A DNA stretch of 64,000 nucleotides, taken from NCBI GenBank assembly GCA_017512365.1, contig JAFWGQ010000071.1, positions 1 to 64,000 of the forward strand, in the 5' to 3' direction. Both the position numbers and the translations under genes were made by a program. Shown here piece by piece: positions 1 through 64,000 of the stretch. The stretch is from Mogibacterium sp. (lineage in GTDB: Bacteria; Bacillota; Clostridia; Peptostreptococcales; Anaerovoracaceae). Numbering within the stretch: the first letter of the stretch is position 1; each line of letters begins with the position of its first letter. The notes beneath the pieces were generated by a model. It saw only the letters and a list, made by a program, of their open reading frames with translations, was not told the DNA's origin and did not search any database.

Positions 1-1
1 A

Positions 2-913
2 AGGACGACCTGTAAAAAATGGAGGGAATCAGTCAACGACAATCCGCAGGAAGTACCATATGTCATCGTTAACTTCCATACTGGGAATCAGGATGAGGAT
101 AGGAGCCTGTATGTCTATAAACAGGCCGATCAGTACTATGTTGAGCAGCCATACAGAGGAAGATGGTCTACCACTGAAGAATTGTTCGATTTGATCAATA
201 ATTACGCTGAGGATAACGCAGAGCAATACTTTACCGAAGATATTACGGCAGATAATGTTACAAAGATCGCAGGTATCCTGGAGATTGCAGGTCTCTCCAA
301 TGCAGATGTATTCGAAGAATGGGTGACAGATACATCGAACAACAATGAAAACACCGGAGGGAGCGGCTTTTCAGACGCGGACTGTCGTATGACTGTCATG
401 CTGCTTGCAGGCGATTCCATCAGCTATGACAGTGTAAACGACAAGTACGATGGCGACTATCTGATGTTTGACATTGACGCTATCGAAAACAAAGAGGAGT
501 ACAGCATGCTCCGTGACAAGGAGAAGCTCTTTACAACATTATTCGGGGAAATCCCGTATACGGAGGGGACTTTTGCTGAAGCACTGCCTGACAACTGGAA
601 GAAACATGGCATAGTTTTCAACAAAGACAAGTGCTCGATCATCAGCATCGTCTTTAAGACTTACGATAAGGATGAAGCATATGCAGGTCATACCGGTATC
701 CTAATCGACTGTCAGGATATAGCTGACGCAGATGCGAAGTATGTATTCATAGAAAAACTGGCTTTTGGAGATCCGTTCAAGGTGACAAGGCTCAATGATA
801 AAGCAGACCTTATAGAGATGCTTTCAGAACGCTCAGATTACACAGTGGAAGAAGACGAACCAACACCTGCAGTTTATGAGAATGATAAACAGATCGGTGA
901 GTTGAAAAGATAG
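2..913 (+). CDS. DUF4300 family protein, 5' end cut by window edge
   Basis: The frame is open from base 2 to the TAG at 911-913, giving the last 303 residues of a longer protein whose start lies left of the window. The C-terminal two thirds carry DUF4300 landmarks: CRMT, a VFD-like segment MFDIDAIEN, DNWKKHGI, a hydrophobic strand SIISIVFKT, AGHTGIL and FIEKLAFGDPF. The first 65 residues (VPYVIVNFHTG, then YYVEQPYRGRW) look like a small separate beta domain of the kind found in secreted sensor proteins. No enzyme function is known for DUF4300. A TTG at 182 could be read as a start, but coding similarity continues upstream, so I treat the gene as truncated. Confidence 0.8.
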   Translation, partial: RTTCKKWRESVNDNPQEVPYVIVNFHTGNQDEDRSLYVYKQADQYYVEQPYRGRWSTTEELFDLINNYAEDNAEQYFTEDITADNVTKIAGILEIAGLSNADVFEEWVTDTSNNNENTGGSGFSDADCRMTVMLLAGDSISYDSVNDKYDGDYLMFDIDAIENKEEYSMLRDKEKLFTTLFGEIPYTEGTFAEALPDNWKKHGIVFNKDKCSIISIVFKTYDKDEAYAGHTGILIDCQDIADADAKYVFIEKLAFGDPFKVTRLNDKADLIEMLSERSDYTVEEDEPTPAVYENDKQIGELKR

Positions 914-1158
914 CGGATTAATTGAGGGAGACTGGGAAATAACATTTCCGCTTAAGGCAGCTGAATAAAACAAGAGCCGCTTAGAATCGATGAAAAGGCG
1001 TGAACGATACCTGTTATCCTTGCGCCGTCTTTATTTGGCAAAAAACCGCGATAACGAAAAACAACGGCCTACCAGCCGTTGATTCCGTGTTCCCTGTTGA
1101 ACCATATCTCTACTGCGAATCCTCGTCTGTAGTGATAAAGGTTCGTTTTGGACTTTGG

Positions 1159-1234
1159 TGGTGGATGATCAGGGGCTCGAACCCTGGACACCCTGATTAA
1201 GAGTCAGGTGCTCTGCCAGCTGAGCTAATCATCC
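1159..1234 (-). tRNA. tRNA-Lys (anticodon CTT)
   Basis: On the minus strand the 76 nt fold into a full cloverleaf. The acceptor arm GGATGAT pairs with ATCATCC and is followed by A and an encoded CCA. The D arm is AGCTCAGCTGGCAGAGC, the anticodon stem CCTGA/TCAGG encloses loop CTCTTAA (anticodon CTT, Lys AAG codons), and the T loop is GTTCGAGCC. A sigma-70 type promoter lies about 45 bases upstream. Confidence 0.96.
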
Positions 1235-1278
1235 GTATGCAATATGTGCAGGCCGGCATTTCTGCAAGCCGCTTGATG

Positions 1279-1307
1279 ATATTACCACCAGGTCTTACTC
1301 AAGTCAA
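1279..1307 (-). promoter_or_regulatory. Promoter of tRNA-Lys
   Basis: Read on the minus strand, TTGACT (1307-1302) and TAATAT (1284-1279) are separated by exactly 17 bases. They sit directly upstream of the tRNA 5' end at 1234. Confidence 0.75.
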
Positions 1308-1480
1308 GAGAAATGACTATGTTTTTCTTACAATCCTTTCAGATTGTCCTCAAATCATTGAATTACATACAGAAATATAGTAGTATTTCACTGAATAATT
1401 ATGAACAGGCATATTTTTGATGTGCAAAAAAGTTAAAACCTGTCCGTTAAGGACGTTCTATAAAACTGGAGGTATTTACA

Positions 1481-4135
1481 GTGTTCTGTAGCAATTGCGG
1501 AAAGAGACTGGAAGATGGCGCGAAGTTCTGCAGCGCATGTGGAAAAAGAGTGCAGCCTGCGGCCGATCAGGAATCCAGATTCGGCGGCGACATTGTATTC
1601 AGTGAGCCAAAGCGCGACACCGGACTCGTGCCTGAACCGGAAGATAAGCCGGCATCAAGGATGGAGAGCGTATCCTTCGACTGGAGCGCCGTCGTTGACG
1701 AGCCGCACAGGAAAGAGGTCCGTAATGTCAAGTCGCCATGGGAATCGACCGGCGGCTTCGATGAGAAGGAACTCTACGCCGAGATGACTCCGTCGACTGA
1801 CCGCAGCCGTACGATGAGCTTCATCGACGTGCTCAAGGCAGAGAAGGAAGAAAAGGAAAGAAGGTCTGAGGAGAGAGCTTTTGTCTATACGGATGTGCTC
1901 GAGGTCGAGCCTGACATGTCTTCCTTCGACAATGCGCCGACTCTGACCTACGCACCTCTTTATGACGATGTGGACGCGCCTGTAAAGACGCCGTTTGATG
2001 ACAGCAGAAGAAAGCCTGAGAAAAACACTTACGGCAATGCGGGAGAGCCGGCTGTGGAAACTTCCAGAGAGACTCTCGCTCAGTTCGACGAATATGTCAA
2101 GAGCTTTGAAGCCGGAGCCGGCATCATACATGACGAGCCGAGGTTCGAAAAGCCGGCGCCTTCAAAACCGGTAAACGATGAGCCTAAGTTCGAGTTTCCG
2201 GACTTTCTGAAGAGGGCAGCCGCACGTTCGGGTGAAGAGCCTGAGTTTGACGCGGCGGCAGACGCTGCCGTATCGCTCGAAGAATTGTCGGATTCTGAGG
2301 GAAGAGACTTCAGAAAGGACATCATGGACGAGCCGACTTTCGAGGTCCCTAAGATCAGAGAGAATCAGGTCGCGGAGCCGGTATTCGAAGAGCCTAAGTA
2401 CGAGGAACCGGTATTTGAGGAGCCTAAGTACGAGGAAGGTGATTTCGACGACGGCTTCGATGAGTATCTCGAACTGGATACAACAGGAGATGAGGAGCCT
2501 GTCGATGAAAAAGCTCTCTTCGCGGAGATGGAAGCGGACAGACCTGCAAAGACAGGAATGACTATCGCTGCGCCTGCCGACAGGGAAGAGGAGATCGCGG
2601 CTCTCAAAAAGACGCTCATGGAGCTCACGGGAATGGAGGTCAGGCTTGACTCTGTTGATGGAAAGCATGCGGAAAACACTGCGCCGGCGCCTGAAACGAC
2701 AGCAGATATCGACGGAGCTTCCCAGAACCTCAGCGCTGCGAGCGAGACAAAGGAAGAAACTGATAAGGCAGCAGCAGATAATCCTGAGGACCTTTATCTT
2801 GGCATAAAGGAGCCTGTACAGACTCCTGAGCCTGAGCTGCTGGTGCTCGATGACATAAAGCCTGAGTCTGAGCCTGCGCCTGCACCTGCAACTGTACAGG
2901 CATCAACAGAGAATGATCCTTTCTTCATTGGAGAGGTGACACATACGCCTGCACCTGCGCCTGCCGCAGAAGAACCGGCAGCGATCGTGCTGGAGGATAT
3001 CAGCCCGGCACCGACGCCGGCACCTGCACCTGCGCCTGCCGCGGAAGGACCGGCTCCGGTCGTACTTGAGGATATCAGGCAGGAGCCGACACCGGCACCT
3101 GCGCCTGCCGCAGAAGATCCGTTCCGGATCGTGCTCGAGGATATCAGTCCGGCAGCTGCACCTGCACCGACACCGGCAGCTGCACCTGCCGCTGAAGCAC
3201 CTGCACCTGCCGCTGAAGCACCTGCGCCTGCCGCAGAAGCACCTGCACCTGTTGCTGAAGCGCCGGTTCAGATCGTGCTTGAGGATATCAGCCCTGCACC
3301 GACACCGGCAGCTGCACCTGCACCTGCACCGGCAGAAGCACCGAAGGAAGTGAAATCCTCAGACGCTCTGTCGCTCGAGGACCTCGAGAAGGATCTCTTC
3401 GGAGAGACCCCGACAGCAGAGGTCGAGGCAGAAGAGACAAAGAAGATCGACAAGTTCTATACGCTTTACCGCAAGAACGAGGAATTCCAGAGACTGCTTG
3501 ACGAGGAGTACGACAAGCTCAAGGGCGAAGGCGCGGACGGAGCTGCAAAGCCTGCAGATGAAAAACAGGCAGGAGCTGCTGCCGCTCCTGCGGAGATCCC
3601 TGCAGAGCAGAGCAAGGCGTACAGACAGGTAGAGGATGAGACGATCTACAAGGCGTTTGAGATACCGCCTGAACTTGTAAAGGAACCGCCAAAAGAAGTG
3701 GACGAAGGCGCGGGAGTCAAGGTCGTGAAGGCCCCTCCTGCAGAAGTTCCGGCCGATGGAGCAGCGTTTGCTGCGGACGGAAACAAGCCTGCTGTCAGCG
3801 GCAAGAAAGCAAGCAAAGAAGACAAGAAGGCTGCCAGAGAGGCTGCAAAGGCCGAAAAGGCGAGGCAGAAGCAGGAAAAGAAGGCCTTAAAGGCCAAGGC
3901 AAAGACAGACCCTTCTGCCGCCGGAGTCGAGTACGAAGAAGTCGACACGGGAAGCGGATTCCTGACAGTGCTCGCGGTCATCATCGCGGTCATACTCGTC
4001 ATACTGCTCGCGGTCATCCTGATCCTTCAGGTAGCGCCTGACAGCGGCATCGCCATCGCCATCGACACGCTTATCGAGAACCTCACGGGAGGAATTTCGG
4101 CGGTCGATCCTGGCAACGGACCATTCCTGCTTTAA
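1481..4135 (+). CDS. Zinc-ribbon, Ala/Pro-rich single-pass membrane protein
   Basis: Starts at GTG 1481 behind a GGAGG at about 1469; 884 residues. Residues 1-22 form a double-zinc-ribbon half (C3, C6, C17, C20). Residues 25-440 are very acidic, with repeated EPKYEEPVFEEP-type units. Residues 460-640 are a low-complexity run of PAPAPAAE and VLEDISPAP repeats, probably an extended spacer. A Lys/Ala/Glu-rich coiled-coil-like stretch (about 770-815) precedes one long membrane helix (about 827-850), and about 35 residues follow outside. The N-terminus is therefore predicted to be cytoplasmic. Function unknown; the architecture suggests a scaffold or sensor. UPF0182 follows after a terminator. Confidence 0.85.
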   Translation: MFCSNCGKRLEDGAKFCSACGKRVQPAADQESRFGGDIVFSEPKRDTGLVPEPEDKPASRMESVSFDWSAVVDEPHRKEVRNVKSPWESTGGFDEKELYAEMTPSTDRSRTMSFIDVLKAEKEEKERRSEERAFVYTDVLEVEPDMSSFDNAPTLTYAPLYDDVDAPVKTPFDDSRRKPEKNTYGNAGEPAVETSRETLAQFDEYVKSFEAGAGIIHDEPRFEKPAPSKPVNDEPKFEFPDFLKRAAARSGEEPEFDAAADAAVSLEELSDSEGRDFRKDIMDEPTFEVPKIRENQVAEPVFEEPKYEEPVFEEPKYEEGDFDDGFDEYLELDTTGDEEPVDEKALFAEMEADRPAKTGMTIAAPADREEEIAALKKTLMELTGMEVRLDSVDGKHAENTAPAPETTADIDGASQNLSAASETKEETDKAAADNPEDLYLGIKEPVQTPEPELLVLDDIKPESEPAPAPATVQASTENDPFFIGEVTHTPAPAPAAEEPAAIVLEDISPAPTPAPAPAPAAEGPAPVVLEDIRQEPTPAPAPAAEDPFRIVLEDISPAAAPAPTPAAAPAAEAPAPAAEAPAPAAEAPAPVAEAPVQIVLEDISPAPTPAAAPAPAPAEAPKEVKSSDALSLEDLEKDLFGETPTAEVEAEETKKIDKFYTLYRKNEEFQRLLDEEYDKLKGEGADGAAKPADEKQAGAAAAPAEIPAEQSKAYRQVEDETIYKAFEIPPELVKEPPKEVDEGAGVKVVKAPPAEVPADGAAFAADGNKPAVSGKKASKEDKKAAREAAKAEKARQKQEKKALKAKAKTDPSAAGVEYEEVDTGSGFLTVLAVIIAVILVILLAVILILQVAPDSGIAIAIDTLIENLTGGISAVDPGNGPFLL

Positions 4136-4162
4136 GAGAGCAAGTAACTGTATATCACCACT

Positions 4163-4199
4163 TGCAGCGGCAGCCAGACGCTGTCGCTGCAGTTTTTTT
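4163..4199 (+). terminator. Rho-independent terminator
   Basis: TGCAGCGGCAG and CTGTCGCTGCA pair around a short loop and are followed by seven T. It closes the zinc-ribbon gene. Confidence 0.85.
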
Positions 4200-4240
4200 A
4201 AGACACAGGGCAAAGGGCATTTGGCCGGGAGGAAAAAGCC

Positions 4241-7200
4241 TTGGCAGAATACACTTCTACAACAAGATCAAGGAAGTCAAGAAGGACTAACAGAGAATTC
4301 AAGGGGAAGAGCAGCAGGAGAGGCCGCAAGGGGATCTCTTTACTGATCATGGTGATCGCTCTGGTATCCGTGTTCCTCGTGACCATGGTCGGCTTCATCA
4401 CCGACTGGATGTGGTTCAGGGATCTCGGATACACGAGCGTGTTCTGGAAGAGGCTGGTCACACAGCTCGAACTGGGGATCCCTGTATTCGTGATAGTCAC
4501 GCTTCTTGCCAGATTTTATCTGCGCACGCTCAAGAACGGCTACTTCAGAAAGATCGAATCGCACGAGATCCCTAATCTCAAGAGGATAAACTCGACATCG
4601 TGGATACTCTCAATGGTGTTCTCGCTGGGCGTGGCCTTCTACGCTTCGGTCGGCACCTGGCTGATACTCCTCAAGTACGTATATGCCTCGAAGTTCGGCC
4701 TTAAGGACCCTCTGTTCAATCAGGACATAGGCTTCTACATCTTCAAGCTCGACTGGCTCGACAAGCTCAACGAGATCGTGCTCGTATCGGTCATCGGACT
4801 TGTGGTGGTCACGGTAGTCTACTATTCATATCTGCTCTCGGTCAGGTCGCCTGACATCTTTGAGCCGTCCGATGACTTCCCTGACGATCCTGAACCGTTC
4901 GAAGAGGAAGAGGAGGAGGAAGAGCCTAAGGTCATCTACCGCACTCCTATCGACCACTCCGTGATCGGCAGGATGGCGAGAGCTTCGGGCAAGGCCGTAC
5001 AGGCCGCGTTCGACAAGAACCGCAAGAAGAAAAGAGGGCACACCACAGACATAAACAACAGCAATGTCGAGAATCTCATGGAGATCGCGAGCGGCAAGCT
5101 GATCGTGCTCGGCGTCATATTCTATCTGATGCTCGCAGTCAACTTCTTCCTAAAGCAGTTCGACCTGCTGCACACGCACACGGGAGCTGTATACGGCGCG
5201 GGCTTCGTTGACGTCAACATCACGCTCTGGGTATACCGCATCATCATGCTGCTGTGCCTGGTCGGAGCCGTAACGCTTGCCGTACACATAAAGAAGGGCG
5301 AAATCACAAAGCTGCTGAAGGTTCCCGTGATCATGATACTCGTATACGCGCTCGGCGCGGGCGCGGGCTCGCTCGTCCAGACGCTTATCGTAAGCCCGGA
5401 CGAGATCAACAAGGAGTCGAAGTACCTCGAGAGCAACATCGAATACACGAGGCACGCCTACGGTATCGACAACGTGAGAGTCGCGCCGTTCCCGGCCGAT
5501 GATTCGCTCAACGCCGATGTCATCGCGCAGGCCGATGAGACCATAGGAAACATAAGGATAAACGACTACAAGCCTGTGGAGGTTTTCTATAACCAGACGC
5601 AGAGCATACGTCAGTACTACAGGTTCAACGATGTGGATATCGACAGATACACGATAGACGACTCGCTCACGCAGACCTATCTTTCGGCCAGAGAGATAGA
5701 TGAGGAGAAGATCAGCAATACGTGGATCAACAAGCACCTCAAGTACACGCACGGTTACGGCGCGGCGGTATCGCAGGTCGACAAGGTCACTCCGTCAGGC
5801 CAGCCTGACGTCATCGAGGGCAACATCCCTCCTGAGACGAACGTTGAAGAGATAAAGATCGACAGACCTGAGATATACTTCGGCGAGCTTTCGAAGGATT
5901 ACATAATCGTAAATACCAAGGAAGCCGAGTTCGACTATCCGGACGGAAGCGAGAACAAGTATACCGAATATGAGGGCAAGACGGGAATCAGGCTGAACCT
6001 GATCAACAGGCTGCTCTTCGCTATCAGAGAGGGCAGCGTCAACATCCTCGTTTCGTCGAACATCACTTCGAAGTCCAAGATCATGTACGTCAGGGACGTC
6101 GTGAGCAGGGTCGAGAAGGTCATGCCTTACCTCGCATATGAGGAAGACCCGTACCTGACGATCGTGGACGGCAAACTCCTGTGGGTCATCGACGCGTACA
6201 CGACGAGCAGCAAGTACCCGTATTCCGAGCCATACCAGGAGGAGGGCGTCAACCTGACGAACTACATCAGGAATTCGGTCAAGGTCGTCGTCAATGCTTA
6301 CGACGGCAGCGTCGACTTCTACATCGTGGATGAAGAGGACCCGATCGCTCAGACTTACAGGAAGATCTATCCGAAGCTGTTCAAGCCTAAGGATCAGATC
6401 CCTGAAGCGCTGAGGAGCCACCTGAGATATCCGAACGCGATGTTCAAGATCCAGGCGCAGGTATATTCCAAGTACCACATGGACGAGGTCAAGGTCTTCT
6501 ACCAGAAGGAGGACCTCTGGGATATAGCTCACCAGATCTACGGTACGGAAGAAGTCGAGATGGAGCCGAGCTATTACGTATTCAACCTGCCTGATACCGA
6601 GGAGGGCGCCGAGTTCATCAACATGGTGCCGTTCACTCCGAAGTCCAAGCAGAACATGACGGCCATCATGATGGGACGCAACGACGGCGAGAACTACGGT
6701 CAGCTGATCGTGTACACGATGCCGAAGAACAAGACCGTCTACGGCCCGATGCAGATAGAGGCCCAGATCGACCAGAACACCGAGATCTCGAAAGAATTCT
6801 CGCTGTGGAAGTCGTCGGGAACCTCGTACAACCGCGGAGACCTCTTCGTGATACCTATCGGTACGTCGCTGCTGTATGTCGAGCCGGTATACCTCGAGGC
6901 CACGAACCAGGCGATCCCGGAGGTAAAGCGTGTCATCGTCGCCTACCAGGACAAGATCGCGTATGAGCCGACACTGGCGGAAGCCCTGCTGAGTCTCTTC
7001 GGCGGCAACGCGGGCGACGCCGGCAAGGACGTCGGCAGCATCAACGACGATGGCGGCGCAAACGACACGAAGGCCCTCATCCTCAAAGCCCAGAACGCTT
7101 ACGACAAGGCGATCGAGTGCCAGAAGAACGGCGACTGGGAAGGATACGGTAAGTACATCAAGCAGCTTGAGAACTATCTGACCAAGCTGGCCAACGAGAG

Positions 7201-7309
7201 CGGCGCGCCGGCTGCGCCTGCGAGCGATACGGCTTCCGTGGGCGGCGACGGCGCACCGGCCGATGTCGATGTGCCTGAAGCTGCATCCGCCGACCCGGAC
7301 GCAGCTTAG
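4241..7309 (+). CDS. UPF0182 family integral membrane protein
   Basis: TTG start at 4241, 8 bases after GGGAGG; 1022 residues, close to the usual 900-1000 of the family. Residues 1-35 are basic (RSRKSRRTNREF), then membrane helices follow at roughly 35-60, 80-100, 120-145, 185-205, 280-300, 325-350 and 365-390. A large outside domain of about 550 residues follows; it includes the family segments HLKYTHGYG, DRPEIYFGE and YDGSVDFYIVDEEDPI. An acidic cytoplasmic loop (EEEEEEEE, about 215-225) is unusual. The C-terminal 60 residues contain a helical repeat-like segment and an Ala/Pro tail. The biochemical role of UPF0182 (COG1615) is unknown. Confidence 0.93.
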   Translation: MAEYTSTTRSRKSRRTNREFKGKSSRRGRKGISLLIMVIALVSVFLVTMVGFITDWMWFRDLGYTSVFWKRLVTQLELGIPVFVIVTLLARFYLRTLKNGYFRKIESHEIPNLKRINSTSWILSMVFSLGVAFYASVGTWLILLKYVYASKFGLKDPLFNQDIGFYIFKLDWLDKLNEIVLVSVIGLVVVTVVYYSYLLSVRSPDIFEPSDDFPDDPEPFEEEEEEEEPKVIYRTPIDHSVIGRMARASGKAVQAAFDKNRKKKRGHTTDINNSNVENLMEIASGKLIVLGVIFYLMLAVNFFLKQFDLLHTHTGAVYGAGFVDVNITLWVYRIIMLLCLVGAVTLAVHIKKGEITKLLKVPVIMILVYALGAGAGSLVQTLIVSPDEINKESKYLESNIEYTRHAYGIDNVRVAPFPADDSLNADVIAQADETIGNIRINDYKPVEVFYNQTQSIRQYYRFNDVDIDRYTIDDSLTQTYLSAREIDEEKISNTWINKHLKYTHGYGAAVSQVDKVTPSGQPDVIEGNIPPETNVEEIKIDRPEIYFGELSKDYIIVNTKEAEFDYPDGSENKYTEYEGKTGIRLNLINRLLFAIREGSVNILVSSNITSKSKIMYVRDVVSRVEKVMPYLAYEEDPYLTIVDGKLLWVIDAYTTSSKYPYSEPYQEEGVNLTNYIRNSVKVVVNAYDGSVDFYIVDEEDPIAQTYRKIYPKLFKPKDQIPEALRSHLRYPNAMFKIQAQVYSKYHMDEVKVFYQKEDLWDIAHQIYGTEEVEMEPSYYVFNLPDTEEGAEFINMVPFTPKSKQNMTAIMMGRNDGENYGQLIVYTMPKNKTVYGPMQIEAQIDQNTEISKEFSLWKSSGTSYNRGDLFVIPIGTSLLYVEPVYLEATNQAIPEVKRVIVAYQDKIAYEPTLAEALLSLFGGNAGDAGKDVGSINDDGGANDTKALILKAQNAYDKAIECQKNGDWEGYGKYIKQLENYLTKLANESGAPAAPASDTASVGGDGAPADVDVPEAASADPDAA

Positions 7310-7324
7310 ACAGCGGTCACTGGT

Positions 7325-7390
7325 GGCCAGGGGGACAGATCCCTGGCCGGAAAAAGAGTCAAAGCGGCCAGGGGGTCTGTCCCCCTGGCC
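7325..7390. repeat. Two inverted copies of a 24-25 bp GC-rich palindrome
   Basis: Copy 1 (7325-7348) has arms GGCCAGGG and CCCTGGCC around ACAGAT. Copy 2 (7366-7390) is GGCCAGGGGG, TCTGT, CCCCCTGGCC. The copies are in opposite orientation, 17 bases apart, so each can fold alone or the two can pair with each other. A third copy lies at 28122-28146 inside a coding gene. Here they occupy the whole gap between UPF0182 and the glutamine synthetase gene. Confidence 0.9.
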
Positions 7391-7432
7391 ATCAATAAGG
7401 GACAAAGAGAAAAGAGAAAGAGGGAAAAGTGA

Positions 7433-9358
7433 ATGATCAGTTTTGATTTGAACAGAATGCTGTATACACTGACTCCGGACGAGCACGATGAAGAGGCGGT
7501 CCGGAGCCGGCTTTTGGCACATCCGGAAGTAAAGTTCGTATCGTTCACGGCGGTCGACATGGGCAACCACAACACAGATGAGAAGATCCCGGTCGGCCTG
7601 TTCCTTGAAAGCATGGACAGGATGCTCGCGGATGGTGTGCAGACTGACGGCTCTTCCGTTGCTCTTCCTACCATCGCTGATCTTTCGGACGCGAGGGTCG
7701 ACCTGGTGCCGGATCAGGATGTCAACTGGTTCGTGGAATACAACTACGGCAATATCGACTACGAGACGGGACTCCCGACGGGAACGCTGAGGATACCGTC
7801 ATATCTGCGTCACAACGGAGACACTCTGGTGGGCCCGAGGATCTACCTCAAAGAGTCGATAGAGATGTTCGCCGCTGAACTCAGAAATGAGCTCGAGGCG
7901 CATCCGTACGTTTTCGGGCATACCGGCGGCGTGACCGGCATCGAAGATATAGATGAGATAATGTTAAACAACGCGACTGAACTCGAATTCTGGGTCAAGA
8001 CGCCTGATGACAGGGCGGACCGCGATCAGCTTACGATCGCGCAGGAGCTCAAGGAGCAGTACTGGCAGAGAGTCACGGGGCCTGTCGCGACAGCGCTGGA
8101 GCAGACTCTCGAGATACTCGATCACTATGGCTTCAACGTCGAGATGGGACATAAGGAGGTCGGCGGCGTCAAGGCCAAGATGGGCAATTCAGGCAACTTC
8201 GACCATATCATGGAACAGCTCGAGATCGACTGGAAATTCGCCGATCCGATGCAGGCTGCCGACAATGAGGCGCAGATAAGGCATATCGTCAGGGATGTGT
8301 TCCGCATGAACAGCCTTGAGGTCACCTTCCTGGCAAAACCGATCTACGGAGTGGCGGGCTCGGGAGAGCATACGCACTTCGGGATAAGCGCAAGGCTGAA
8401 GGACGGCAGCAGGGTGAATCTCTTCGAGCCTTCCGACCCGGACGGGAATTTCATGAGTCCGCTCGGATACGGAGCTCTGATGGGGCTGCTCAAAAATTAC
8501 GGGCTGATCTATCCTATAGTCGCGCCTACGCACGATTCGTTCCAGCGCCTGAAGCCGGGTTATGAAGCTCCGGTCTGCGTGGTCACTTCGCTGGGTCAGG
8601 ACCACCTGACGCCTTCGCGAAACAGGACGATATTGGTGGGTCTGGTGAGAGACCGCAAGAATCCGCTTTCGACGAGATTCGAGCTCAGGTCGCCTAACCC
8701 TCACTCCAACACCTACATGGTCATCGGCTCGGCCTTCAGGATCATGCTCGAAGGCATAAAGGCTGTGCTCGAGGCGGGAAAGACGCCTGAAGAACTCGAA
8801 AAGTCCATCAGCAAGAAGTACGGCGAAGAGGATTTCTATCTCGAGAAGGCCCGCGAATACAGGTCGGAGAGGGATATTTTCACGGACTATACGGTCGAGG
8901 AAAGAGAAAAGCTCTTCGGCAGAGCGCCGGCGAACGTATGGGAGAGCTTCCTCAACTGGGGTGAAGCGGGCTTCGATCCTGAGAGGGTCACCCTGATAAC
9001 AGGAGGCGAAGAGGCTGATGAGAAGACACTCCGCTCGTACCGCGAGCAGATGATACGCAAGTGGTCTATGGAGTACCACGACAGGTACATCCCGAACACC
9101 ATGGACTTTCTGAGGAGCTGCGTGAAGCTCCACGAGGACGACTCGAACGAATACGATGCCGCGAACTGGGCAAGTATCGCCGAGCTCAAGTCACTGATAG
9201 GCCACGAAGAAAAAGGCAGGGAGTCGCTTTTGATGAAGGCGCGCAAGGCCATCGAAGCGGCCGACTATACGGAGCTCAGCAGGTACGAGAACGAGATTGA
9301 GGAAAAACTCGAGGAGCTGCGTGAGATCTACGCAAGATATAAAAGGAACATAATCTGA
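7433..9358 (+). CDS. Glutamine synthetase family protein, long clostridial form
   Basis: 641 residues, longer than bacterial GS-I (about 450) and different from GS-III (about 700). It should ligate ammonia to glutamate with ATP in the cytoplasm. The catalytic-core landmarks are recognisable but divergent: NATELEFWV in place of the usual G.E.EF segment, AGSGEHTHFGIS for GSGMHVHQS, FQRLKPGYEAPVCV, and FELRSPNPHSNTY for the Arg/Glu active-site strand. The N-terminus (KFVSFTAVDMGN) matches the beta-grasp region. About 150 extra C-terminal residues are helical and end in a coiled-coil-like NEIEEKLEELREIYARY. ATG 7433 follows an AGAGGGA Shine-Dalgarno. A related gamma-glutamyl ligase substrate cannot be excluded. 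Confidence 0.85.
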   Translation: MISFDLNRMLYTLTPDEHDEEAVRSRLLAHPEVKFVSFTAVDMGNHNTDEKIPVGLFLESMDRMLADGVQTDGSSVALPTIADLSDARVDLVPDQDVNWFVEYNYGNIDYETGLPTGTLRIPSYLRHNGDTLVGPRIYLKESIEMFAAELRNELEAHPYVFGHTGGVTGIEDIDEIMLNNATELEFWVKTPDDRADRDQLTIAQELKEQYWQRVTGPVATALEQTLEILDHYGFNVEMGHKEVGGVKAKMGNSGNFDHIMEQLEIDWKFADPMQAADNEAQIRHIVRDVFRMNSLEVTFLAKPIYGVAGSGEHTHFGISARLKDGSRVNLFEPSDPDGNFMSPLGYGALMGLLKNYGLIYPIVAPTHDSFQRLKPGYEAPVCVVTSLGQDHLTPSRNRTILVGLVRDRKNPLSTRFELRSPNPHSNTYMVIGSAFRIMLEGIKAVLEAGKTPEELEKSISKKYGEEDFYLEKAREYRSERDIFTDYTVEEREKLFGRAPANVWESFLNWGEAGFDPERVTLITGGEEADEKTLRSYREQMIRKWSMEYHDRYIPNTMDFLRSCVKLHEDDSNEYDAANWASIAELKSLIGHEEKGRESLLMKARKAIEAADYTELSRYENEIEEKLEELREIYARYKRNII

Positions 9359-9508
9359 GGATCAGGCGGTGCACGGACCGGAGGCTGTGCCGGGAGGCAG
9401 ACCGGACGACGCGTCAGGAGCGTGCCGGACGATGAGCCGTACAGTAAGGCCGTGCAGTAAGTAAATGGAATGATCTGCGGCCCTTCAGGGGACGCACTGT
9501 GAAACTAA

Positions 9509-10810
<1,302 letters not shown>

Positions 10811-10811
10811 C

Positions 10812-10926
10812 AGGTCAGAGCCATGCCGGCTGCGGAGTCAGGCTCCAGAGAAGGTCCGAGCCATGCAATGCCGGCCGCGGAGTCAGACTCCAGAGCAGGT
10901 CCGAGCCGTGCAATGCCGGCCGCGGA
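10812..10926 (+). repeat. Tandem repeat, 2.7 copies of a ~45 bp unit
   Basis: Units start at 10812 (40 bp, lacking CAATG), 10852 (45 bp) and 10897 (about 30 bp). Each begins AGGTC(C/A)GAGCC and contains GCCGGC(C/T)GCGGA; the first two end in the small inverted repeat GGAGTCAG(A/G)CTCC. It lies directly after the serS stop codon. Confidence 0.8.
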
Positions 10927-10933
10927 TCCGGCG

Positions 10934-11121
10934 AAATGGTGTAAAAGCGGGAGCGTTTCAGCTTTTCATACACCATTTTGATGGATTTGCTCACTGTATC
11001 CAGTCAAAAAAGCAAAAATGGTGTAATAACTCGCGGATATGCGGAGCTGATACACCGTAAATCGAAAAATGGTGTATGGATCGTCGAAAACAGACGAATG
11101 TTACACCATTTTGATTTTTTT
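10934..11121. repeat. Array of six AAATGGTGTA / TACACCATTT arms forming three hairpins, the last a terminator
   Basis: AAATGGTGTA occurs at 10934, 11016 and 11067, each followed by its complement at 10969-10978, 11051-11060 (imperfect, TACACCGTAA) and 11102-11111. Hairpin 1 gains an inner AAAGC/GCTTT stem. Hairpin 3 gains TCGTC/GACGA and is followed by TTGATTTTTTT on the plus strand and by TTTTTCG on the minus strand, so it should terminate both serS and the convergent decarboxylase gene. The 11122-11222 remainder shows nothing. Confidence 0.8.
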
Positions 11122-11222
11122 GGGACGCATATCCTTAAAAATGATGGGGTCCGCCGGGCGCATGTCCCGTGATGGTATTTGCTGCGCAGGGGCCGGAACT
11201 GAAGGCCTCCCGGCCGCGGAAG

Positions 11223-12734
11223 TCAGTAGCCGGTGCCGACCTTTATGCGGCCTTCGTCGTCGACTCCGGTGATGGCGTCGCCGGCGGAGAGTATGCCGCT
11301 TATGTGGCTGATCACATCCATGTTCATGATCTCGCCCGGGCAGGCTACAGGCGAGCCCGGCGGATATGTGATTATCGGGTCGTAGAGAACGCGGCCGTCT
11401 GCTTCGTAGAGCGGAACGAGCTCGCTTTCCATCGGGATGTCGGCTGTCTCGAGAAACATGTCCTCGAAAGAGTGCGGCACGCGCTCGACCGGCGTGCCTA
11501 TGCCGTAGCTGTCCGCGATGTCTCTGAGGGCGGCGAGAAGCTTTTCGTAATCGCTTCGCCTGTTGCCGGCGCCTGTCATGAGCAGCACGTATTCGCCGTG
11601 GACCATCTCGGAGATGATGCCGCGGTATCTGAGCTCCTTGTCGAGGCGTTCTCCGGAAAGGCCGAGAGCGGACATGCTGATGTTTATCTTGGTCGGGTCC
11701 GGCCCTTCGCGGTATCTCCAGAGGGCGAAGACCTCTTCGTCGGCCGAGCCCGAGCCTCTGGCGCCGCCTCCGGTGACGACGGTGAGGCCGTTTATGCGTG
11801 AGGCCGCCCTGTAGAAGCCTGCCAGGTCTTCCTTCCATGCGCCCATGATCTCAGGCCATCCGGCGCGCATGATCTTTTCGTTTATGTCGAGGCTCGCCAT
11901 GAGAAGATATGACGGGCTCGTCGTCTGTATCATCCTGAGAGTCTCGCTGACGGCATCGATGTCGACGCCGTCGCCGCAGATGTTGAGTATGCCGCTGCCG
12001 GTGAAGCTGAGCAGGGTCTTGTGGGTGCTGTTTACGACTATGTCGGCGCCGAGCGTCTCGGCGGCGTGCCTCGGATGGGGCACGTACGCGCCCTCTTCGC
12101 GGGCGCGGCCGGCATACAGATCGAAGTATCTGAGGTGGGCTCCGTGCGCCTGGTCGACTATAAGCAACATGCCGTGCTCGTGCGCGATGTCGGCGAGCAC
12201 GGAGATGTCGCTCATCACGCCGCAGTAGTTCGGGCTCGTGATGAGGACAGCCGACGCGTCAGGATGCGCGTCGCATGCTGCCTCGAGCTCGTAAGGCGAG
12301 ATCTCCGCCGCAAGATTGAACTGCGGATCGGTCTCCGGCCTCAGGTAGACGGGATTTATGCCGCCCATCCTCAGAGCGCTGAACACCGAGTGATGCGAAT
12401 TGCGTCCGAGTATGAGCCTGCCCCCGACAGGAACACACGAAATGATCGCGGCAATGAGGCCCGCGCTCGAGCCGTTCACCAGAAGTTCGGTATGGCGTGC
12501 GCCGTACAGTTCTGCGTAATTGTCCATGACATTACGCAGAACGCTGCGCGGGCAGAACAAAGAGTCCGCGCCTGGAACTTCCGTTATGTCCCATGCCGCA
12601 GCGTTCCTCACAAGCCCGTCGTACCCGGCAGCAGCAAAAAGTTCACTGCGGCCCTTGTGGCCGGGCATGTGGAAGGACACCGTGTCTTTGCCCTCGTATT
12701 CTTTAAGAAACTCCGCAATAGTCCTGCCTTTCAT
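11223..12734 (-). CDS. Orn/Lys/Arg decarboxylase family PLP enzyme
   Basis: 503 residues. The fold-type I PLP domain begins with the family signature FHMPGHKGR (about 21-29), then WDITEVPGADSL, the NGSSAGLIAAI cofactor-phosphate region, SPNYCGVMSD, the Asp-containing DQAHGAH and the Schiff-base lysine in STHKTLLSFTGS (about 235). A C-terminal domain with VPLYEADGRV and YPPGSPVACPGE matches the Orn/Lys/Arg decarboxylase C-terminal family. The usual products are cadaverine, putrescine or agmatine; the substrate cannot be told from sequence. It is shorter than the 700-residue wing-domain forms and resembles YaaO/SpeA-type enzymes. Monocistronic, divergent from rnf. Confidence 0.93.
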   Translation of the reverse strand: MKGRTIAEFLKEYEGKDTVSFHMPGHKGRSELFAAAGYDGLVRNAAAWDITEVPGADSLFCPRSVLRNVMDNYAELYGARHTELLVNGSSAGLIAAIISCVPVGGRLILGRNSHHSVFSALRMGGINPVYLRPETDPQFNLAAEISPYELEAACDAHPDASAVLITSPNYCGVMSDISVLADIAHEHGMLLIVDQAHGAHLRYFDLYAGRAREEGAYVPHPRHAAETLGADIVVNSTHKTLLSFTGSGILNICGDGVDIDAVSETLRMIQTTSPSYLLMASLDINEKIMRAGWPEIMGAWKEDLAGFYRAASRINGLTVVTGGGARGSGSADEEVFALWRYREGPDPTKINISMSALGLSGERLDKELRYRGIISEMVHGEYVLLMTGAGNRRSDYEKLLAALRDIADSYGIGTPVERVPHSFEDMFLETADIPMESELVPLYEADGRVLYDPIITYPPGSPVACPGEIMNMDVISHISGILSAGDAITGVDDEGRIKVGTGY

Positions 12735-13029
12735 GCCTCTATTGTATTTTGGTCAACAGTTGCGGTCAACTTTTTTAGAGCAGATTGCACCCCAAAATGA
12801 ACAATATTGTTCTGTTATGTTTTTGGCAAAACTGTTTTTTTGCCCCGAATGGTATATAATATGAAAGCTTATGGGAAGCGCTTGTTTTTTGTGTGTAAAA
12901 AGGCGCGGAGCAGGCCTTCGCGGCGCAGCGCTTCCACGCGGGCGGGCCGCCTGCAAGGCTCGGAGCGGCTTAAGCGCGCGAACAGTTATTTCAAACAGTA
13001 GGTATTATGTGAAAGGAGTTTCTAAAGGG
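12735..13029 (+). promoter_or_regulatory. Intergenic region and long GC-rich leader of the rnf operon
   Basis: A good -10 box TATAAT lies at 12855-12860 with only a weak -35 (CTGTTT, 12832-12837). If used, the rnf mRNA has a leader of about 160 nt. Its middle part (about 12902-12982) is extremely GC-rich with several GGCGCG, GGCCGCC and GCGGC segments that can pair, unlike the AT-rich flanks. AT-rich DNA at 12740-12850 probably also holds the promoter of the divergent decarboxylase. No known riboswitch consensus was recognised. Confidence 0.5.
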
Positions 13030-14340
13030 ATGAGCCAAAGGAAACATTTGCCAAGCATCCACGTACCTCATCACAAGAACACGGCCGCTTCGGAGACCGT
13101 GACGATGCCGGTACCGGATGAAGTAAGCATAAGCATGTCCCAGAACATCGGCGCTCCTTGTCAACCTCTCGTAGAGAAGGGAGATTACGTAAAGGTAGGA
13201 CAGAGGATCGGAGACGTCGACGCCTTTGTCAGCGCACCTATCTTTTCGAGCGTCAGCGGAACCGTCAAGTCTATCGACCAGGTCCGCGGTTCAATGGGCG
13301 GCTTTGAAACTCACATAGTGATCGAGACTGACAAGAAACAGGAGATCAGCGAGGAAGTCAAAATACCTGAGGTCAACAGCTTTGAGGAATTCGTCAAAGC
13401 TGCGAGAGACAGCGGTATGGTAGGACTCGGAGGAGCTTCCTTCCCGACTCACGTCAAGCTGAATCCGAAGAATCTCGACGAGTGTGAGTATCTGGTGGTC
13501 AACGCGGCCGAGTGCGAGCCGTTCATCACCACGGACAACAGAGAGATGGTAGAAAACGGCCAGGACGTTCTCGACGGAATGAGACTGATCATGAAGTGGC
13601 TGGACCTCAAAAAGGGGTACATCGGCATCGAGACGAACAAGCCTGACGCTATCGCCAATCTCAACAGACTGATCGAGCAGAACGAGATAAAGGACATCGA
13701 GATCGTACCGCTGCCGTCCAGCTACCCGAAGGGAGCTGAGCGCGTGCTAATATACGAGACCGTCGGCAAGGTAATGAACGCGGGAGTCCTCCCGGCACAG
13801 CTCGGAGTCATACTCGACAACGTATCGACTATCGGCGTGATGGCTGAGTACTTCAAGACCGGAATGCCGATCGTAAGAAGAAGGGTCACGATCGACGGAG
13901 ACGCGGTCGCGGAGCCGAAGAACGTCTACGTTCCTATCGGCACCAGGATCGCCGACGTCGTGGAATTCTGCGGCGGCTACAAGACCGAGCCGCGCAAGAT
14001 CATCATGGGCGGACCTATGATGGGAAGAGCCACGAAGTCCGACGAGTCCCCGACGATGAAGAACACTTCGGCCATCCTGTGCTTCAGCCAGGACATGGCG
14101 GAGGTAAAGGAAGAGACAGCCTGCCTCAACTGCCAGCGCTGTCATACAGCATGTCCGTTCGGCCTCATGCCGAGCATCTTCGCGGACGCTTATGCAAAGA
14201 AGGACGTGGACACGCTCAACAGATTCAATGTCATGCAGTGCATGGAGTGCGGCAGCTGCTCGTACACATGCCCGGCAAGACGTCCGCTCGCGCTGACCAA
14301 TAAACTGGCCAAGATGATGGTAAAGGAGGCATCGAACTAA
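13030..14340 (+). CDS. rnfC: Rnf complex subunit C (NADH-binding, Fe-S)
   Basis: 436 residues from ATG 13030, which follows AAAGGAG and gives the usual RnfC N-terminus (MSQRKHLPSIHVPHHK). An upstream in-frame extension reads through the GC-rich leader and is not credible. RnfC docks NADH on the cytoplasmic side of the ferredoxin:NAD+ oxidoreductase. Visible are the barrel-sandwich region (15-110), GLGGASFPTHVKL in the nucleotide/FMN domain, ECEPFITTDN, an SLBB region, and two 4Fe-4S motifs near the end: CLNCQRCHTACP and CMECGSCSYTCP. First gene of rnfCDGEAB; the next gene starts 2 bases after the stop. Confidence 0.97.
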   Translation: MSQRKHLPSIHVPHHKNTAASETVTMPVPDEVSISMSQNIGAPCQPLVEKGDYVKVGQRIGDVDAFVSAPIFSSVSGTVKSIDQVRGSMGGFETHIVIETDKKQEISEEVKIPEVNSFEEFVKAARDSGMVGLGGASFPTHVKLNPKNLDECEYLVVNAAECEPFITTDNREMVENGQDVLDGMRLIMKWLDLKKGYIGIETNKPDAIANLNRLIEQNEIKDIEIVPLPSSYPKGAERVLIYETVGKVMNAGVLPAQLGVILDNVSTIGVMAEYFKTGMPIVRRRVTIDGDAVAEPKNVYVPIGTRIADVVEFCGGYKTEPRKIIMGGPMMGRATKSDESPTMKNTSAILCFSQDMAEVKEETACLNCQRCHTACPFGLMPSIFADAYAKKDVDTLNRFNVMQCMECGSCSYTCPARRPLALTNKLAKMMVKEASN

Positions 14341-14341
14341 T

Positions 14342-15331
14342 ATGGATAATAAGTTTCATACTAATTTGATAGTATCCTCCGCACCACACATCGTTACGGA
14401 GTCGGATACTACAAGGCTCATGGGCACGGTGCTCCTGGCACTCGCGCCTGCATGGATCGCCAGCATATACATCTTCGGGATAAGAGCGCTGCTGCTGTCG
14501 GTAGTATGCGTGGCCGCCAGCGTACTCTTCGAGTATGTATACAATGCGATAACTCACAAGAAACAGACTGTCGGAGATCTCTCCGCCGCTCTCACGGGAC
14601 TGCTGATCGCGTTCAACGTTCCGGCAAACTTCCCGTTCTGGCAGGCCATCCTCGGATGCCTGTTCGCGATCGTGGTAGTAAAGCAGCTCTTCGGAGGCAT
14701 CGGAAAGAACTTCAGTAACCCTGCTATCACGGCGCGTATATTCCTGTTCATCTCGTTCTCGGCCAACATGTCGACATGGCCTGTAACAAGGCTGGCCGGA
14801 GCGACTGACGCAACGACGGGCCCGACGCCTCTGGCTACTTACGCAGAACTCAGGGCCGCCGGAAACCTGGACGCATCGCAGCTCCCGAGCCTCGGACAGC
14901 TGCTTCTCGGATTCCACGGCGGTTCGACCGGAGAGGTCTGCGCGATCGCTCTGATCATCGGCGGCGTCTATCTGATCGTCCGCAAAGTCATCAGCCCGGT
15001 CATCCCGTGCGCGTTCATCGGAACGGTGTTCGTGTTCGCGTTCATCGCGACGGGAAGCCCGTATTGGGCACTCTTCCATGTGCTCACAGGCGGCGTTCTG
15101 CTCGGAGCCTTCTTCATGGCTACCGACTATGTGACATCGCCTAAGCTGCCGCTCGGCCAGCTGATATTCGGCATCGGCTGCGGCATCATCACGATGTGCA
15201 TCAGACTCTTCGGCTCATATCCTGAAGGCGTGTCCTTCTCGATCCTGCTGATGAACCTCTGCACGCCGCTTCTGAACAACCTGTCCTACAGGTTCTATCT
15301 GAAGGAAGGAGGTGCCGGGAATGGAAAGTAA
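14342..15331 (+). CDS. rnfD: Rnf complex subunit D (flavin-binding membrane protein)
   Basis: 329 residues with about nine membrane helices. RnfD carries a covalent FMN and forms part of the ion-translocating membrane core. The flavinylation region is visible as ATDYVTSPKLPLGQ near residue 261, and the helix GNFSNPAITARIF-like segment (GIGKNFSNPAITARIF) fits the NqrB/RnfD family. Its 3' end overlaps rnfG by 11 bases, and the rnfG ribosome site lies inside it, so translation is likely coupled. Confidence 0.96.
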   Translation: MDNKFHTNLIVSSAPHIVTESDTTRLMGTVLLALAPAWIASIYIFGIRALLLSVVCVAASVLFEYVYNAITHKKQTVGDLSAALTGLLIAFNVPANFPFWQAILGCLFAIVVVKQLFGGIGKNFSNPAITARIFLFISFSANMSTWPVTRLAGATDATTGPTPLATYAELRAAGNLDASQLPSLGQLLLGFHGGSTGEVCAIALIIGGVYLIVRKVISPVIPCAFIGTVFVFAFIATGSPYWALFHVLTGGVLLGAFFMATDYVTSPKLPLGQLIFGIGCGIITMCIRLFGSYPEGVSFSILLMNLCTPLLNNLSYRFYLKEGGAGNGK

Positions 15332-15902
15332 GAACAGTGCATTCAAGGAATTCATCTCGCCTATACTGGTGCTTGTGGTCATATGCTTTGTGGTCACATT
15401 CCTGCTGGCCTTCGTATACGGCATCACGGCGCCGATCATCGAGAAGAACACTGCGGCGGCGGCAAGCGAGGCAAGAGCCACTCTGCTCGAGGCGGCCGGA
15501 GGCAAGTTCTCCGACAGCGGAGCCGACCTCGTCACGTACGAAGAGGGCAAGGTATACGCTGTGGACTGCTACACCGCAGACAACGGAGCAGGCATGGTAG
15601 TCACGGTCAAGTCCAACTCCTACGGCGGCCTGCTGACAGCGATGGTAGGCATCGACAAGGACGGGGCGATCACCGGTGTAACGGTAACAGAACACGCTGA
15701 CACTCCGGGAGTAGGTACAAAGGCGCAGGATCCGAATCATCTCAAGCAGTACATCGGACTGACCGAGCTTGGCAGCGACAAGATCAAGGATCACGCCGAC
15801 AGCGTAGTCGAGGTGACCGGTGCATCCGTATCCTCGGGCGCTGTCCATAAGGCTGTATACTGCGCACTCGAGCAGTACAAAGCGATGGGAGGTGTTAAGT
15901 AA
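15321..15902 (+). CDS. rnfG: Rnf complex subunit G (FMN-binding)
   Basis: 193 residues from ATG 15321, eight bases after AAGGAGGTG; a GTG nine bases upstream would fall inside the ribosome site. One N-terminal membrane helix (about 14-36) anchors an extracytoplasmic FMN-binding domain. The covalent FMN site appears as EVTGASVSSGAVHKAV near residue 175, so the acceptor would be Ser rather than the more common Thr of SGAT. An ApbE-type transferase would be needed; none is in this window. Stop codon overlaps the start of rnfE (TAATGG). Confidence 0.95.
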   Translation: MESKNSAFKEFISPILVLVVICFVVTFLLAFVYGITAPIIEKNTAAAASEARATLLEAAGGKFSDSGADLVTYEEGKVYAVDCYTADNGAGMVVTVKSNSYGGLLTAMVGIDKDGAITGVTVTEHADTPGVGTKAQDPNHLKQYIGLTELGSDKIKDHADSVVEVTGASVSSGAVHKAVYCALEQYKAMGGVK

Positions 15903-16612
15903 TGGAAAAGAAAAGCAAACTTGCAATTCTGACCAACGGTATCATAAAGGAGAACCCGACACTGGTGCTCCTGCTCGGAACATGCCCGTTCCTCGCTACA
16001 TCTTCATCACTGATCAACGCGCTCGGAATGGGACTTTCGGCAACGGCCGTACTTATTTGTTCCAACATAGTGATATCGCTGCTGCGCAAGGTCATCCCTG
16101 ACAAGGTCAGGATCCCCTGCTACATAGTAGTGATCGCCGGCTTCGTAACTCTGGTGCAGTTCGTGCTCCAGGCCTACGCGCCGGACATCAACAAGGCACT
16201 GGGAGTATTCATCCCGCTGATCGTAGTAAACTGCATAATCCTCGGACGTGCCGAGGCGTTCGCGAACAAGAACACCGTAGTCGATTCCGCTCTTGACGGT
16301 ATCGGCATGGGCCTCGGCTTCACGCTTGCTCTGGCATGCATGGGAGCCATCAGAGAATTCTTCGGGACCGGCTGCCTCCTCGGCTTCACGATCATTCCGG
16401 ATTTCTCGATCGGATTCTTCAACCTGCCGCCGGGCGGATTCTTCGTATTCGGCGTGCTGATCGCGATTATGCAGGCAGCGACCAAGGGAAAGGCTCTCAA
16501 GGCCAAAGGCTTCAGCTGCGGACTTTGCCCGATGTACAATTCGTGCAACACCGCTGAGGCCAACGAGGAAGTCGAAGCAGAAAAGGCAGCAAAGACTGCC
16601 GCAGCGGTATAG
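15902..16612 (+). CDS. rnfE: Rnf complex subunit E
   Basis: 236 residues, about six membrane helices. The start ILTNGIIKENPTLVLLLGTCPFLA is the typical RnfE/NqrD entry, with a conserved membrane Cys in GTCPFLA that, with RnfA, holds a 2Fe-2S centre in characterised complexes. Further hallmarks are NCIILGRAEAFANKN and the GMGLGFTLAL helix. The C-terminus adds a Cys-containing cytoplasmic tail (GFSCGLCPMYNSCN) and an acidic Ala-rich end that is longer than in many homologues. Confidence 0.95.
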   Translation: MEKKSKLAILTNGIIKENPTLVLLLGTCPFLATSSSLINALGMGLSATAVLICSNIVISLLRKVIPDKVRIPCYIVVIAGFVTLVQFVLQAYAPDINKALGVFIPLIVVNCIILGRAEAFANKNTVVDSALDGIGMGLGFTLALACMGAIREFFGTGCLLGFTIIPDFSIGFFNLPPGGFFVFGVLIAIMQAATKGKALKAKGFSCGLCPMYNSCNTAEANEEVEAEKAAKTAAAV

Positions 16613-16629
16613 AAGGGAGGACGGCATAG

Positions 16630-17211
16630 ATGGTAAATCTTATAGTTATCTTCATGGCGATAGTCCTCGTTAACAACTTCGTGCTGTCGCAGTTCCTGGG
16701 AATATGCTCGTTCCTCGGAGTTTCAAACAAGATGAGCTCGTCCGTAGGCATGGGCGGCGCGGTGGTGTTCGTTATGGTCATTGCCGAGCTCGTGACATGG
16801 CCTGTGATGCAGCTCCTCAATAAATTCGAGATCGGATATCTGCAGACTGTAGTGTTCATTCTCGTGATCGCGGCGCTCGTACAGTTCGTCGAGATGTTCA
16901 TGAAGAAGTACCTTCCGGCCCTCCAGAAGGCCCTCGGTATCTTCCTCCCTCTGATCACAACGAACTGCGCCATCCTCGGCGCGACGATAAACGCGATCAG
17001 TTATGGTTACAGCTATATTGAGTCCGTAGTGTATGCTTTCGGAGCGGGCGTCGGCTACATGGTGGCCATGGTCCTCTTCGCAGGCATCCGCGAGGAGAAG
17101 CTCAACGACATGGAGGGAGTCCCGGCACCGTTCAGGGGAGTCGGCATCATCCTCGTGGCAGCGTCGATCATGGCGCTCTCGTTCATGGGCTTCACCGGGA
17201 TGTTCCAGTAA
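16630..17211 (+). CDS. rnfA: Rnf complex subunit A
   Basis: 193 residues, six membrane helices, the standard length. Hallmarks are NNFVLSQFLGICSFLGVS near the start (membrane Cys in GICSFLG), KKYLPALQKALGIFLPLITTNCAILG (second membrane Cys) and GVGYMVAMVLFAGIREE. It pairs with RnfE across the membrane in inverted topology. ATG follows AAGGGAGGACGGC. Confidence 0.96.
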   Translation: MVNLIVIFMAIVLVNNFVLSQFLGICSFLGVSNKMSSSVGMGGAVVFVMVIAELVTWPVMQLLNKFEIGYLQTVVFILVIAALVQFVEMFMKKYLPALQKALGIFLPLITTNCAILGATINAISYGYSYIESVVYAFGAGVGYMVAMVLFAGIREEKLNDMEGVPAPFRGVGIILVAASIMALSFMGFTGMFQ

Positions 17212-17223
17212 GGAGGTGGAGTA

Positions 17224-18105
17224 ATGAATGGTATTATGACACCTGTACTGTTAGTGGCAGTTATCGGCCTTGTATGCTCGGCCCTTCTGGTCTTTGCTTC
17301 CAAGGTATTCCATGTAACGGTCGACGAAAGAGTCACCAAGGTCAGAGAGGTGCTTCCGGGCGCGAACTGCGGCGGATGCGGATTCGCGGGCTGTGATGAC
17401 TACGCGTCCAATCTCGTTGCGGACGAATCGCTTCCTTGCACCAAGTGCTCGCCGGGCGGAGCCGGAGTCGCGGCTCAGATCGCCGAGATCCTCGGCAGGT
17501 CTGCCGGCGCGTCGGAGCCGATGGTAGCGAACGTCATGTGCAACGGCACATGCGACGCTTCCCGCACCGTCCTCGAGTGGCAGGGCATGAGCTCCTGCAA
17601 GGGCGCGAAGGGATGGTTCACCTCGCCTAATGCATGCATGTTCGGATGCATCGGACTCGGCGACTGCGCGGAAGCGTGCCAGTTCGACGCTATCGGAGTC
17701 GTGGACGGCGTTGCGAGAGTCAACAGAGAGAACTGCGTGGCCTGCGGCGCGTGCGTTGGCGCCTGCCCGCAGAAGATCATAAAGCTCGTACCTCAGAAAA
17801 ACCAGGTACACGTTCTGTGCTCATCCACAGACAAGGGCGCTGTTGCCCGCAAGAACTGCGACAATGCCTGCATCGGCTGCATGAAGTGCACACAGGTCTG
17901 CAACTTCGACGCGATCACTGTTGAGGACAACCTCGCAAGGATCGATCAGGCGAAGTGCAAGTCCTGCGGACTCTGCGCGGCGATCTGCCCTGTAGGAGCG
18001 ATCAACAGCTTCAGGAAGCTTCCTAAGAAGGAAGCCGCCGAGAAGGCAGCCGCAGCGAAGAAAGCCAAGGCGTCCGCTGCAAAGGAAGCCGCCGCAAAGG
18101 CGTAA
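17224..18105 (+). CDS. rnfB: Rnf complex subunit B (multi-cluster ferredoxin subunit)
   Basis: 293 residues. An N-terminal membrane helix (5-25) anchors the protein. The 4Fe-4S domain ANCGGCGFAGCDDYA (about 43-57) follows, then four CxxC-type cluster regions: CIGLGDCAEACQ, CVACGACVGACP, CIGCMKCTQVCN and CKSCGLCAAICP. RnfB accepts electrons from reduced ferredoxin. The end is a Lys/Ala/Glu-rich tail (residues 265-293) of low complexity. Last gene of the operon; two hairpins follow the stop. Confidence 0.96.
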   Translation: MNGIMTPVLLVAVIGLVCSALLVFASKVFHVTVDERVTKVREVLPGANCGGCGFAGCDDYASNLVADESLPCTKCSPGGAGVAAQIAEILGRSAGASEPMVANVMCNGTCDASRTVLEWQGMSSCKGAKGWFTSPNACMFGCIGLGDCAEACQFDAIGVVDGVARVNRENCVACGACVGACPQKIIKLVPQKNQVHVLCSSTDKGAVARKNCDNACIGCMKCTQVCNFDAITVEDNLARIDQAKCKSCGLCAAICPVGAINSFRKLPKKEAAEKAAAAKKAKASAAKEAAAKA

Positions 18106-18172
18106 AGCATTCTGAAAGAAAAGCCGGCAAACGTCCGGCCCCGAACTCATAAAAAAGCCGGGATCATATAAA

Positions 18173-18200
18173 GGCAGTCACGATAAAGTGGCTGCCTTTT
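18173..18200. terminator. Bidirectional terminator between rnfB and the convergent DUF5688 gene
   Basis: GGCAGTCAC and GTGGCTGCC pair around GATAAA, followed by TTTT. The stop codon of the minus-strand gene (18178-18180) lies inside the left arm. A smaller GCCGG/CCGGC hairpin at 18123-18139 follows rnfB directly. Confidence 0.7.
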
Positions 18201-19113
18201 CGATAACTGCAGGGATACGCCTGAGGACCCCCGATCCACATATGTACAGATCGTCGGACAGATAGTCTTCATCGCTCACGATCGTCCTGTTGGCGTTTCC
18301 TATGATCTCCGCAAGCCTCTGCGGATCACCGCCCGACTCAGGAAGAAGCAGCACCTCGTGTACAGATGAAGGGAGTACGAAGAACGGGCCGTTCAGCAGC
18401 TCGCACAGTCTTCCGAGCAGCCCCGGGTAGAACAGGACCGCGGAACCCCAGAAGCAGTTCCTGTTGCTCAGCAGATAAAGAGAATCCGCGGGGAAGAATG
18501 ATCCGGACTCTGATCCCAGAAGATCAGTACAGCTGTCATGTCCTTTCATGAGCAGCTCGGACAGCTCGTAAAGGACAGGAGGGTCTTCCGCTGATGAGTT
18601 TTCAAGCGCGATCTCAAACAGATCTTCTCTGCTTATCTCCATGGATTCCATCAGGCCGTTCGTGACCACCGCCCGGTACTCGCCGGAGCGCACCTCCGCG
18701 ATAAGCGAAAGACCGCAGCCGCTGTCCGCATGCGGGACTTCCTTCAGATAATCGCTGTTTCTGGAACTGTTCAGGAGCCTCACCCTGAGCTTTGAGGTAT
18801 CTTCGAACGCATCTTCGGGAAAACCCGGCGCATTGTCTATGTAGGGGATGACATTTGTCAGCGCGGCAAGCGACAGTTCATCGACCGAGTGCCCGGATTC
18901 GTACATCCTGAAGAAATCCTCGACGTAAAGGGTCGGTGAGCAGCTGCTGCCGCGGGTCCTGAAGATAAGGCCGGTCAGTTCTCCGGCCTGAGCTTTTCTG
19001 ACCGGCTGTTCCTCTATGTATACATCTCTGCCCGCGGCGGCGAAGGCGCTTTCGCCGAGATTTTGCCTGCAGCGGGAAATGAATTCGCTTTTGAAACCGG
19101 AATAATCCAACAT
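18178..19113 (-). CDS. DUF5688 family protein
   Basis: 311 residues, soluble, no signal or membrane segment. DUF5688 features are the C-terminal strand-rich part: LYLLSNRNCFWGSAVLFYPGLL (ligand-like fold common in gut Clostridia), VLPSSVHEVLLLPE, and a middle segment LRVRLLNSSRNSDYL. The N-terminus has FRTRGSSCSPTLYVEDFFRMY, also typical. No function is established for the family. ATG at 19113 is preceded by GAAAGGAGG on the minus strand. Monocistronic. Confidence 0.85.
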   Translation of the reverse strand: MLDYSGFKSEFISRCRQNLGESAFAAAGRDVYIEEQPVRKAQAGELTGLIFRTRGSSCSPTLYVEDFFRMYESGHSVDELSLAALTNVIPYIDNAPGFPEDAFEDTSKLRVRLLNSSRNSDYLKEVPHADSGCGLSLIAEVRSGEYRAVVTNGLMESMEISREDLFEIALENSSAEDPPVLYELSELLMKGHDSCTDLLGSESGSFFPADSLYLLSNRNCFWGSAVLFYPGLLGRLCELLNGPFFVLPSSVHEVLLLPESGGDPQRLAEIIGNANRTIVSDEDYLSDDLYICGSGVLRRIPAVIEKAATLS

Positions 19114-19331
19114 CGTGAGTCCTCCTTTCAGCCTGCGGATCAGGCCATGGCCGGGTGATATACATGGGGCTACAGTATGTCAGAAGGGGGAAAGCGAAGT
19201 CAAACAGAGGAAAAGAACGGCGTATCCCTGTGGATGCAAGGCTTTGAGCGCGTTTTCGAACAGTCGCCGTGGTTCTGATGCTGAAAATAGTGCAAAAAAT
19301 GCAGGAAAAAGGGAATCAAAAGACGACATTA

Positions 19332-19360
19332 TTGAACGCGCGGCCGGGGTTGTGTAAAAT
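19332..19360 (+). promoter_or_regulatory. Promoter for the small membrane protein / ybaK pair
   Basis: TTGAAC (19332-19337), 17-base spacer, TAAAAT (19355-19360); the start codon is 38 bases downstream with GGAAGGAG before it. The rest of 19114-19331 shows no other recognisable feature. Confidence 0.6.
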
Positions 19361-19398
19361 ATGTCACAGACAAAAGCCGGAACAGGGAAGGAGACAAC

Positions 19399-19701
19399 AT
19401 GAACAGCAATTCAAAAGCAGCAGCCGTACTGTCGTATATCACATGGTTGGGATTTCTCATCGCCGTCATCATGCGCGATCCGACAGACAGATTTACAGCT
19501 CATCACATGAACCAGGCTCTTGTGCTGAATGTCATAGGCTTCGTTGCAGGCGCCCTCAACATCATCCCGATCATCGGGAACATCGCCGGACTTGTGATCG
19601 GAGTCGGAGTATTCGTTCTCGAGATCATGGGGATCGCCCGCGCGGTATCCGGCAGCATGGAGCCGCTGCCGTTCATCGGAGACTTCCACTGGATCGGATA
19701 G
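19399..19701 (+). CDS. Small DUF4870/Tic20-like membrane protein
   Basis: 100 residues with three hydrophobic segments (about 8-24, 40-60, 64-84). The layout AAVLSYITWLGFLIAV, then RFTAHHMNQALVLNV, matches small DUF4870-type proteins, in which a polar loop before an FxxHHxxQ-like segment is conserved. Role unknown. ATG 19399 follows AAGGAGACAAC. The ybaK-type gene starts 9 bases after its stop, so the two form an operon. Confidence 0.75.
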   Translation: MNSNSKAAAVLSYITWLGFLIAVIMRDPTDRFTAHHMNQALVLNVIGFVAGALNIIPIIGNIAGLVIGVGVFVLEIMGIARAVSGSMEPLPFIGDFHWIG

Positions 19702-19710
19702 CTGAGAGAC

Positions 19711-20187
19711 ATGAACGAAGCTGAGAAAAGGGGACGTGAATACCTGGCGTCAAAAGGCTACGCGGACCGCATCATAGATTTCAAAAATACTGACATAACG
19801 GCAGAGAGCACGGCGCTCGCGCTGGGAGTAGATGTGGACAGGATATGCAAGGGCCTTGCCTTCAAGGGCAGGGGCGGCACTGCTGTTGTCGTGATCGCGT
19901 CAGGCCGCTCGCGCGTCAATAACGGCAAGTTCAGGAACGTGTTCGGGTTCAGGCCTACGATGCTGCCGCCGGAGCAGACAGAGGAGCTGACGGGCCACAT
20001 CGCGGGAACGATCAATCCGTTCTGCCTCAGGGACAGCGCGAAGCTCTATCTCGACATGTCGATCATGAAGCATAAGGAGGAGACCGTATTCCCGGGCATA
20101 GGAGGCGAGGACTCGGTCGTCGAGCTGACGGTCCGGGAACTCGAAAAGCTCGCGGACCCGGTCTGCTGGATAGACGTGACCATGTAA
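19711..20187 (+). CDS. YbaK/EbsC-type aminoacyl-tRNA deacylase
   Basis: 158 residues, the normal size for the stand-alone YbaK family, which hydrolyses mischarged Cys-tRNA(Pro) or related species. Family features are AESTALALGVDVDRICKGLAF, the Lys-containing strand, VVVIASGRSRVNNGKF and FPGIGGEDSVVELT, where the GxGG loop shapes the active site. No anticodon-binding domain, as expected. It ends at a bidirectional terminator. Confidence 0.9.
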   Translation: MNEAEKRGREYLASKGYADRIIDFKNTDITAESTALALGVDVDRICKGLAFKGRGGTAVVVIASGRSRVNNGKFRNVFGFRPTMLPPEQTEELTGHIAGTINPFCLRDSAKLYLDMSIMKHKEETVFPGIGGEDSVVELTVRELEKLADPVCWIDVTM

Positions 20188-20191
20188 AAAA

Positions 20192-20217
20192 AGATCAGGG
20201 ATCACCTGATCTTTTTT
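20192..20217. terminator. Bidirectional terminator
   Basis: AGATCAGG and CCTGATCT pair perfectly around a 5-base loop, with an A run on the left and a T run on the right, serving the ybaK-type gene and the convergent adenine deaminase gene. Confidence 0.85.
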
Positions 20218-20253
20218 ATGGACATGTATTCTGTCGGGCCGGATACGATCCGC

Positions 20254-22056
20254 CTATTCAACGAAGAGTTCAGTGAATCCAAAGGTCCTGCAGTCCACGA
20301 GGCCGCGGTTTGTGAGCCGCAGCTCAGGCAGGCAGGCGAGAGCCATCAGGGCCATCGTCATGTAAGGCGAATTGATCACGCAGCCCATCTCCTTCCAGGC
20401 GGTGTCGAGCCTGCTGATGAGTTCTGCCACTTCCTCGACAGGAAGGTCGCTCATGATGCCTGCTATCGGCAGAGGCACGAGCGCCAGGACCTTGCCGTCC
20501 GCGACTGCGCACATGCCGCCGCCGCATTCTATAAGGGTGTTGGCGGCAAGGGCCATGTCTTCGTCGTTCGTTCCGGCGACGAGCAGATTGTGAGCATCGT
20601 GCGCAACGGTCTGGGCCATCGCTCCTTTTTTGAAGCCGAAGCCTCTGACGAAGCCGAGACCCTTTGTGCCGGTAGAGTGGTGGCGTTCAATGACTGCCAG
20701 CTTCATGATGTCCTTATCCGGATCCGCGGCCACGCATCCGTCTTCGGCCTTCAGATCCATGATCCGCTCGTAATTGCCCACATGGTTTGGGATGATCTCG
20801 ATCACACGGGTCTTCACGCTGCCGGAAGCGCCTGCGGGCGCCGCGATCCTGAAGCTGTCCGCCGTGATGGTCTCGCCCACGTGCATGGTGTCGCAGACGA
20901 AATCAGGGAAGGCGGCCCTGCCCACATCCACGGTCATCTTTCCTTTCTCGGCAACGACTTCGCCGTCGATCATGGTGCGCGTGATGCGTATGTCTTTCAG
21001 ATCGTCGAAGAAGACGATGTCGGCGCACTTGCCGGGAGTTATGCTGCCCATCTCGTGGTCCATCCTGAAGCAGGTCGCCGGATTGATCGTCACGTACTGT
21101 ATCGCTTTTACCGGATCGAGCCCCTCCTTTATCGCGAGGCGCACGATGTAGTCGAGATGGCCCTCGCTTATCAGGGTGTCAGGATGGGTGTCGTCCGAGA
21201 TCAGGCAGGCGAAGCGGTCTTCGATGCCGTTGTCGAGTATCGCTCTGATGATCACAGGCATGTCATGCCACGCGCTGCCGTAGCGCATCAGGGCATACAT
21301 ACCGCGGCGCATCTTCTCGAGCACATCCTCGGCGCGGGTCGACTCGTGGCAGCACCTGACTCCTGACGCGATGTAAGCGTTCAGACCGGCTCCGGTATCA
21401 GGCACGGAGAAGTGCCCCGTTATCACCTGATCGGCCTTCAGCGTCTCGGCCAGTTCGCCGTGGACAGCGGGGTCGGCATTCATCACGCCCGGGAAGTTCA
21501 TCATCTCGCCGAGACCCATGATGCCGTCCCAGGTCATCATCTCACGTACATCTTCAGGTCCTATGCGTGACCCGGTATCCTCGAAGCCCGCGACGGCAGG
21601 GACGCAGGACGGGACGTTCGCCATGGCCTTGAGAGGGGATCTTTTTGAATCGTCTATCATGGCCTTAACTCCTTCAGGCCCGCAGACATTGCAGATCTCA
21701 TGCGGGTCCATGAAGATGCCTGTAGTGCCGTGCGGGACTACGGCCCTCGCATATTCGCCGACGCTTATCATGGCGGACTCGACATGGATGTGGGCATCCA
21801 TGAAGCCCGGAGCGATGTACTGGCCGGACGCATCGATGACCTTCGTCCCGCCGCCGATGCATTGCGCAGCATCGCCGACGAGTGCGATCCTGCCTTCGGA
21901 GATCGCGACATCGATGCCCTCCTGGATCTCGCAGGTGCATACGTTCACCAGCTTCGCGTTCCTGATGACGGTATCGGCTTTTTCTGCGCCCATGGCGACA
22001 TTCGCCAGTTTTGCTGTGACTTCATAAAGCGGTTTCTTACAGAATTGATTCAGCAT
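20254..22056 (-). CDS. ade: Adenine deaminase
   Basis: 600 residues, the usual length of the AdeC family, which deaminates adenine to hypoxanthine in purine salvage. The amidohydrolase fold is clear: metal ligands HIHVESAMISVGEYA (about 91-105), HGTTGIFMDPHEI, GLGEMMNFPGVM, ISDDTHPDTL, then the C-terminal domain with GFGFKKGAMAQTVAHDAHNLLVAG and IECGGGMCAVADG. Start codon ATG at 22056 follows GGTGGAG on the minus strand. Monocistronic and divergent from the flavodoxin gene. Confidence 0.95.
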   Translation of the reverse strand: MLNQFCKKPLYEVTAKLANVAMGAEKADTVIRNAKLVNVCTCEIQEGIDVAISEGRIALVGDAAQCIGGGTKVIDASGQYIAPGFMDAHIHVESAMISVGEYARAVVPHGTTGIFMDPHEICNVCGPEGVKAMIDDSKRSPLKAMANVPSCVPAVAGFEDTGSRIGPEDVREMMTWDGIMGLGEMMNFPGVMNADPAVHGELAETLKADQVITGHFSVPDTGAGLNAYIASGVRCCHESTRAEDVLEKMRRGMYALMRYGSAWHDMPVIIRAILDNGIEDRFACLISDDTHPDTLISEGHLDYIVRLAIKEGLDPVKAIQYVTINPATCFRMDHEMGSITPGKCADIVFFDDLKDIRITRTMIDGEVVAEKGKMTVDVGRAAFPDFVCDTMHVGETITADSFRIAAPAGASGSVKTRVIEIIPNHVGNYERIMDLKAEDGCVAADPDKDIMKLAVIERHHSTGTKGLGFVRGFGFKKGAMAQTVAHDAHNLLVAGTNDEDMALAANTLIECGGGMCAVADGKVLALVPLPIAGIMSDLPVEEVAELISRLDTAWKEMGCVINSPYMTMALMALACLPELRLTNRGLVDCRTFGFTELFVE

Positions 22057-22186
22057 ATCTCCACCTCACGTGCAAGTTCCAACTACTATTATCTGATGAT
22101 AAAAGTATACCACGCTGTGATACAATATTCAGTGAAAAACAGGCGGGCGGCGGATGCCCGCTGATATCACCGATACGGAGGAACAA

Positions 22187-22705
22187 ATGTCAAGGACTTT
22201 AGTCATCTACTATTCCCGCCGCGGACAGAACTACGTGCGCGGAGAACTGAAGGAACTCGAAAAGGGCAATACGGAGCTGATCGCGGAGTACATCAGAGAC
22301 GCGGTCGGGGCGGACCTCTTCGAGCTGCAGACTGTAAAGGACTATCCCGCTGACTACATGGAATGCACCGAGGCCGCGAAGGAGGACCTCAGGAACTGCG
22401 CGCGCCCGAAGCTCAGGGAGTATCTGAAGGACATCGATGAATACGACAATATCGTCATAGCCGGTCCGTGCTGGTGGGGCACATATCCGTGCGCCGTATT
22501 CACCCAGCTAGAAAAACTCCGCTTCAGGGGCAAAAAGGTGTTCCCTGTGATGACTCACGAGGGCAGCGGCGAAGCGAAGAGCAGGAGCGACCTGAAAAAG
22601 TTCTGCAGGGGAGCAAAGATCGCGAAGACGCTGGCCGTGCAGGGCGCGCTGTGCCCGACGGCAAGGGACGAGGTCACGCGCTGGGCGCAGAAGAACCTGA
22701 AATAG
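22187..22705 (+). CDS. Flavodoxin family protein
   Basis: 172 residues from ATG 22187, directly after ACGGAGGAAC; an in-frame ATG 33 bases upstream lacks a ribosome site. FMN-binding features: LVIYYSRRGQNYV (phosphate loop region), AGPCWWGTYPCAVFTQLE (aromatic loop flanking the isoalloxazine) and VFPVMTHEGSGEAKSRSDL. It is an electron carrier or flavodoxin-like reductase of the cytoplasm. It precedes an LtrA-family gene by 23 bases. Confidence 0.9.
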   Translation: MSRTLVIYYSRRGQNYVRGELKELEKGNTELIAEYIRDAVGADLFELQTVKDYPADYMECTEAAKEDLRNCARPKLREYLKDIDEYDNIVIAGPCWWGTYPCAVFTQLEKLRFRGKKVFPVMTHEGSGEAKSRSDLKKFCRGAKIAKTLAVQGALCPTARDEVTRWAQKNLK

Positions 22706-22728
22706 GACGTGGACAGGCCTGAAAACAC

Positions 22729-23904
22729 ATGGAGCTTTTTACGCGCGATGAGAAAAAAGTAGAATATCTCGAGCTCATATACGACCTCGTGTTCGTATAC
22801 ATGGCGGGCCGCAACAACTCCCTGCTCGTTCCGGAGGAGGGAGGGTTCATACTGCCGCTGAATTTCCTTGCGTATGTGATCTGTACGCTTGCTATCATCC
22901 AGCTCTGGAACTTCACCACCTTCTATATCAACCTGTTCGGCCGCAACGGTCTCAGAGACCATGTGTTCCTGTGCGTCAACATGTATCTGATGTACTTCGT
23001 AGGAGAGGGCACGAGGCACGACTGGATCGCGTACAAGGAGCAGTATCACATAGCCTGGGCGCTCATTCTCGCCAACATCGGACTGCAGTATCTCATCGAG
23101 CTCCGGAACCACGAGACGGATGTGTGGAACCGCGACCTGATAAAGAGGATGGCGGCGGTCCTGTTTGTCGAAGCCGCCATAGCCTTTGCGGCCGCCTGGC
23201 AGGGACCCGTGCTTACGGCGGTCCTCTCGGCGGCAGCCATAGCTCTGGGCATCATCCTGACGGCGATCGGAAAGTCGAGAAGCCCCGGCAGCATGATCGA
23301 CTTCGCGCATCTGACCGAGCGCGCCATGCTGTATGTCGTGTTCACCTTCGGCGAGATGATAGTCGTCCTTGCGGCGTATTTCAGGGGCGACGGCAGCTTT
23401 GACCTGAACGTCATATATTTTTCGCTGATGGGATTCCTGATCGTGGTCGGGCTCTTCCTCTCTTACGAGATCTTCTATGACCACCTGCTCGACAGGGAAA
23501 GACAGGACAACGGATTCCTGTACATGGCGATCCACATCTTCATCATCTTTGCGCTCAACAACATCACGGCTTCGCTGGAATTCATGCGCGAGGAGAGCGT
23601 CGCGCTCATACCGAAGATGACCTTCCTCATCGTTTCTGTCACAGCGTACTACGTATTCCTCTTTCTCACGCGGGGCAGGACGAAGGCCGCATGCGGGATG
23701 GACGGACCGTTCTATGCCAGGCTGACGGCGCTGACGGCCGTATTCGCGGTGCTGATGATGGTGTTCAGGAACCACGGCTTCGCGCATATATTCATAACCG
23801 CGGCATACATCTTTGCCGTGTTCGGAGCCCTTTACGAGCTGAAGCGCAGGACGGATAAGGCGCAGGCGGAGGAAGACTTCATGCATGGAGGGGCGTGCAA
23901 ATGA
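22729..23904 (+). CDS. Low temperature requirement protein A (LtrA) family
   Basis: 391 residues with about ten membrane helices. The family signature is near the N-terminus: EYLELIYDLVFVYMAGR (residues 13-29). A second conserved block is LTERAMLYVVFTFGEMIVVLAAYF (about 185-208), with the Glu in FGEM typical. LtrA was named from a Listeria cold-growth mutant; the molecular role is unclear. The last four bases (ATGA) overlap the start of the next gene. Its ribosome site is weak. Confidence 0.88.
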   Translation: MELFTRDEKKVEYLELIYDLVFVYMAGRNNSLLVPEEGGFILPLNFLAYVICTLAIIQLWNFTTFYINLFGRNGLRDHVFLCVNMYLMYFVGEGTRHDWIAYKEQYHIAWALILANIGLQYLIELRNHETDVWNRDLIKRMAAVLFVEAAIAFAAAWQGPVLTAVLSAAAIALGIILTAIGKSRSPGSMIDFAHLTERAMLYVVFTFGEMIVVLAAYFRGDGSFDLNVIYFSLMGFLIVVGLFLSYEIFYDHLLDRERQDNGFLYMAIHIFIIFALNNITASLEFMREESVALIPKMTFLIVSVTAYYVFLFLTRGRTKAACGMDGPFYARLTALTAVFAVLMMVFRNHGFAHIFITAAYIFAVFGALYELKRRTDKAQAEEDFMHGGACK

Positions 23905-25916
23905 CAGACGAATATCTGAACGCCCTGAAGGCAGGCGAAAAAGAATACAGGGCGAGGGTCTCCGCGGGCGAAAATCCGTACCCTGAGGCGCTCGACGATA
24001 TACTTCCCGACTGCGGCTCGATGCCGCACAGGAACCTCGGGATCATGGAGATCCCGGCATGCCTGATCGCGGGCACGAAGACGCGCGCCAGGCAGAACTC
24101 CTTCGCGCCGGATTTCATGCCGCTGCTCGAAGCAGATACGGAATTCGCCGCCAAGTGGAGCAGCCTGTACAATGCGCAGATCACGGAAGGCTTCAGCGAT
24201 CCCGTAAAAGTTTACGAATACCTGCACCGATTCTATGTGCAGGAGGGCAACAAGCGCGTCTCGGTGAGCAGATATCTCGACATGCCTTCGATCAGCGCGG
24301 AGGTCATGAGGATCATGCCGGACGAAGAGACTCTCGCTGCTCATCCGGAATACGCGGAGTTCATGAGATTCTATGACGCGGCTCCGGTCTATGACATAGA
24401 ATGCAGTTGGGCGGGCGCGTACTCCGAGATCGCGGAGATCCTGGGCAAGGACCTCAATCACGCGTGGCCGGAGGATACGGTGAAGTCGCTCAGAAGCGCA
24501 TACTGGCTGTTCACGCAGGCGCTGGATTCTCTCGCCGGCAAACTGCCTCAGCTGCCGCCGGGCGACGCGTTCATGGTATATCTGAGGATATACGCGAAGG
24601 ACGCGCTGAGACATCAACCGGAGAAGGTCATCGAAAAAAGGCTGCTCAGGATAAAGAAGGAGCTTCTGACCGAGAGCAACCGTGACAGGGTGGCTCTGGT
24701 CGAAGAGGCGGAGGACGCCCTGAATGCCGGCTCGATCGTATCAAAGGCCGGGCATCTGGTCAAAGGACCGGATTCCCTTATCGGAAGAGTCATACCGGCG
24801 GTCACGTATTCGGTGAGGAATCCTCTTAAGGCGGCTTTCATATACGAAGACAGCATCGGAAGATCCGCCGCGACGGCCGATCACGAAAAGGGCAGGCTCA
24901 GGCTCGAAAAGGCCTACGGCGGCATGGTCGAAACGCGCTGCTTTGAGGACTGCGCCGACCCGGAACGCTTCGACGCGGCGGTCACGGAGGCTGCGAAGTG
25001 GGGAGCGGATGCCGTGTTCACGACATCGCCGTCCCTCATAAACGATACACTCCGCGCCGCGATAAGGTACGGGGACATCAGGTTCCTGAACTGCTCGGTC
25101 AATCTGGCGCATCAGGCAGTGCGGACATATTACGCCAGGCTCTACGAGGCGAAGTTCCTCGCCGGGATAGTCGCCGGAGCGGCATCGGCAGCGGACGGCA
25201 CCCACGCGATAGGCTACTGCTCGGACGCGCCTGTCTACGGGACGATAGCCTGCATCAACGCTTTCGCCGCCGGAGCGGCGATGACCGATCCTCAGGTGAA
25301 GATATATCTGGACTGGGCATCACGCAGGGACGCGGACTGGTGGTGGGAGATGCTGGACAGGGGGATACACGTTCTCTCCGCGGTCGACTCGCTGCACAGC
25401 GCGGACGGCAGCGATGCCTACGGGGTGTGCCATGTGGAGCGCTGCGAGCCGGGAAAAGGCAACGACCTGTCCGGGACCTGCCGCATCCGAAACCTCGCCG
25501 CACCGATCTACAAGTGGGGCAGGCTGTACGAGATCATAGTCAGGACGATGATCGACGGAAGCTACAGCGCCCATCTGGTCGACAGGAAGGACCAGGCGAC
25601 CAACTACTGGTGGGGCATGATCTCGGGCGTGGCTGATATCGAGCTGGCTGAGGACCTGCCTCCATCCACAAAACGGCTGGCCGGGATACTGAGGCAGGAC
25701 ATCATCGACGGCAGGCTCGATCCGTTCGGAGGAGAGCTCGTGAGCCAGAACGGTATCATCAGAAAAGAGAACGACGAGCCGCTGACCAGCAGGGACATCA
25801 TCATGATGGACTGGCTCTGCGGCAATGTCATCGGTGAGATACCGGCTATCGACGCCCTGACCGATGAGGCAAGGATGACAGTGAGGTTCAGCGGCGTCGA
25901 AAGCACGAAAAAGTGA
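23901..25916 (+). CDS. Cytoplasmic BMP-type substrate-binding protein with ParB-like N-terminal domain
   Basis: 671 residues from ATG 23901 behind GGAGGGG, overlapping the LtrA stop (ATGA). No signal peptide or lipobox. Residues about 35-110 (MEIPACLIAGTKTRARQNSF, then RFYVQEGNKRVSVSRYL) resemble a ParB/Srx-like fold with the EGNKR element. Residues 110-290 are helical. Residues about 300-620 are a BMP/PnrA nucleoside-binding lipoprotein fold: AAFIYEDSIG, WGADAVFTTSPS, YEAKFLAGIVAGAAS, YCSDAPVYGTIACINAFAAGA. In exported BMP proteins this fold binds nucleosides for an ABC importer; without export it may be an intracellular ligand sensor. No transporter genes adjoin. Confidence 0.8.
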   Translation: MTDEYLNALKAGEKEYRARVSAGENPYPEALDDILPDCGSMPHRNLGIMEIPACLIAGTKTRARQNSFAPDFMPLLEADTEFAAKWSSLYNAQITEGFSDPVKVYEYLHRFYVQEGNKRVSVSRYLDMPSISAEVMRIMPDEETLAAHPEYAEFMRFYDAAPVYDIECSWAGAYSEIAEILGKDLNHAWPEDTVKSLRSAYWLFTQALDSLAGKLPQLPPGDAFMVYLRIYAKDALRHQPEKVIEKRLLRIKKELLTESNRDRVALVEEAEDALNAGSIVSKAGHLVKGPDSLIGRVIPAVTYSVRNPLKAAFIYEDSIGRSAATADHEKGRLRLEKAYGGMVETRCFEDCADPERFDAAVTEAAKWGADAVFTTSPSLINDTLRAAIRYGDIRFLNCSVNLAHQAVRTYYARLYEAKFLAGIVAGAASAADGTHAIGYCSDAPVYGTIACINAFAAGAAMTDPQVKIYLDWASRRDADWWWEMLDRGIHVLSAVDSLHSADGSDAYGVCHVERCEPGKGNDLSGTCRIRNLAAPIYKWGRLYEIIVRTMIDGSYSAHLVDRKDQATNYWWGMISGVADIELAEDLPPSTKRLAGILRQDIIDGRLDPFGGELVSQNGIIRKENDEPLTSRDIIMMDWLCGNVIGEIPAIDALTDEARMTVRFSGVESTKK

Positions 25917-25936
25917 TATATCGATAATTATCGTAA

Positions 25937-25942
25937 TATAAT
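25937..25942 (+). promoter_or_regulatory. -10 box suggesting a leaderless transcript
   Basis: TATAAT ends only 7 bases before the ATG at 25950, and no Shine-Dalgarno is present, so transcription would start at or next to the start codon. A perfect palindrome CGATAATTATCG (25922-25933) lies just upstream, in the spacer. The -35 (TGATAT, 25914) is weak. Confidence 0.4.
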
Positions 25943-25949
25943 TATACAG

Positions 25950-26603
25950 ATGAAGATACTGATGATCGCGGATACAGAGGAAAGACGGCTCTGGGACGAC
26001 TGGACGGAGGAGACCGGAGAAAGACTTTCGGATATCGGGCTCATACTCTCGGCCGGAGATCTTGACGCGGATTATCTCGAGTTCCTCGTGACGATGCTGA
26101 ACGTGCCGCTCGTATATGTGAGGGGCAACCACGACGGCGATTATGACAGGAAGCCGCCGGAGGGCTGCATCAGCGCGGACGGCAGGGTGGTCGAAGTATC
26201 GTGCGATGATGCATCCGGTACGCGCAGAATCAGGATACTCGGGCTCGGAGGCTCGATGCGGTACAGGGACGGTTCAGAGGACATGTATACCGAAGATGAG
26301 ATGAGGCGCCGCATCGCAGGACTGCGCAGGACGGTACTGAAGGACTTCGCTGCCGGCAGGCTCAGCGGCAGGCGGGATACAGACATACTGCTGACTCACG
26401 CACCTGCAAAGGGGTGCGGCGATATGGATGATCCGGCCCACAGGGGATTCGAATGCTTCAACAGGCTGCTCGAAAGGCAGAAGCCCGCTCTGCATGTGTA
26501 CGGCCATGTCCACCGCGAGTACGGAGGCTTTGTAAGAAGCATGACCCATCCGTCCGGGACCGTGCAGATAAACGCCAGCGGATGTCACATCTTCGAAATT
26601 TGA
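25950..26603 (+). CDS. Metallophosphoesterase (calcineurin-like)
   Basis: 217 residues. The dimetal motifs are present: an N-terminal MKILMIADTE (D in place of the usual D-x-H), SAGDLDADYL (GD), YVRGNHDGDY (GNHD), ILLTHAPAKG (TH) and HVYGHVHREYG (GHxH). The first motif lacks the His of DxH, as in several YfcE-unlike branches. Likely a cytoplasmic phosphodiesterase of unknown substrate. The start is set by the beta-strand MKILMIADT, leaving no room for a ribosome site. Confidence 0.88.
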   Translation: MKILMIADTEERRLWDDWTEETGERLSDIGLILSAGDLDADYLEFLVTMLNVPLVYVRGNHDGDYDRKPPEGCISADGRVVEVSCDDASGTRRIRILGLGGSMRYRDGSEDMYTEDEMRRRIAGLRRTVLKDFAAGRLSGRRDTDILLTHAPAKGCGDMDDPAHRGFECFNRLLERQKPALHVYGHVHREYGGFVRSMTHPSGTVQINASGCHIFEI

Positions 26604-26608
26604 TCATG

Positions 26609-26633
26609 AAAAATGCCGGCGGTAAGCCGGCAT
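26609..26633 (-). terminator. Terminator of the rluA-lepB-smpB operon (also serves plus strand)
   Basis: ATGCCGGC and GCCGGCAT pair around 5 bases; on the minus strand TTTTT follows directly, on the plus strand CGTCTTTT follows. Confidence 0.75.
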
Positions 26634-26651
26634 CGTCTTTTGCGGAATTGT

Positions 26652-27128
26652 TCAGCGGTGCCTGGAGGCTTTGACGGCCTTGTCCATCTTACGCTCAGCG
26701 TCGCGCTTCGCCTGGGCTTCGCGCTTGTCGTAGAGCTTCTTGCCCCGCGCGAGTCCGATCTCGACCTTGCAGCGTCCGTGCTCGTCGAGGTAGACGGAAA
26801 GCGGTATGAGCGTCAGGCCCTGCCGGGTCTTTATGGTCCCGTAGAGCTTCAGGATCTCCTTTTTGTGCATCAGCAGGGTGCGGACCCTCAGAGGGTCCAC
26901 GTTGTAGCGGTTGCCCTGCTCGTACGGGGCGATGTGCATGCCGGTCACGACGAGCTCGCCCTTGCTGGTGACCTTGCAGTAGCTTTCCTTGATGCTGACG
27001 CCGCCTTTTCTGACCGACTTGATCTCGGTGCCGGTCAGGACTATGCCCGCTTCAAAACGTTCCTCGATCGTATAATCGTGGAACGCCTTTTTGTTATTCG
27101 CTACTGTCCTGCGTGATCTTTTGCCCAT
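26652..27128 (-). CDS. smpB: SsrA-binding protein
   Basis: 158 residues, normal for SmpB, which carries tmRNA into stalled ribosomes. Family features: NKKAFHDYTIEERFEAGIVLTGTEIKSVRKGGVSIKESYC split across the beta barrel start (GIVLTGTEIKSVR), HIAPYEQGNRYN, and the basic C-terminal tail with LARGKKLYDKREAQAKRD. Its partner, the tmRNA gene, is at 39257 in this window. Last gene of the rluA-lepB-smpB group. Confidence 0.97.
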   Translation of the reverse strand: MGKRSRRTVANNKKAFHDYTIEERFEAGIVLTGTEIKSVRKGGVSIKESYCKVTSKGELVVTGMHIAPYEQGNRYNVDPLRVRTLLMHKKEILKLYGTIKTRQGLTLIPLSVYLDEHGRCKVEIGLARGKKLYDKREAQAKRDAERKMDKAVKASRHR

Positions 27129-27142
27129 TTTCCCGTACGGAC

Positions 27143-27808
27143 CTATTTAAATACCTTTATCTTGCTGAAAGGATACAGCCTCAGTATGACCTTGCCTCTG
27201 ATGCTGTCGAATGTCGGGCAGCCCACTTCGTGACGCCTCGAGTCGACGCTTCCGACGCGGTTGTCTCCCATGCAGAAGTACGAATTCTCAGGCACGGTGA
27301 AGGTCTCGCCCTCGGCCGGTATCTCGAAGGCAGGCGTATAGCCGTCCTTGAGGTAATCCTCCTTGTACGCTTTGCCGTTTATGTACAGCTGGTCGTCCTT
27401 TATCATTATCTCGTCGCCCGGAAGGCCGATGACCCTCTTGATCAGCAGCTTGTCCTTTCCGGTGTCCTCGTTCACCAGATCGCTCTCGAAGATGATGATG
27501 TCGCCGCGCTCCGGTCCGTGCTTGCGGTAGGCCTGCCTGTACATGATCATGTAGTCGTTCTCGTGCAGGGTGTCCTCCATCGAGGTCTGCTTGACGATGG
27601 TCGGCCTGATAAAGAAGAGCACGATGCCCGCCAGTATGAGAGCTATTATGATGTCTATGAGAAGGCTTTTCATGAATCCTCCCGCCGCCTGCGCCTTTGT
27701 CGGCGCGTCTGTGTGCTCGCCCTGCGGAGTGCCCGCCCAGAAGTCGTGACGGTCTTCATGATCCATCGTCGACTTAAGATCGCTTTTTTTGTACCTGTCT
27801 GATCTCAT
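27143..27808 (-). CDS. lepB: Signal peptidase I
   Basis: 221 residues. A cytoplasmic N-terminus of about 45 residues precedes one membrane helix (SLLIDIIIALILAGIVLFFI). The catalytic Ser is in KQTSMEDTLHEND and the general-base Lys in LLIKRVIGLPGDEI, followed by MGDNRVGSVDSR. It removes signal peptides outside the membrane. ATG overlaps the stop of the upstream pseudouridine synthase gene (ATGA), so translation is coupled. Confidence 0.95.
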   Translation of the reverse strand: MRSDRYKKSDLKSTMDHEDRHDFWAGTPQGEHTDAPTKAQAAGGFMKSLLIDIIIALILAGIVLFFIRPTIVKQTSMEDTLHENDYMIMYRQAYRKHGPERGDIIIFESDLVNEDTGKDKLLIKRVIGLPGDEIMIKDDQLYINGKAYKEDYLKDGYTPAFEIPAEGETFTVPENSYFCMGDNRVGSVDSRRHEVGCPTFDSIRGKVILRLYPFSKIKVFK

Positions 27809-28803
27809 TTCAATTTCCCCAGTATCTCATTGAATCGTTTTGGCGCCGGAGCCTCGTATGCATTTCCGGCGAATTCCGTCCTGCAGGCGTGCAGGAGCTG
27901 TGTCGTGAGCCCGAAGCGCTCTCTGACGTATCTGTTGATCTTCCGCGCGGATCTGTCCGCGTACTTGCTGTCGCCGATCAGAGGATGGCCCGCGCTCGCA
28001 AGGTGGGCTCTTATCTGATGCGTCCTGCCTGTCAGAAGCTCGACCTCGCACAGCGTTGCTGTGAGTCCGTCTCCGAAGCGCAGTACCTCGAGCGGACGCA
28101 CGACGGTCTCTATCTCCTTCCGGCCGGGGGGTCTGTCCCCCTGGCCGGAGGCGGTGACCGTGACCCTGTTTGAGGCCTCGTCCTTTACCAGGCTTCCGGA
28201 AAGATGCAGCTCTTCGCTTATCTCTCCGCAGGCTATGGTCAGGTAGAACTTCCTGACTTCTCCGTCCCTGATCATGCGGTTGAGCTCGCGCATCGCCGCA
28301 GCGGTCTTTCCGAAGAGCACCAGTCCCGTCGTGTTGCGGTCGAGCCTGTTCGCCGGAGCCGGCGTGAAGACCTTTTCCCGGGGATCGAAGTCTCCTTTGG
28401 CGGTCAGGTAATCCTTTACCTGATTGGCCAGGTGGTCCTTCTTTTCGCGGGCATCGCCGTGGGTCAGCAGCCCGTACGGCTTGTTCACGACCAGGATGTC
28501 ATCGTCTTCATGGACTATGCCGAAGGTCCGCTTCGCCGCGGACGCTCTCTTTCGGGGAAAACCCCTGCCGCACTCCGAAGGATCCGGCGCGCCGAGAACC
28601 GCGAGCGTACTGTCCGGAAGGTACAGCCTCAGGATATCGCCCTCGCAGAGGATGTACGATTCGCTTCTGCGCCTGTCGCCGATCCTGACATCCTTGCGGA
28701 TGATCCTGTATATCTCGCCGAGAGAAGCGCCGGGAAGGTACTTCCTCAGGAATCTGTCGAGCCTGCGGCCCGCGTCATTTGCCGTGATGGTGATCTCTCT
28801 CAT
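27805..28803 (-). CDS. RluA-family pseudouridine synthase, interrupted by a palindromic repeat
   Basis: 332 residues from ATG 28803; an upstream in-frame start would add 21 unsupported residues. N-terminal S4-like domain (RRLDRFLRKYLPGASLGEIYRII), then the RluA core: VVNKPYGLLTHG, the catalytic ANRLDRNTTGLVLFGKT (Asp of RLD), and TGRTHQIRAHLASAGHPLIGD. It isomerises uridines in rRNA (RluC/D-like). Residues near 225 (GQGDRPPG) are encoded by a copy of the palindrome at 28122-28146, in frame, in a surface-loop position. Confidence 0.93.
   Translation of the reverse strand: MREITITANDAGRRLDRFLRKYLPGASLGEIYRIIRKDVRIGDRRRSESYILCEGDILRLYLPDSTLAVLGAPDPSECGRGFPRKRASAAKRTFGIVHEDDDILVVNKPYGLLTHGDAREKKDHLANQVKDYLTAKGDFDPREKVFTPAPANRLDRNTTGLVLFGKTAAAMRELNRMIRDGEVRKFYLTIACGEISEELHLSGSLVKDEASNRVTVTASGQGDRPPGRKEIETVVRPLEVLRFGDGLTATLCEVELLTGRTHQIRAHLASAGHPLIGDSKYADRSARKINRYVRERFGLTTQLLHACRTEFAGNAYEAPAPKRFNEILGKLK
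28122..28146. repeat. Third copy of the GGCC-rich palindrome, inside a coding gene
   Basis: GGCCGGGGGG, TCTGT, CCCCCTGGCC: one mismatch to the copy at 7366-7390. Flanking CCGG on both sides lengthens the palindrome. It keeps the reading frame of the RluA-type gene. Confidence 0.88.
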
Positions 28804-28980
28804 GGTCTTGCCCCCAGTGAGTCGTACAACACCACGTATTGTATCACGCGAGGGCTTCTTCCTCAATATCGGGAAAGGAACGCGGATATTAATGTTTGTA
28901 CAGCAGGAGGCTGTTTCATTGCAAACAGAGGGCGCTGTCGGTATACTTATTTTGTATGTTTATGTGGTACGGAGACTGAT

Positions 28981-29286
28981 ATGAGACTTATCAAGAACTT
29001 TTTTCACAACATAAACGATGTGGTGCTCGCCATCATCATCGTGGCTGTCGCGGCAGGCATCATCTACTGGCGCATGCAGATCATTCTCGACTATCCGAAG
29101 AAGATGATGGAGCAGCAGGTCGTGACCGAGGAGACCGTTCCGGCTGAGGAAGCGGCTCCTGCGGAGGAGGCTCCGGCCGAAGAGACCGCTCCTGCGGAGG
29201 AGGCGTCGGCCGAAGAGACGGCTCCTGTGGAGGAAGCTCCGTCAGAGGAAGCGCCTGCGGAGAACACTGAACAGACTGAACAGTAA
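28981..29286 (+). CDS. Small membrane-anchored Glu/Ala/Pro-repeat protein
   Basis: 101 residues from ATG 28981. A basic N-terminus (MRLIKNFFHN) is followed by one membrane helix (about 13-33) and then a low-complexity acidic tail made of EEAPAEETAPAEE-type repeats (residues 48-101). Composition resembles the spacer of the zinc-ribbon protein at 1481. Function unknown; it may be a surface or cytoplasmic spacer. The nicotinate phosphoribosyltransferase gene starts 13 bases later, so they are probably cotranscribed. The ribosome site (GGAGACTGAT) is modest. Confidence 0.7.
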   Translation: MRLIKNFFHNINDVVLAIIIVAVAAGIIYWRMQIILDYPKKMMEQQVVTEETVPAEEAAPAEEAPAEETAPAEEASAEETAPVEEAPSEEAPAENTEQTEQ

Positions 29287-29299
29287 GAGGATAATAAAA

Positions 29300-30760
29300 A
29301 TGGACAAAAAAGATTATCAGATGCTGAACGACTACAACCTGACCATGCTGACCGACTTTTACGAGATCACCATGGCCAACGGCTACTTCAACTCGTGCAA
29401 CAGGGAAGCCGAGGCGTGCTTCGATGTGTTCTTCAGAAGAGTGCCGGACGGAGGAGGCTTCGCGATCATGGCGGGTCTGGAACAGATCATCGCGTACATG
29501 AAGAGGCTCAGCTTCAGGGAGGAGGACATAGAGTATCTCAGGAGCAAGAACTCCTTCTCGGAGGAATTCCTCGAATACCTCAGGAACTTCAGCTTCGCCT
29601 GCGACGTATGGTCGGTACCCGAGGGCTGGCCGATATTCCCTTACGAGCCTGTAATGATAGTAAAGGGACCGCTGATCCAGGCGCAGTTCGTGGAGACATT
29701 CATACTCATGCAGTTCAACCACCAGTCGCTGATCGCGACAAAGTCGAGCCGCATCGTCAGGGCCGCGCAGGGCAGGCCGGTCATGGAATTCGGCACGAGA
29801 AGGGCCCAGGGAGCGGACGCCGCGGTATACGGAGCGAGAGCCGCGTACATAGCGGGATGCGCGGGCACGGCGTGCACGATCGCGGACAGGAACCACTTCG
29901 TCCCTGCCCTCGGCACGATGGCGCACAGCTGGATACAGAGCTTCGACAGCGAGTACGAGGCCTTCCGCACGTACACGGAGCTGTATCCTCAGAACGCGAC
30001 GCTGCTGATCGATACGTACAATGTGCTCAAGTCCGGCCTTCCGAACGCGATAAAGGTGTTCAAGGAGCTGAAGCCTCAGAAGATGGGCATCCGCATCGAT
30101 TCCGGAGACATCACCTATCTTACGAGAGAGTGCCGCAAGGTGCTCGACGCCGAGGGCCTGACAGACTGCAGCATAGTAATAAGCAACTCGCTCGATGAAT
30201 ACATCATCAGAGACGTCATACTCGAGGGAGCGCAGATCAACTCCTTCGGCGTGGGAGAGAGGCTCATCACGGCGAGATCCGAGCCGGTGTTCGGAGGCGT
30301 GTACAAGCTGTCCGGCATAGGAAAGGGCGGCGATCTCGTTCCTAAGATGAAGATCTCCGAGAACATCGAAAAGATCACCAACCCGGGCTTCAAGAAGGTA
30401 GTGAGATTCTTCAGCAAAGAAAACGGCAAGGCGCTCGCGGACGTCATCATGCTGCACGACGAGCCGATACCTGACGGCAGGCCTTACGAGATCTTCGACC
30501 CGAACGCCGTGTGGAAGCGCAAGGTGCTCGAGAACTACGAGGCAAAGGAGCTGCTGGTAAAGATATTCGAAAAGGGCGAGCTCGTATACGACGAGCCTGA
30601 CATCGAAACGATCCGGGAGACATGCAGGACCCAGATCGATACGCTCTGGGGCGAGATGCTCAGATTCGAGAATCCGCAGATCTACTACGTCGACCTCAGC
30701 AAGCCGCTGTGGAACCTCAAGCACGACCTGCTCAACAAGTACGGTTCGGACAATCTGTAG
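29300..30760 (+). CDS. pncB: Nicotinate phosphoribosyltransferase
   Basis: 486 residues, in the range of Gram-positive PncB. It makes nicotinate mononucleotide from nicotinate and PRPP in NAD salvage. Family features: NLTMLTDFYEITMANGYF at the N-terminus, FEFGTRRAQGADAAVYGARAAY split as GTRRAQGADAAVYGARA (phosphate binding), DTYNVLKSG, IRIDSGDITYL and SFGVGERLITARSEPVFGGVYKL split over the C-terminal barrel strands. Complete, followed by a terminator. Confidence 0.95.
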   Translation: MDKKDYQMLNDYNLTMLTDFYEITMANGYFNSCNREAEACFDVFFRRVPDGGGFAIMAGLEQIIAYMKRLSFREEDIEYLRSKNSFSEEFLEYLRNFSFACDVWSVPEGWPIFPYEPVMIVKGPLIQAQFVETFILMQFNHQSLIATKSSRIVRAAQGRPVMEFGTRRAQGADAAVYGARAAYIAGCAGTACTIADRNHFVPALGTMAHSWIQSFDSEYEAFRTYTELYPQNATLLIDTYNVLKSGLPNAIKVFKELKPQKMGIRIDSGDITYLTRECRKVLDAEGLTDCSIVISNSLDEYIIRDVILEGAQINSFGVGERLITARSEPVFGGVYKLSGIGKGGDLVPKMKISENIEKITNPGFKKVVRFFSKENGKALADVIMLHDEPIPDGRPYEIFDPNAVWKRKVLENYEAKELLVKIFEKGELVYDEPDIETIRETCRTQIDTLWGEMLRFENPQIYYVDLSKPLWNLKHDLLNKYGSDNL

Positions 30761-30787
30761 ACGAAGCGGAAGAGTGACGCATGAACG

Positions 30788-30814
30788 GGGCTGCTCTCAG
30801 GGGCAGTCCTTTTT
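30788..30814 (+). terminator. Terminator after pncB
   Basis: GGGCTGC and GCAGTCC pair (one G-T) around an 8-base loop, followed by TTTTT. Confidence 0.6.
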
Positions 30815-30860
30815 GACTGTCTGAAAAAATGGTATGATTACGGGAAAGAAAGGAGAGGGT

Positions 30861-31763
30861 ATGCAGGGCGGAGAAAACACTTATGCAAAGCTGCAGCTCA
30901 TATTCACGATGCTGCTGTTCGGCACGATAGGGACTCTTTCGAGATTCATCGGCATGCCGTCCAGTGTGATATGTCTCGGGAGAGCCTTTTTCGGTGTCCT
31001 GATAATACTGGCGATACTCGCTCTGCGCAGGCAGAAGCCGGATACGGAGGCGATCAGGCGCAACATCGGCTGGCTCACGCTGAGCTCTGTGTTCATGTGC
31101 GTCAACTGGATATGCCAGTTCGAGGCGTTCAAGTACACGACCATAGCGACAGCGACCCTCTGCTATTACATGCAGCCGGTGTTCTACATAATCGCGGGCG
31201 CGGTCGTGCTCAGGGAGAAGCTGAGCGCGAGGAAGCTCGCGTGCGTGGCTGTCGCCTTCGGAGGCATGGTGCTCGTATCGGGCGTTCTTCAGACCGGATT
31301 CCATGTCTCCGAACTGAAGGGGGCGCTGTTCGGCGCGGCGGGTGGCTTCTTTTACGCGATGGTCGTTCTGATCAACAAGTACATGAAGGACATCTCTCCG
31401 GTGGACACGACCATAACGCAGCTCGCCCTCGTTTCGGTCCTGATGCTGCCGTACTCGGCGGCGACAGGGGCCTTCTCCGGGGCGTCGGTCACCGCGACAG
31501 GCATCACATGCCTGCTCGTGCTGGGCTTCCTGCACACGGGCATAGGATATATAATATACTTTGACGCGGTCAACAAGCTGCCGGCCCAGACAGTCGGCAT
31601 TCTGAGCTACATAGACCCGGTAGAGGCAGTGCTGCTCTCGGCGTTTTTTCTGAAAGAACCGGTAACGGCTCAGACAGTCATCGGCGCCGTCATGATACTC
31701 GGAGCAGCGGCCGCATCCGAGCTTGCGCCCGGCAAAAAGCAGATACAGGGTAAAAAGATATGA
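30861..31763 (+). CDS. EamA/DMT-family transporter
   Basis: 300 residues from ATG 30861, behind AAAGGAGAGGG; an ATG 27 bases upstream would place that site inside the gene. Ten predicted membrane helices in two EamA repeats; the second contains FYAMVVLINKYM and the C-terminal repeat GYIIYFDAVNKLPAQTVGILSYIDPVEAVLLS has the usual helix-9 layout with YIDPVEA. Exports a metabolite or amino acid of unknown identity. Stop overlaps the region of the next start. Confidence 0.9.
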   Translation: MQGGENTYAKLQLIFTMLLFGTIGTLSRFIGMPSSVICLGRAFFGVLIILAILALRRQKPDTEAIRRNIGWLTLSSVFMCVNWICQFEAFKYTTIATATLCYYMQPVFYIIAGAVVLREKLSARKLACVAVAFGGMVLVSGVLQTGFHVSELKGALFGAAGGFFYAMVVLINKYMKDISPVDTTITQLALVSVLMLPYSAATGAFSGASVTATGITCLLVLGFLHTGIGYIIYFDAVNKLPAQTVGILSYIDPVEAVLLSAFFLKEPVTAQTVIGAVMILGAAAASELAPGKKQIQGKKI

Positions 31764-31777
31764 AGGGAGAACAGAAA

Positions 31778-32353
31778 ATGCTTACACTTGAAAGAGCAAA
31801 GGAACTCAATGATGCCGTCGTGACCGAGGAGCATCTCAGGATACACGCGCTGAACGTCATGGCGGCCATGGGAGCGATGGCCGAGCATTTCGGCGAGGAC
31901 AGGGAGCACTGGATGGCCGTCGGATATCTGCACGACTACGATTACCAGCAGTATCCGGAGGAGCACCTGCAGCACACAGAGCAGCCGCTTCTGGACGCGG
32001 GAGTCGACCCGGAGGATGTGCGCGCGATCATGGCGCACGGATACGGCATATGCACCGATGTCGAGCCGCTGACGAACATGGAGAAGTCTCTCTTTGCGGT
32101 GGATGAGCTGACGGGGATAATCCAGGCCTACGGAAGGCTGAGGGACGACGGCATTATCGGCATGCAGCCGAAGGGCTTCATGAAGAGGTTCAAGGACAAG
32201 AGGTTCGCCGCGAAGTGCGACCGCGAGATCATAAAGAAGGGCTGCGACATGCTGGGAATGGAGGTCCGCGACGTGGCTGAGATCTGCATCAGAGGGATGG
32301 AGGAGCACGCCGGAGAGATAGGCCTTGCGGGCAGCGGAGCCGGTCAGGACTGA
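31778..32353 (+). CDS. HD-domain hydrolase
   Basis: 191 residues from ATG 31778, behind AAGGGAGAAC; an ATG at 31760 that overlaps the transporter stop is the alternative. HD fold features: HLRIHALNVMAAMGAMAEHF (first His), GYLHDYDY (HD), EHLQHTEQPLL and IMAHGYG. It is of the small HDIG-like class, probably a nucleotide phosphohydrolase, substrate unknown. Cotranscribed with the EamA gene. Confidence 0.85.
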   Translation: MLTLERAKELNDAVVTEEHLRIHALNVMAAMGAMAEHFGEDREHWMAVGYLHDYDYQQYPEEHLQHTEQPLLDAGVDPEDVRAIMAHGYGICTDVEPLTNMEKSLFAVDELTGIIQAYGRLRDDGIIGMQPKGFMKRFKDKRFAAKCDREIIKKGCDMLGMEVRDVAEICIRGMEEHAGEIGLAGSGAGQD

Positions 32354-32406
32354 AGAAGATCAGGTAAAATTTTTTACACAAATAACGCGGATACTGATAC
32401 AATAAG

Positions 32407-32419
32407 AATGATAATCATC
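32407..32419 (+). promoter_or_regulatory. Possible Fur-type box
   Basis: AATGATAATCATC matches the core of the Fur consensus and is nearly palindromic. It lies about 10 bases downstream of a TACAAT -10-like box and 23 bases before the start of the secreted NlpC/P60-like gene. A chance match is possible. Confidence 0.35.
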
Positions 32420-32442
32420 AGGAACAGTGAAAGGACGGTACC

Positions 32443-34842
32443 ATGAGGAAGAGCAAGGATATATCACGCCGTTTCGCTTCGGTGATGCTGGCAGTCCTGC
32501 TGAGCATAACGCTTCTGCCTGCAGGAGCATTCGCCGATGATAAAGACACGCCGCAGGGCGGCCTGAACGATGCCGGAGCAGTGCTTGACAACGGAGATGA
32601 AGCGCTTGTTACGGACGGCGAAGAAGTCACGCAGGACGGTAATTTAACCAAAGAGACGCCGGATGCTGAGGAAGAGTCCGGCGGGGACACGGACGGAAAC
32701 GGTCCGGACCTTCAGGGAACAGCTCTGAGCGTCCAGGATGATGTATGTCCTCCGCATGATATGGTTGACCACGCAGGGGTAGGGGCAACCTGTAAAAGTG
32801 AAGGGAATATCGAGTATTGGACATGCAACAAATGCAATAAATACTTCAAGGATCCTGGCGGAAACAGCGAAATCAACGAGGCCGAAATCGTAATACCGAA
32901 GAACAATAATCATCAATGGGACGGAGGTGTAGTTTGGGTCCAGGACAAGAAGATCGTTAGGCTGTCCACCTGCACGATATGCGGTACGACAAAAACAGAT
33001 GTAATAAACGACGGTCCGGTAGGGAGGAGTTTCAAGCTCGACGGCTGCAAGCTGCAGTTCAAGTCGGATTTCGTGCAGACTCCGCCTGCCTTCATGAACA
33101 ACTCGAATATAGATCATGTATGGATCAAGGCAAGCAAGACGAGCATCAAGGTCTACTGGAACAACGCAAAGAACATGAGCAATGTCGACGGCGTAGTGAT
33201 CCTGAGAAAGACAGGGAAGCAGAAGGTCTTCAAGGAGATCGGCAGGATCAGCTTCAGGAAGAGCGACGGCAGTTACAAAGTAAAGAAAGTATATAATGAC
33301 AAGACTGCAAAGAAGAAAAACACTCCGTACATGTACAGAGTCGTCACTTACTGCGTAAGGAACGACTGTCCGTATATCTCGCACCCTTCCGACTGGGCGG
33401 CCGGACAGACTACCAAAAGCAGGCTGAAGACCGTATATAAGGCAAAGATCAACAAAAAGAAAGCGAATATGCAGTACGGCGACGGGCTCAAGCTCAGCCT
33501 GAAGTACTCCAGCCCGAGATCCACCTACAACAGCAAGAGCTTCCGCTGGTACTCGGACAACCCGAAGGTTGCGAGTGTCAGCAAAAAGGGCAAGGTGAAA
33601 GCGAAAGCCCCGGGAACTACAACGATACGCGGCAGACTTTCAAGCGGCAAGGATATAACCTGCAAGGTCAAGATCGTAGGCGCGTTCGCTCCGGGCGCTC
33701 CGACTCTCAAGGTGGATGTCGCGTCCAACAGCAGCATCTCGCTTAAGTGGAACTCGACGAAGTATGCTGACAACTACGATCTGTACCGCTCGGATGACGG
33801 ACTCCACTGGCAGGATCCGATCAGAGTCAATGGCACGTCCAAGAAGGTCACCGGTCTTGAGCACGGGCACAGATATACGTTCTATGTCGTTGCACGCAAT
33901 GAGAACGGTCCGTATACTGCCGTGAGCAAGAACTCCAACGTGGTCAATCAGAAGGCGGTGGTAAAGAGGAGACCTACGAAAGTCAGCGGATGGCCGACAT
34001 CAAAGACCCTGATCTCGAACGAGTCATACACGATGAAGATCAGCGTCACCACTCCGACAAAGAGGAAGGCCAGCCTGCAGATGAAGAGCGGAGGCAAGTG
34101 GGTCACCAAGAAGACCGTAACTCTTCCGAAAGGAGCGGGAAAGGCGACTGTGTACTTATACTTCCCGAACGACTGGTGGCAGTACAAGACCTCGAAGTGG
34201 AGGCTCTACATACCTAGCAACGATACTTCGGAAGAGTATACAAGCCCGACTCTTACCATAACATCGGCAAGGGTATACCAGAATCCGAGCGGCTATGTAC
34301 AGATAAGCAATACCATCAGCAAACACGGATACAGCTACTATGTATCCCCTGTGCTTATCAACAGCGCCAGCACAAGATCCGACTGTATCGAGGCTCTGAT
34401 CAGGACCGCAAACAAGTACAGGGGCAGCAGATACAAGCAGGGCGGCTCTGAAACGCCAGGAGGCGGAGTCGATGAGTCCGGACTGATAATCCAGTCCTGC
34501 TATGGAGCGGGAGTAGACCTGTGGCCGATCAGCCCGGCAACGAGACCGTTCAACTGCGTCACGGAGATACAGAACAAAGCAAAGCTCAAGTCGATAACAT
34601 TCAAGGATGCACCGGAAGGAAGCAACAATTATCCGACACTGACGCGCGGCGACCTGATATTCTTCACTAACAAGAACGGCTATACTGTCCACGCCGGCAT
34701 ATATCTCGGATATGGAAACATCATCCACGCAAGTCCGGTCGAAGGGGTCGTCGAGACAGCTACCATCAGGGAACTGCTCGATCCTTACGGAAAATACGGC
34801 TATAGTCCAAACAATGTATATGTCAGAAGGATATTCAACTGA
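32443..34842 (+). CDS. Secreted multidomain protein with degenerate NlpC/P60 domain
   Basis: 799 residues. Signal peptide 1-31 (LLSITLLPAGAFA, cut near ADD). Residues 100-190 contain two CxxC pairs (WTCNKCNKYF, CTICGTT) like small secreted zinc-ribbon modules. A Big_2-like bacterial Ig domain follows at about 340-410 (SDNPKVASVSKKGKVKAKAPGT split as KVASVSKKGKVKAKAPGT), a fibronectin III-like domain at about 420-500, and a possible Ig domain to about 610. The C-terminal 150 residues are NlpC/P60-shaped: KYRGSRYKQGG, RGDLIFF, VHAGIYLG, IIHAS. The catalytic Cys of the DCSGL motif is Glu here (VDESGL), so peptidase activity is doubtful. Confidence 0.85.
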   Translation: MRKSKDISRRFASVMLAVLLSITLLPAGAFADDKDTPQGGLNDAGAVLDNGDEALVTDGEEVTQDGNLTKETPDAEEESGGDTDGNGPDLQGTALSVQDDVCPPHDMVDHAGVGATCKSEGNIEYWTCNKCNKYFKDPGGNSEINEAEIVIPKNNNHQWDGGVVWVQDKKIVRLSTCTICGTTKTDVINDGPVGRSFKLDGCKLQFKSDFVQTPPAFMNNSNIDHVWIKASKTSIKVYWNNAKNMSNVDGVVILRKTGKQKVFKEIGRISFRKSDGSYKVKKVYNDKTAKKKNTPYMYRVVTYCVRNDCPYISHPSDWAAGQTTKSRLKTVYKAKINKKKANMQYGDGLKLSLKYSSPRSTYNSKSFRWYSDNPKVASVSKKGKVKAKAPGTTTIRGRLSSGKDITCKVKIVGAFAPGAPTLKVDVASNSSISLKWNSTKYADNYDLYRSDDGLHWQDPIRVNGTSKKVTGLEHGHRYTFYVVARNENGPYTAVSKNSNVVNQKAVVKRRPTKVSGWPTSKTLISNESYTMKISVTTPTKRKASLQMKSGGKWVTKKTVTLPKGAGKATVYLYFPNDWWQYKTSKWRLYIPSNDTSEEYTSPTLTITSARVYQNPSGYVQISNTISKHGYSYYVSPVLINSASTRSDCIEALIRTANKYRGSRYKQGGSETPGGGVDESGLIIQSCYGAGVDLWPISPATRPFNCVTEIQNKAKLKSITFKDAPEGSNNYPTLTRGDLIFFTNKNGYTVHAGIYLGYGNIIHASPVEGVVETATIRELLDPYGKYGYSPNNVYVRRIFN

Positions 34843-34886
34843 TAAGAAGCTGACCGGAAAGTAAAGGCAGTTTGCCGGCAGCTGGA

Positions 34887-34919
34887 AACGGGCTCCGGAG
34901 GATCGCTCCGGAGCCCGTT
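34887..34919 (+). terminator. Strong hairpin after the NlpC/P60-like gene
   Basis: Perfect 14-bp stem AACGGGCTCCGGAG / CTCCGGAGCCCGTT with a 5-base loop. There is no T tract, so it may act as a 3' mRNA stabiliser instead of an intrinsic terminator. Confidence 0.55.
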
Positions 34920-34952
34920 GGCAATTATAAGAGGGCAGGACAAGAGGAAAAG

Positions 34953-35600
34953 GTGAACGGGCGCAATACACATAAGGATCTCCTGAAGACCGCTGTTATC
35001 GCCGCGGTGATGACCGCCGCGATGTTTTTGTGCGCGTGCTCGAACGGGACCGGCAATATCACATCGCTCGATCAGCTCGACGAAAAAGGGAATGTCATAG
35101 CGATATCCACCAGCACTCCTGAAGCGAACAGGGTGATGAAGGAATTCAGGCATGCGCAGACAGAGTCGTACACGGACATATTCCCGGCGTATCAGGAGGT
35201 TTCGACCGGAAAGGTCAACGCGTGCATCTCGCAGCGCATCCAGATGGAGAGGGCCATCGAACACGGCGTATCGGGCGTGCGCATCATGGATGAAACATAC
35301 TGTAATAATACAGTCGCCATCGCGGTCTCGCGAAAAACGAAGATACCCGAGCTTAAGGACCGGATCGATCAGTTCCTGAAGGAAAAGAAGGAAGACGGAA
35401 CGCTCGACGACATGTATCAGCGATGGGCGGTCGACGAAAACTACAACATGCCGGACATCCCGCCGCCGGAGGATCCGCAGTATGCCGTTACGGTGGCCAC
35501 GACGGGGACCATAGAACCGTGGTCGTTCTATGAAGGGACAGGACTGTCGGGCTACGATATAGAGCTGGCAAAGCGCTTCGCTTCATGGCTCGGGGCGTGA
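34953..35600 (+). pseudogene. Remnant of an amino-acid ABC transporter binding protein/permease
   Basis: 215 residues from GTG 34953. Lipoprotein signal ends in FLCACSN. Residues about 35-165 are a short SBP family 3 domain (NVIAISTSTPEANRVM, then DMYQRW). A second SBP_3 domain starts at about 175 (YAVTVATTGTIEPWSFYEGTG, split around IEPWSF) with SGYDIELAKRFASWLGA, which is where such domains normally continue for another 190 residues and into a permease. Instead a TGA follows at once. The downstream reading frame is the tail of an ABC ATPase, so a deletion has removed the second domain, the permease and most of the ATPase. Confidence 0.8.
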
Positions 35601-36043
35601 TATATGAGGACGGGACTCCGGAGCAGATATTCGACGATCCGCAGAAGGAACTCACGAAGCGCTTCATCCATAATCTCAAAGTGCTCGAGCTGCATATCGC
35701 GGACGGTAAGACCGACTTTGAGAATATAGACAGCGAACTCGACCGCTGGAGCCTCAAGAACAACATTCCGCTGAACGTGAAGTACCGCATAAGGCTGGCG
35801 ATAGAGGAGATCGGCCAGCAGATGCTGCCGCGCACCGGCATATTGCCGGCGCACATCATAGCCGAATACTCCAAGGAGAACGGGAAGGCAGTTGTCGCGT
35901 TATCCTACAGCGGAGAGCGATTCGATCCCGCGGATACGGATAACAGGCTGTCATACGAAATGCTGCTGAAGTCCGTGAAGGACATCAGCTATTCATACGA
36001 TGCTGACGCAGAGATACCGAATACAGTCACAGTACTGATCTGA
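35585..36043 (+). pseudogene. C-terminal remnant of the matching ABC ATPase with a GHKL-like extension
   Basis: 152 residues if translated from ATG 35585. The first 25 residues (GVIYEDGTPEQIFDDPQK, then TKRFI) are the very end of a polar amino-acid ABC ATPase, normally preceded by Walker and signature motifs that are absent here. The rest, with YRIRLAIEEIGQQML and ALSYSGERFDPAD, resembles an anti-sigma/histidine-kinase-like ATPase module that extends some clostridial amino-acid transporter ATPases. It overlaps the preceding fragment by 16 bases. There is no ribosome site of note at the start. Confidence 0.78.
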
Positions 36044-36053
36044 AAAGGAAAAA

Positions 36054-37481
36054 ATGATGAGAAAGACCAAGATAGTATGCACGATGGGACCGAAGGAATC
36101 GGATGATTCCATACTTGATGAACTGGTGAAGGAGATGGACGTCGCCAGGTTTAATTTCTCGCACGGCACTCACGAGAGCCATCTCGCGATGCTCGAAAGA
36201 GTACGCAGGGCCGCGAAAGCCGCGGGAAGGCCGATAGCGATGCTGCTCGACACCAGGGGGCCTGAGATAAGAACGGGCCTGCTCGCGGGACACGAAGCTG
36301 TCATGCTCGAAAAAGGAAACAGCGTCATGCTGACTCCGATGAACGGAAATACCGGCGCGGAGGGCGATGCGGGCCGGATATATACTACGTATGAAGGCCT
36401 TGCGGATGACGTATCCGAGGGAGGCACCGTGCTTGTGGACGACGGCACGATCGAACTGAAGGTCGATGAGATAAGAGGAAGAGATGTGCTGTGCAGCGTC
36501 GTCACCGGAGGGATGCTAGATGAAAGGAAGGGCATCAATCTGCCGGGGGTCAGCGTCGGTCTGCCCGATCTGACGGACAAGGACACAGACGACATAGCGT
36601 TCGGACTTGAGAACGGCTTCGATTATATCGCGGCTTCGTTCGTGCGAAACGCGGGGACCATCCGGAGAATCAGAGAGATCATAGAGAAGGCCGGTTCAAA
36701 AGCGAAGATAATCGCGAAGATAGAATCCCGCGAGGGCATAGACAATCTTGAGGAGATAATCGAGGCGGCGGACGGCATCATGGTGGCAAGGGGAGACCTC
36801 GGCGTAGAGGTAGAGCCGAAGATGATCCCGCAGCTGCAGCGCGAGATGATAGATAAGTGCAATGCCGGAGGAAAGATCGTCATAACAGCGACGCAGATGC
36901 TCGATTCCATGATAAGGAATCCGCGCCCGACGAGGGCCGAGGTGAACGATGTAGCGAACGCCGTATACGAGGGCACGGACGCGGTGATGCTCTCGGGAGA
37001 GACGGCGAGCGGAGAATACCCTGTCGAGGCTCTTGAGATGATGGTCTCGATAACGGAGTACACCGAGCAGTTCGCGTATCATCCGGCGGCGAGGGACAGA
37101 GATCCGTCGACCATATCCGAAACTACATGCGTGGCTGCCGTCACGGCGTCTGAAAAGCTCGACGCAAAGGCTATCATAGCGCCTACATCGTCAGGCAGCA
37201 CGGCTCTGTCGGTATCCAAGTGCCGCCCGGACTCGGACATATTCGCGTTCTCGCCTGACCCTGCCGTTGTAAGGCAGATGATGCTGCTGTGGGGAGTCCG
37301 GCCGTATCTCGCCGACAGGGCGGATTCGACGGACGAACTGATGGAGGACTGCCTCGAGATAATAAAGGACAGCTGTGATGTCTCGGAAGGGGACATTCTC
37401 GTATTCGTGGCGGGCCTTGTATCGGGCAGACGGAGCTATCAGAGATCGGAGACCAATTCGATGAGGATAATAAAACTGTGA
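36054..37481 (+). CDS. pyk: Pyruvate kinase
   Basis: 475 residues. It converts phosphoenolpyruvate and ADP to pyruvate and ATP. Landmarks: RKTKIVCTMGPKESD, the substrate strand RFNFSHGTHESH, LDTRGPEIRTG, the catalytic Lys in IAKIESREGIDNLEEI, VMVARGDLGVEV and TQMLDSMIRNPRPTRAEV followed by DVANAVYEGTDAVMLSGET split in the track of the barrel. It lacks the C-terminal PEP-utilising domain present in many Bacillus-type enzymes. ATG 36054 and 36057 are both possible. Confidence 0.96.
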   Translation: MMRKTKIVCTMGPKESDDSILDELVKEMDVARFNFSHGTHESHLAMLERVRRAAKAAGRPIAMLLDTRGPEIRTGLLAGHEAVMLEKGNSVMLTPMNGNTGAEGDAGRIYTTYEGLADDVSEGGTVLVDDGTIELKVDEIRGRDVLCSVVTGGMLDERKGINLPGVSVGLPDLTDKDTDDIAFGLENGFDYIAASFVRNAGTIRRIREIIEKAGSKAKIIAKIESREGIDNLEEIIEAADGIMVARGDLGVEVEPKMIPQLQREMIDKCNAGGKIVITATQMLDSMIRNPRPTRAEVNDVANAVYEGTDAVMLSGETASGEYPVEALEMMVSITEYTEQFAYHPAARDRDPSTISETTCVAAVTASEKLDAKAIIAPTSSGSTALSVSKCRPDSDIFAFSPDPAVVRQMMLLWGVRPYLADRADSTDELMEDCLEIIKDSCDVSEGDILVFVAGLVSGRRSYQRSETNSMRIIKL

Positions 37482-37580
37482 TTCCCGGACGGCAGTACTT
37501 GAAATAACAGGTGATATAAAGCATAATAAATCGGGTAACAATATTGAAATGACAAGAGTATTGCCGGAAGGAGAAATAAA

Positions 37581-38012
37581 ATGAAGAACAGAAAACACAT
37601 CGGCGCTGTACTCGTGCTCGCGCTGGGCATCATGCTGGCATTTTGCCTGTCGGGCTGCATACAGATACAGCAGCCTGCTCAGGACCAGAGCACGGATACG
37701 CAGACGGAGCAGCCTGTGACCGATACCGCGGCGCCTGCAGCCGATGATACTGCAACGGCGCCTGCGGCGCCTGCGACCGACGCGAACGGCGACTACATCG
37801 GAGAGGATAAGGCTCTGGAGATTGCTCTTGCGGACGCCGGACTGACAAATGATCAGGTAAGCAACACATTCGTACAACTTGACTTTGACGATGACCTGGG
37901 CAAAGATGAGTATGAGGTCAAATTCTATCAGGGAACGACAGAATACGACTACGACATCGATGCCGTAACAGGCGACATAACAGACAAGGATATAGATCGC
38001 GACGGCGATTGA
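37581..38012 (+). CDS. PepSY-domain lipoprotein
   Basis: 143 residues. Lipobox LSGC near residue 31, then a Gln/Thr/Ala/Pro-rich linker (35-72), then a PepSY domain: IGEDKALEIALADAGL and YEVKFYQGTTEYDYDIDAVTGDI in shorter pieces. PepSY domains bind or inhibit peptidases or act as surface modules. The end is acidic (DKDIDRDGD). ATG follows CCGGAAGGAG. Confidence 0.88.
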   Translation: MKNRKHIGAVLVLALGIMLAFCLSGCIQIQQPAQDQSTDTQTEQPVTDTAAPAADDTATAPAAPATDANGDYIGEDKALEIALADAGLTNDQVSNTFVQLDFDDDLGKDEYEVKFYQGTTEYDYDIDAVTGDITDKDIDRDGD

Positions 38013-38039
38013 TGACCGGGAAAGGAAAAGAAGGGAACT

Positions 38040-39143
38040 GTGAAGTACAAGACAAGGACGGTCGTAACGATAGCCTTTTCACTTGCCCTTCTGTTCTGCG
38101 CGGGCCGGATGACAGCATTCGGCGCGGATCAGGGCGTAAGCGTCAGCGCGGGCGCCGGACAGGAGGAATCTGTCACGGTCGACAGTGATGTGAACGCCGG
38201 CAAAACTGATGCGGTTACGGTATCTGCTGAAGGCGAAGGCTCCGATGCGTCGGCGGTGGTCAACGGGGACGTGAGCTCCGATGAAGGACACGGCCTTGTG
38301 ATATCCGCGGACGAGGGCAGCGCGTCGGCAGTCGTGAACGGCGATCTGAAGGGCGACGAAGACGGCATAGACGCCAAGGCTGATAACGGCGGGACAGTAA
38401 CGGCCGAAGTGAACGGGGACGTCGAATCGAACGAAGACGACGGCATCGATGCGGCGGCAGACAACGGATCGAAGATAGACATCACGGTCGACGGGGATAT
38501 CAGGGCCAAAGAAGAAAGCGGAATGGACCTCAAGGTGTCCGGAGGAAGCAGCATCAACGTCGCGGTCACCGGCACGGTCGAGGGAAAGGAAGCCGGCATT
38601 GTCACGAATGCCTGCACGCCGGACTGCGACGGTACAGTGAGCGTCACTGCCTGGAAGATCGTTGTCAGAAAGGACGGGAACGGAAAGGAATTTGTCGCGC
38701 TCGATCAGAACAGAAACATAAACAGAAAATTTGAGAAGACCATAAAATACATCATCAGGATCAGAGACAGGGACAAGGGCATCATCAGCCTTCCCGGACT
38801 GACAAAGGGAAAGCACGGATACACCGCTCTTGAGGGCGATAAGGTCAGGGTCAGGATCGAGATCCCGGAAGGCTATGAACTTGAACATGTATACTGTGAT
38901 GAGGGTAAGGAGCTCGAGGCATACAGAGGAGATGACGGATTCTGGTATGTCACGGTCCCAAAAGGCGGCGGAGTCATTCTTTCGGCAGATATGTGCAGGT
39001 ATGCCGCGGACAGCGGAGAAGGCTACAGGGCATCATCTCCGAATACGGGAGATAAGGAAGAGCTGGCCGCGTGGTCCGCTGTGATGCTGACTACTCTGGC
39101 GCTTCTTATCGCCATGATGAGAAACAAATCTCTGAACAGGTAG
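38040..39143 (+). CDS. Cell-wall anchored surface protein with SPNTG sorting signal
   Basis: 367 residues from GTG 38040. Signal peptide 1-31. Residues 35-210 repeat short units containing VNGDV/VNGDL and ADNG, spaced about 35 residues, probably forming a right-handed beta solenoid. A middle domain (215-320) is unassigned. The end has the sorting layout: SPNTGD, a hydrophobic segment (LAAWSAVMLTTLALLIAMM) and the basic tail RNKSLNR. The Pro-x-Thr-Gly core fits sortases that accept NPxTG/SPxTG. No sortase gene is in the window. Confidence 0.82.
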   Translation: MKYKTRTVVTIAFSLALLFCAGRMTAFGADQGVSVSAGAGQEESVTVDSDVNAGKTDAVTVSAEGEGSDASAVVNGDVSSDEGHGLVISADEGSASAVVNGDLKGDEDGIDAKADNGGTVTAEVNGDVESNEDDGIDAAADNGSKIDITVDGDIRAKEESGMDLKVSGGSSINVAVTGTVEGKEAGIVTNACTPDCDGTVSVTAWKIVVRKDGNGKEFVALDQNRNINRKFEKTIKYIIRIRDRDKGIISLPGLTKGKHGYTALEGDKVRVRIEIPEGYELEHVYCDEGKELEAYRGDDGFWYVTVPKGGGVILSADMCRYAADSGEGYRASSPNTGDKEELAAWSAVMLTTLALLIAMMRNKSLNR

Positions 39144-39147
39144 TTTA

Positions 39148-39176
39148 TTGACAAATAAATACGAAGCGTATAATAT
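39148..39176 (+). promoter_or_regulatory. Promoter of tmRNA
   Basis: TTGACA (39148-39153) and TATAAT/TAATAT (39169-39176); with TAATAT the spacer is 17 bases. Expected transcription start about 39182, 75 bases before the mature tmRNA. Confidence 0.6.
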
Positions 39177-39178
39177 TA

Positions 39179-39204
39179 GGCAGCGGTGAAAACTGCTGCC
39201 TTTT
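39179..39204 (+). terminator. Terminator overlapping the tmRNA promoter region
   Basis: GGCAGC and GCTGCC pair around a 10-base loop, followed by TTTT. It would end the surface-protein transcript; the tmRNA start site falls within its left arm. Confidence 0.65.
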
Positions 39205-39256
39205 GCGCGTTATACACCCTGGCACCGGCTGCATGGTCCGGTCCGGCGCATCTTAT

Positions 39257-39611
39257 GGGGGCGTAATGGTTTCGACAGGTGTGTGGAACGAAGATAAGCG
39301 AGCCGTGGCGGTGATCCACGTTAAAAGTACCCGTTAAGAAGAAACGCTAAAACAAACAACAACTTCGCACTGGCTGCATAGTTCAGCCCCGCGCGTCGGC
39401 CTCAGGTCACCTGCAGCCTGAGATCCCGGCGTCATCAATGCAGGGACCTTCTGCGTGAGTTCCCGGTAACGCAGGAGTACCTACGGGATAGCGAAACCCC
39501 AAGTCTGCCGCATCGGCGAGGGGCGAGCGAAACAACAGCGAACGGCTGCGCTCGGAGAAAGTCTTCTGGAAATACTCTTGGACGTGGGTTCGACTCCCAC
39601 CGCTTCCACCA
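39257..39611 (+). ncRNA. ssrA: tmRNA
   Basis: 355 nt. The 5' end GGGGGCGTAATGGTTTCGAC and the 3' end GTTCGACTCCCACCGCTTCC followed by ACCA form the Ala-tRNA-like domain (GGGGGCG pairs with CGCTTCC). The tag reading frame is GCT AAA ACA AAC AAC AAC TTC GCA CTG GCT GCA TAG, giving AKTNNNFALAA, close to other clostridial tags. Its partner smpB is at 26652. The 3' end of tmRNA genes is a frequent integration site, and accessory DNA begins directly after it. Confidence 0.97.
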
Positions 39612-40093
39612 AAAACAGGCCAGATTGAGTAAAATCAGTCTGGCTCTTTATTTGCAAGGGATCCCGCTGTTTTCAAGCACTTCAGCGATTTTGAGGAATA
39701 TGATAAAACCTCACTCCGCCACGCTCCACCGCATCCGGCAGCAGGTTTTTTGGCTCAAAAAGTTCGCAAATGAGTTCGCGCCGGAATGTCAGAAATCGCA
39801 AAATTTGTACAAATTTCGCAGGCATAATTGACAGACCTATCCCCGCAATTGTCAAGCCGTCAGGCGCAGACAGAGCGGCAGGAAGGTCGTCTGTCAGGAC
39901 TGCCCAAGAGAGCAAGCGACAGCGCAGCTCGATTGGATGCAGTCTACGGCTGACAGACGTCCAGGTTTTGTCCAACGATAAATCAGGTAGAAAAGTGCCT
40001 GCACTTTTCTACCCGGAGGTGCAGATCGCACAATTGTGAGCACTGATACATTACTGTAAACTGAAAACAAAAACGGTATGAAGGAGGTGCGTC
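39612..40093. other. Non-coding boundary between tmRNA and the accessory region
   Basis: No convincing gene on either strand. A hairpin GCCAGATT/AGTCTGGC (39619-39644) followed by TCTTTATTT should terminate tmRNA. Further right lie a perfect 16-bp palindrome AAATTTGTACAAATTT (39801-39816) and a 28-bp inverted repeat with arms GGTAGAAAAGTGC / GCACTTTTCTACC (39986-40013). These look like protein-binding sites of a mobile element; no integrase gene remains. Confidence 0.55.
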
Positions 40094-40234
40094 ATGTTCA
40101 AGCCGAAATATAGATTCACACATGAAGAAATAAGAATAATCGTCATGGCTCTCGTCGAGCTCAAGAACTCTCTCATAGCCGAGGGTCGATACACCGATCC
40201 TGTAGATGAGCTCCTTGTTAAGTTCATAGACTGA
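40094..40234 (+). CDS. Small conserved-looking protein of the integrative element
   Basis: 46 residues, ATG 40094 seven bases after AAGGAGGTG. Sequence begins MFKPKYRFTHEEIRIIVMAL and ends VDELLVKFID; it is helical and soluble. Small proteins of this type (E-I-x-x-I-V-x-A-L followed by a GRYTDxVDELL end) occur at the head of clostridial integrative elements. No function is known. A terminator (40266-40296) follows. Confidence 0.75.
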   Translation: MFKPKYRFTHEEIRIIVMALVELKNSLIAEGRYTDPVDELLVKFID

Positions 40235-40265
40235 TATATCCTGCCGGCAAGGCAGCTACATAGAT

Positions 40266-40296
40266 GCTCTGCATAATACGGTGCAGGGCGTTTTTT
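40266..40296 (+). terminator. Rho-independent terminator
   Basis: GCTCTGCA and TGCAGGGC pair (one G-T) around an 8-base loop, then GTTTTTT. Confidence 0.75.
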
Positions 40297-40332
40297 GTTG
40301 CAGCCGGCTGACCCGGCAGAAAGGAATCCAAA

Positions 40333-40872
40333 ATGATAAAGCCAATCAAGATCAAGAAAAATATTTCAGAGAAGAACAGTAAGCCTGAGAAGACTGCGGA
40401 CGAGATCAGCATCTTCATCGATCTGGACGACATGGGACCCGCTCCGGAGAATGCTCCGCAGTATGACTGCGATATGAGCCCGTTGGAGGTGTTTGCATCA
40501 GAGATGGTCTTTTATATGGCAGAAAGGGCGGCTAAGATCTTCACTTTTGTTGTTGACGGTCTGAATCTCATCTCGGTCAAGCAGATCATCAGCATGCTGG
40601 AAGATGCGGAGCCTGAAGAAGCGGTAGGTATTCTGCAGGCGGTATTCCTGTCCAACGGGAGAAGAACCGATGCGGACATGCTCGGTATGCTGGATATCTG
40701 TAAAAACCATTATGACGGCGCGTACGATGAGTTCATGGACATGTTTTTCCAGACTGATGAGATCGACTGGTTCGTAATGGACAACTGGTTCGATGAATAC
40801 AGAGAGCCGACAGAAGGAATGAAGATAGTGGACGGGAGGTTGCTCGATGTCGAAGGTGATTGCAGTTTGTAA
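40333..40872 (+). CDS. Uncharacterised acidic protein upstream of parA
   Basis: 179 residues, ATG 40333 after AAAGGA. The first 25 residues are basic; the rest is acidic and helical (ISIFIDLDDMGPAPENA, then IISMLEDAEPEEAVGILQAVF). No membrane segment or known motif was recognised. Its last 26 bases overlap parA, and the parA ribosome site GGGAGG lies inside it, so it belongs to the par operon. A role in segregation or element control is inference from position only. Confidence 0.7.
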   Translation: MIKPIKIKKNISEKNSKPEKTADEISIFIDLDDMGPAPENAPQYDCDMSPLEVFASEMVFYMAERAAKIFTFVVDGLNLISVKQIISMLEDAEPEEAVGILQAVFLSNGRRTDADMLGMLDICKNHYDGAYDEFMDMFFQTDEIDWFVMDNWFDEYREPTEGMKIVDGRLLDVEGDCSL

Positions 40873-41665
40873 CCAGAAGGGAGGAGTCGGCAAGACGACC
40901 ACTGCGCTGAATCTCGGCGCAGGGCTTGCCGCAAACGGCAGGAGGGTCCTGCTTGTAGACGCGGACCCTCAAAGCGACCTGACCACATCCGCAGGGATCG
41001 ATGCTGACAGCCTGGAGAGATCACTCGGCAGACTCATGTATCTGATAACGGAAGATTACAAGCCGATCGTTCAGGACACCATAATCCATCACAGTGAGGG
41101 CTTCGACGTACTTCCGTCCAATCTCGAACTCTCCTCAATGGAGACCAGACTCGTCAATGCGATGAGCCGTGAGAAGGTGCTGGATAATCTCCTGAAGGAA
41201 GTGAAGAATGATTACGATTATGTGCTTATAGACTGCATGCCGTCGCTCGGGATGCTCACCGTCAACGCGCTCACTGCCGCAGACAGCGTGATCATACCGG
41301 TGCAGGCTCAGTACCTTCCGGCAAAGGGAATGACACAGCTGATGCGGAGCATAGATATGGTCAGGAACCATACGAATGAAAACCTGAAGATCGATGGCAT
41401 CATCATGACGCTTGTCGACGGGAGGACCAATCTGGCGAGGGATGTAATAAGTACGATCAGGACGAATTACGGTATGAACATCCGGATATTCGATTCGCAG
41501 ATCCCTCTCGGTGTAAAGGCAGCCGAGGCAAGCAAAACGGGACAGAGTATATTTGCATATGACAGAGACAGCAAGCCGGCTAAGGCTTATGAGGCGCTGA
41601 CAAAGGAGGTGATCGCGGATGCCGAAAGAAACAGGAAACGGGATAAAGCTGCCGTCGCTCGATGA
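40847..41665 (+). CDS. ParA-family ATPase
   Basis: 272 residues. Deviant Walker A near the N-terminus: NQKGGVGKTTTALNLG, then VDADPQSDLT and the Walker B region DYVLIDCMPSLGMLTVNAL. ParA proteins move plasmids, chromosomes or integrative elements together with ParB. No N-terminal helix-turn-helix, as in type Ib or chromosomal forms. parB overlaps by 47 bases. Context (a tmRNA-adjacent element) suggests element maintenance. Confidence 0.93.
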   Translation: MSKVIAVCNQKGGVGKTTTALNLGAGLAANGRRVLLVDADPQSDLTTSAGIDADSLERSLGRLMYLITEDYKPIVQDTIIHHSEGFDVLPSNLELSSMETRLVNAMSREKVLDNLLKEVKNDYDYVLIDCMPSLGMLTVNALTAADSVIIPVQAQYLPAKGMTQLMRSIDMVRNHTNENLKIDGIIMTLVDGRTNLARDVISTIRTNYGMNIRIFDSQIPLGVKAAEASKTGQSIFAYDRDSKPAKAYEALTKEVIADAERNRKRDKAAVAR

Positions 41666-42704
41666 ACTCTTTTCATCACAGGAGGAGAGAGATGACGCGA
41701 AGCTGAAGCGTATCCATGAGATCCCGATCAATGAGATCGATCCGTTCCCGGATCATCCCTTCAAGGTCAGAGATGACGAGGACATGATGAACCTCATCGA
41801 AAGCATCAGGGCCCAGGGTGTGCTCACTCCATGTATGGTGAGAAAGAAGAAGGACGGCAGGTACGAGCTTGTCTCCGGGCACAGGCGTAAGCGTGCCTGC
41901 GAGCTGCTCGGTATGGACACTCTGAGGTGCGAGATAGTTGAGCTTTCAAAAGAGCAGGCGACTATCCTGATGACTGAATCGAACTTCCAGAGATCTACCA
42001 TCCTGCCGTCCGAGAAGGCGTTCGCATATAAGATGAGGCTCGACGCCATGAAGATGCTCGTCTCCAGAATGGTGGAGAACCAGAAAAAGGGGAGAAACTA
42101 CGGCGGAGAGCCTGTCGGACCACAGCTTGAGAAAGCGAGAGAACATCTGAAGAATTCATACGGCATTTCAGATGAGTATGCTGATGCTCTCGGCAATGCG
42201 GAGTCAAGAAGACATGACCATGTCGTGCGCCCAGTGGGCGCACGGGATAACAGATCCGACGAAATGCTGGCGAAAGAGGTAGGGGATAGTGCGCGGCAGA
42301 TCCAGCGATATATCCGCCTCACAGAACTGATCCCGGAACTCCTTGATCTGGTCGATGAGGGCAAGATGGGTATCCGTCCGGCTGTCGAGCTTTCATATAT
42401 CGGACCGAGGCAGCGCGATGTGCTTGAAGCCATAGAGATGGAGCAGTGCACACCGACACATGAGCAGGCCAAGAGAATGAGAAAGCTCTACGAAGAGCAG
42501 AAACTCACGCCTGAAGCAATCGAGGCGGTCATGATGGAGCAGAAGGGAAATCAGAAGGAGAGAATAGTCCTGAAATCCGAAAGATTCAGCAGGCTCTTTC
42601 CTCCTGACCTGCCTGCTTCAAAGCGAGAGGACTATGTGGCGGCTGCCATGGAGTATTATGCAAGGCACAGACAAAGGCAGCGTGACAGAGATGACGCCAG
42701 ATAG
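41619..42704 (+). CDS. ParB/RepB/Spo0J-type partition protein
   Basis: 361 residues; ATG 41619 follows AAAGGAGGTGATC inside parA. The ParB N-terminal domain is clear: INEIDPFPDHPF, IRAQGVLTPCMVR and the GHRRKRACELLGM motif, which in ParB-CTPases contacts nucleotide. ATILMTESNFQR follows. The middle holds a helix-turn-helix (AKEVGDSARQIQRYIRLTEL). The C-terminus is basic and Arg-rich. Such ParB proteins are common on clostridial conjugative elements. Confidence 0.92.
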   Translation: MPKETGNGIKLPSLDELFSSQEERDDAKLKRIHEIPINEIDPFPDHPFKVRDDEDMMNLIESIRAQGVLTPCMVRKKKDGRYELVSGHRRKRACELLGMDTLRCEIVELSKEQATILMTESNFQRSTILPSEKAFAYKMRLDAMKMLVSRMVENQKKGRNYGGEPVGPQLEKAREHLKNSYGISDEYADALGNAESRRHDHVVRPVGARDNRSDEMLAKEVGDSARQIQRYIRLTELIPELLDLVDEGKMGIRPAVELSYIGPRQRDVLEAIEMEQCTPTHEQAKRMRKLYEEQKLTPEAIEAVMMEQKGNQKERIVLKSERFSRLFPPDLPASKREDYVAAAMEYYARHRQRQRDRDDAR

Positions 42705-42863
42705 CAAATTATGTGGCATGAGTCTATCGCATGAGGAGCATGTTTTCCCGTCTCCTCCCCTGAAACCCCTCCTCTCAGACTACCGGTTACTTCCCGAAGA
42801 ATAAGAGAATGAGTAGTATAGCATAATATATTAATAATAATCGCAATATCCTTACAAGGCATG

Positions 42864-42900
42864 AACGCTCAGATCCAAGTGACCTGGGCGTTTTTCTTTT
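42864..42900 (+). terminator. Terminator after parB
   Basis: AACGCTCAG and CTGGGCGTT pair around an 11-base loop, then TTTTCTTTT. The gap 42705-42863 holds nothing else recognised. Confidence 0.8.
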
Positions 42901-42926
42901 GCCCGGAATTGCGGGAAAGGAGTCAT

Positions 42927-43100
42927 ATGACAAACGACAAAGACAAGAACGGTAATCCCGACGTGATCATGTGCACGGATGATGCAGGCATGCAGCTGTA
43001 TCTCAGCGAGAGGGCAGCTAACAGGCTCTCATGGATCCTTACAGGAGTCCTGATCCTGATAAGCATGCCGGTGTTCATCCTCGCATTCATGTCGATGTGA
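42927..43100 (+). CDS. Small single-pass membrane protein
   Basis: 57 residues from ATG 42927 behind GAAAGGAGTC. The polar N-terminal 33 residues (NDKDKNGNPDVIMCTDDAG) are followed by one membrane helix (about 34-56). Located between the par operon and the adhesin gene, 22 bases before the latter, so likely cotranscribed with it. No known family was recognised. Confidence 0.7.
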   Translation: MTNDKDKNGNPDVIMCTDDAGMQLYLSERAANRLSWILTGVLILISMPVFILAFMSM

Positions 43101-43122
43101 AAACGAGAAAGGAGAAAACGCA

Positions 43123-45321
43123 ATGACAGTTAAGAATCACAAAAGCGCAGCAAGGCGGCTGGTGACTGCGATGCTTGCCTTGATCATGACGCTCGGAATG
43201 ATCACGGCGGCTGCAGGCACAGTGCATGCTGCGGCACAGACGGTAACACTCAAGTACGGATCACAGATCTGGTTCGGCGATCACCCGTTATCCGGACACA
43301 CATCACTCAAGTGGGTGACGCATATCGACGGAGAAGCCGTGGATACTGACGAGATCCCGGGTGTAAGCAGGTCTTATGCCTACTGTGTGCAGCCTATGGC
43401 AGACCCGCCTCCGGAAGGGACATACAACATCTCAATCATCGATGATGATGACACGGGCAGGATCTCAAAGATGAGGAAGCTCGTCTACTATCTGCCGGGA
43501 TCCTATGGATACACCAAGGTGACGAAATCCAGATGGTTCTCAGGCTACTCCATGGAGGACGCATATGCCATCGGACACACAGCGCTGTCCTGGATCTACG
43601 ATAACTACAAAGAAGACGATACAGTCTGGGGCGGAGCGCCGTCAGACTTCAGGGCGAAAACAAAAGCTATCGTCAGTGACCTGGCAAATCTTCCTGATCC
43701 GCCGGAGAGCTTTGAAGTTTTCTGGGTAAGAAGGGAAGGCAGACAGGACGTGTTCGGAGCCTTCTACAACACGGAGTACGGAAAGGTGAAAGTCGCGAAG
43801 AGCGGAGACCTTACAGGCATCACTAGCGGCAACAAGTGCTACAGCCTCGGCGGAGCTCAGTTCACACTGTATACGAACCAGGCGTGCACGGAAAGAGCGA
43901 CCCTGAAGAACGGTAACGCAGCCGTCATCACTACAAAAGCAGACGGATCCTCAGACCCTGTCGAGCTCGAGACCGGCGACTACTATATCAGGGAGACCAA
44001 GGCTCCTGTAGGCTATGCGCTGGATACTACGGTCAAGAAGATCACGGTGAATAAGGATGCGACCTATACCTACAGCTGCAAGGATATGCCTATCTCTGAT
44101 CCGATCGATCTGCTCCTCACAAAGATCCCTGCCGGATATCCACATAACTACGGAGAAGGCGATGCGACTCTGGCAGGAGCAGTCTATGAATTCAAGTACT
44201 ACGACGGACAGTACAGCACGGCAGCCCAGGCTGAGAGCACAGGGACCCTGAAGGCGACATGGTATCTCGTGACTGATGCAAATGGAAAGATCAGCGGACA
44301 GAATCCGGTGACTGCATCCGGCTATACGAGCTCTGCATTCTACAGGGACAAGGCGGGTAAGATATGCTATCCTCTCGGGACCTATGTGATCTGTGAGGTC
44401 AAGGCACCGACGGGATATCTTGTCAACTCTGCGAAGCTCATAAACCATGTGACAGAGGACGGCACGGACAAGACACCGGTCAGGACATATAACGAGAGCA
44501 TCAATGGCGATGACACGATCATCAGGGGCGGCGTGAAGCTTGCCAAGATCGACAACGACCTCGATGAGGCATATGCCCAGGGAGATGCGACTCTGGCCGG
44601 AGCCGAGTTCACCATCTACAACCAGTCTGCACAGACTGTGATGGTCGGAGGAAAGGAGATCGCAAAGGGAGCCGCAGCGCTCACCATAACAACGAATGCG
44701 GATGGCATCGCAGCTTCTGATGCACATGCTCTCCCATACGGATCGTATCTTGTGAAGGAAACAAAGCCTTCCAAGGGCTATCTCCTGAACACAGAATGGT
44801 CCAGAGCATTCACTGTCCGACAGGACGGAGTGATCGTTGATCTGTCCGGTGACAAGGTAAGAGAAGCCGTCATAAGAGGCGGAGTGCAGATCATAAAGAG
44901 AGACAAGGAGCTGAAGAAGTCCGAGGCTCTCGGCGGAGCACACCTCGACGGCATCGTGATGACGATCAAGAACGTGTCCGGAAGAGACGTGGTGGTCAGA
45001 AAAGACCTCGACAACAAGACCGACAAGGTCGACTGGAAGAAGCTCGAGTCCAAGGAGGCACTTCTGAAAGACGGAACGATAAAGCGTGTACCTACAGGAA
45101 AGGATGTCGGAAAGATCACAGTCCGCTGGAATGAAGAGAAGAAGGCATACACTGCCGAGACTCTTGCGGATGACCTGCCATACGGCACATACACTATCCG
45201 CGAATCCAAAACAAATGAGTCCTACCAGAGGACAGACAAGACGGAGCACATGTTCACGATCAGAGAGGACGGAGTCATCGTCTCTTACCGAAATCCATAC
45301 TGTATGTACATCTGTCAATAG
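43123..45321 (+). CDS. Thioester/SpaA-type adhesin, C-terminus lost by fusion
   Basis: 732 residues. Signal peptide 1-36. A thioester-domain motif YAYCVQPM near residue 87 suggests a Cys-Gln bond able to attach to host or partner amines. After about residue 220, at least four SpaA/Cna-B prealbumin-like domains follow, each opening with KVAKSGD-, LTKIPAG-, KLAKIDN- or QIIKRDK-like strands and ending in a YYIRETKAP or YLVKETKPS-like E-box (isopeptide-forming Lys/Asn/Glu sets). The protein should end in another linker, an LPxTG-type signal and a membrane helix. Instead it stops at IVSYRNPYCMYICQ, where it runs into a kptA fragment, so wall anchoring is lost. Confidence 0.85.
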   Translation: MTVKNHKSAARRLVTAMLALIMTLGMITAAAGTVHAAAQTVTLKYGSQIWFGDHPLSGHTSLKWVTHIDGEAVDTDEIPGVSRSYAYCVQPMADPPPEGTYNISIIDDDDTGRISKMRKLVYYLPGSYGYTKVTKSRWFSGYSMEDAYAIGHTALSWIYDNYKEDDTVWGGAPSDFRAKTKAIVSDLANLPDPPESFEVFWVRREGRQDVFGAFYNTEYGKVKVAKSGDLTGITSGNKCYSLGGAQFTLYTNQACTERATLKNGNAAVITTKADGSSDPVELETGDYYIRETKAPVGYALDTTVKKITVNKDATYTYSCKDMPISDPIDLLLTKIPAGYPHNYGEGDATLAGAVYEFKYYDGQYSTAAQAESTGTLKATWYLVTDANGKISGQNPVTASGYTSSAFYRDKAGKICYPLGTYVICEVKAPTGYLVNSAKLINHVTEDGTDKTPVRTYNESINGDDTIIRGGVKLAKIDNDLDEAYAQGDATLAGAEFTIYNQSAQTVMVGGKEIAKGAAALTITTNADGIAASDAHALPYGSYLVKETKPSKGYLLNTEWSRAFTVRQDGVIVDLSGDKVREAVIRGGVQIIKRDKELKKSEALGGAHLDGIVMTIKNVSGRDVVVRKDLDNKTDKVDWKKLESKEALLKDGTIKRVPTGKDVGKITVRWNEEKKAYTAETLADDLPYGTYTIRESKTNESYQRTDKTEHMFTIREDGVIVSYRNPYCMYICQ

Positions 45322-45494
45322 ATGCTGAGACAGCGAGGAAAGTCGGGCAGAGGCACGGCAAGCCTGTGATCTATACAGTAGATGTAGCTGCAATGCATGC
45401 CGACGGCTATAAGTTCTTCCGGTCAGTAAACGGGGTTTGGCTGACGAAGAGTGTTCCGAAGGAATACCTGTCTGTCAGCAAGGGAGAAGTATGA
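45291..45494 (+). pseudogene. kptA: 3' fragment of an RNA 2'-phosphotransferase gene
   Basis: In the frame starting at 45300 the DNA reads YVHLSIDAETARKV, then GQRHGKPVIYTVDVAAMHAD, GYKFFRSVNGVWLTKSVP and KEYLSV up to the stop at 45492-45494. This is the C-terminal third of KptA/Tpt1, including the R-H-G-K-P-V segment of the active site. The N-terminal two thirds are absent; the preceding DNA encodes the adhesin in another frame. It has no start codon, so it is a relic. Confidence 0.85.
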
Positions 45495-45497
45495 AAG

Positions 45498-45680
45498 ATG
45501 AACTATGCAATACCTAAAGATCCGAATATGCTCTACAGCTATATCAACATGATGCTGAGAGATCGGTATTCTTCGCTTGAGGAATTCTGCACAGTCAGTG
45601 ATGCAGACATAGAAGAGATAAAGGATATTCTGAAAAAGGAGGGTTATACGTACAACCCGGAATTGAATCAGTTCAGATGA
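45498..45680 (+). CDS. DUF4250 family protein
   Basis: 60 residues. The family pattern is plain: PKDPNMLYSYINMMLRDRYS, SLEEFCTV, then a two-helix end KKEGYTYNPELNQF. Function unknown; these small cytoplasmic proteins are common in Clostridia. ATG 45498 follows AAGGGAGAAG, four bases after the kptA fragment ends, so the ribosome site comes from the kptA end. Confidence 0.88.
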   Translation: MNYAIPKDPNMLYSYINMMLRDRYSSLEEFCTVSDADIEEIKDILKKEGYTYNPELNQFR

Positions 45681-45744
45681 AAAGGGATAAATATATAGCT
45701 GCAGTTAAGAGGCAAAAAACAATATCTGTATAATAAAACGACAG

Positions 45745-45784
45745 AATCGGGACAGAAATCGCAAGATATGTCCCGATTTCTTTT
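45745..45784 (+). terminator. Terminator directly upstream of the first cluster promoter
   Basis: AATCGGGACA and TGTCCCGATT pair perfectly (10 bp), followed by TTCTTTT, whose last T residues are the start of the TTGACA box. The same TTCTTTTGACAAA junction occurs at 58158-58170. Confidence 0.85.
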
Positions 45785-45811
45785 GACAAAATAGTTAGAC
45801 ACGACTAACAT
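45783..45811 (+). promoter_or_regulatory. Promoter with TetR-type operator (operon 1)
   Basis: TTGACA (45783-45788), 17-base spacer, TAACAT (45806-45811). The spacer and -10 contain the perfect palindrome GTTAG-ACACGA-CTAAC (45794-45809), so a bound repressor would block RNA polymerase. The same arrangement recurs at 58163. Confidence 0.8.
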
Positions 45812-45853
45812 ATAAAAAAGAGGAAGGATGCTTTCAAGGAGGCACTATAGACT

Positions 45854-46486
45854 ATGGGAATCATAAAGGACTACATGAATCAGACGAGGAAGCCTGAAGG
45901 GATCCTCGGGAAAATGATGATACTGGGCATGAATATGGGACATGCCGGAATGGCGAAATGGGGAACATCGTTTCTCGATGTCCGGCCACCTGAGCAGATA
46001 GTTGATCTTGGATGCGGCGGAGGCAGCAATCTTATGGCACTGGCTCTAAAGTATCCGGGGTCAACAGTTACCGGAGTTGATTATTCTCCGCTTTCCGTAA
46101 AGAAATCCAAAGAAAAAAATAAAGTGCTGATTGCTGCAGGTAAATGCAGCGTACAGCAGGGCGATGTCGCTGCGCTTACACTGGCTGACGAAACATTCGA
46201 TCTGGCAACTGCGTATGAGACAATTTACTTTTGGCCGGGCCTTGAGAAATGCTTTGCAGAAGTTGCAAGGGTACTGAAGCCGGACGGGACATTCATGATC
46301 GTCAATGAGGCGGACGGATATGATGCAGCTACAAAGAAGTATGAGGACATCATAGACGGAATGAAGGTCTATACACCGGGGCAGATCGAAGAAGCTTTGC
46401 TTACAGCCGGCTTCGAAGATGTGAAATCATATCACCATGGGAAGAAGCCGTGGATCACTGTTATTGCAAAGAAGAAAAAGCAGTAA
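45854..46486 (+). CDS. Class I SAM-dependent methyltransferase
   Basis: 210 residues, ATG after AAGGAGG. The Rossmann core: motif I VDLGCGGGSNLMALA (about 49-63), TGVDYSPLSV (motif II acid), QQGDVAALTLADETFDLATA and the post-motif VLKPDGTFMIVNE. Substrate unknown; it resembles Methyltransf_11/25 enzymes acting on small molecules. First gene behind the operator-controlled promoter; operon partners are ATC-hydrolase/methyltransferase fusions. Confidence 0.9.
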   Translation: MGIIKDYMNQTRKPEGILGKMMILGMNMGHAGMAKWGTSFLDVRPPEQIVDLGCGGGSNLMALALKYPGSTVTGVDYSPLSVKKSKEKNKVLIAAGKCSVQQGDVAALTLADETFDLATAYETIYFWPGLEKCFAEVARVLKPDGTFMIVNEADGYDAATKKYEDIIDGMKVYTPGQIEEALLTAGFEDVKSYHHGKKPWITVIAKKKKQ

Positions 46487-46498
46487 GGAGAGCTGGAA

Positions 46499-46630
46499 AT
46501 GGAACCGCGCATGAGATTTGTCTCTGAGAATAGTTATAACGATGAGATGAGGAAATACTCCGTCAGAGGAAAGATCTTTGCTGTCGTTGGCAGAAACCTC
46601 AACAACAGACTGGCTGTATTCAAATGGTAG
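46499..46630 (+). CDS. 43-residue small protein in the methyltransferase operon
   Basis: ATG 46499 lies eight bases after AAGGAG, directly behind the first methyltransferase gene. The product starts MEPRMRFVSENSYNDEMRKY, continues SVRGKIFAVVGRNLNNR and ends LAVFKW. It is basic and has no membrane helix. The next gene begins 10 bases after its stop. The clean ribosome site and packing support a real gene; the family is unknown. It could also be the surviving start of a longer gene. Confidence 0.6.
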   Translation: MEPRMRFVSENSYNDEMRKYSVRGKIFAVVGRNLNNRLAVFKW

Positions 46631-46640
46631 GAAATGGTTT

Positions 46641-47879
46641 ATGAAATACAAAGGGGTATACTGGTCACTCTTTGCGCCGATGATAAGAAACAGTATCGCT
46701 GAAAGGTACAGTAAAGAGCTGGCTGACAGATCAATAAAACGTGGAAAGAAAGAGTACAGGAAGCTGCTCGCACATGCTGATGAGCTCGGCCCGGGCAATC
46801 CTATGGCATCCAATGCGTATTTTGCCTATGTGTTCGCTGCGGCGTGGCTTGGCAGCGGCCGGGAGATGACGCCGGAAGATATGGGACAGGTGATGACGGA
46901 TGTCCTGGAAGGCCCGCTGCTTAAGAAGGTTTTTGGTATGACCGATCTCAATCGGGATCCTAAGAAGTGGTACAGGGATATGAAGAAGTACGACAGATGG
47001 TTCCGGAGACATGGAGACAGGTATCCGGTAAACTGGAACGTCAGCTTCGATGAATCCCTGCACAGCGAGGGCAGTTATTACTACTTTACGCGATGCCCAA
47101 TATGTGAATTCTGCGAGAGAGAAGGGATATCCGAACTTATGCCTGCTCTGTGTGCGACAGATGAGGTGATGTTCAGACTTCAGCATGGAAAACTGCACCG
47201 TGAGCATACTATAGCGGGCGGAGACGATATCTGTGACTACTGGGTCACAGGCGACGGTTCGTCAGGCAGTAAAGGTATGTTCTGGGACAGAGTAGCAGGA
47301 GTGTACGACATCTTCACGGATCTGATCAACGCAAAGGTCCACAGAAGACTGAAGCAGGTTGTTGCGTTGCAGATCTCATCGGATGATGAGGTGCTTGAAT
47401 GTGCCTGCGGGACTGGAATGCTGACTGAAGTTGTGGCTCCTTTGTGCAAAAGCATAACAGCGACAGACTTCTCACCAAAGATGATTAAGCAGACGGAGAA
47501 GAAGTGCCGCAGGTATTCCAATGTGACAGTCAGAAATGCGGATATACTTGCTCTCGACTTCCCGGATGAAAGATTTGATGTGGTCATCGCTGCTAACGTG
47601 ATACATCTTCTTGATGAGCCTATAAAGGCGCTCAGCGAGCTTGACAGAGTCTGCCGCAAGGGCGGTAAGCTGATAATCCCGACATATATGAACAAGGACA
47701 GCAAAGGTAAGACCAGCGGTTTTGCCAGTACGGTGGGCAAAGCCGGAGCTGACTTCAAGCGACAGTTCACATTTGGATCATATAAGGAATTCTTTGCTAA
47801 TGCCGGATATACAGATGGTGAATACACCATGATCGAGGGCAGGGTGCCATGCGCAGTGGCAGTACTCAGAAAGCAATGA
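46641..47879 (+). CDS. ATC-hydrolase-like domain fused to a SAM methyltransferase
   Basis: 412 residues from ATG 46641 (the longer in-frame TTG-type opening overlaps the small gene in another frame and is unlikely). Residues 1-205 match the L-2-amino-thiazoline-4-carboxylate hydrolase family: C152 (in CPICEFC), C171-x2-D174, R187 and C198-D199. Residues 215-412 are a class I methyltransferase with motif I VLECACGTGMLTE (251-263) and ATDFSPKM. ATC hydrolase opens a cysteine-derived thiazoline ring in Pseudomonas; whether this copy is an enzyme or a Cys-based metal or ligand site is open. Confidence 0.85.
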   Translation: MKYKGVYWSLFAPMIRNSIAERYSKELADRSIKRGKKEYRKLLAHADELGPGNPMASNAYFAYVFAAAWLGSGREMTPEDMGQVMTDVLEGPLLKKVFGMTDLNRDPKKWYRDMKKYDRWFRRHGDRYPVNWNVSFDESLHSEGSYYYFTRCPICEFCEREGISELMPALCATDEVMFRLQHGKLHREHTIAGGDDICDYWVTGDGSSGSKGMFWDRVAGVYDIFTDLINAKVHRRLKQVVALQISSDDEVLECACGTGMLTEVVAPLCKSITATDFSPKMIKQTEKKCRRYSNVTVRNADILALDFPDERFDVVIAANVIHLLDEPIKALSELDRVCRKGGKLIIPTYMNKDSKGKTSGFASTVGKAGADFKRQFTFGSYKEFFANAGYTDGEYTMIEGRVPCAVAVLRKQ

Positions 47880-47906
47880 AAAAATGGATAAAAGGAGGCT
47901 TTTCCA

Positions 47907-49526
47907 ATGTCAGTCAAATACGAGATGCTGAAATCGATCGTTAAAAAAACCGGCATAAAAAACAGTTGGAATCTCAGCGCTGATGAGATCATTGAAATAA
48001 AGAAAAAACAGAATTCCCGGGTAAATATACCTAAACTGAAGGATTCAGAAATAGATATCAGCCGCATATACATCCAGGGATGCCCGGTGATAGCAATGAA
48101 GCACCAGGAGAAAACTGATCATGCAAACATGTTCATCATAGGAGGGGGCATGGTGAGCGCTCCAAGACCGGGATCAATCAGGAAAGCACTCAGATTTGCA
48201 AAAGAGACGGGACTTGATCTGTATATCCCCTATTACCCGCTTTGTACGGTACACCCGCTGACCAAAGCATACAGTATGATCTATGACACATACTGCGAAA
48301 TGCTGAAGGATTATGATGCCGAAAACATCTCCCTTCTTGGCACATCTTCAGGAGGCAATCTGGCGCTCGGGCTTGTTCCATATATAAATGAACAGGGCAA
48401 TGAAGTCCCGATGCCAGCCCATATAATGACCATCTCTCCTGGCACATGTGCAGCGACTGATGAGGAGTGGCAGAGAATGCTTGAACTTGACAGCAAGGAT
48501 CCCGTGATCCCGGCTTCATACATGAAGACAGCGGTAGATATCATGAAGCACGGAGATGACAGCGTACCTGACTACATGATCTATCTGCAGAAGGCTGATT
48601 TCACAGGCTGCCCAAAAGTAACCTTTATATATGGTTCCGATGAAACGCTATATGCCGTTGCTCCCTCATTCGAAGCGGCGATGAAAAAATACAATGTGGA
48701 CTATGACATGATAGTTGGAGAGGGCATGTTCCACTGCTATCCGGTCTTCCCGGGTATTTGCAGAGAAGCTGAGGACGGCTGGAAGCAGATGGTGGACATC
48801 ATGAAAGCCGACAAGGACCATCCGGGATCCAGAAAGAGTGAGATCAAATCCGCTTACAGATCACTGGGCAAGGCACACAGTTTCTATGACGGCATGATGA
48901 CCGGTAGTACTGCGCTTGGCATGGCAGTAGTGAAGATGGTCTGGCAGATGGACAGGGAAGATATGCTTGAGTACCAGGCCGGAGCATTTGAGCCGATACC
49001 TGCCGGTTTCGCAGGTAGACTGCTTGAAGTACCGGTCGGCACCGGTGTGCTGTCGATGCCTGTGTGGAAGACGCTTCCGGATGCGGACATTACATGTCTT
49101 GACTATTCAGAAAAGATGATGGAGGCTGCATCTGACAGGGCGAAGGAAATGGGAATAGACAACATCTCTTTCGTTCAGGGAGATGTCGGAGCGCTTCCGT
49201 TCGAGGAGGGAAGCTTTGATGCTGTCGTATCGCTCAACGGCTTTCATGCCTTCCCGGATAAGGAAGCGGCATACAGCGAGACTTACCGCGTACTTAAACC
49301 GGGTGGTACGTTCAGTGGCTGCTTCTATGTACAGGACAGCAACAAGCATACTGACAGAATGATCAACAGATTCTATATAAGAAGCGGTTTCTTTACCCCT
49401 CCGTTTGAGACAGCAGAGAGCCTTAGACACAGACTTGAAGGCATGTATGATGATGTAGAAGTATATACAGTCAAGAGCATAGCGGTATTCAAAGCCAGAA
49501 AGAGGAAAAACCATGAAGAAATATGA
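47907..49526 (+). CDS. Alpha/beta hydrolase fused to a SAM methyltransferase
   Basis: 539 residues, ATG after AAAGGAGG. Residues 50-300: HSL/acetyl-esterase type alpha/beta hydrolase with oxyanion segment MFIIGGGMVSAP (His of HGGG replaced by Ile), nucleophile elbow GTSSGG (Ser147), an acid in YGSDETLY and His in GMFHCYPVFP. Residues 310-539: class I methyltransferase with motif I RLLEVPVGTGVLSMP (weakened: V in place of the first Gly of GxGxG) and MEAASDRAKEMG, GGTFSGCFYV. The 3' end overlaps the next gene by 14 bases. Confidence 0.88.
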   Translation: MSVKYEMLKSIVKKTGIKNSWNLSADEIIEIKKKQNSRVNIPKLKDSEIDISRIYIQGCPVIAMKHQEKTDHANMFIIGGGMVSAPRPGSIRKALRFAKETGLDLYIPYYPLCTVHPLTKAYSMIYDTYCEMLKDYDAENISLLGTSSGGNLALGLVPYINEQGNEVPMPAHIMTISPGTCAATDEEWQRMLELDSKDPVIPASYMKTAVDIMKHGDDSVPDYMIYLQKADFTGCPKVTFIYGSDETLYAVAPSFEAAMKKYNVDYDMIVGEGMFHCYPVFPGICREAEDGWKQMVDIMKADKDHPGSRKSEIKSAYRSLGKAHSFYDGMMTGSTALGMAVVKMVWQMDREDMLEYQAGAFEPIPAGFAGRLLEVPVGTGVLSMPVWKTLPDADITCLDYSEKMMEAASDRAKEMGIDNISFVQGDVGALPFEEGSFDAVVSLNGFHAFPDKEAAYSETYRVLKPGGTFSGCFYVQDSNKHTDRMINRFYIRSGFFTPPFETAESLRHRLEGMYDDVEVYTVKSIAVFKARKRKNHEEI

Positions 49527-50922
49527 TATCGAAGCGGAAAAAATACTTGGAAAGAAGAGATGGGCCAAGGAAGAACTGGACAGATCTATCCCAAAGGAGC
49601 AGAGCGATAAAATATGGAAAGCCGCTCATGACAGACTTGAAGGATATCTGGAAAAGTATGCGGACATCCCAAAAGGAGAACACGCGCATACCGACAGCAG
49701 GATATTCCCTATGGCAGCCATCTATCTGTCGATCAAAGAAGCAACTGATGAGAAGTTCGCATTTGACTTTATGGAACGGTTTTTTGCATACAGATGTGAA
49801 GGCCTTGCTAAGACACTCGCACGCCTGATGAAGGTGCCGGGAATGAAGGACCTGTTCGTAAGCATCTGGGATCCGATGACCATGAAGATGTTCGGACCTT
49901 CCAGCGGATTCAGTAACAGATTTTATGATAATCCGAAGGGCGAATACCGCATGGATGTGACATCATGCCCGTACAACAGATATCTGACAGAGCTGGGATG
50001 CCCGGAGATAACAAAATTGTTCTGCACAAATGATGACCTGATGTACGGTAATCTTCCGGGGATAGACTTCATCCGTACACAGACCATAGGAAGAGGCGGT
50101 GACTGCTGCGACTTTTACATGAGAAAGTCGCTTAAGACTGACTACAAAAACTGGATACCAAAAGGAATGATCGCGGGACTTGCTGCCGGAACAGCAGTAT
50201 TGACAGGAACTAACATCGCTGTGTGGAAGCATGTGAAGTTAAGCGACAGAAAGGCAGACATAGCAATCAAAGTGCTGCTCGGAGCAGGGCTCGCGGCATG
50301 TGCTAAGGCGACTGAATGGTCGATAATGGCATACAGGGAGTTTTCGTATAACGGAAAAAGGAATCTCTCAAGAGGAATAATCGAAGGTACGGCCGACCAT
50401 GTGAAGATCCCTGCAGGAGGTATCGGCCTTGATGTAGGCTGCGGAAGCGGTGCGCTTACCATAGCCTGTGCCAAACGCAATCCTGATGCCGAGATGGTCG
50501 GACTCGACCGCTGGGGTGCGGAATATGCTTCTTTCAGCAAGAGGCTGTGCGAGAGAAATGCGGAAGCGGAAGGCGTTACAAATATAAGCTTTTGCAAAGG
50601 CGATGCAGTGAAGCTCGATTACCCTGACGAGTGCTTCGATGCCGTGACAAGCAACTATGTGTATCACAACATAGCCGGCGTCAATAAGCAGGATCTTTTG
50701 AGAGAAACGCTGCGTGTCCTGAAGAAGGGCGGAACATTCGCGATACATGACATAATGTCTAAGGCAAGGTATGGAGATATGGAAAAGTTCGTGGATGAAC
50801 TCAGAAACCAGGGGTATGAAGAAGTGAACCTCATCCATACAGATAACGGGCTTTTCATGTCAAAATCTGAGGCGAGACGTATGATGCTGACAGGCTCTGC
50901 GCTTCTTGTCGGTAGAAAGTAA
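49513..50922 (+). CDS. ATC-hydrolase-like domain, two membrane helices and SAM methyltransferase in one chain
   Basis: 469 residues. Residues 1-205 are an ATC-hydrolase-like domain with C152 (SCPYNRY), C171, D174 or D175, R188 and C198-C199-D200. Two hydrophobic segments follow at about 217-237 and 252-272. A methyltransferase domain (290-469) has motif I IGLDVGCGSGALTIA (304-318), VGLDRWG and a GGTFAIHDI post-motif. Both enzymatic domains would face the same side of the membrane. Last gene before the tetR promoter region. Confidence 0.85.
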   Translation: MKKYDIEAEKILGKKRWAKEELDRSIPKEQSDKIWKAAHDRLEGYLEKYADIPKGEHAHTDSRIFPMAAIYLSIKEATDEKFAFDFMERFFAYRCEGLAKTLARLMKVPGMKDLFVSIWDPMTMKMFGPSSGFSNRFYDNPKGEYRMDVTSCPYNRYLTELGCPEITKLFCTNDDLMYGNLPGIDFIRTQTIGRGGDCCDFYMRKSLKTDYKNWIPKGMIAGLAAGTAVLTGTNIAVWKHVKLSDRKADIAIKVLLGAGLAACAKATEWSIMAYREFSYNGKRNLSRGIIEGTADHVKIPAGGIGLDVGCGSGALTIACAKRNPDAEMVGLDRWGAEYASFSKRLCERNAEAEGVTNISFCKGDAVKLDYPDECFDAVTSNYVYHNIAGVNKQDLLRETLRVLKKGGTFAIHDIMSKARYGDMEKFVDELRNQGYEEVNLIHTDNGLFMSKSEARRMMLTGSALLVGRK

Positions 50923-50944
50923 TAACATTGAAACTCATGATAAA

Positions 50945-51025
50945 GTTAAAATTAACTAACTCCTATCTTGACAATAGGAAATTGATGTGTTAGCATGGCA
51001 ACGAAAAGAGTTAGTTATAGCTAAC
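50945..51025 (+). promoter_or_regulatory. tetR promoter flanked by two operator palindromes
   Basis: TTGACA (50968-50973), 17-base spacer, TAGCAT (50991-50996). Upstream palindrome GTTAA-AATTAA-CTAAC (50945-50960, one mismatch) and downstream palindrome GTTAG-TTATAG-CTAAC (51010-51025) share the arms and 6-base spacing of the other cluster operators. CCTAT/ATAGG arms also flank the -35. Autoregulation by the TetR protein is the likely meaning. A leader of about 110 nt follows. Confidence 0.75.
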
Positions 51026-51113
51026 TATACCATAATACTTTCATCCCTCTTACAATATCTACATCTACAGCTAAAAGTCGCCGATTCCGGCGTCTTTTGG
51101 TGCAATAACAGAC

Positions 51114-51749
51114 ATGCCGAGAGATAAAACATTCAGCCATGAAAAGATCATACGCGCCGCGACCGAAGAGTTTGCGGAATATGGGTATGACAAGGCTTCG
51201 ATGCGCCGTATCGGCAAAAGATGCGGACTTACAGCGGCTGCTCTGTATCGGCATTTTGACAGCAAAGAGGCAATGTATGATGCGCTGGTAAGCCCTGCGC
51301 TTGAGGATCTGAAAGAATGGGTCAGTGAACATGTAAGTAAATCAGAGGAGGCGATCAGAGCCTGCACAGAGATCCCCGACAGCAGAGAAACAGAGCTGAT
51401 ATGGAATTCCACTGAGATAGATATGATGAGGGATCTCATATATCCGCGCATGGAAGAGTATGCAATGCTGGTCAACAAGTCCTATGGATCCAGATACGAG
51501 AATTTCCTTAACGATTTTGTTGAAGATCAGATGAAAAGGATGATACCACAGCTTAAGGAACTGAAAAAGCTGGGGCTTGATGTCAAGGATATCTCGGAAG
51601 AGGAACTCCATATCGTGACCACAGCATATTGTACGGCGCTGTTTGAGCCGGTGGTGCGCAACTATTCACTTGAAGAAGCAGTGAGCTATCTGGATACGGT
51701 CGAGGCATTCTTCATGCCGGGCTGGAAAAACCTGCTGGGGTTCGCTTAA
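51114..51749 (+). CDS. TetR/AcrR-family regulator
   Basis: 211 residues. The N-terminal helix-turn-helix is standard: IIRAATEEFAEYGYDKASMR, then IGKRCGLTAAALYRHFDSKE (residues 12-52). The C-terminal ligand domain is helical and divergent, with CTEIPDSRETELIW and a single Cys in TTAYCTALFEP. It most likely binds GTTAG-N6-CTAAC sites at 45794, 50945, 51010 and 58174. The ribosome site is weak. The downstream ABC operon follows 128 bases later. Confidence 0.93.
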   Translation: MPRDKTFSHEKIIRAATEEFAEYGYDKASMRRIGKRCGLTAAALYRHFDSKEAMYDALVSPALEDLKEWVSEHVSKSEEAIRACTEIPDSRETELIWNSTEIDMMRDLIYPRMEEYAMLVNKSYGSRYENFLNDFVEDQMKRMIPQLKELKKLGLDVKDISEEELHIVTTAYCTALFEPVVRNYSLEEAVSYLDTVEAFFMPGWKNLLGFA

Positions 51750-51792
51750 GGCAAAGCACCTCCTTTTTAAAAACAAATACATGCACGTCGAT

Positions 51793-51852
51793 GCCTGTCT
51801 TCTTAGGAAGACAGGCACTCGGCTTATATAGGGTTAGTTAACAAACCGTTAA
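51793..51852 (+). promoter_or_regulatory. Hairpin plus GTTAAC palindrome upstream of the ABC genes
   Basis: A perfect 10-bp hairpin (GCCTGTCTTC/GAAGACAGGC, 51793-51816) is followed by TATATA (51825) and the near-palindrome GGTTAGTTAACAAACC (51832-51847). The same order, hairpin then GTTAAC, recurs at 55508-55557. It may combine a terminator of tetR with an operator. Confidence 0.5.
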
Positions 51853-51876
51853 TGGTGTTCACAGGAGGAAATATAT

Positions 51877-53676
51877 ATGGACAAGAAAAAAGAAAGCGAT
51901 CTGTCGGTCCTGCTCGGCTATGCGGGCAGTTATAAAAAACTGACATTCCTGGGACTGGCTTTGTCAGCCGCAGCCATGATTCTCGGCATGCTGCCGTATA
52001 TCTGCATATGGCTCGTGGCAAGAGACCTGATAGCAGTTGCCCCCGACTGGACAAATGCGACGAGCATCTCTCATTACGGATGGATGGCCTTTGCATTCGC
52101 ATTCGGAGGGATAGTCGTATACTTCTGCGCTCTTATGTGCACGCACCTTGCGGCTTTCCGCACGGCTGTAAACATAAGAAAGCAGGGCATGGCTCATCTC
52201 ATGAAGACTCCGCTCGGATTCTTCGACAACAACGCATCGGGCCTCATCAGAAACCGTCTCGACGGAGGTGCGGCCGAGACCGAGACTCTGCTGGCTCATA
52301 ATCTCGCGGACATAGTCGGAACGGCAGCGATGTTCATCAGCATGATAGTCCTGATGTTCGTGTTCGACTGGCGAATGGGTGCGGCCTGCCTGCTGGCGGC
52401 TGTTATATCCGTGATCGCCCTGTTCACGATGATGGGCGGCAAGAACGCAAAGCTCATGGCCGAATACCAGGCGGCTCAGGATCACATGAGCAAAGCCGGA
52501 ACGGAATACGTCAGAGGCATACCTGTGGTCAAGGTCTTCCAGCAGACGGTCTATTCATTCAGGGCCTTCAAGGAGGCTATAGATGATTACAGCGCCAAGG
52601 CCGAGCATTATCAGGGCGACATATGCAGAGTACCGCAGGCGGTTAATCTCACATTCACTGAAGGTGCGTTCGTTTTCCTTGTACCTGTCGCCATACTGAT
52701 AGCTCCGCGTGCCCTGGCAAACGGAAGCTTTGCCGAATTCGTCACCGACTTCGCGTTCTATGCGGTGTTCTCGGCGATCATCTCGACAGCGCTTGCCAAG
52801 ATAATGTTTGCAGCAAGCGGCATGATGCTCGCTTCCACGGCGCTCGGGCGTATCGATAAGGTGATGAGCGCTCCTGTGTTTGATCCTGTAGAAGATCCGA
52901 AGGAGCCTCACGACAACAGCGTTGAATTCAGGGATGTGTCGTTCACATATGAAGGTGCAGAACTTCCGGCCCTCGATCATGTGTCGTTCAGAGCTGAACC
53001 GGGCCAGACCATTGCTCTTGTCGGTCCTTCGGGCGGCGGCAAGACCACGGCGGCCAGCCTCATACCAAGATTCTGGGATGTATCGGACGGAAGCGTCATG
53101 GTCGGAGGAGTTGACGTGAGGCATATAGATCATCACGTTCTCATGGACAACATAGCTTTCGTTTTTCAGAACGTGCATCTCTTCAAGACATCCATACTTG
53201 AGAACGTTCGTGCCGCAAGACCGGATGCTTCAAAGGAGGAAGTCATGGAGGCACTCTTTGCTGCCCAGTGTGGCGATATAATCGCAAACCTTCCGGAGGG
53301 TATAGACACCGTGATTGGTACCGAGGGCACATATCTGTCGGGCGGCGAGCAGCAACGCATTGCACTTGCAAGAGCGATACTAAAGGACGCGCCTATAGTG
53401 GTGCTCGATGAAGCGACAGCCTTCGCTGATCCTGAGAACGAATCGCTCATACAGAGAGCGTTCTCATCGCTCACAAAAGACCGCACGGTGATAATGATCG
53501 CTCACAGACTCTCGACCGTGACAGGGGCAGACAAGATCATCGTTCTCGATGAGGGACACGCAGTTGAAGAAGGGACGCACGATGAACTCCTGGCAAAGGG
53601 AGGCCTGTACGCCCGCATGTGGGAGGATTACAGCAAAGCCGTCAAATGGCGCATTACATCAGAGGAGGTGGCTTAG
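51877..53676 (+). CDS. ABC transporter, membrane and ATPase domains fused (first subunit)
   Basis: 599 residues, ATG after AGGAGG. Six membrane helices (20-310), then the nucleotide-binding domain: Walker A GPSGGGKTTAA, Q-loop FVFQNVHLF, signature LSGGEQQRIALARA, Walker B VVLDEATAFADPENE. The FADPENE D-loop, in place of SALD, is found in YbtPQ/IrtAB-type exporters-by-fold that import metal-siderophore complexes. Its stop touches the ATG of the second subunit, so the pair is a heterodimer. Confidence 0.9.
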   Translation: MDKKKESDLSVLLGYAGSYKKLTFLGLALSAAAMILGMLPYICIWLVARDLIAVAPDWTNATSISHYGWMAFAFAFGGIVVYFCALMCTHLAAFRTAVNIRKQGMAHLMKTPLGFFDNNASGLIRNRLDGGAAETETLLAHNLADIVGTAAMFISMIVLMFVFDWRMGAACLLAAVISVIALFTMMGGKNAKLMAEYQAAQDHMSKAGTEYVRGIPVVKVFQQTVYSFRAFKEAIDDYSAKAEHYQGDICRVPQAVNLTFTEGAFVFLVPVAILIAPRALANGSFAEFVTDFAFYAVFSAIISTALAKIMFAASGMMLASTALGRIDKVMSAPVFDPVEDPKEPHDNSVEFRDVSFTYEGAELPALDHVSFRAEPGQTIALVGPSGGGKTTAASLIPRFWDVSDGSVMVGGVDVRHIDHHVLMDNIAFVFQNVHLFKTSILENVRAARPDASKEEVMEALFAAQCGDIIANLPEGIDTVIGTEGTYLSGGEQQRIALARAILKDAPIVVLDEATAFADPENESLIQRAFSSLTKDRTVIMIAHRLSTVTGADKIIVLDEGHAVEEGTHDELLAKGGLYARMWEDYSKAVKWRITSEEVA

Positions 53677-55425
53677 ATGTTCGGACCGATATTCCAGCGC
53701 AAATACGCGCTTACAGACCAGGGTGTACGCAATACGAAAAGAGGCACATTCTGGACGGTCATAGTCAATCTGGTCGTCATGGGCGGCATGGGAATACTGT
53801 ACTTTCTCATGATGAGATTCATGGACACGCTGACAGCCGGAGCCCCGCTGCCGGGGCTTGCGACATTCGGACTTCTGATACTCGCATTCATCGCGCTTTC
53901 GCTGATAACACATCTTCAGCAGTACAAGGCTACCTACGGTCTGGTGTACCGTGAGGTAAAGACTATGAGGATAGGACTCGCTGAGAGACTTCGCAAGTTA
54001 CCGCTCGGATATTTCGGCAAGAGAGATCTGGCAGATCTGACCGAGACCATAATGGGCGACGTGAACCGCATGGAGCATGTATGGTCGCACGTACTTGGAT
54101 ACCTTTACGGTGCGATCATCTCCACTGCTATAGTCGCCGTTATGCTGCTCTTTTATAACTGGAAGCTCACTATAGCATGCCTCTGGGGAGTGCCGGTAGG
54201 TCTCGGACTTTTATTCGGCAGCCGCAGGCTGGCGGCCAAAAGCGCCGAGGATACAAAGGCTAAAGCGATAGATGTGGCCGACGGCATGCAGGAGACGATC
54301 GAGAACATACGCGAGATACATGCGACGAATCAGGAGGAAAAGTTCCTTGATGTGCTGTACAAAAAGATCGATGCTCACGAGAAAAGCATGCTGCACGGAG
54401 AGCTGGTCGCCGGCATATTCGTGAACGGGGCAAGCGTGATCATGAGGCTTGGAGTCGCAACAACGATACTGACAGGAGCAAAGCTCATACTGGCTGGGCA
54501 GATAGACTTCATGCTCTTTTTCATGTTCCTGCTCGTCATAACACGTGTGTATGCACCATTTGATCAGAGCCTGGCTCTGATCGCAGAGCTTTTCATGTCT
54601 CAGGTATCGGCCGACAGGCTTATGGAGATATATGAAACAGAAACAGCCGAAGGCGCTGAGACCTTTAGCCCTGAAGGGCACGATATAGTGTTCAAAGACG
54701 TCGCATTTGCCTATGACGACAGCGAGGTCCTGCACGATGTGAACTTCACTGCAAAGGAAGGAGAGGTGACCGCGCTCGTAGGACCGTCCGGCTCAGGCAA
54801 GAGCACATGCGCAAGGCTTGCGGCGAGACTTTGGGACGTGACAGGCGGCTCCATAGAAGTCGGCGGAGTGGACATAAAAACCATAGATCCCGAAACTCTT
54901 CTTACAGACTACTCGATGGTGTTCCAGGACGTCGTGCTCTTTGATGATACCGTCATGGAGAACATACGCCTCGGAAAGCATGGTGCGACCGATGAGGAAG
55001 TCCTCGCGGCAGCAAAAGCGGCAAACTGCGACGAGTTCGTAAGCAAGCTGCCTGAAGGCTATAAGACTGAGATCGGCGAGAACGGCGCGAGGCTCTCGGG
55101 CGGCGAAAGACAGAGGATATCCATAGCCCGGGCGCTTTTGAAGGATGCGCCTATAGTCCTGCTTGATGAAGCGACAGCATCTCTTGATGTAGAGAACGAG
55201 ACAAAGGTGCAGGGCGCGCTGTCCAGACTTCTTGCGGGCAAGACTGTGCTGGTCATAGCCCACAGGATGCGTACGGTCGAGGCAGCTGACAAGATCGTGG
55301 TGCTTGATAGTGGCAGGGTAGCCGAAGAAGGCAGACCTGAAGAACTGCTCGCAAAAGAGAACGGCATGTTCAGGCGCATGTCCGAGCTGCAGAAGGACAG
55401 TGCCGCCTGGAGCATAGGTGCGTGA
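53677..55425 (+). CDS. ABC transporter, membrane and ATPase domains fused (second subunit)
   Basis: 582 residues, starting immediately after the first subunit's stop (GAGGTGG inside that gene serves as ribosome site). Six membrane helices, then Walker A GPSGSGKSTCA, Q-loop MVFQDVVLF, signature LSGGERQRISIARA, Walker B IVLLDEATASLDVENE with a canonical D-loop. The two subunits thus differ in D-loop and Q-loop regions, as in asymmetric heterodimers. Substrate unknown; the cluster context favours a metallophore or the product of the methyltransferases. Confidence 0.9.
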   Translation: MFGPIFQRKYALTDQGVRNTKRGTFWTVIVNLVVMGGMGILYFLMMRFMDTLTAGAPLPGLATFGLLILAFIALSLITHLQQYKATYGLVYREVKTMRIGLAERLRKLPLGYFGKRDLADLTETIMGDVNRMEHVWSHVLGYLYGAIISTAIVAVMLLFYNWKLTIACLWGVPVGLGLLFGSRRLAAKSAEDTKAKAIDVADGMQETIENIREIHATNQEEKFLDVLYKKIDAHEKSMLHGELVAGIFVNGASVIMRLGVATTILTGAKLILAGQIDFMLFFMFLLVITRVYAPFDQSLALIAELFMSQVSADRLMEIYETETAEGAETFSPEGHDIVFKDVAFAYDDSEVLHDVNFTAKEGEVTALVGPSGSGKSTCARLAARLWDVTGGSIEVGGVDIKTIDPETLLTDYSMVFQDVVLFDDTVMENIRLGKHGATDEEVLAAAKAANCDEFVSKLPEGYKTEIGENGARLSGGERQRISIARALLKDAPIVLLDEATASLDVENETKVQGALSRLLAGKTVLVIAHRMRTVEAADKIVVLDSGRVAEEGRPEELLAKENGMFRRMSELQKDSAAWSIGA

Positions 55426-55429
55426 GTTG

Positions 55430-55557
55430 GTTAACCGGTGTTAACATAGGCTGAACGGGTGGACTAAGAAGCCTGCGAGTGGTATTTTTAAGGGGTAATA
55501 AAGAAATGCCTGTCCTCGGAAGGGGACGGGCTTTCGGTTTATTAAGGGTAAGTTAAC
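55430..55557 (+). promoter_or_regulatory. Intergenic control region before the DUF6110/P-type ATPase operon
   Basis: It holds GTTAAC-CGGT-GTTAAC (55430-55445), a terminator-like hairpin GCCTGTCCTC/GGGGACGGGC followed by TTT (55508-55534) and another GTTAAC (55552-55557). The hairpin and the GTTAAC after it mirror 51793-51847, suggesting a duplicated regulatory module. No clear -35/-10 pair was found. Confidence 0.5.
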
Positions 55558-55602
55558 ACTTCGAACTTTTTGTTCACTGATCTGGATTTAAGGAGAAAAA
55601 CG

Positions 55603-55680
55603 ATGAAGCACAAATACTGGGCATGGGCAACCGTATTCTGCATGTTCATGACAATGATGACAGGCAAAAAGAAAGCTTAA
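55603..55680 (+). CDS. 25-residue membrane peptide
   Basis: ATG 55603 is eight bases after AAGGAG. The product begins MKHKYWAWATVFCMFMTMMT and ends GKKKA: a hydrophobic, Met/aromatic-rich stretch with basic ends, fit to span or lie on the membrane. It is followed 35 bases later by the DUF6110 gene with its own AGGAGG. Its constant neighbours are metal-transport genes. Family not assigned. Confidence 0.65.
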   Translation: MKHKYWAWATVFCMFMTMMTGKKKA

Positions 55681-55715
55681 ACAGAGTAATCATAGAATTC
55701 AGGAGGTAAAAAAGA

Positions 55716-56030
55716 ATGAGTATTTTTACATGGAAACACGCAGGGCTTTTCTTAGGCGGAATGCTGTTCCAGGCAAAGGGAATCGATCTTCTTGCAAGCG
55801 AAAAAGCACATGATCTGTATGTAAAAACGACAGCTCTTGGTCTTCGCTGCAGAGATGAGGTAATGAAGAATGTCACTTCAGTCAGAGAAGGCTGCGAGGA
55901 CATATATGCGGAGGCGACACAGCTAAATGAGGAAAGAGCCAACGCGCCCGAGGTCGAGACCGTAGTGATAGAAGACAAGAGCAAGGCTAAGAAGGCTGCA
56001 AAGAAGACCGAAAAGAAATCTGATAAATAA
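55716..56030 (+). CDS. DUF6110 family protein
   Basis: 104 residues. N-terminal hydrophobic segment with two Gly motifs (WKHAGLFLGGMLFQAKGIDLLAS split as HAGLFLGGMLFQ), then ASEKAHDLYVKTTALGLRCRDE with one Cys, and a Lys/Glu-rich C-terminus (KKAAKKTEKKSDK). DUF6110 proteins typically neighbour heavy-metal P-type ATPases, as here (15 bases upstream of one). The layout recalls proteins that dock on a transporter's membrane part; function unproven. Confidence 0.85.
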   Translation: MSIFTWKHAGLFLGGMLFQAKGIDLLASEKAHDLYVKTTALGLRCRDEVMKNVTSVREGCEDIYAEATQLNEERANAPEVETVVIEDKSKAKKAAKKTEKKSDK

Positions 56031-56045
56031 GGATCGGAGGCACTT

Positions 56046-58124
56046 ATGAGATTTATAGTCCGTGCAGAATCGCGCGGCAGATTGAGGGTGCATGCAGATA
56101 TCGACAGGATGAGCCTGGCTGAGGCAGATGTCCTGGAATACTACATGAAATATATTCCCGGCGTAAAACATGTCAAGGTATATGACCGCACATGTGATGC
56201 GGTGATACTTTATGACTGCGACAGAGATGATGTCACGGAGGCTCTGGCGCGCTTTTCATTCGATGATGAAGCAGCGCGGGCGCTGGTTCCTGAACACACA
56301 AGCAGGGTATCTGACCGCGAGTTTGAGAACAGGCTTTTGAACAGGACCATATTCAGGTATGCGCGCAAGCTCCTGCTGCCGCATCCTCTTATGGTATTCT
56401 GGGACGCTAACAAAGCGTGCGGATATCTGAAGGAAGGTCTGAAGGCGCTTCTTGATGGCAATCTCACAGTTGCTGTTCTTGATGCTGCGGCTATTACTAC
56501 ATCCTTCGCAAGGGGCGATCACGAGACATCTTCATCGGTCATGTTCCTGCTGCAAATAGGAGATCTGCTTGAGGAATGGGCTCACAAGAAGTCCGTCGAG
56601 GATCTTGCCGGGCTTATGTCACTCAACGTGGACAAGGCCTGGGTAGTCAGGGGCGGCGCAGAGGAGCTGGTGTCTGTAGGCGACATCGCTGCAGGAGATC
56701 ACGTTGTCGTAAGGATGGGCAATATGATCCCGCTTGACGGTAAGGTGATATCCGGTACAGCCATGGTGAACCAGCAGACTATGACAGGCGAATCGATGCC
56801 TGTAAAGAAGTCTGCGGGCAGTTATGTCTACGGCGGAACTGTGATCGAGGAGGGAGAGTGCATCTTCGTTGTCGACAAGGCTGCGGGAAGCGGCAGATAC
56901 GATCGCATAGTCAGGATGATCGAGGAGTCCGAGAAACTCAAGTCAGTGAGTGAATCGAAGGCGGCCGACCTTGCCGACAGGCTCGTTCCGTATAGTCTGG
57001 CGGGCACGCTTATAGCTTACGCTCTTACCCGCAACGTTCAGACCGCAATGGCATTCCTGATGGTGGATTATTCCTGCGCTCTCAAGCTTTCTATGCCGCT
57101 TGCTGTGCTTTCTGCCATGAGAGAAAGCGGAAGGCACCGTATAACCGTCAAGGGAGGCAAGTTCCTTGAGATCGTTGCTGAAGCAGATACCATCGTTTTC
57201 GACAAGACAGGGACACTTACCAATGCGACTCCTTCGGTCGTAGACGTGATACCATTCGGTGGCAATGACGCCAGCGAGATGCTCAGAATAGCGGCATGTC
57301 TTGAAGAGCATTATCCGCACTCGATAGCAAATGCAGTTGTCGAGGCGGCCAGGGTCCGGGGACTTGAGCACGATGAGATGCACAGCGAGGTGGAATACGT
57401 TGTTGCACACGGTATTACAAGCTCGATAGACGGACAGAAGGCATCCATAGGAAGCTATCACTACATATTTGAAGACGAGGGCTGCAGGGTGCCGGAAGGA
57501 GAAGAAGAAAAGTTCGAACAGCTGCCTGCGGAGTATTCACTGCTTTATCTTTCGGTATCCGGCAGACTTGCGGCGGTCATCTGCATCGAGGACCCGGTAA
57601 GAGAAGATGCGCCTGAGGTCATTGAAGAACTGAGGAACAGGGGTTTCAGCCGAATAGTCATGATGACGGGCGACAGCGAGAAGACTGCGGCCTATGTCGC
57701 GTCAAAGACAGGAGTCGATGAATACATATCCGAGGTCCTGCCGGAAGACAAGGCAGGATTCGTGCGAAGCGTAAAGTACGACGGGCACAGAGTGGTGATG
57801 ATAGGAGACGGCATCAATGACTCTCCGGCGCTTTCGGAGTCCGATGCAGGTATAGCTGTCAACACCGGCGCAGCTATAGCCAGAGAGATCGCGGATATAA
57901 CCATTGAGGCAGAGAATTTAGGAGAACTGCTTGTGCTCAGAGAAATATCCGAAGCTCTGATGCGCAGGATAGACGGGGATTACAGAGCGATCATAACGCT
58001 CAACTCGATGCTGATCATGTTGGGAGCCTTCGGCATCATAACGCCGGCAACATCTGCACTGCTGCACAATCTATCTACCATAGGCATCAGCCTGTATAAC
58101 ATGACAGACCTGATAAAAGCATAG
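56046..58124 (+). CDS. Heavy-metal P1B-type ATPase with SCA in place of CPC
   Basis: 692 residues, ATG after GGAGG. Residues 1-75 are an HMA-like ferredoxin fold without the CxxC pair (GRLRVHADIDRMS). The A domain has MTGESMPV. The metal-site helix reads VDYSCALKLSMPLAV with C344, so CPC is replaced by SCA and Pro is lost at that point. The phosphorylation site is FDKTGTLTN (D386), then HPHSIANAVVEAA-like HYPHSIA, MTGDSEKTA and GDGINDSPAL. It should export or load a transition metal; the altered motif blocks a Cu/Zn assignment. Confidence 0.92.
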   Translation: MRFIVRAESRGRLRVHADIDRMSLAEADVLEYYMKYIPGVKHVKVYDRTCDAVILYDCDRDDVTEALARFSFDDEAARALVPEHTSRVSDREFENRLLNRTIFRYARKLLLPHPLMVFWDANKACGYLKEGLKALLDGNLTVAVLDAAAITTSFARGDHETSSSVMFLLQIGDLLEEWAHKKSVEDLAGLMSLNVDKAWVVRGGAEELVSVGDIAAGDHVVVRMGNMIPLDGKVISGTAMVNQQTMTGESMPVKKSAGSYVYGGTVIEEGECIFVVDKAAGSGRYDRIVRMIEESEKLKSVSESKAADLADRLVPYSLAGTLIAYALTRNVQTAMAFLMVDYSCALKLSMPLAVLSAMRESGRHRITVKGGKFLEIVAEADTIVFDKTGTLTNATPSVVDVIPFGGNDASEMLRIAACLEEHYPHSIANAVVEAARVRGLEHDEMHSEVEYVVAHGITSSIDGQKASIGSYHYIFEDEGCRVPEGEEEKFEQLPAEYSLLYLSVSGRLAAVICIEDPVREDAPEVIEELRNRGFSRIVMMTGDSEKTAAYVASKTGVDEYISEVLPEDKAGFVRSVKYDGHRVVMIGDGINDSPALSESDAGIAVNTGAAIAREIADITIEAENLGELLVLREISEALMRRIDGDYRAIITLNSMLIMLGAFGIITPATSALLHNLSTIGISLYNMTDLIKA

Positions 58125-58130
58125 CTACAG

Positions 58131-58159
58131 ACGACTGTTGAAATATACAGTCGTTTTTT
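58131..58159 (+). terminator. Terminator after the P-type ATPase gene
   Basis: ACGACTGT and ACAGTCGT pair around 8 bases, then TTTTTT. It is followed at once by CTTTTGACA of the next promoter. Confidence 0.85.
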
Positions 58160-58162
58160 CTT

Positions 58163-58191
58163 TTGACAAAGGAATTAGAGAAGACTAACAT
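58163..58191 (+). promoter_or_regulatory. Promoter with TetR-type operator (operon with HMA protein)
   Basis: TTGACA (58163-58168), 17-base spacer, TAACAT (58186-58191), containing ATTAG-AGAAGA-CTAAC (58174-58189), the same palindrome arms and position as at 45794-45809. Any start codon must lie after about 58198. Confidence 0.8.
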
Positions 58192-58231
58192 ATATGCAAA
58201 AGAAGCAAGTAAGATAAGGGAGATAAAAAAC

Positions 58232-58609
58232 TTGGATAAACTGATAATCATAATAGGGATACTGCTGATCGCTTATGCAGTATACGGTACTGTTCAGAAG
58301 GCGAGAGGAAAGGCTAAGTCGAGCTGCTGCGGCAGTGCGGAGTCTGTATTGCCAAGGAAGGTAGAAGATACGGATGAGTCTCATTATCCGTTTAAATATC
58401 ACATATCGATCGATGGCATGAAGTGCAGCAACTGCGCAGCAAGCGTTGAGAATGCTATCAATGCATCAGGCGACACATGGGCACATGTCAATCTGGGACG
58501 GAATAGAGCGGAGGTACTTTCTAAAACAGAGAAGACAGAAGAGGATTTCGCAAAGACGCTCAAAGGAACGAGCTATAAAGTGACAGCCTGCGAGCAGATA
58601 GAGAAATAA
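58232..58609 (+). CDS. Membrane-anchored HMA-domain (metal-binding) protein
   Basis: 125 residues from TTG 58232, nine bases after AAGGGAG. A longer in-frame version would start inside the -35 box and is excluded. Membrane helix at residues 3-22, then SSCCGS, then an HMA fold with the metal-binding loop SIDGMKCSNCAASVENAI (GMxCxxC). It should bind soft metals (Cu, Zn or Cd) and hand them to a transporter such as the adjacent P-type ATPase. First gene of the operon with a methyltransferase, ZIP and hydrolase genes. Confidence 0.85.
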   Translation: MDKLIIIIGILLIAYAVYGTVQKARGKAKSSCCGSAESVLPRKVEDTDESHYPFKYHISIDGMKCSNCAASVENAINASGDTWAHVNLGRNRAEVLSKTEKTEEDFAKTLKGTSYKVTACEQIEK

Positions 58610-58627
58610 GCTTAGAGAAGGAATATC

Positions 58628-59461
58628 ATGGAAAGATACCATATCGAAAAGAACTCTGTGCAGGAGACGCTGATGATACCTCTCATCGGCCGCAAGGTCT
58701 GTTCAGATCATTACCCTCATCTGTTCGCCGACCCTGAGGCAGACAGGATACTCGGTATGCTGGACTATGACCTTGCACCGAAGCTCAAAAAGATGGAAAC
58801 ACCGGCAGGATTGTTCGGAGCACTCGAGGTGGCACAGAGACAGTACGACCTCGCATGGGAAGTGAAGGACTATCTGAAGGATCACCCTGATGCCGCGGTA
58901 GTCAACATGGGCTGCGGGCTGGATGATACATTCAGTAAGTGCGACAACGGCACATGCAAAGGCTACAATATTGACATGCCTGATGTCATAGAGACCAGGA
59001 ATATACTCCTGCCTGCAGGAGAGAGGGAGACCAATATCTCATGCGATCTCAATGACTATGCGTGGATGGACCTCATTGATACAAGCGGCGGCGCAGTATT
59101 CTTCGCTTCAGGAGTTTTCTATTACTTCCATACTGAAGACGTGAAGAAGCTGTTTACTGAGATGTCGCGCAGGTTCCCTGGAGGAGTGCTCGTCTTTGAC
59201 TGCTGCAACAGCCGCGGTGCAAAGATGATGACAAAGACATGGCTCAAGGAGGCCGGCATCAGCGATGTGAATGCATATTTCTCTCTTGAGAACGCATGGG
59301 AGATAAAAGGCTGGCAGGGTAATTTCGCAGACATCACATCAAGAAGCTACATGAGAGGCTACCGGGACATCTATGACGATGTCAGCAGATTCCACAAGCT
59401 CATGATAAAGTTCTGCGACAGGATGGTAAAAATGGTGATCATCAGGATCGGATTCAGATAA
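58628..59461 (+). CDS. TcmP/leucine-carboxyl-methyltransferase-like SAM methyltransferase
   Basis: 277 residues, ATG after AGAAGGAATATC. Features: an N-terminal helix TLMIPLIGRKVCSDHYP, motif I VVNMGCGLDDTFSKC (a GxGxxxT form typical of LCM/TcmP O-methyltransferases) and acidic YNIDMPDVIETR with the characteristic P-D. GGAVFFASGVFYYF follows. It probably O-methylates a carboxyl or hydroxyl. Two bases separate it from the ZIP gene. Confidence 0.88.
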   Translation: MERYHIEKNSVQETLMIPLIGRKVCSDHYPHLFADPEADRILGMLDYDLAPKLKKMETPAGLFGALEVAQRQYDLAWEVKDYLKDHPDAAVVNMGCGLDDTFSKCDNGTCKGYNIDMPDVIETRNILLPAGERETNISCDLNDYAWMDLIDTSGGAVFFASGVFYYFHTEDVKKLFTEMSRRFPGGVLVFDCCNSRGAKMMTKTWLKEAGISDVNAYFSLENAWEIKGWQGNFADITSRSYMRGYRDIYDDVSRFHKLMIKFCDRMVKMVIIRIGFR

Positions 59462-59463
59462 TT

Positions 59464-60249
59464 ATGTTTTCCAGAGAAGTGATTACGGGACTGTTGATCC
59501 CGTTTGTCGGGACTTCAGCGGGAGGCGCATGCGTCTTCTTCATGAAGAGAGAACTGAATATCGGCATCCAGAAGGCACTGACCGGATTTGCCGCCGGCGT
59601 GATGGTGGCTGCGTCAGTTTGGAGTCTCATTATTCCTGCAATCGAGCAGTCTGACAGTATGGGGAGACTTTCATTCCTTCCGGCTTTCATTGGATTCTGG
59701 CTGGGAATTCTGTTCCTGCTGATACTGGACAACATAACGCCGCATCTGCATCTCAATTCCGATAAGACAGAAGGCCCTTCAAGTCATCTGGCAAGGACTA
59801 CTATGATGGTGCTTGCTGTGGTGCTTCACAACATACCTGAAGGCATGGCTGTCGGAGTCGTATATGCCGGATATATATCCGGTTCTGCAGACATAACAGC
59901 AGGCGGAGCGCTGGCTCTGTCTTTGGGAATAGCCATTCAGAACTTTCCTGAAGGCGCCATAATATCCATGCCGCTTTATGCCGCAGGCAGGAGCAAGTTA
60001 AGAGCTTTCGCAGACGGAGTGCTGTCCGGAGCAGTCGAACCTGTCGCGGGATTTCTGACTATACTTGCAGCATCGCTGATAGTCCCGGCGATGCCGTATC
60101 TTTTAAGTTTTGCCGCAGGAGCGATGATATACGTAGTAGTCGAAGAGCTGATACCTGAAATGGCAGAGGGCGAGCATTCGCATATCGGAGTGCTGCTCTT
60201 TGCAGCAGGCTTCACGGTTATGATGGCTCTTGATGTAGCGCTCGGATAG
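59464..60249 (+). CDS. ZIP family metal transporter
   Basis: 261 residues, eight membrane helices. The two metal-site helices read LHNIPEGMAVGV (helix 4) and IQNFPEGAIISMPL (helix 5, Gln in place of the first His, as in GufA-type ZIPs). VVEELIPEMAEGEHSHIG near the C-terminus is also typical. It imports or equilibrates Zn2+ or Fe2+. Start ATG overlaps the spacer after the methyltransferase stop, so coupling is likely. A gene for an ATC-hydrolase protein follows 13 bases later. Confidence 0.94.
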   Translation: MFSREVITGLLIPFVGTSAGGACVFFMKRELNIGIQKALTGFAAGVMVAASVWSLIIPAIEQSDSMGRLSFLPAFIGFWLGILFLLILDNITPHLHLNSDKTEGPSSHLARTTMMVLAVVLHNIPEGMAVGVVYAGYISGSADITAGGALALSLGIAIQNFPEGAIISMPLYAAGRSKLRAFADGVLSGAVEPVAGFLTILAASLIVPAMPYLLSFAAGAMIYVVVEELIPEMAEGEHSHIGVLLFAAGFTVMMALDVALG

Positions 60250-60262
60250 GAGGAAAAAACTC

Positions 60263-60925
60263 ATGAAATACGTGGGTATGCCAATGGGTATGTGGCTTCT
60301 GTACTCAAAATCGTTCAGGGATCATCTCGTTTTTGTCTTTGACTATGACCTGAAAACAGCGGATGAAGTGACCGCAAAAGCAAAGTGGAAGTACAGGAGC
60401 ATAATCGAAAGCCTTCCTGAATTCGAAAAAGAAGACCGCTTCAAGATGAACATAGTCAACTGCGCGCTTGTGTCGGCATTCATCCTAAACATGCCTGAGC
60501 GTCCTTCTGTAGAAAAGCTCACTGAATTCTATGCGAAGGCCATGATGAACGAGCTGACAAAGAAGTTCTTTGCTTTAGCGGGCAAGAACAAGTTCTCAGC
60601 CGAGGATCTTAAGGGAATGAGGCAGACTGCAGATCTTGATGCAGCTGACCGGAACCCTTATTCATGGAACATGGATCTTCTTGAGTATAAGGAGGGCAGC
60701 GGATACGAGGCAAGGTTCACGAAGTGCGGAATCTGCACGCTTATGAATGAACTCGGCCTGTATGATCTTGTGCCTGCGATGTGCAGCTTCGACTATACGA
60801 TGGCTGAGGCTGCGGGCACATATGATTTCGTAAGAGAATACACTCTGGCATCCGGCGGCCCGTACTGCGACTGCGGATATAAACGGAAAAGCCATCCTCG
60901 CAGGGAGGAAAAGAATTATGTATGA
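60263..60925 (+). CDS. Stand-alone L-2-amino-thiazoline-4-carboxylate hydrolase family protein
   Basis: 220 residues, ATG after AGGAGGAAAAAAC. The family motif set is complete: C155/C158 (KCGIC), C174-x2-D177, R191 and C202-D203. The end is basic (KRKSHPRREEKNYV). It aligns in motif spacing with the domains fused to the methyltransferases at 46641 and 49513. Known family members hydrolyse a cysteine-derived thiazoline; here the metal-rich context allows a metal-binding role for the four Cys. Confidence 0.85.
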   Translation: MKYVGMPMGMWLLYSKSFRDHLVFVFDYDLKTADEVTAKAKWKYRSIIESLPEFEKEDRFKMNIVNCALVSAFILNMPERPSVEKLTEFYAKAMMNELTKKFFALAGKNKFSAEDLKGMRQTADLDAADRNPYSWNMDLLEYKEGSGYEARFTKCGICTLMNELGLYDLVPAMCSFDYTMAEAAGTYDFVREYTLASGGPYCDCGYKRKSHPRREEKNYV

Positions 60926-60953
60926 AATATGTGGGGATTTACTGAGGTGAAAT

Positions 60954-63032
60954 ATGCAGTTTGTTGAAATGGGGAATGAAAATGGAAAGACGCTGATGCT
61001 TCTGCCCGGGACTTGCTGCGACTATCAGACAAACTTCGCCAATGTACTGGGCAGGCTGGCAGATAAGTATCACCTGATATGCGTCAATTATGATGGCTTC
61101 GACGGCAGCGATGCGATATTTCCGGATATGATCACTGTCACAGAGAAGATAGAGCGGTACATTAAAGATAATCACAACGGCAGTCTGGACGGAGCACTCG
61201 GATCTTCTCTGGGCAGCAGCTTTGTAGGACAGCTGATCCAGAGAAGGAACATCCATCTGGATCACGGTATCTTCGGAAGTCCGGATCTTGATCAGAGCGG
61301 CAGACTGAGCGCGAAGCTCCAGGCAAAGCTTGTAGTACCGCTGCTGACAAGCTTCACTGGAAGTGAGAAGAAAAGGGAAAAGACCAGACAGAAGCTGAAG
61401 GATTTCTTCCTTATGAGCGATGAGGCGGCAGGCAGGTTCATGGAATGCTTCGCGAAGTTCGATCCGGAGTCGATTAAGAATGAGTATTACACCGACCTTC
61501 TCACATGGCTTGACGAAGACATACATGTGGATGGGACTAAAGTACATTTCATATATGCCAACAAGATGGGAGAGAAGTATCTTAAGCGCTATAAGAAGTA
61601 TTTCCGTGATCCGGATATACGCGAGTTCGACATGCAGCATGAGCAATGGCTCTTCGGCGGTGATGAATATGCCGAGCCTGTTCTTAAAGCGATCGATGAA
61701 TTCATGAATGATGAGACAGGCAGCAATGTATACGAAGCATATGATTTGAAGACAGTAAGGAATAAGGGGAAGATATACAGGAAGGCGCTTGAAGCTGCAG
61801 GTATCGGCGATGTGGATAATAAGGTCGTTGCATACGAGAAGCGCCTGAGAGAAATGTATTGCTCAGAAAACTTCAGAAAGCATAATGTCTATCCGACCAC
61901 AGACGCAGTGCACATTTACTCTGTCATAGCCATGTGCCTCGAACTAAAGGAGATGGGACTGACGGATGCGCAGATAATAGATGCTGTCAATAAAGGCTTC
62001 AGTGTACGAAGGAATCTCTTCGGGGGGCTCATAAAGTGTATCGACTGTCTTCCATTCGCATACAGGATAGCCTGGAAATGGAACATCTCAGATCATGACA
62101 AGAGAGTAAAAGACGGCAGTATCACGTATGATGTCTTTGATGTCAGTCCTGACAGGATAGAGTACAGCATATCGAAATGCGTATATGTCGAGATGTTCGA
62201 GACTTACGGGATCCGTAGTTTGTGCAAGATATTCTGCATGACTGATACTACTGCCTATGAGAATCTTTCGAAACATGTAAAATTCATAAGGCACTCCGAT
62301 CTGTCAGACGGAGACTGCTGCCATGATGAAGTGGCAGACCGCAGAACGCTGTATCCGAAAAAGTATGAAAAAAAGATGTGCGAATGGCTGAAAATCAGGT
62401 ACGGCAATCAGCAGACAGAGCTGATATGGGATAAGACCATGGCGAAATACAGAGACTATCTGAAAGAGTCGCCTGATTACGGCGGCACGAAAAACGGACA
62501 TGCCATGTCGATATACGGTAGTATGCTGGTGTTTGCGATGATCGAGTCTCTGCCGGATCAGCCGCAGATGGACGAGCTGCAGAGGTTCACACAGGATCTT
62601 TTCATGGAGCCTTTTGTAAAGCTCGGAAAGATATTCGATCTTGATCGTGCCAGAGATATAGCATTGATAGACAAGGTGTTCCGCAAAGTGGCTAAGCGCG
62701 ATAATAAGGACAGCACCAAATGGCCGTGCGGATTTCATACTGTTTACGATGGCTTTGATAAGGCAAAGGGAACAACAAGTTATCACTTCAATCAGTGCCC
62801 TGTGGCGGAGTTTGCGAAAAAGCATGACCTTCTGCATTATTTGCCACTAATGTGCAACTGTGACTTCTACGGGATAGAACAGATACACGGACAGCTGATA
62901 AGAGAGGGCACCTGCGGCAATTCAGACAGATGCGATTATCTGATCGCAGGAAGAAACAACCAGATCGTTTCCGCATATGAAACACTAACTGATGATAAAG
63001 GATTTCTGGTAAGCAGAAAAAAGGACTCATGA
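60954..63032 (+). CDS. Alpha/beta hydrolase with two ATC-hydrolase-like domains
   Basis: 692 residues. Residues 1-255: alpha/beta hydrolase with nucleophile elbow GSSLG (Ser85) and LLPGTCCD in the oxyanion position; the predicted His is in MQHEQWLFGG. Residues 260-470: ATC-like domain 1 with C409, C424, C428-x2-D431, R446 and CCHD (455-458), a divergent end. Residues 470-692: domain 2 with C615, C634-x2-D637, R650 and C660-D661, the canonical form. Internal duplication of this family is unusual. Its stop overlaps the next ATG by 4 bases. Confidence 0.85.
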   Translation: MQFVEMGNENGKTLMLLPGTCCDYQTNFANVLGRLADKYHLICVNYDGFDGSDAIFPDMITVTEKIERYIKDNHNGSLDGALGSSLGSSFVGQLIQRRNIHLDHGIFGSPDLDQSGRLSAKLQAKLVVPLLTSFTGSEKKREKTRQKLKDFFLMSDEAAGRFMECFAKFDPESIKNEYYTDLLTWLDEDIHVDGTKVHFIYANKMGEKYLKRYKKYFRDPDIREFDMQHEQWLFGGDEYAEPVLKAIDEFMNDETGSNVYEAYDLKTVRNKGKIYRKALEAAGIGDVDNKVVAYEKRLREMYCSENFRKHNVYPTTDAVHIYSVIAMCLELKEMGLTDAQIIDAVNKGFSVRRNLFGGLIKCIDCLPFAYRIAWKWNISDHDKRVKDGSITYDVFDVSPDRIEYSISKCVYVEMFETYGIRSLCKIFCMTDTTAYENLSKHVKFIRHSDLSDGDCCHDEVADRRTLYPKKYEKKMCEWLKIRYGNQQTELIWDKTMAKYRDYLKESPDYGGTKNGHAMSIYGSMLVFAMIESLPDQPQMDELQRFTQDLFMEPFVKLGKIFDLDRARDIALIDKVFRKVAKRDNKDSTKWPCGFHTVYDGFDKAKGTTSYHFNQCPVAEFAKKHDLLHYLPLMCNCDFYGIEQIHGQLIREGTCGNSDRCDYLIAGRNNQIVSAYETLTDDKGFLVSRKKDS

Positions 63033-63790
63033 CCATACACGAATTTGGAAAAGAGAATAAATATGTGATCGTGATGTTCCATCCGCTTGGCGTGTGGTGG
63101 GATGTTTTCGAATATGTGATCCCCGAACTGTCCGAATGTTTCCATCTGATAATACCGGCAATACCGGGAATGGATCCGGATGTGCCGCTGAGAGACTTTT
63201 CAAGTATTGAGGACCTAGCGGAAGAGATGGAGGACTGGCTTCATGCGAATGGTCACGATCATGTCTGCTGCCTCTATGGCTGCTCGATGGGAGGCGCTCT
63301 TGTTATGCGGATGCTTGCTGATGGGAAGATAACAGCTGATAATGCGGTCATAGACGGAGGCATCACACCATACCAACTGCCGAAGCCCGTGACATATCTG
63401 ATCGGAATGAAGGACTTTATGATGACCATGGCCGGCAGATACATGAGTGTAAAGGCACTCTCGAGTGTGTTCGATCCTGACAAGTATTCTGAGGAGGACA
63501 TTGTCTACATAAAAAAAGTGCTGGGCAGCATGAGCGCCCGCACTGTATGGAGGGGATTCTATTCGACAAATAATTACAGTATGCCTTCACAGCCTGTAAG
63601 GACTGATGCTCATGTCGAATACTGGTACGGCGAAGACGAAAGAAAAGCGCGCGATTGGGACATCGAATATGTCAGAAGGATGTTCCCGGGGACTGTATTC
63701 AAAGAAAACAAAGGGCAGGATCATGCTGAGTTCTTCACGCTGCATCCGGCAGAGTTCTGCAAAAGCCTGAAGACAGTGATTGAAAGGTGA
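63029..63790 (+). CDS. Alpha/beta hydrolase
   Basis: 253 residues, ATGA overlap with the preceding gene. Fold features: VIVMFHPLGVWWDVFEYV (oxyanion HPLG), LYGCSMGGALVMR with Ser86, and a His in GQDHAEFFTLHP near residue 232. It is a soluble hydrolase or thioesterase-like enzyme. Its sequence type (W-W-D-V, G-C-S-M-G-G) is close to the N-terminal domain of the preceding fusion gene in layout. Substrate unknown. Confidence 0.88.
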   Translation: MTIHEFGKENKYVIVMFHPLGVWWDVFEYVIPELSECFHLIIPAIPGMDPDVPLRDFSSIEDLAEEMEDWLHANGHDHVCCLYGCSMGGALVMRMLADGKITADNAVIDGGITPYQLPKPVTYLIGMKDFMMTMAGRYMSVKALSSVFDPDKYSEEDIVYIKKVLGSMSARTVWRGFYSTNNYSMPSQPVRTDAHVEYWYGEDERKARDWDIEYVRRMFPGTVFKENKGQDHAEFFTLHPAEFCKSLKTVIER

Positions 63791-63797
63791 AACTGCA

Positions 63798-64000
63798 ATG
63801 TTGTTAACTGTATTCCTGGCAATTGTAATATGTGCAGCGGTAACAATGATGCTGCTTGCAGCAGTAGCATTCATACAGAAGAAAGAATTCTTTTCGTCTG
63901 CCCCTAAGGAAGCGCAGGAAGCAATACTTCCGAGAGAGCAGGAGTTGTTTTACGGCGCAAGAGCAATTGGATGGACGCTAATGGTATTTAGTCTCCTGAT
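63798..64000 (+). CDS. Membrane protein, 3' end cut by window edge
   Basis: ATG 63798 behind GAAAGGTGAAAC, seven bases after the hydrolase stop; open to the window end (67 full codons). It starts MLLTVFLAIVICAAVTMMLL with one membrane helix (1-26), a polar loop (QKKEFFSSAPKEAQEAILP) and the start of a second helix (GWTLMVFSLL). No family recognised. It continues the cluster operon. Confidence 0.7.
   Translation, partial: MLLTVFLAIVICAAVTMMLLAAVAFIQKKEFFSSAPKEAQEAILPREQELFYGARAIGWTLMVFSLL

What the first reader, a model, noticed from the sequence alone, without database searches (positions are those of the whole stretch)
45745..64000. Candidate undescribed metal-linked methyltransferase / ATC-hydrolase system under one TetR regulator
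Seen: four SAM methyltransferase genes in the left half or fused forms plus one TcmP-like enzyme, five ATC-hydrolase-like motifs in four proteins, three alpha/beta hydrolase domains, TetR, an ABC heterodimer, P1B ATPase, DUF6110, HMA protein and ZIP, all on one strand with overlapping or tightly spaced genes. Known: ATC hydrolase opens a cysteine-derived thiazoline; ABC pairs of the YbtPQ/IrtAB type handle siderophores; ZIP, P1B and HMA proteins handle metals. Inference: the cluster makes, modifies or breaks down a small metal-binding or thiazoline-like molecule and couples this to metal transport.
Basis: partly seen in the sequence, partly recalled or inferred. Interest (0 to 1): 0.9.

Follow-up and report, generated by a model that had tools for sequence, protein, structure and literature searches.

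The report
Metal-linked methyltransferase and hydrolase gene island
A mobile stretch of DNA in a gut bacterium carries a set of methyl-adding and bond-cutting enzymes that appears to share an on/off DNA switch with metal transport genes, and versions of the set recur in many rumen and gut bacteria; what molecule the enzymes work on is not known.

Summary
All named domains are there, and a 16th gene (membrane protein TMX) ends the cluster at 64304. It is cargo of a ~36 kb island whose ends match the tmRNA 3' end (39586 and 75544).

The cluster is not private. A scan with its MT4 methyltransferase domain gave 80 loci with the same families reshuffled. In 50 of them tested, ZIP (13 loci, 0.81 expected) and DUF6110 (11, 0.20 expected) are enriched near MT4. 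Counter-evidence: 41 of 79 loci show no metal gene in the stretch held, and only 2 of 24 DUF6110 regions examined in the window's family, itself apart, have such enzymes or ZIP nearby.

New here: an operator, GTTAG-N6-CTAAC, at three window promoters (methyltransferase operon, tetR, HMA-LCM-ZIP operon). It occurs 226 times in 116 cluster-bearing or related stretches, 212 between genes, before enzyme, DUF6110, ZIP and DtxR/MntR genes; control palindromes give 1-23. The two halves thus probably share a metal-responsive switch, more likely DtxR/MntR-type than TetR.

Best guess: uptake and intracellular processing of a metal-binding small molecule. Substrate, metal and reactions are inferred. "ATC hydrolase" is a family name only.

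The parts
39586..39611 (+). 3' end of the tmRNA gene (39257-39611), probable attachment site; imperfect copy (21 of 26) at contig 75544-75569
45745..45778 (.). inverted repeat (10-base arms) before the first unit
45783..45811 (+). promoter-like site with operator GTTAGACACGACTAAC (45794-45809)
45854..46486 (+). MT1, class I SAM methyltransferase
   Evidence: subfamily conserved across loci
46641..47879 (+). ATC_hydrolase + MT2 fusion (longest frame from 46578)
47907..49526 (+). alpha/beta hydrolase (ABHa, GTSSG) + MT3 fusion
49513..50922 (+). ATC_hydrolase + MT4 fusion; the linker before the methyltransferase domain is hydrophobic in most standalone relatives, borderline here
51010..51025 (+). 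operator GTTAGTTATAGCTAAC just downstream of the promoter-like site 50968-50996
51114..51749 (+). TetR regulator
51877..53676 (+). ABC half-transporter 1; best half-size PDB match is chain A of the yersiniabactin importer (YbtP)
53677..55425 (+). ABC half-transporter 2; best half-size PDB match YbtQ
55508..55531 (+). terminator-like stem after the TetR-ABC unit
55716..56030 (+). DUF6110 (relative of the PacL/DUF1490 proteins)
   Evidence: PMC9374683 passages
56046..58124 (+). P1B-type ATPase, P1B6-like (no CPC, SCA at 343; HN at 674)
58129..58156 (+). terminator-like stem between P1B and HMA
58163..58191 (+). second copy of the promoter-like site and operator (ATTAGAGAAGACTAAC, 58174-58189)
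58232..58609 (+). HMA protein with one hydrophobic segment and a CC motif (longest frame from 58163)
58628..59461 (+). LCM/TcmP-like methyltransferase
59464..60249 (+). ZIP metal transporter (ZupT-like, below that model's cut-off)
60263..60925 (+). ATC_hydrolase-family protein; relatives 56-71% identical in loci titled Mogibacterium, Lachnospiraceae, Oscillospiraceae and others
60954..63032 (+). alpha/beta hydrolase (ABHb) + two ATC_hydrolase domains
63029..63790 (+). alpha/beta hydrolase (ABHc)
63780..64000 (+). TMX membrane protein, runs on to contig 64304

Best explanation
The cluster is a horizontally acquired, metal-responsive module for taking up and chemically processing a metal-binding small molecule. 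The YbtPQ/IrtAB-like ABC pair (in some relatives with a Trep_Strep/MptD-type ECF importer) moves the compound. The alpha/beta hydrolases, ATC-family proteins and methyltransferases (MT1-MT4 and the carboxyl-methyltransferase-like LCM) open, hydrolyse and methyl-cap the ligand so that it lets go of its metal. ZIP and HMA take in and carry metal ions, and the DUF6110-P1B6 pump removes the excess. A DtxR/MntR-family repressor acting on GTTAG-N6-CTAAC most likely switches both halves together, with TetR acting on the ABC unit. Shown by computation: the gene content, the recurrence, the enrichment of metal genes, the shared operator sequence. Inferred: the direction of transport, the substrate, the reactions, the metal (iron or manganese favoured), the identity of the repressor.
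For: Domains. Recurrence in the same-strand run with MT4, of 79 loci: MT1 27, ATC 22, TMX 19, LCM 17, ABC2 15, DUF6796 13, P1B 13, DUF6110 12, HMA 12, ZIP 11. Enrichment of ZIP (13 of 50 loci, 0.81 expected, P about 5e-12) and DUF6110 (11 of 50, 0.20 expected, P about 4e-16). Same promoter/operator before the left operon and before HMA-LCM-ZIP, 31 of 36 bases; the combined pattern has two hits in the whole genome and none for the reversed control. Operator 226 times in 116 stretches, 212 intergenic, against 1-23 (0-4 intergenic) for eight control palindromes. Leader genes with the operator: metal genes 30 of 79, cluster enzymes 42 of 126, unlabelled 59 of 549. DtxR leaders 9 of 12. In the own genome a further site lies about 35 bases before a second ZIP-HMA pair. 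ABC halves closest to YbtP/YbtQ among half-size PDB chains. Trep_Strep and CbiQ genes in an MT4 operon, L177. Frames that join the enzyme families. The four loci found by the ATC protein of 60263 alone all hold other parts of the set.
Against: No scaffold, ligand or substrate is known. 41 of 79 MT4 loci have no metal gene in the stretch held (many contigs are short). In the window's family 22 of 24 other DUF6110 regions have no such enzymes or ZIP. The YbtPQ similarity is only 12-17 bits ahead of exporters such as MsbA and Sav1866, so export is possible. The own-genome DtxR gene has no operator within the 1.5 kb on either side, and 4 of 51 genomes show no DtxR match. FeoB leaders have 0 of 8 sites by the 300-base rule. 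More distant LCM relatives mostly lie outside such clusters. In the own genome the bare operator pattern has 9 places against 4 for the reversed control. The 116 stretches were chosen because they hold parts of the set, so one search is no genome-wide test; six other relatives' stretches have 2 sites in 117 kb.
Confidence: 0.4

Rival explanations
1. Biosynthesis: the enzymes make or tailor a new non-NRPS metallophore, which the ABC pair exports or re-imports.
For: Many tailoring enzyme types (methyltransferases, LCM; in relatives ketopantoate-reductase-like ApbA, GNAT and PEMT, a family 28 glycosyltransferase) in operons with the metal-gene operator; both ABC halves are also close to exporters.
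Against: No NRPS, PKS or other scaffold-building or amide-forming enzyme among the Pfam-scanned genes of the window cluster or among the representatives scanned from relatives; not all genes of the relatives were scanned.
Confidence: 0.27
2. Detoxification: the enzymes inactivate toxic plant, fungal or microbial compounds (chelators among them) by hydrolysis, methylation, acetylation and glycosylation, and the efflux pumps export products.
For: Enzyme classes are those of drug and xenobiotic modification; TetR and ABC pairs; a relative with MatE (L139); paralogue expansion of ATC and hydrolase genes; mobile island.
Against: Operator shared with metal uptake and efflux genes and enrichment of ZIP are not expected of general detoxification.
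Confidence: 0.17
3. Tetrapyrrole handling: the molecule is a haem, porphyrin or chlorophyll derivative, whose propionate or ester groups LCM, MTs and hydrolases work on.
For: The ATC-hydrolase annotation also occurs in the tolyporphin cluster (tolI, passage of PMC8401325); MT4 has a hydrophobic segment before its domain in 66 of 71 standalone genes; many ruminant-gut records; an ECF-type transporter scavenges haem in Staphylococcus lugdunensis (title and abstract start of PMC7299338 in the listing).
Against: No haem-synthesis or haem-opening gene among the cluster genes scanned; host bias of the MAG collection; the S component of that haem transporter was not compared here.
Confidence: 0.1
4. 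Chance assembly: a mobile island that merely stacks unrelated cargo.
For: Island at the tmRNA gene; patchy distribution (4 of 390 other genomes of the class for the 60263 protein); DUF6110 stands without the enzymes or ZIP in 22 of 24 other family regions.
Against: Enrichment and shared operator; recurrent fused frames.
Confidence: 0.04

Closest known systems
PacL-CtpC type metal efflux platforms (DUF1490 with P1B ATPase; DUF6110 with P1B6)
   Same: DUF6110 directly before a P1B6-like ATPase with an HN motif, as described in passages of PMC9374683
   Different: The passages seen mention no methyltransferases, ATC-family proteins, ZIP or hydrolases with the pair
Yersiniabactin/mycobactin importers YbtPQ and IrtAB
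   Same: Both ABC halves have the YbtPQ chains as best half-size PDB match (the name YbtP for chain A is recalled)
   Different: No siderophore synthesis genes; margin over exporters is small; direction unknown
L-2-amino-thiazoline-4-carboxylate (ATC) hydrolase, PF14196
   Same: Five domains in four proteins, each protein above the cut-off; two Cys, an Asp and an Arg invariant and a third Cys nearly so in 31 sequences
   Different: Fused to methyltransferases or to a hydrolase, several paralogues per cluster, 9-24% identical to the 60263 protein outside its own group; activity untested
TcmP / leucine carboxyl methyltransferase family (PF04072)
   Same: Above the Pfam cut-off, 31.6 bits against 22.3; NMGCGLD motif
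   Different: Far below TIGR00027 (26.9 of 93.55 bits); setting is metal genes, not a polyketide cluster
DtxR/IdeR and MntR metal regulons
   Same: Operator half-site and 16-base palindrome resemble DtxR and MntR boxes (recalled, not from a call); operator precedes 9 of 12 DtxR/MntR leader genes
   Different: Spacing and the regulated enzyme genes are not part of any such regulon known to me; no binding test

Membership tests
PF14196 ATC_hydrolase | Sequence match above curated cut-off | tested here: met
   79.5-92.9 bits per protein against 28.1
ATC hydrolase (enzyme) | Hydrolysis of L-2-amino-thiazoline-4-carboxylate | not testable with these tools
   no assay; family name only
P1B6 ATPase with DUF6110 | DUF6110 neighbour, HN motif, no CPC | tested here: met
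   features from passages of PMC9374683
YbtPQ/IrtAB importer | Closest relatives are siderophore importers | tested here: inconclusive
   best half-size match but by 12-17 bits only
NRPS or NIS siderophore cluster | Scaffold synthetase genes | tested here: not met
   none among the cluster genes scanned
Single TetR regulon | Operator tied to the tetR gene and to all units | tested here: inconclusive
   operator before tetR and two other units, none found exactly before DUF6110 here, and only 7 of 31 TetR leaders elsewhere
DtxR/MntR regulon | Repressor binds the shared operator in a metal-dependent way | not testable with these tools
   indirect: 9 of 12 DtxR leaders carry the site; own DtxR gene does not
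Integrative island at ssrA | Integrase and repeated end of the tmRNA gene | tested here: met
   integrase 68177-69325; 21 of 26 bases repeated

The most novel reading that the evidence does not exclude
A widespread, undescribed kind of metal-acquisition or metal-release pathway of anaerobic gut Firmicutes: a modular set of four class I methyltransferase subfamilies, an LCM-type enzyme, multiplied ATC-family proteins, several alpha/beta hydrolases and small membrane proteins, run by a DtxR/MntR-type metal switch together with ZIP, HMA and P1B6 pumps, that acts on an unknown hydrophobic metal ligand by methyl-capping, a chemistry not known to me from siderophore systems.
Probability: 0.35. Interest if true: 0.9.

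Novelty: new variant of a known kind. Interest (0 to 1): 0.72.

Why it matters
If true, a recurring, operator-linked gene set of rumen and gut anaerobes gives a candidate regulon, a testable repressor-operator pair and a list of enzymes with which to look for a new metal ligand. It would also give the ATC-hydrolase family, now named after one reaction, a physiological setting.

Tried and rejected
Rejected: one operon under TetR (terminator-like and promoter-like sites split it; TetR leaders rarely carry the operator). Rejected: DUF6110-P1B as an obligate part (2 of 24 other family regions have the enzymes or ZIP). Rejected: LCM as a marker of the system on its own (nine other places in 8 of 390 genomes; beside L234, five of eight loci, L239 and L241-L244, show no other cluster enzyme). 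Led nowhere: PDB profile search for the ATC family and for TMX (no convincing match); plasmid and phage collections for MT4 (none) and for the 692-residue protein (one partial hit each); paper searches for the cluster, for DUF6110 and for ATC hydrolases (listings, and passages of three papers). My first gene caller (longest frame first) lost MT4 in 8 of 80 loci; I replaced it by one that keeps profile hits first, and its counts are the ones used. In notebook entry 4 I wrote 27 of 34 for the promoter identity; it is 31 of 36 bases.

The ZIP count of 135 is pieces, an upper bound on genes. The DUF6110 regions of the family come from 32 matching genomes: 20 fetched plus G067, G005, G050 and G098 fetched (G067's contig is 3.2 kb); the rest were seen only as about 3 kb pieces. 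The second set is 20 of the 35 DUF6110 matches. Rows L216, L219 and L231 lie on contigs already among the 80 loci and were dropped, but not.


Full report
What is there. The 692-residue protein's first 250 residues have no Pfam match but align with the next hydrolase (E=7e-6). Motifs look intact: SAM loops, GxSxG in the three hydrolases, DKTGT, Walker A and LSGGE. A 16th gene, a membrane protein (TMX), overlaps the last hydrolase and ends at contig position 64304.

Setting. To the left of 39257 the genes scanned are ordinary chromosomal ones (UPF0182, an RnfC-like protein, nicotinate phosphoribosyltransferase). A tmRNA gene lies at 39257-39611. The last 26 bases of it recur with 5 differences at 75544-75569, beyond a tyrosine integrase at 68177-69325. 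The cluster is therefore probably cargo of an island of about 36 kb at the tmRNA gene. The contig of L114, titled Mogibacterium sp., has the length (33044 bases) of a contig of G404, which one search places in the window's genus, so the host is probably a relative of that MAG.

Transcription units. Terminator-like stems at 55508-55531 and 58129-58156 and promoter-like sites at 45783, 50968 and 58163 suggest about four units: MT1 to MT4; tetR-ABC-ABC; DUF6110-P1B; HMA-LCM-ZIP-ATC-hydrolases-TMX. Promoter-like sites as such are no more frequent than in shuffles (26 against 23.4; terminator-like 24 against 14.3), so they weigh little alone.

Relatives. Record titles include Lachnospiraceae, Oscillospiraceae, Ruminococcus flavefaciens, Butyrivibrio, Flavonifractor, Eubacterium brachy and Pyramidobacter, many of them from ruminant guts by title. 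In 79 of 80 loci the MT4 gene could be called. In the same-strand run with it stand MT1 (27 of 79), ATC (22), TMX (19), LCM (17), ABC2 (15), DUF6796 and P1B (13 each), MT3, DUF6110 and HMA (12 each), ABHa, ZIP and TMX3 (11 each), ABC1 (10), DtxR and ABHc (9 each). The order is reshuffled from locus to locus. The methyltransferase domains fall into four main clades, one for each window domain (74, 26, 11 and 9 tips, the window's domain counted twice in each). 66 of 71 standalone MT4 genes have at least one hydrophobic segment before the domain; the window's linker falls just short (1.53 against a threshold of 1.6). Enzyme families are joined in one frame in different ways: ABHa+MT4, MT1+MT4, MT2+MT4, ApbA+MT4, MT3+MT4 and HMA+MT4 in relatives, and ATC+MT2, ABHa+MT3 and ATC+MT4 in the window. 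This is what one expects of steps of one pathway.

Is the metal link more than chance? In 50 of the 80 loci tested against their genomes, ZIP lies in the MT4 locus in 13 with 0.81 expected (from 135 ZIP pieces, an upper bound), and DUF6110 in 11 with 0.20 expected. Overall 38 of 79 loci hold at least one metal gene (ZIP, DUF6110, P1B, HMA, DtxR, FeoB or DUF3793), 57 at least one further enzyme of the set, and 29 both; 17 have both in one run. So 41 of 79 show no metal gene in what is held. Reciprocally, I looked at DUF6110 regions of the window's family (32 matching genomes). Of 24 regions besides the window, 22 have none of the enzymes nor ZIP; the two that do are G067 (LCM, a metallo-beta-lactamase, DUF6110, P1B) and G005 (DUF6110, P1B, ABC1, ABC2, ZIP). 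Of 20 DUF6110 regions in MT4-bearing genomes, eight hold clear members of the enzyme set (a ninth, L227, only at 41 bits), three of them on contigs already counted; that leaves L214, L221, L225, L229 and L230, 5 of 17. Nine of the 20 hold ZIP. L230 (Flavonifractor) reads MT1-MT4-HMA-x-DUF6110-P1B-x-TetR-ABC1-ABC2. The DUF6110-P1B pair is thus a general pump that some genomes have joined to this set. A search with the ATC protein of 60263 alone found it in 4 of 390 other genomes of the class, and all four loci hold other parts of the set. With LCM (8 of 390 genomes) the link is looser.

A shared operator. The sequences from 45779 and from 58159 agree in 31 of 36 bases over a promoter-like TTGACA-17-TAACAT that contains TTAG-N6-CTAAC. 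The pattern TTGACA-N(3-8)-TTAG-N(4-8)-CTAACAT occurs twice in the whole 2.46 Mb genome, at these two places, and not at all when read backwards. A third operator, GTTAGTTATAGCTAAC, lies before tetR. In 116 stretches (the 80 loci, L214-L245, the window, L099, L100, L112; 1.82 Mb, three of them on contigs held twice) RTTAG-N6-CTAAY occurs 226 times, 212 times between genes; eight rearranged palindromes occur 1-23 times, 0-4 between genes. 67 of 80 MT4 loci have one. The left 39 kb of the window has none, and six other stretches from relatives have 2 in 117 kb. Sites precede 30 of 79 metal-gene leaders and 42 of 126 enzyme leaders, against 59 of 549 unlabelled leaders (P about 9e-9 and 4e-9); ABC pairs 9 of 31 (P 0.006); TetR 7 of 31 (P 0.07). 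By family: DtxR/MntR 9 of 12, DUF3793 9 of 15, ABC1 10 of 18, ZIP 4 of 8, MT4 16 of 36, LCM 7 of 18, DUF6110 7 of 18; but FeoB 0 of 8, P1B 0 of 6, TMX 0 of 9, HMA 1 of 10. Eleven sequences, the window among them, have sites both before a metal gene and before an enzyme gene. In family regions without the enzyme set the same site stands before DUF6110 in 7 of 20, so the enzymes seem to have joined an older metal regulon. In the own genome further sites lie about 35 bases before a second ZIP-HMA pair, before an ABC-FtsX pair (two sites) and at three less clear places. The reversed control has 4 places there against 9, so single sites prove little.

Which repressor? A DtxR-family protein of the loci (L163) carries Fe_dep_repress and Fe_dep_repr_C and is nearest to MntR models, below their cut-offs. 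47 of 51 genomes have one, the own genome too, but the own gene has no site near it. The half-site and the 16-base palindrome recall DtxR and MntR boxes (recalled, from no call). I favour a DtxR/MntR-type repressor, with TetR acting locally.

How it may work. Both ABC halves have the YbtPQ chains as best half-size PDB matches (296 and 263 bits), 12-17 bits ahead of Sav1866 or MsbA. Nine MT4 runs hold members of one unlabelled family, of which L114, L167 and L177 match Trep_Strep; in L177 it stands with CbiQ, a double ATPase and the ABC pair behind LCM-MT4-ABHc-MT1-TetR. That looks like import. The cluster genes scanned include no scaffold-making enzyme, so processing of an imported ligand fits better than synthesis from scratch; synthesis is not excluded. 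Hydrolases and methyltransferases that open and cap a chelator would release its metal, and ZIP, HMA and P1B6 would balance the ion. These last steps are inference.

Comparison. PMC9374683 (passages) describes DUF6110 as related to DUF1490/PacL and as a typical neighbour of P1B6 pumps; the window's pair fits (no CPC, HN present). The tolyporphin paper PMC8401325 (passage) lists an ATC-hydrolase-annotated gene (tolI) in a tetrapyrrole cluster. Of PMC9674144 I saw passages only; they do not bear on the cluster. Searches in the held open-access library listed no description of such a cluster; most subscription papers are not held.

Verdict. It is a new variant of a known kind (a metal-responsive uptake or processing island) with a fair chance of being more.

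Noticed in passing
window 39257-39611 and L008 15544-15569 (contig 75544-75569): Island of about 36 kb at the tmRNA gene with ParA/ParB (40847-42704), a SpaA/thioester-domain surface protein (43123-45321) and a tyrosine integrase (68177-69325).
   Followed up: partly
L008 9480-15244 (contig 69480-75244): Right end of the island carries three genes matching PADLOC candidate defence families (PDC-S01, PDC-M13B, PDC-S49) and, by eye, a transposase on the other strand (10994-12139).
   Followed up: partly
L250 503-2139 (own genome, contig C49): Second ZIP-HMA pair behind the same operator, followed by a 90-residue C-terminal piece of a P1B ATPase.
   Followed up: partly
L009 1398-9187 and L010 5819-6511: Two further ATC-family proteins (14% identical to the 60263 protein) in the own genome; in L009 the neighbours read like HypB pairs, a thioredoxin-reductase-like protein, an iron ABC permease and a NifH-like ATPase (by eye, not scanned).
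   Followed up: no
window 55603-55680: Frame of 25 codons for a small hydrophobic peptide between the ABC pair and DUF6110 (read by eye).
   Followed up: no
alignment A5; clusters TMX, TMX2, TMX3: Small membrane proteins without Pfam match among the representatives scanned; TMX has invariant D, D, PE and N residues in 18 sequences.
   Followed up: partly
L112 18001-18771 and 32478: Roseburia plasmid with a relative of the ABHb hydrolase, and an operator copy 21 bases before a TetR gene next to a methyltransferase gene.
   Followed up: no
L252 4595: Operator copy about 55 bases before a 504-residue protein that looks like IMP dehydrogenase (by eye); may be chance.
   Followed up: no
L196 9171: Operator copy near a 101-residue frame that reads like the start of a Fur-family protein (by eye).
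   Followed up: no
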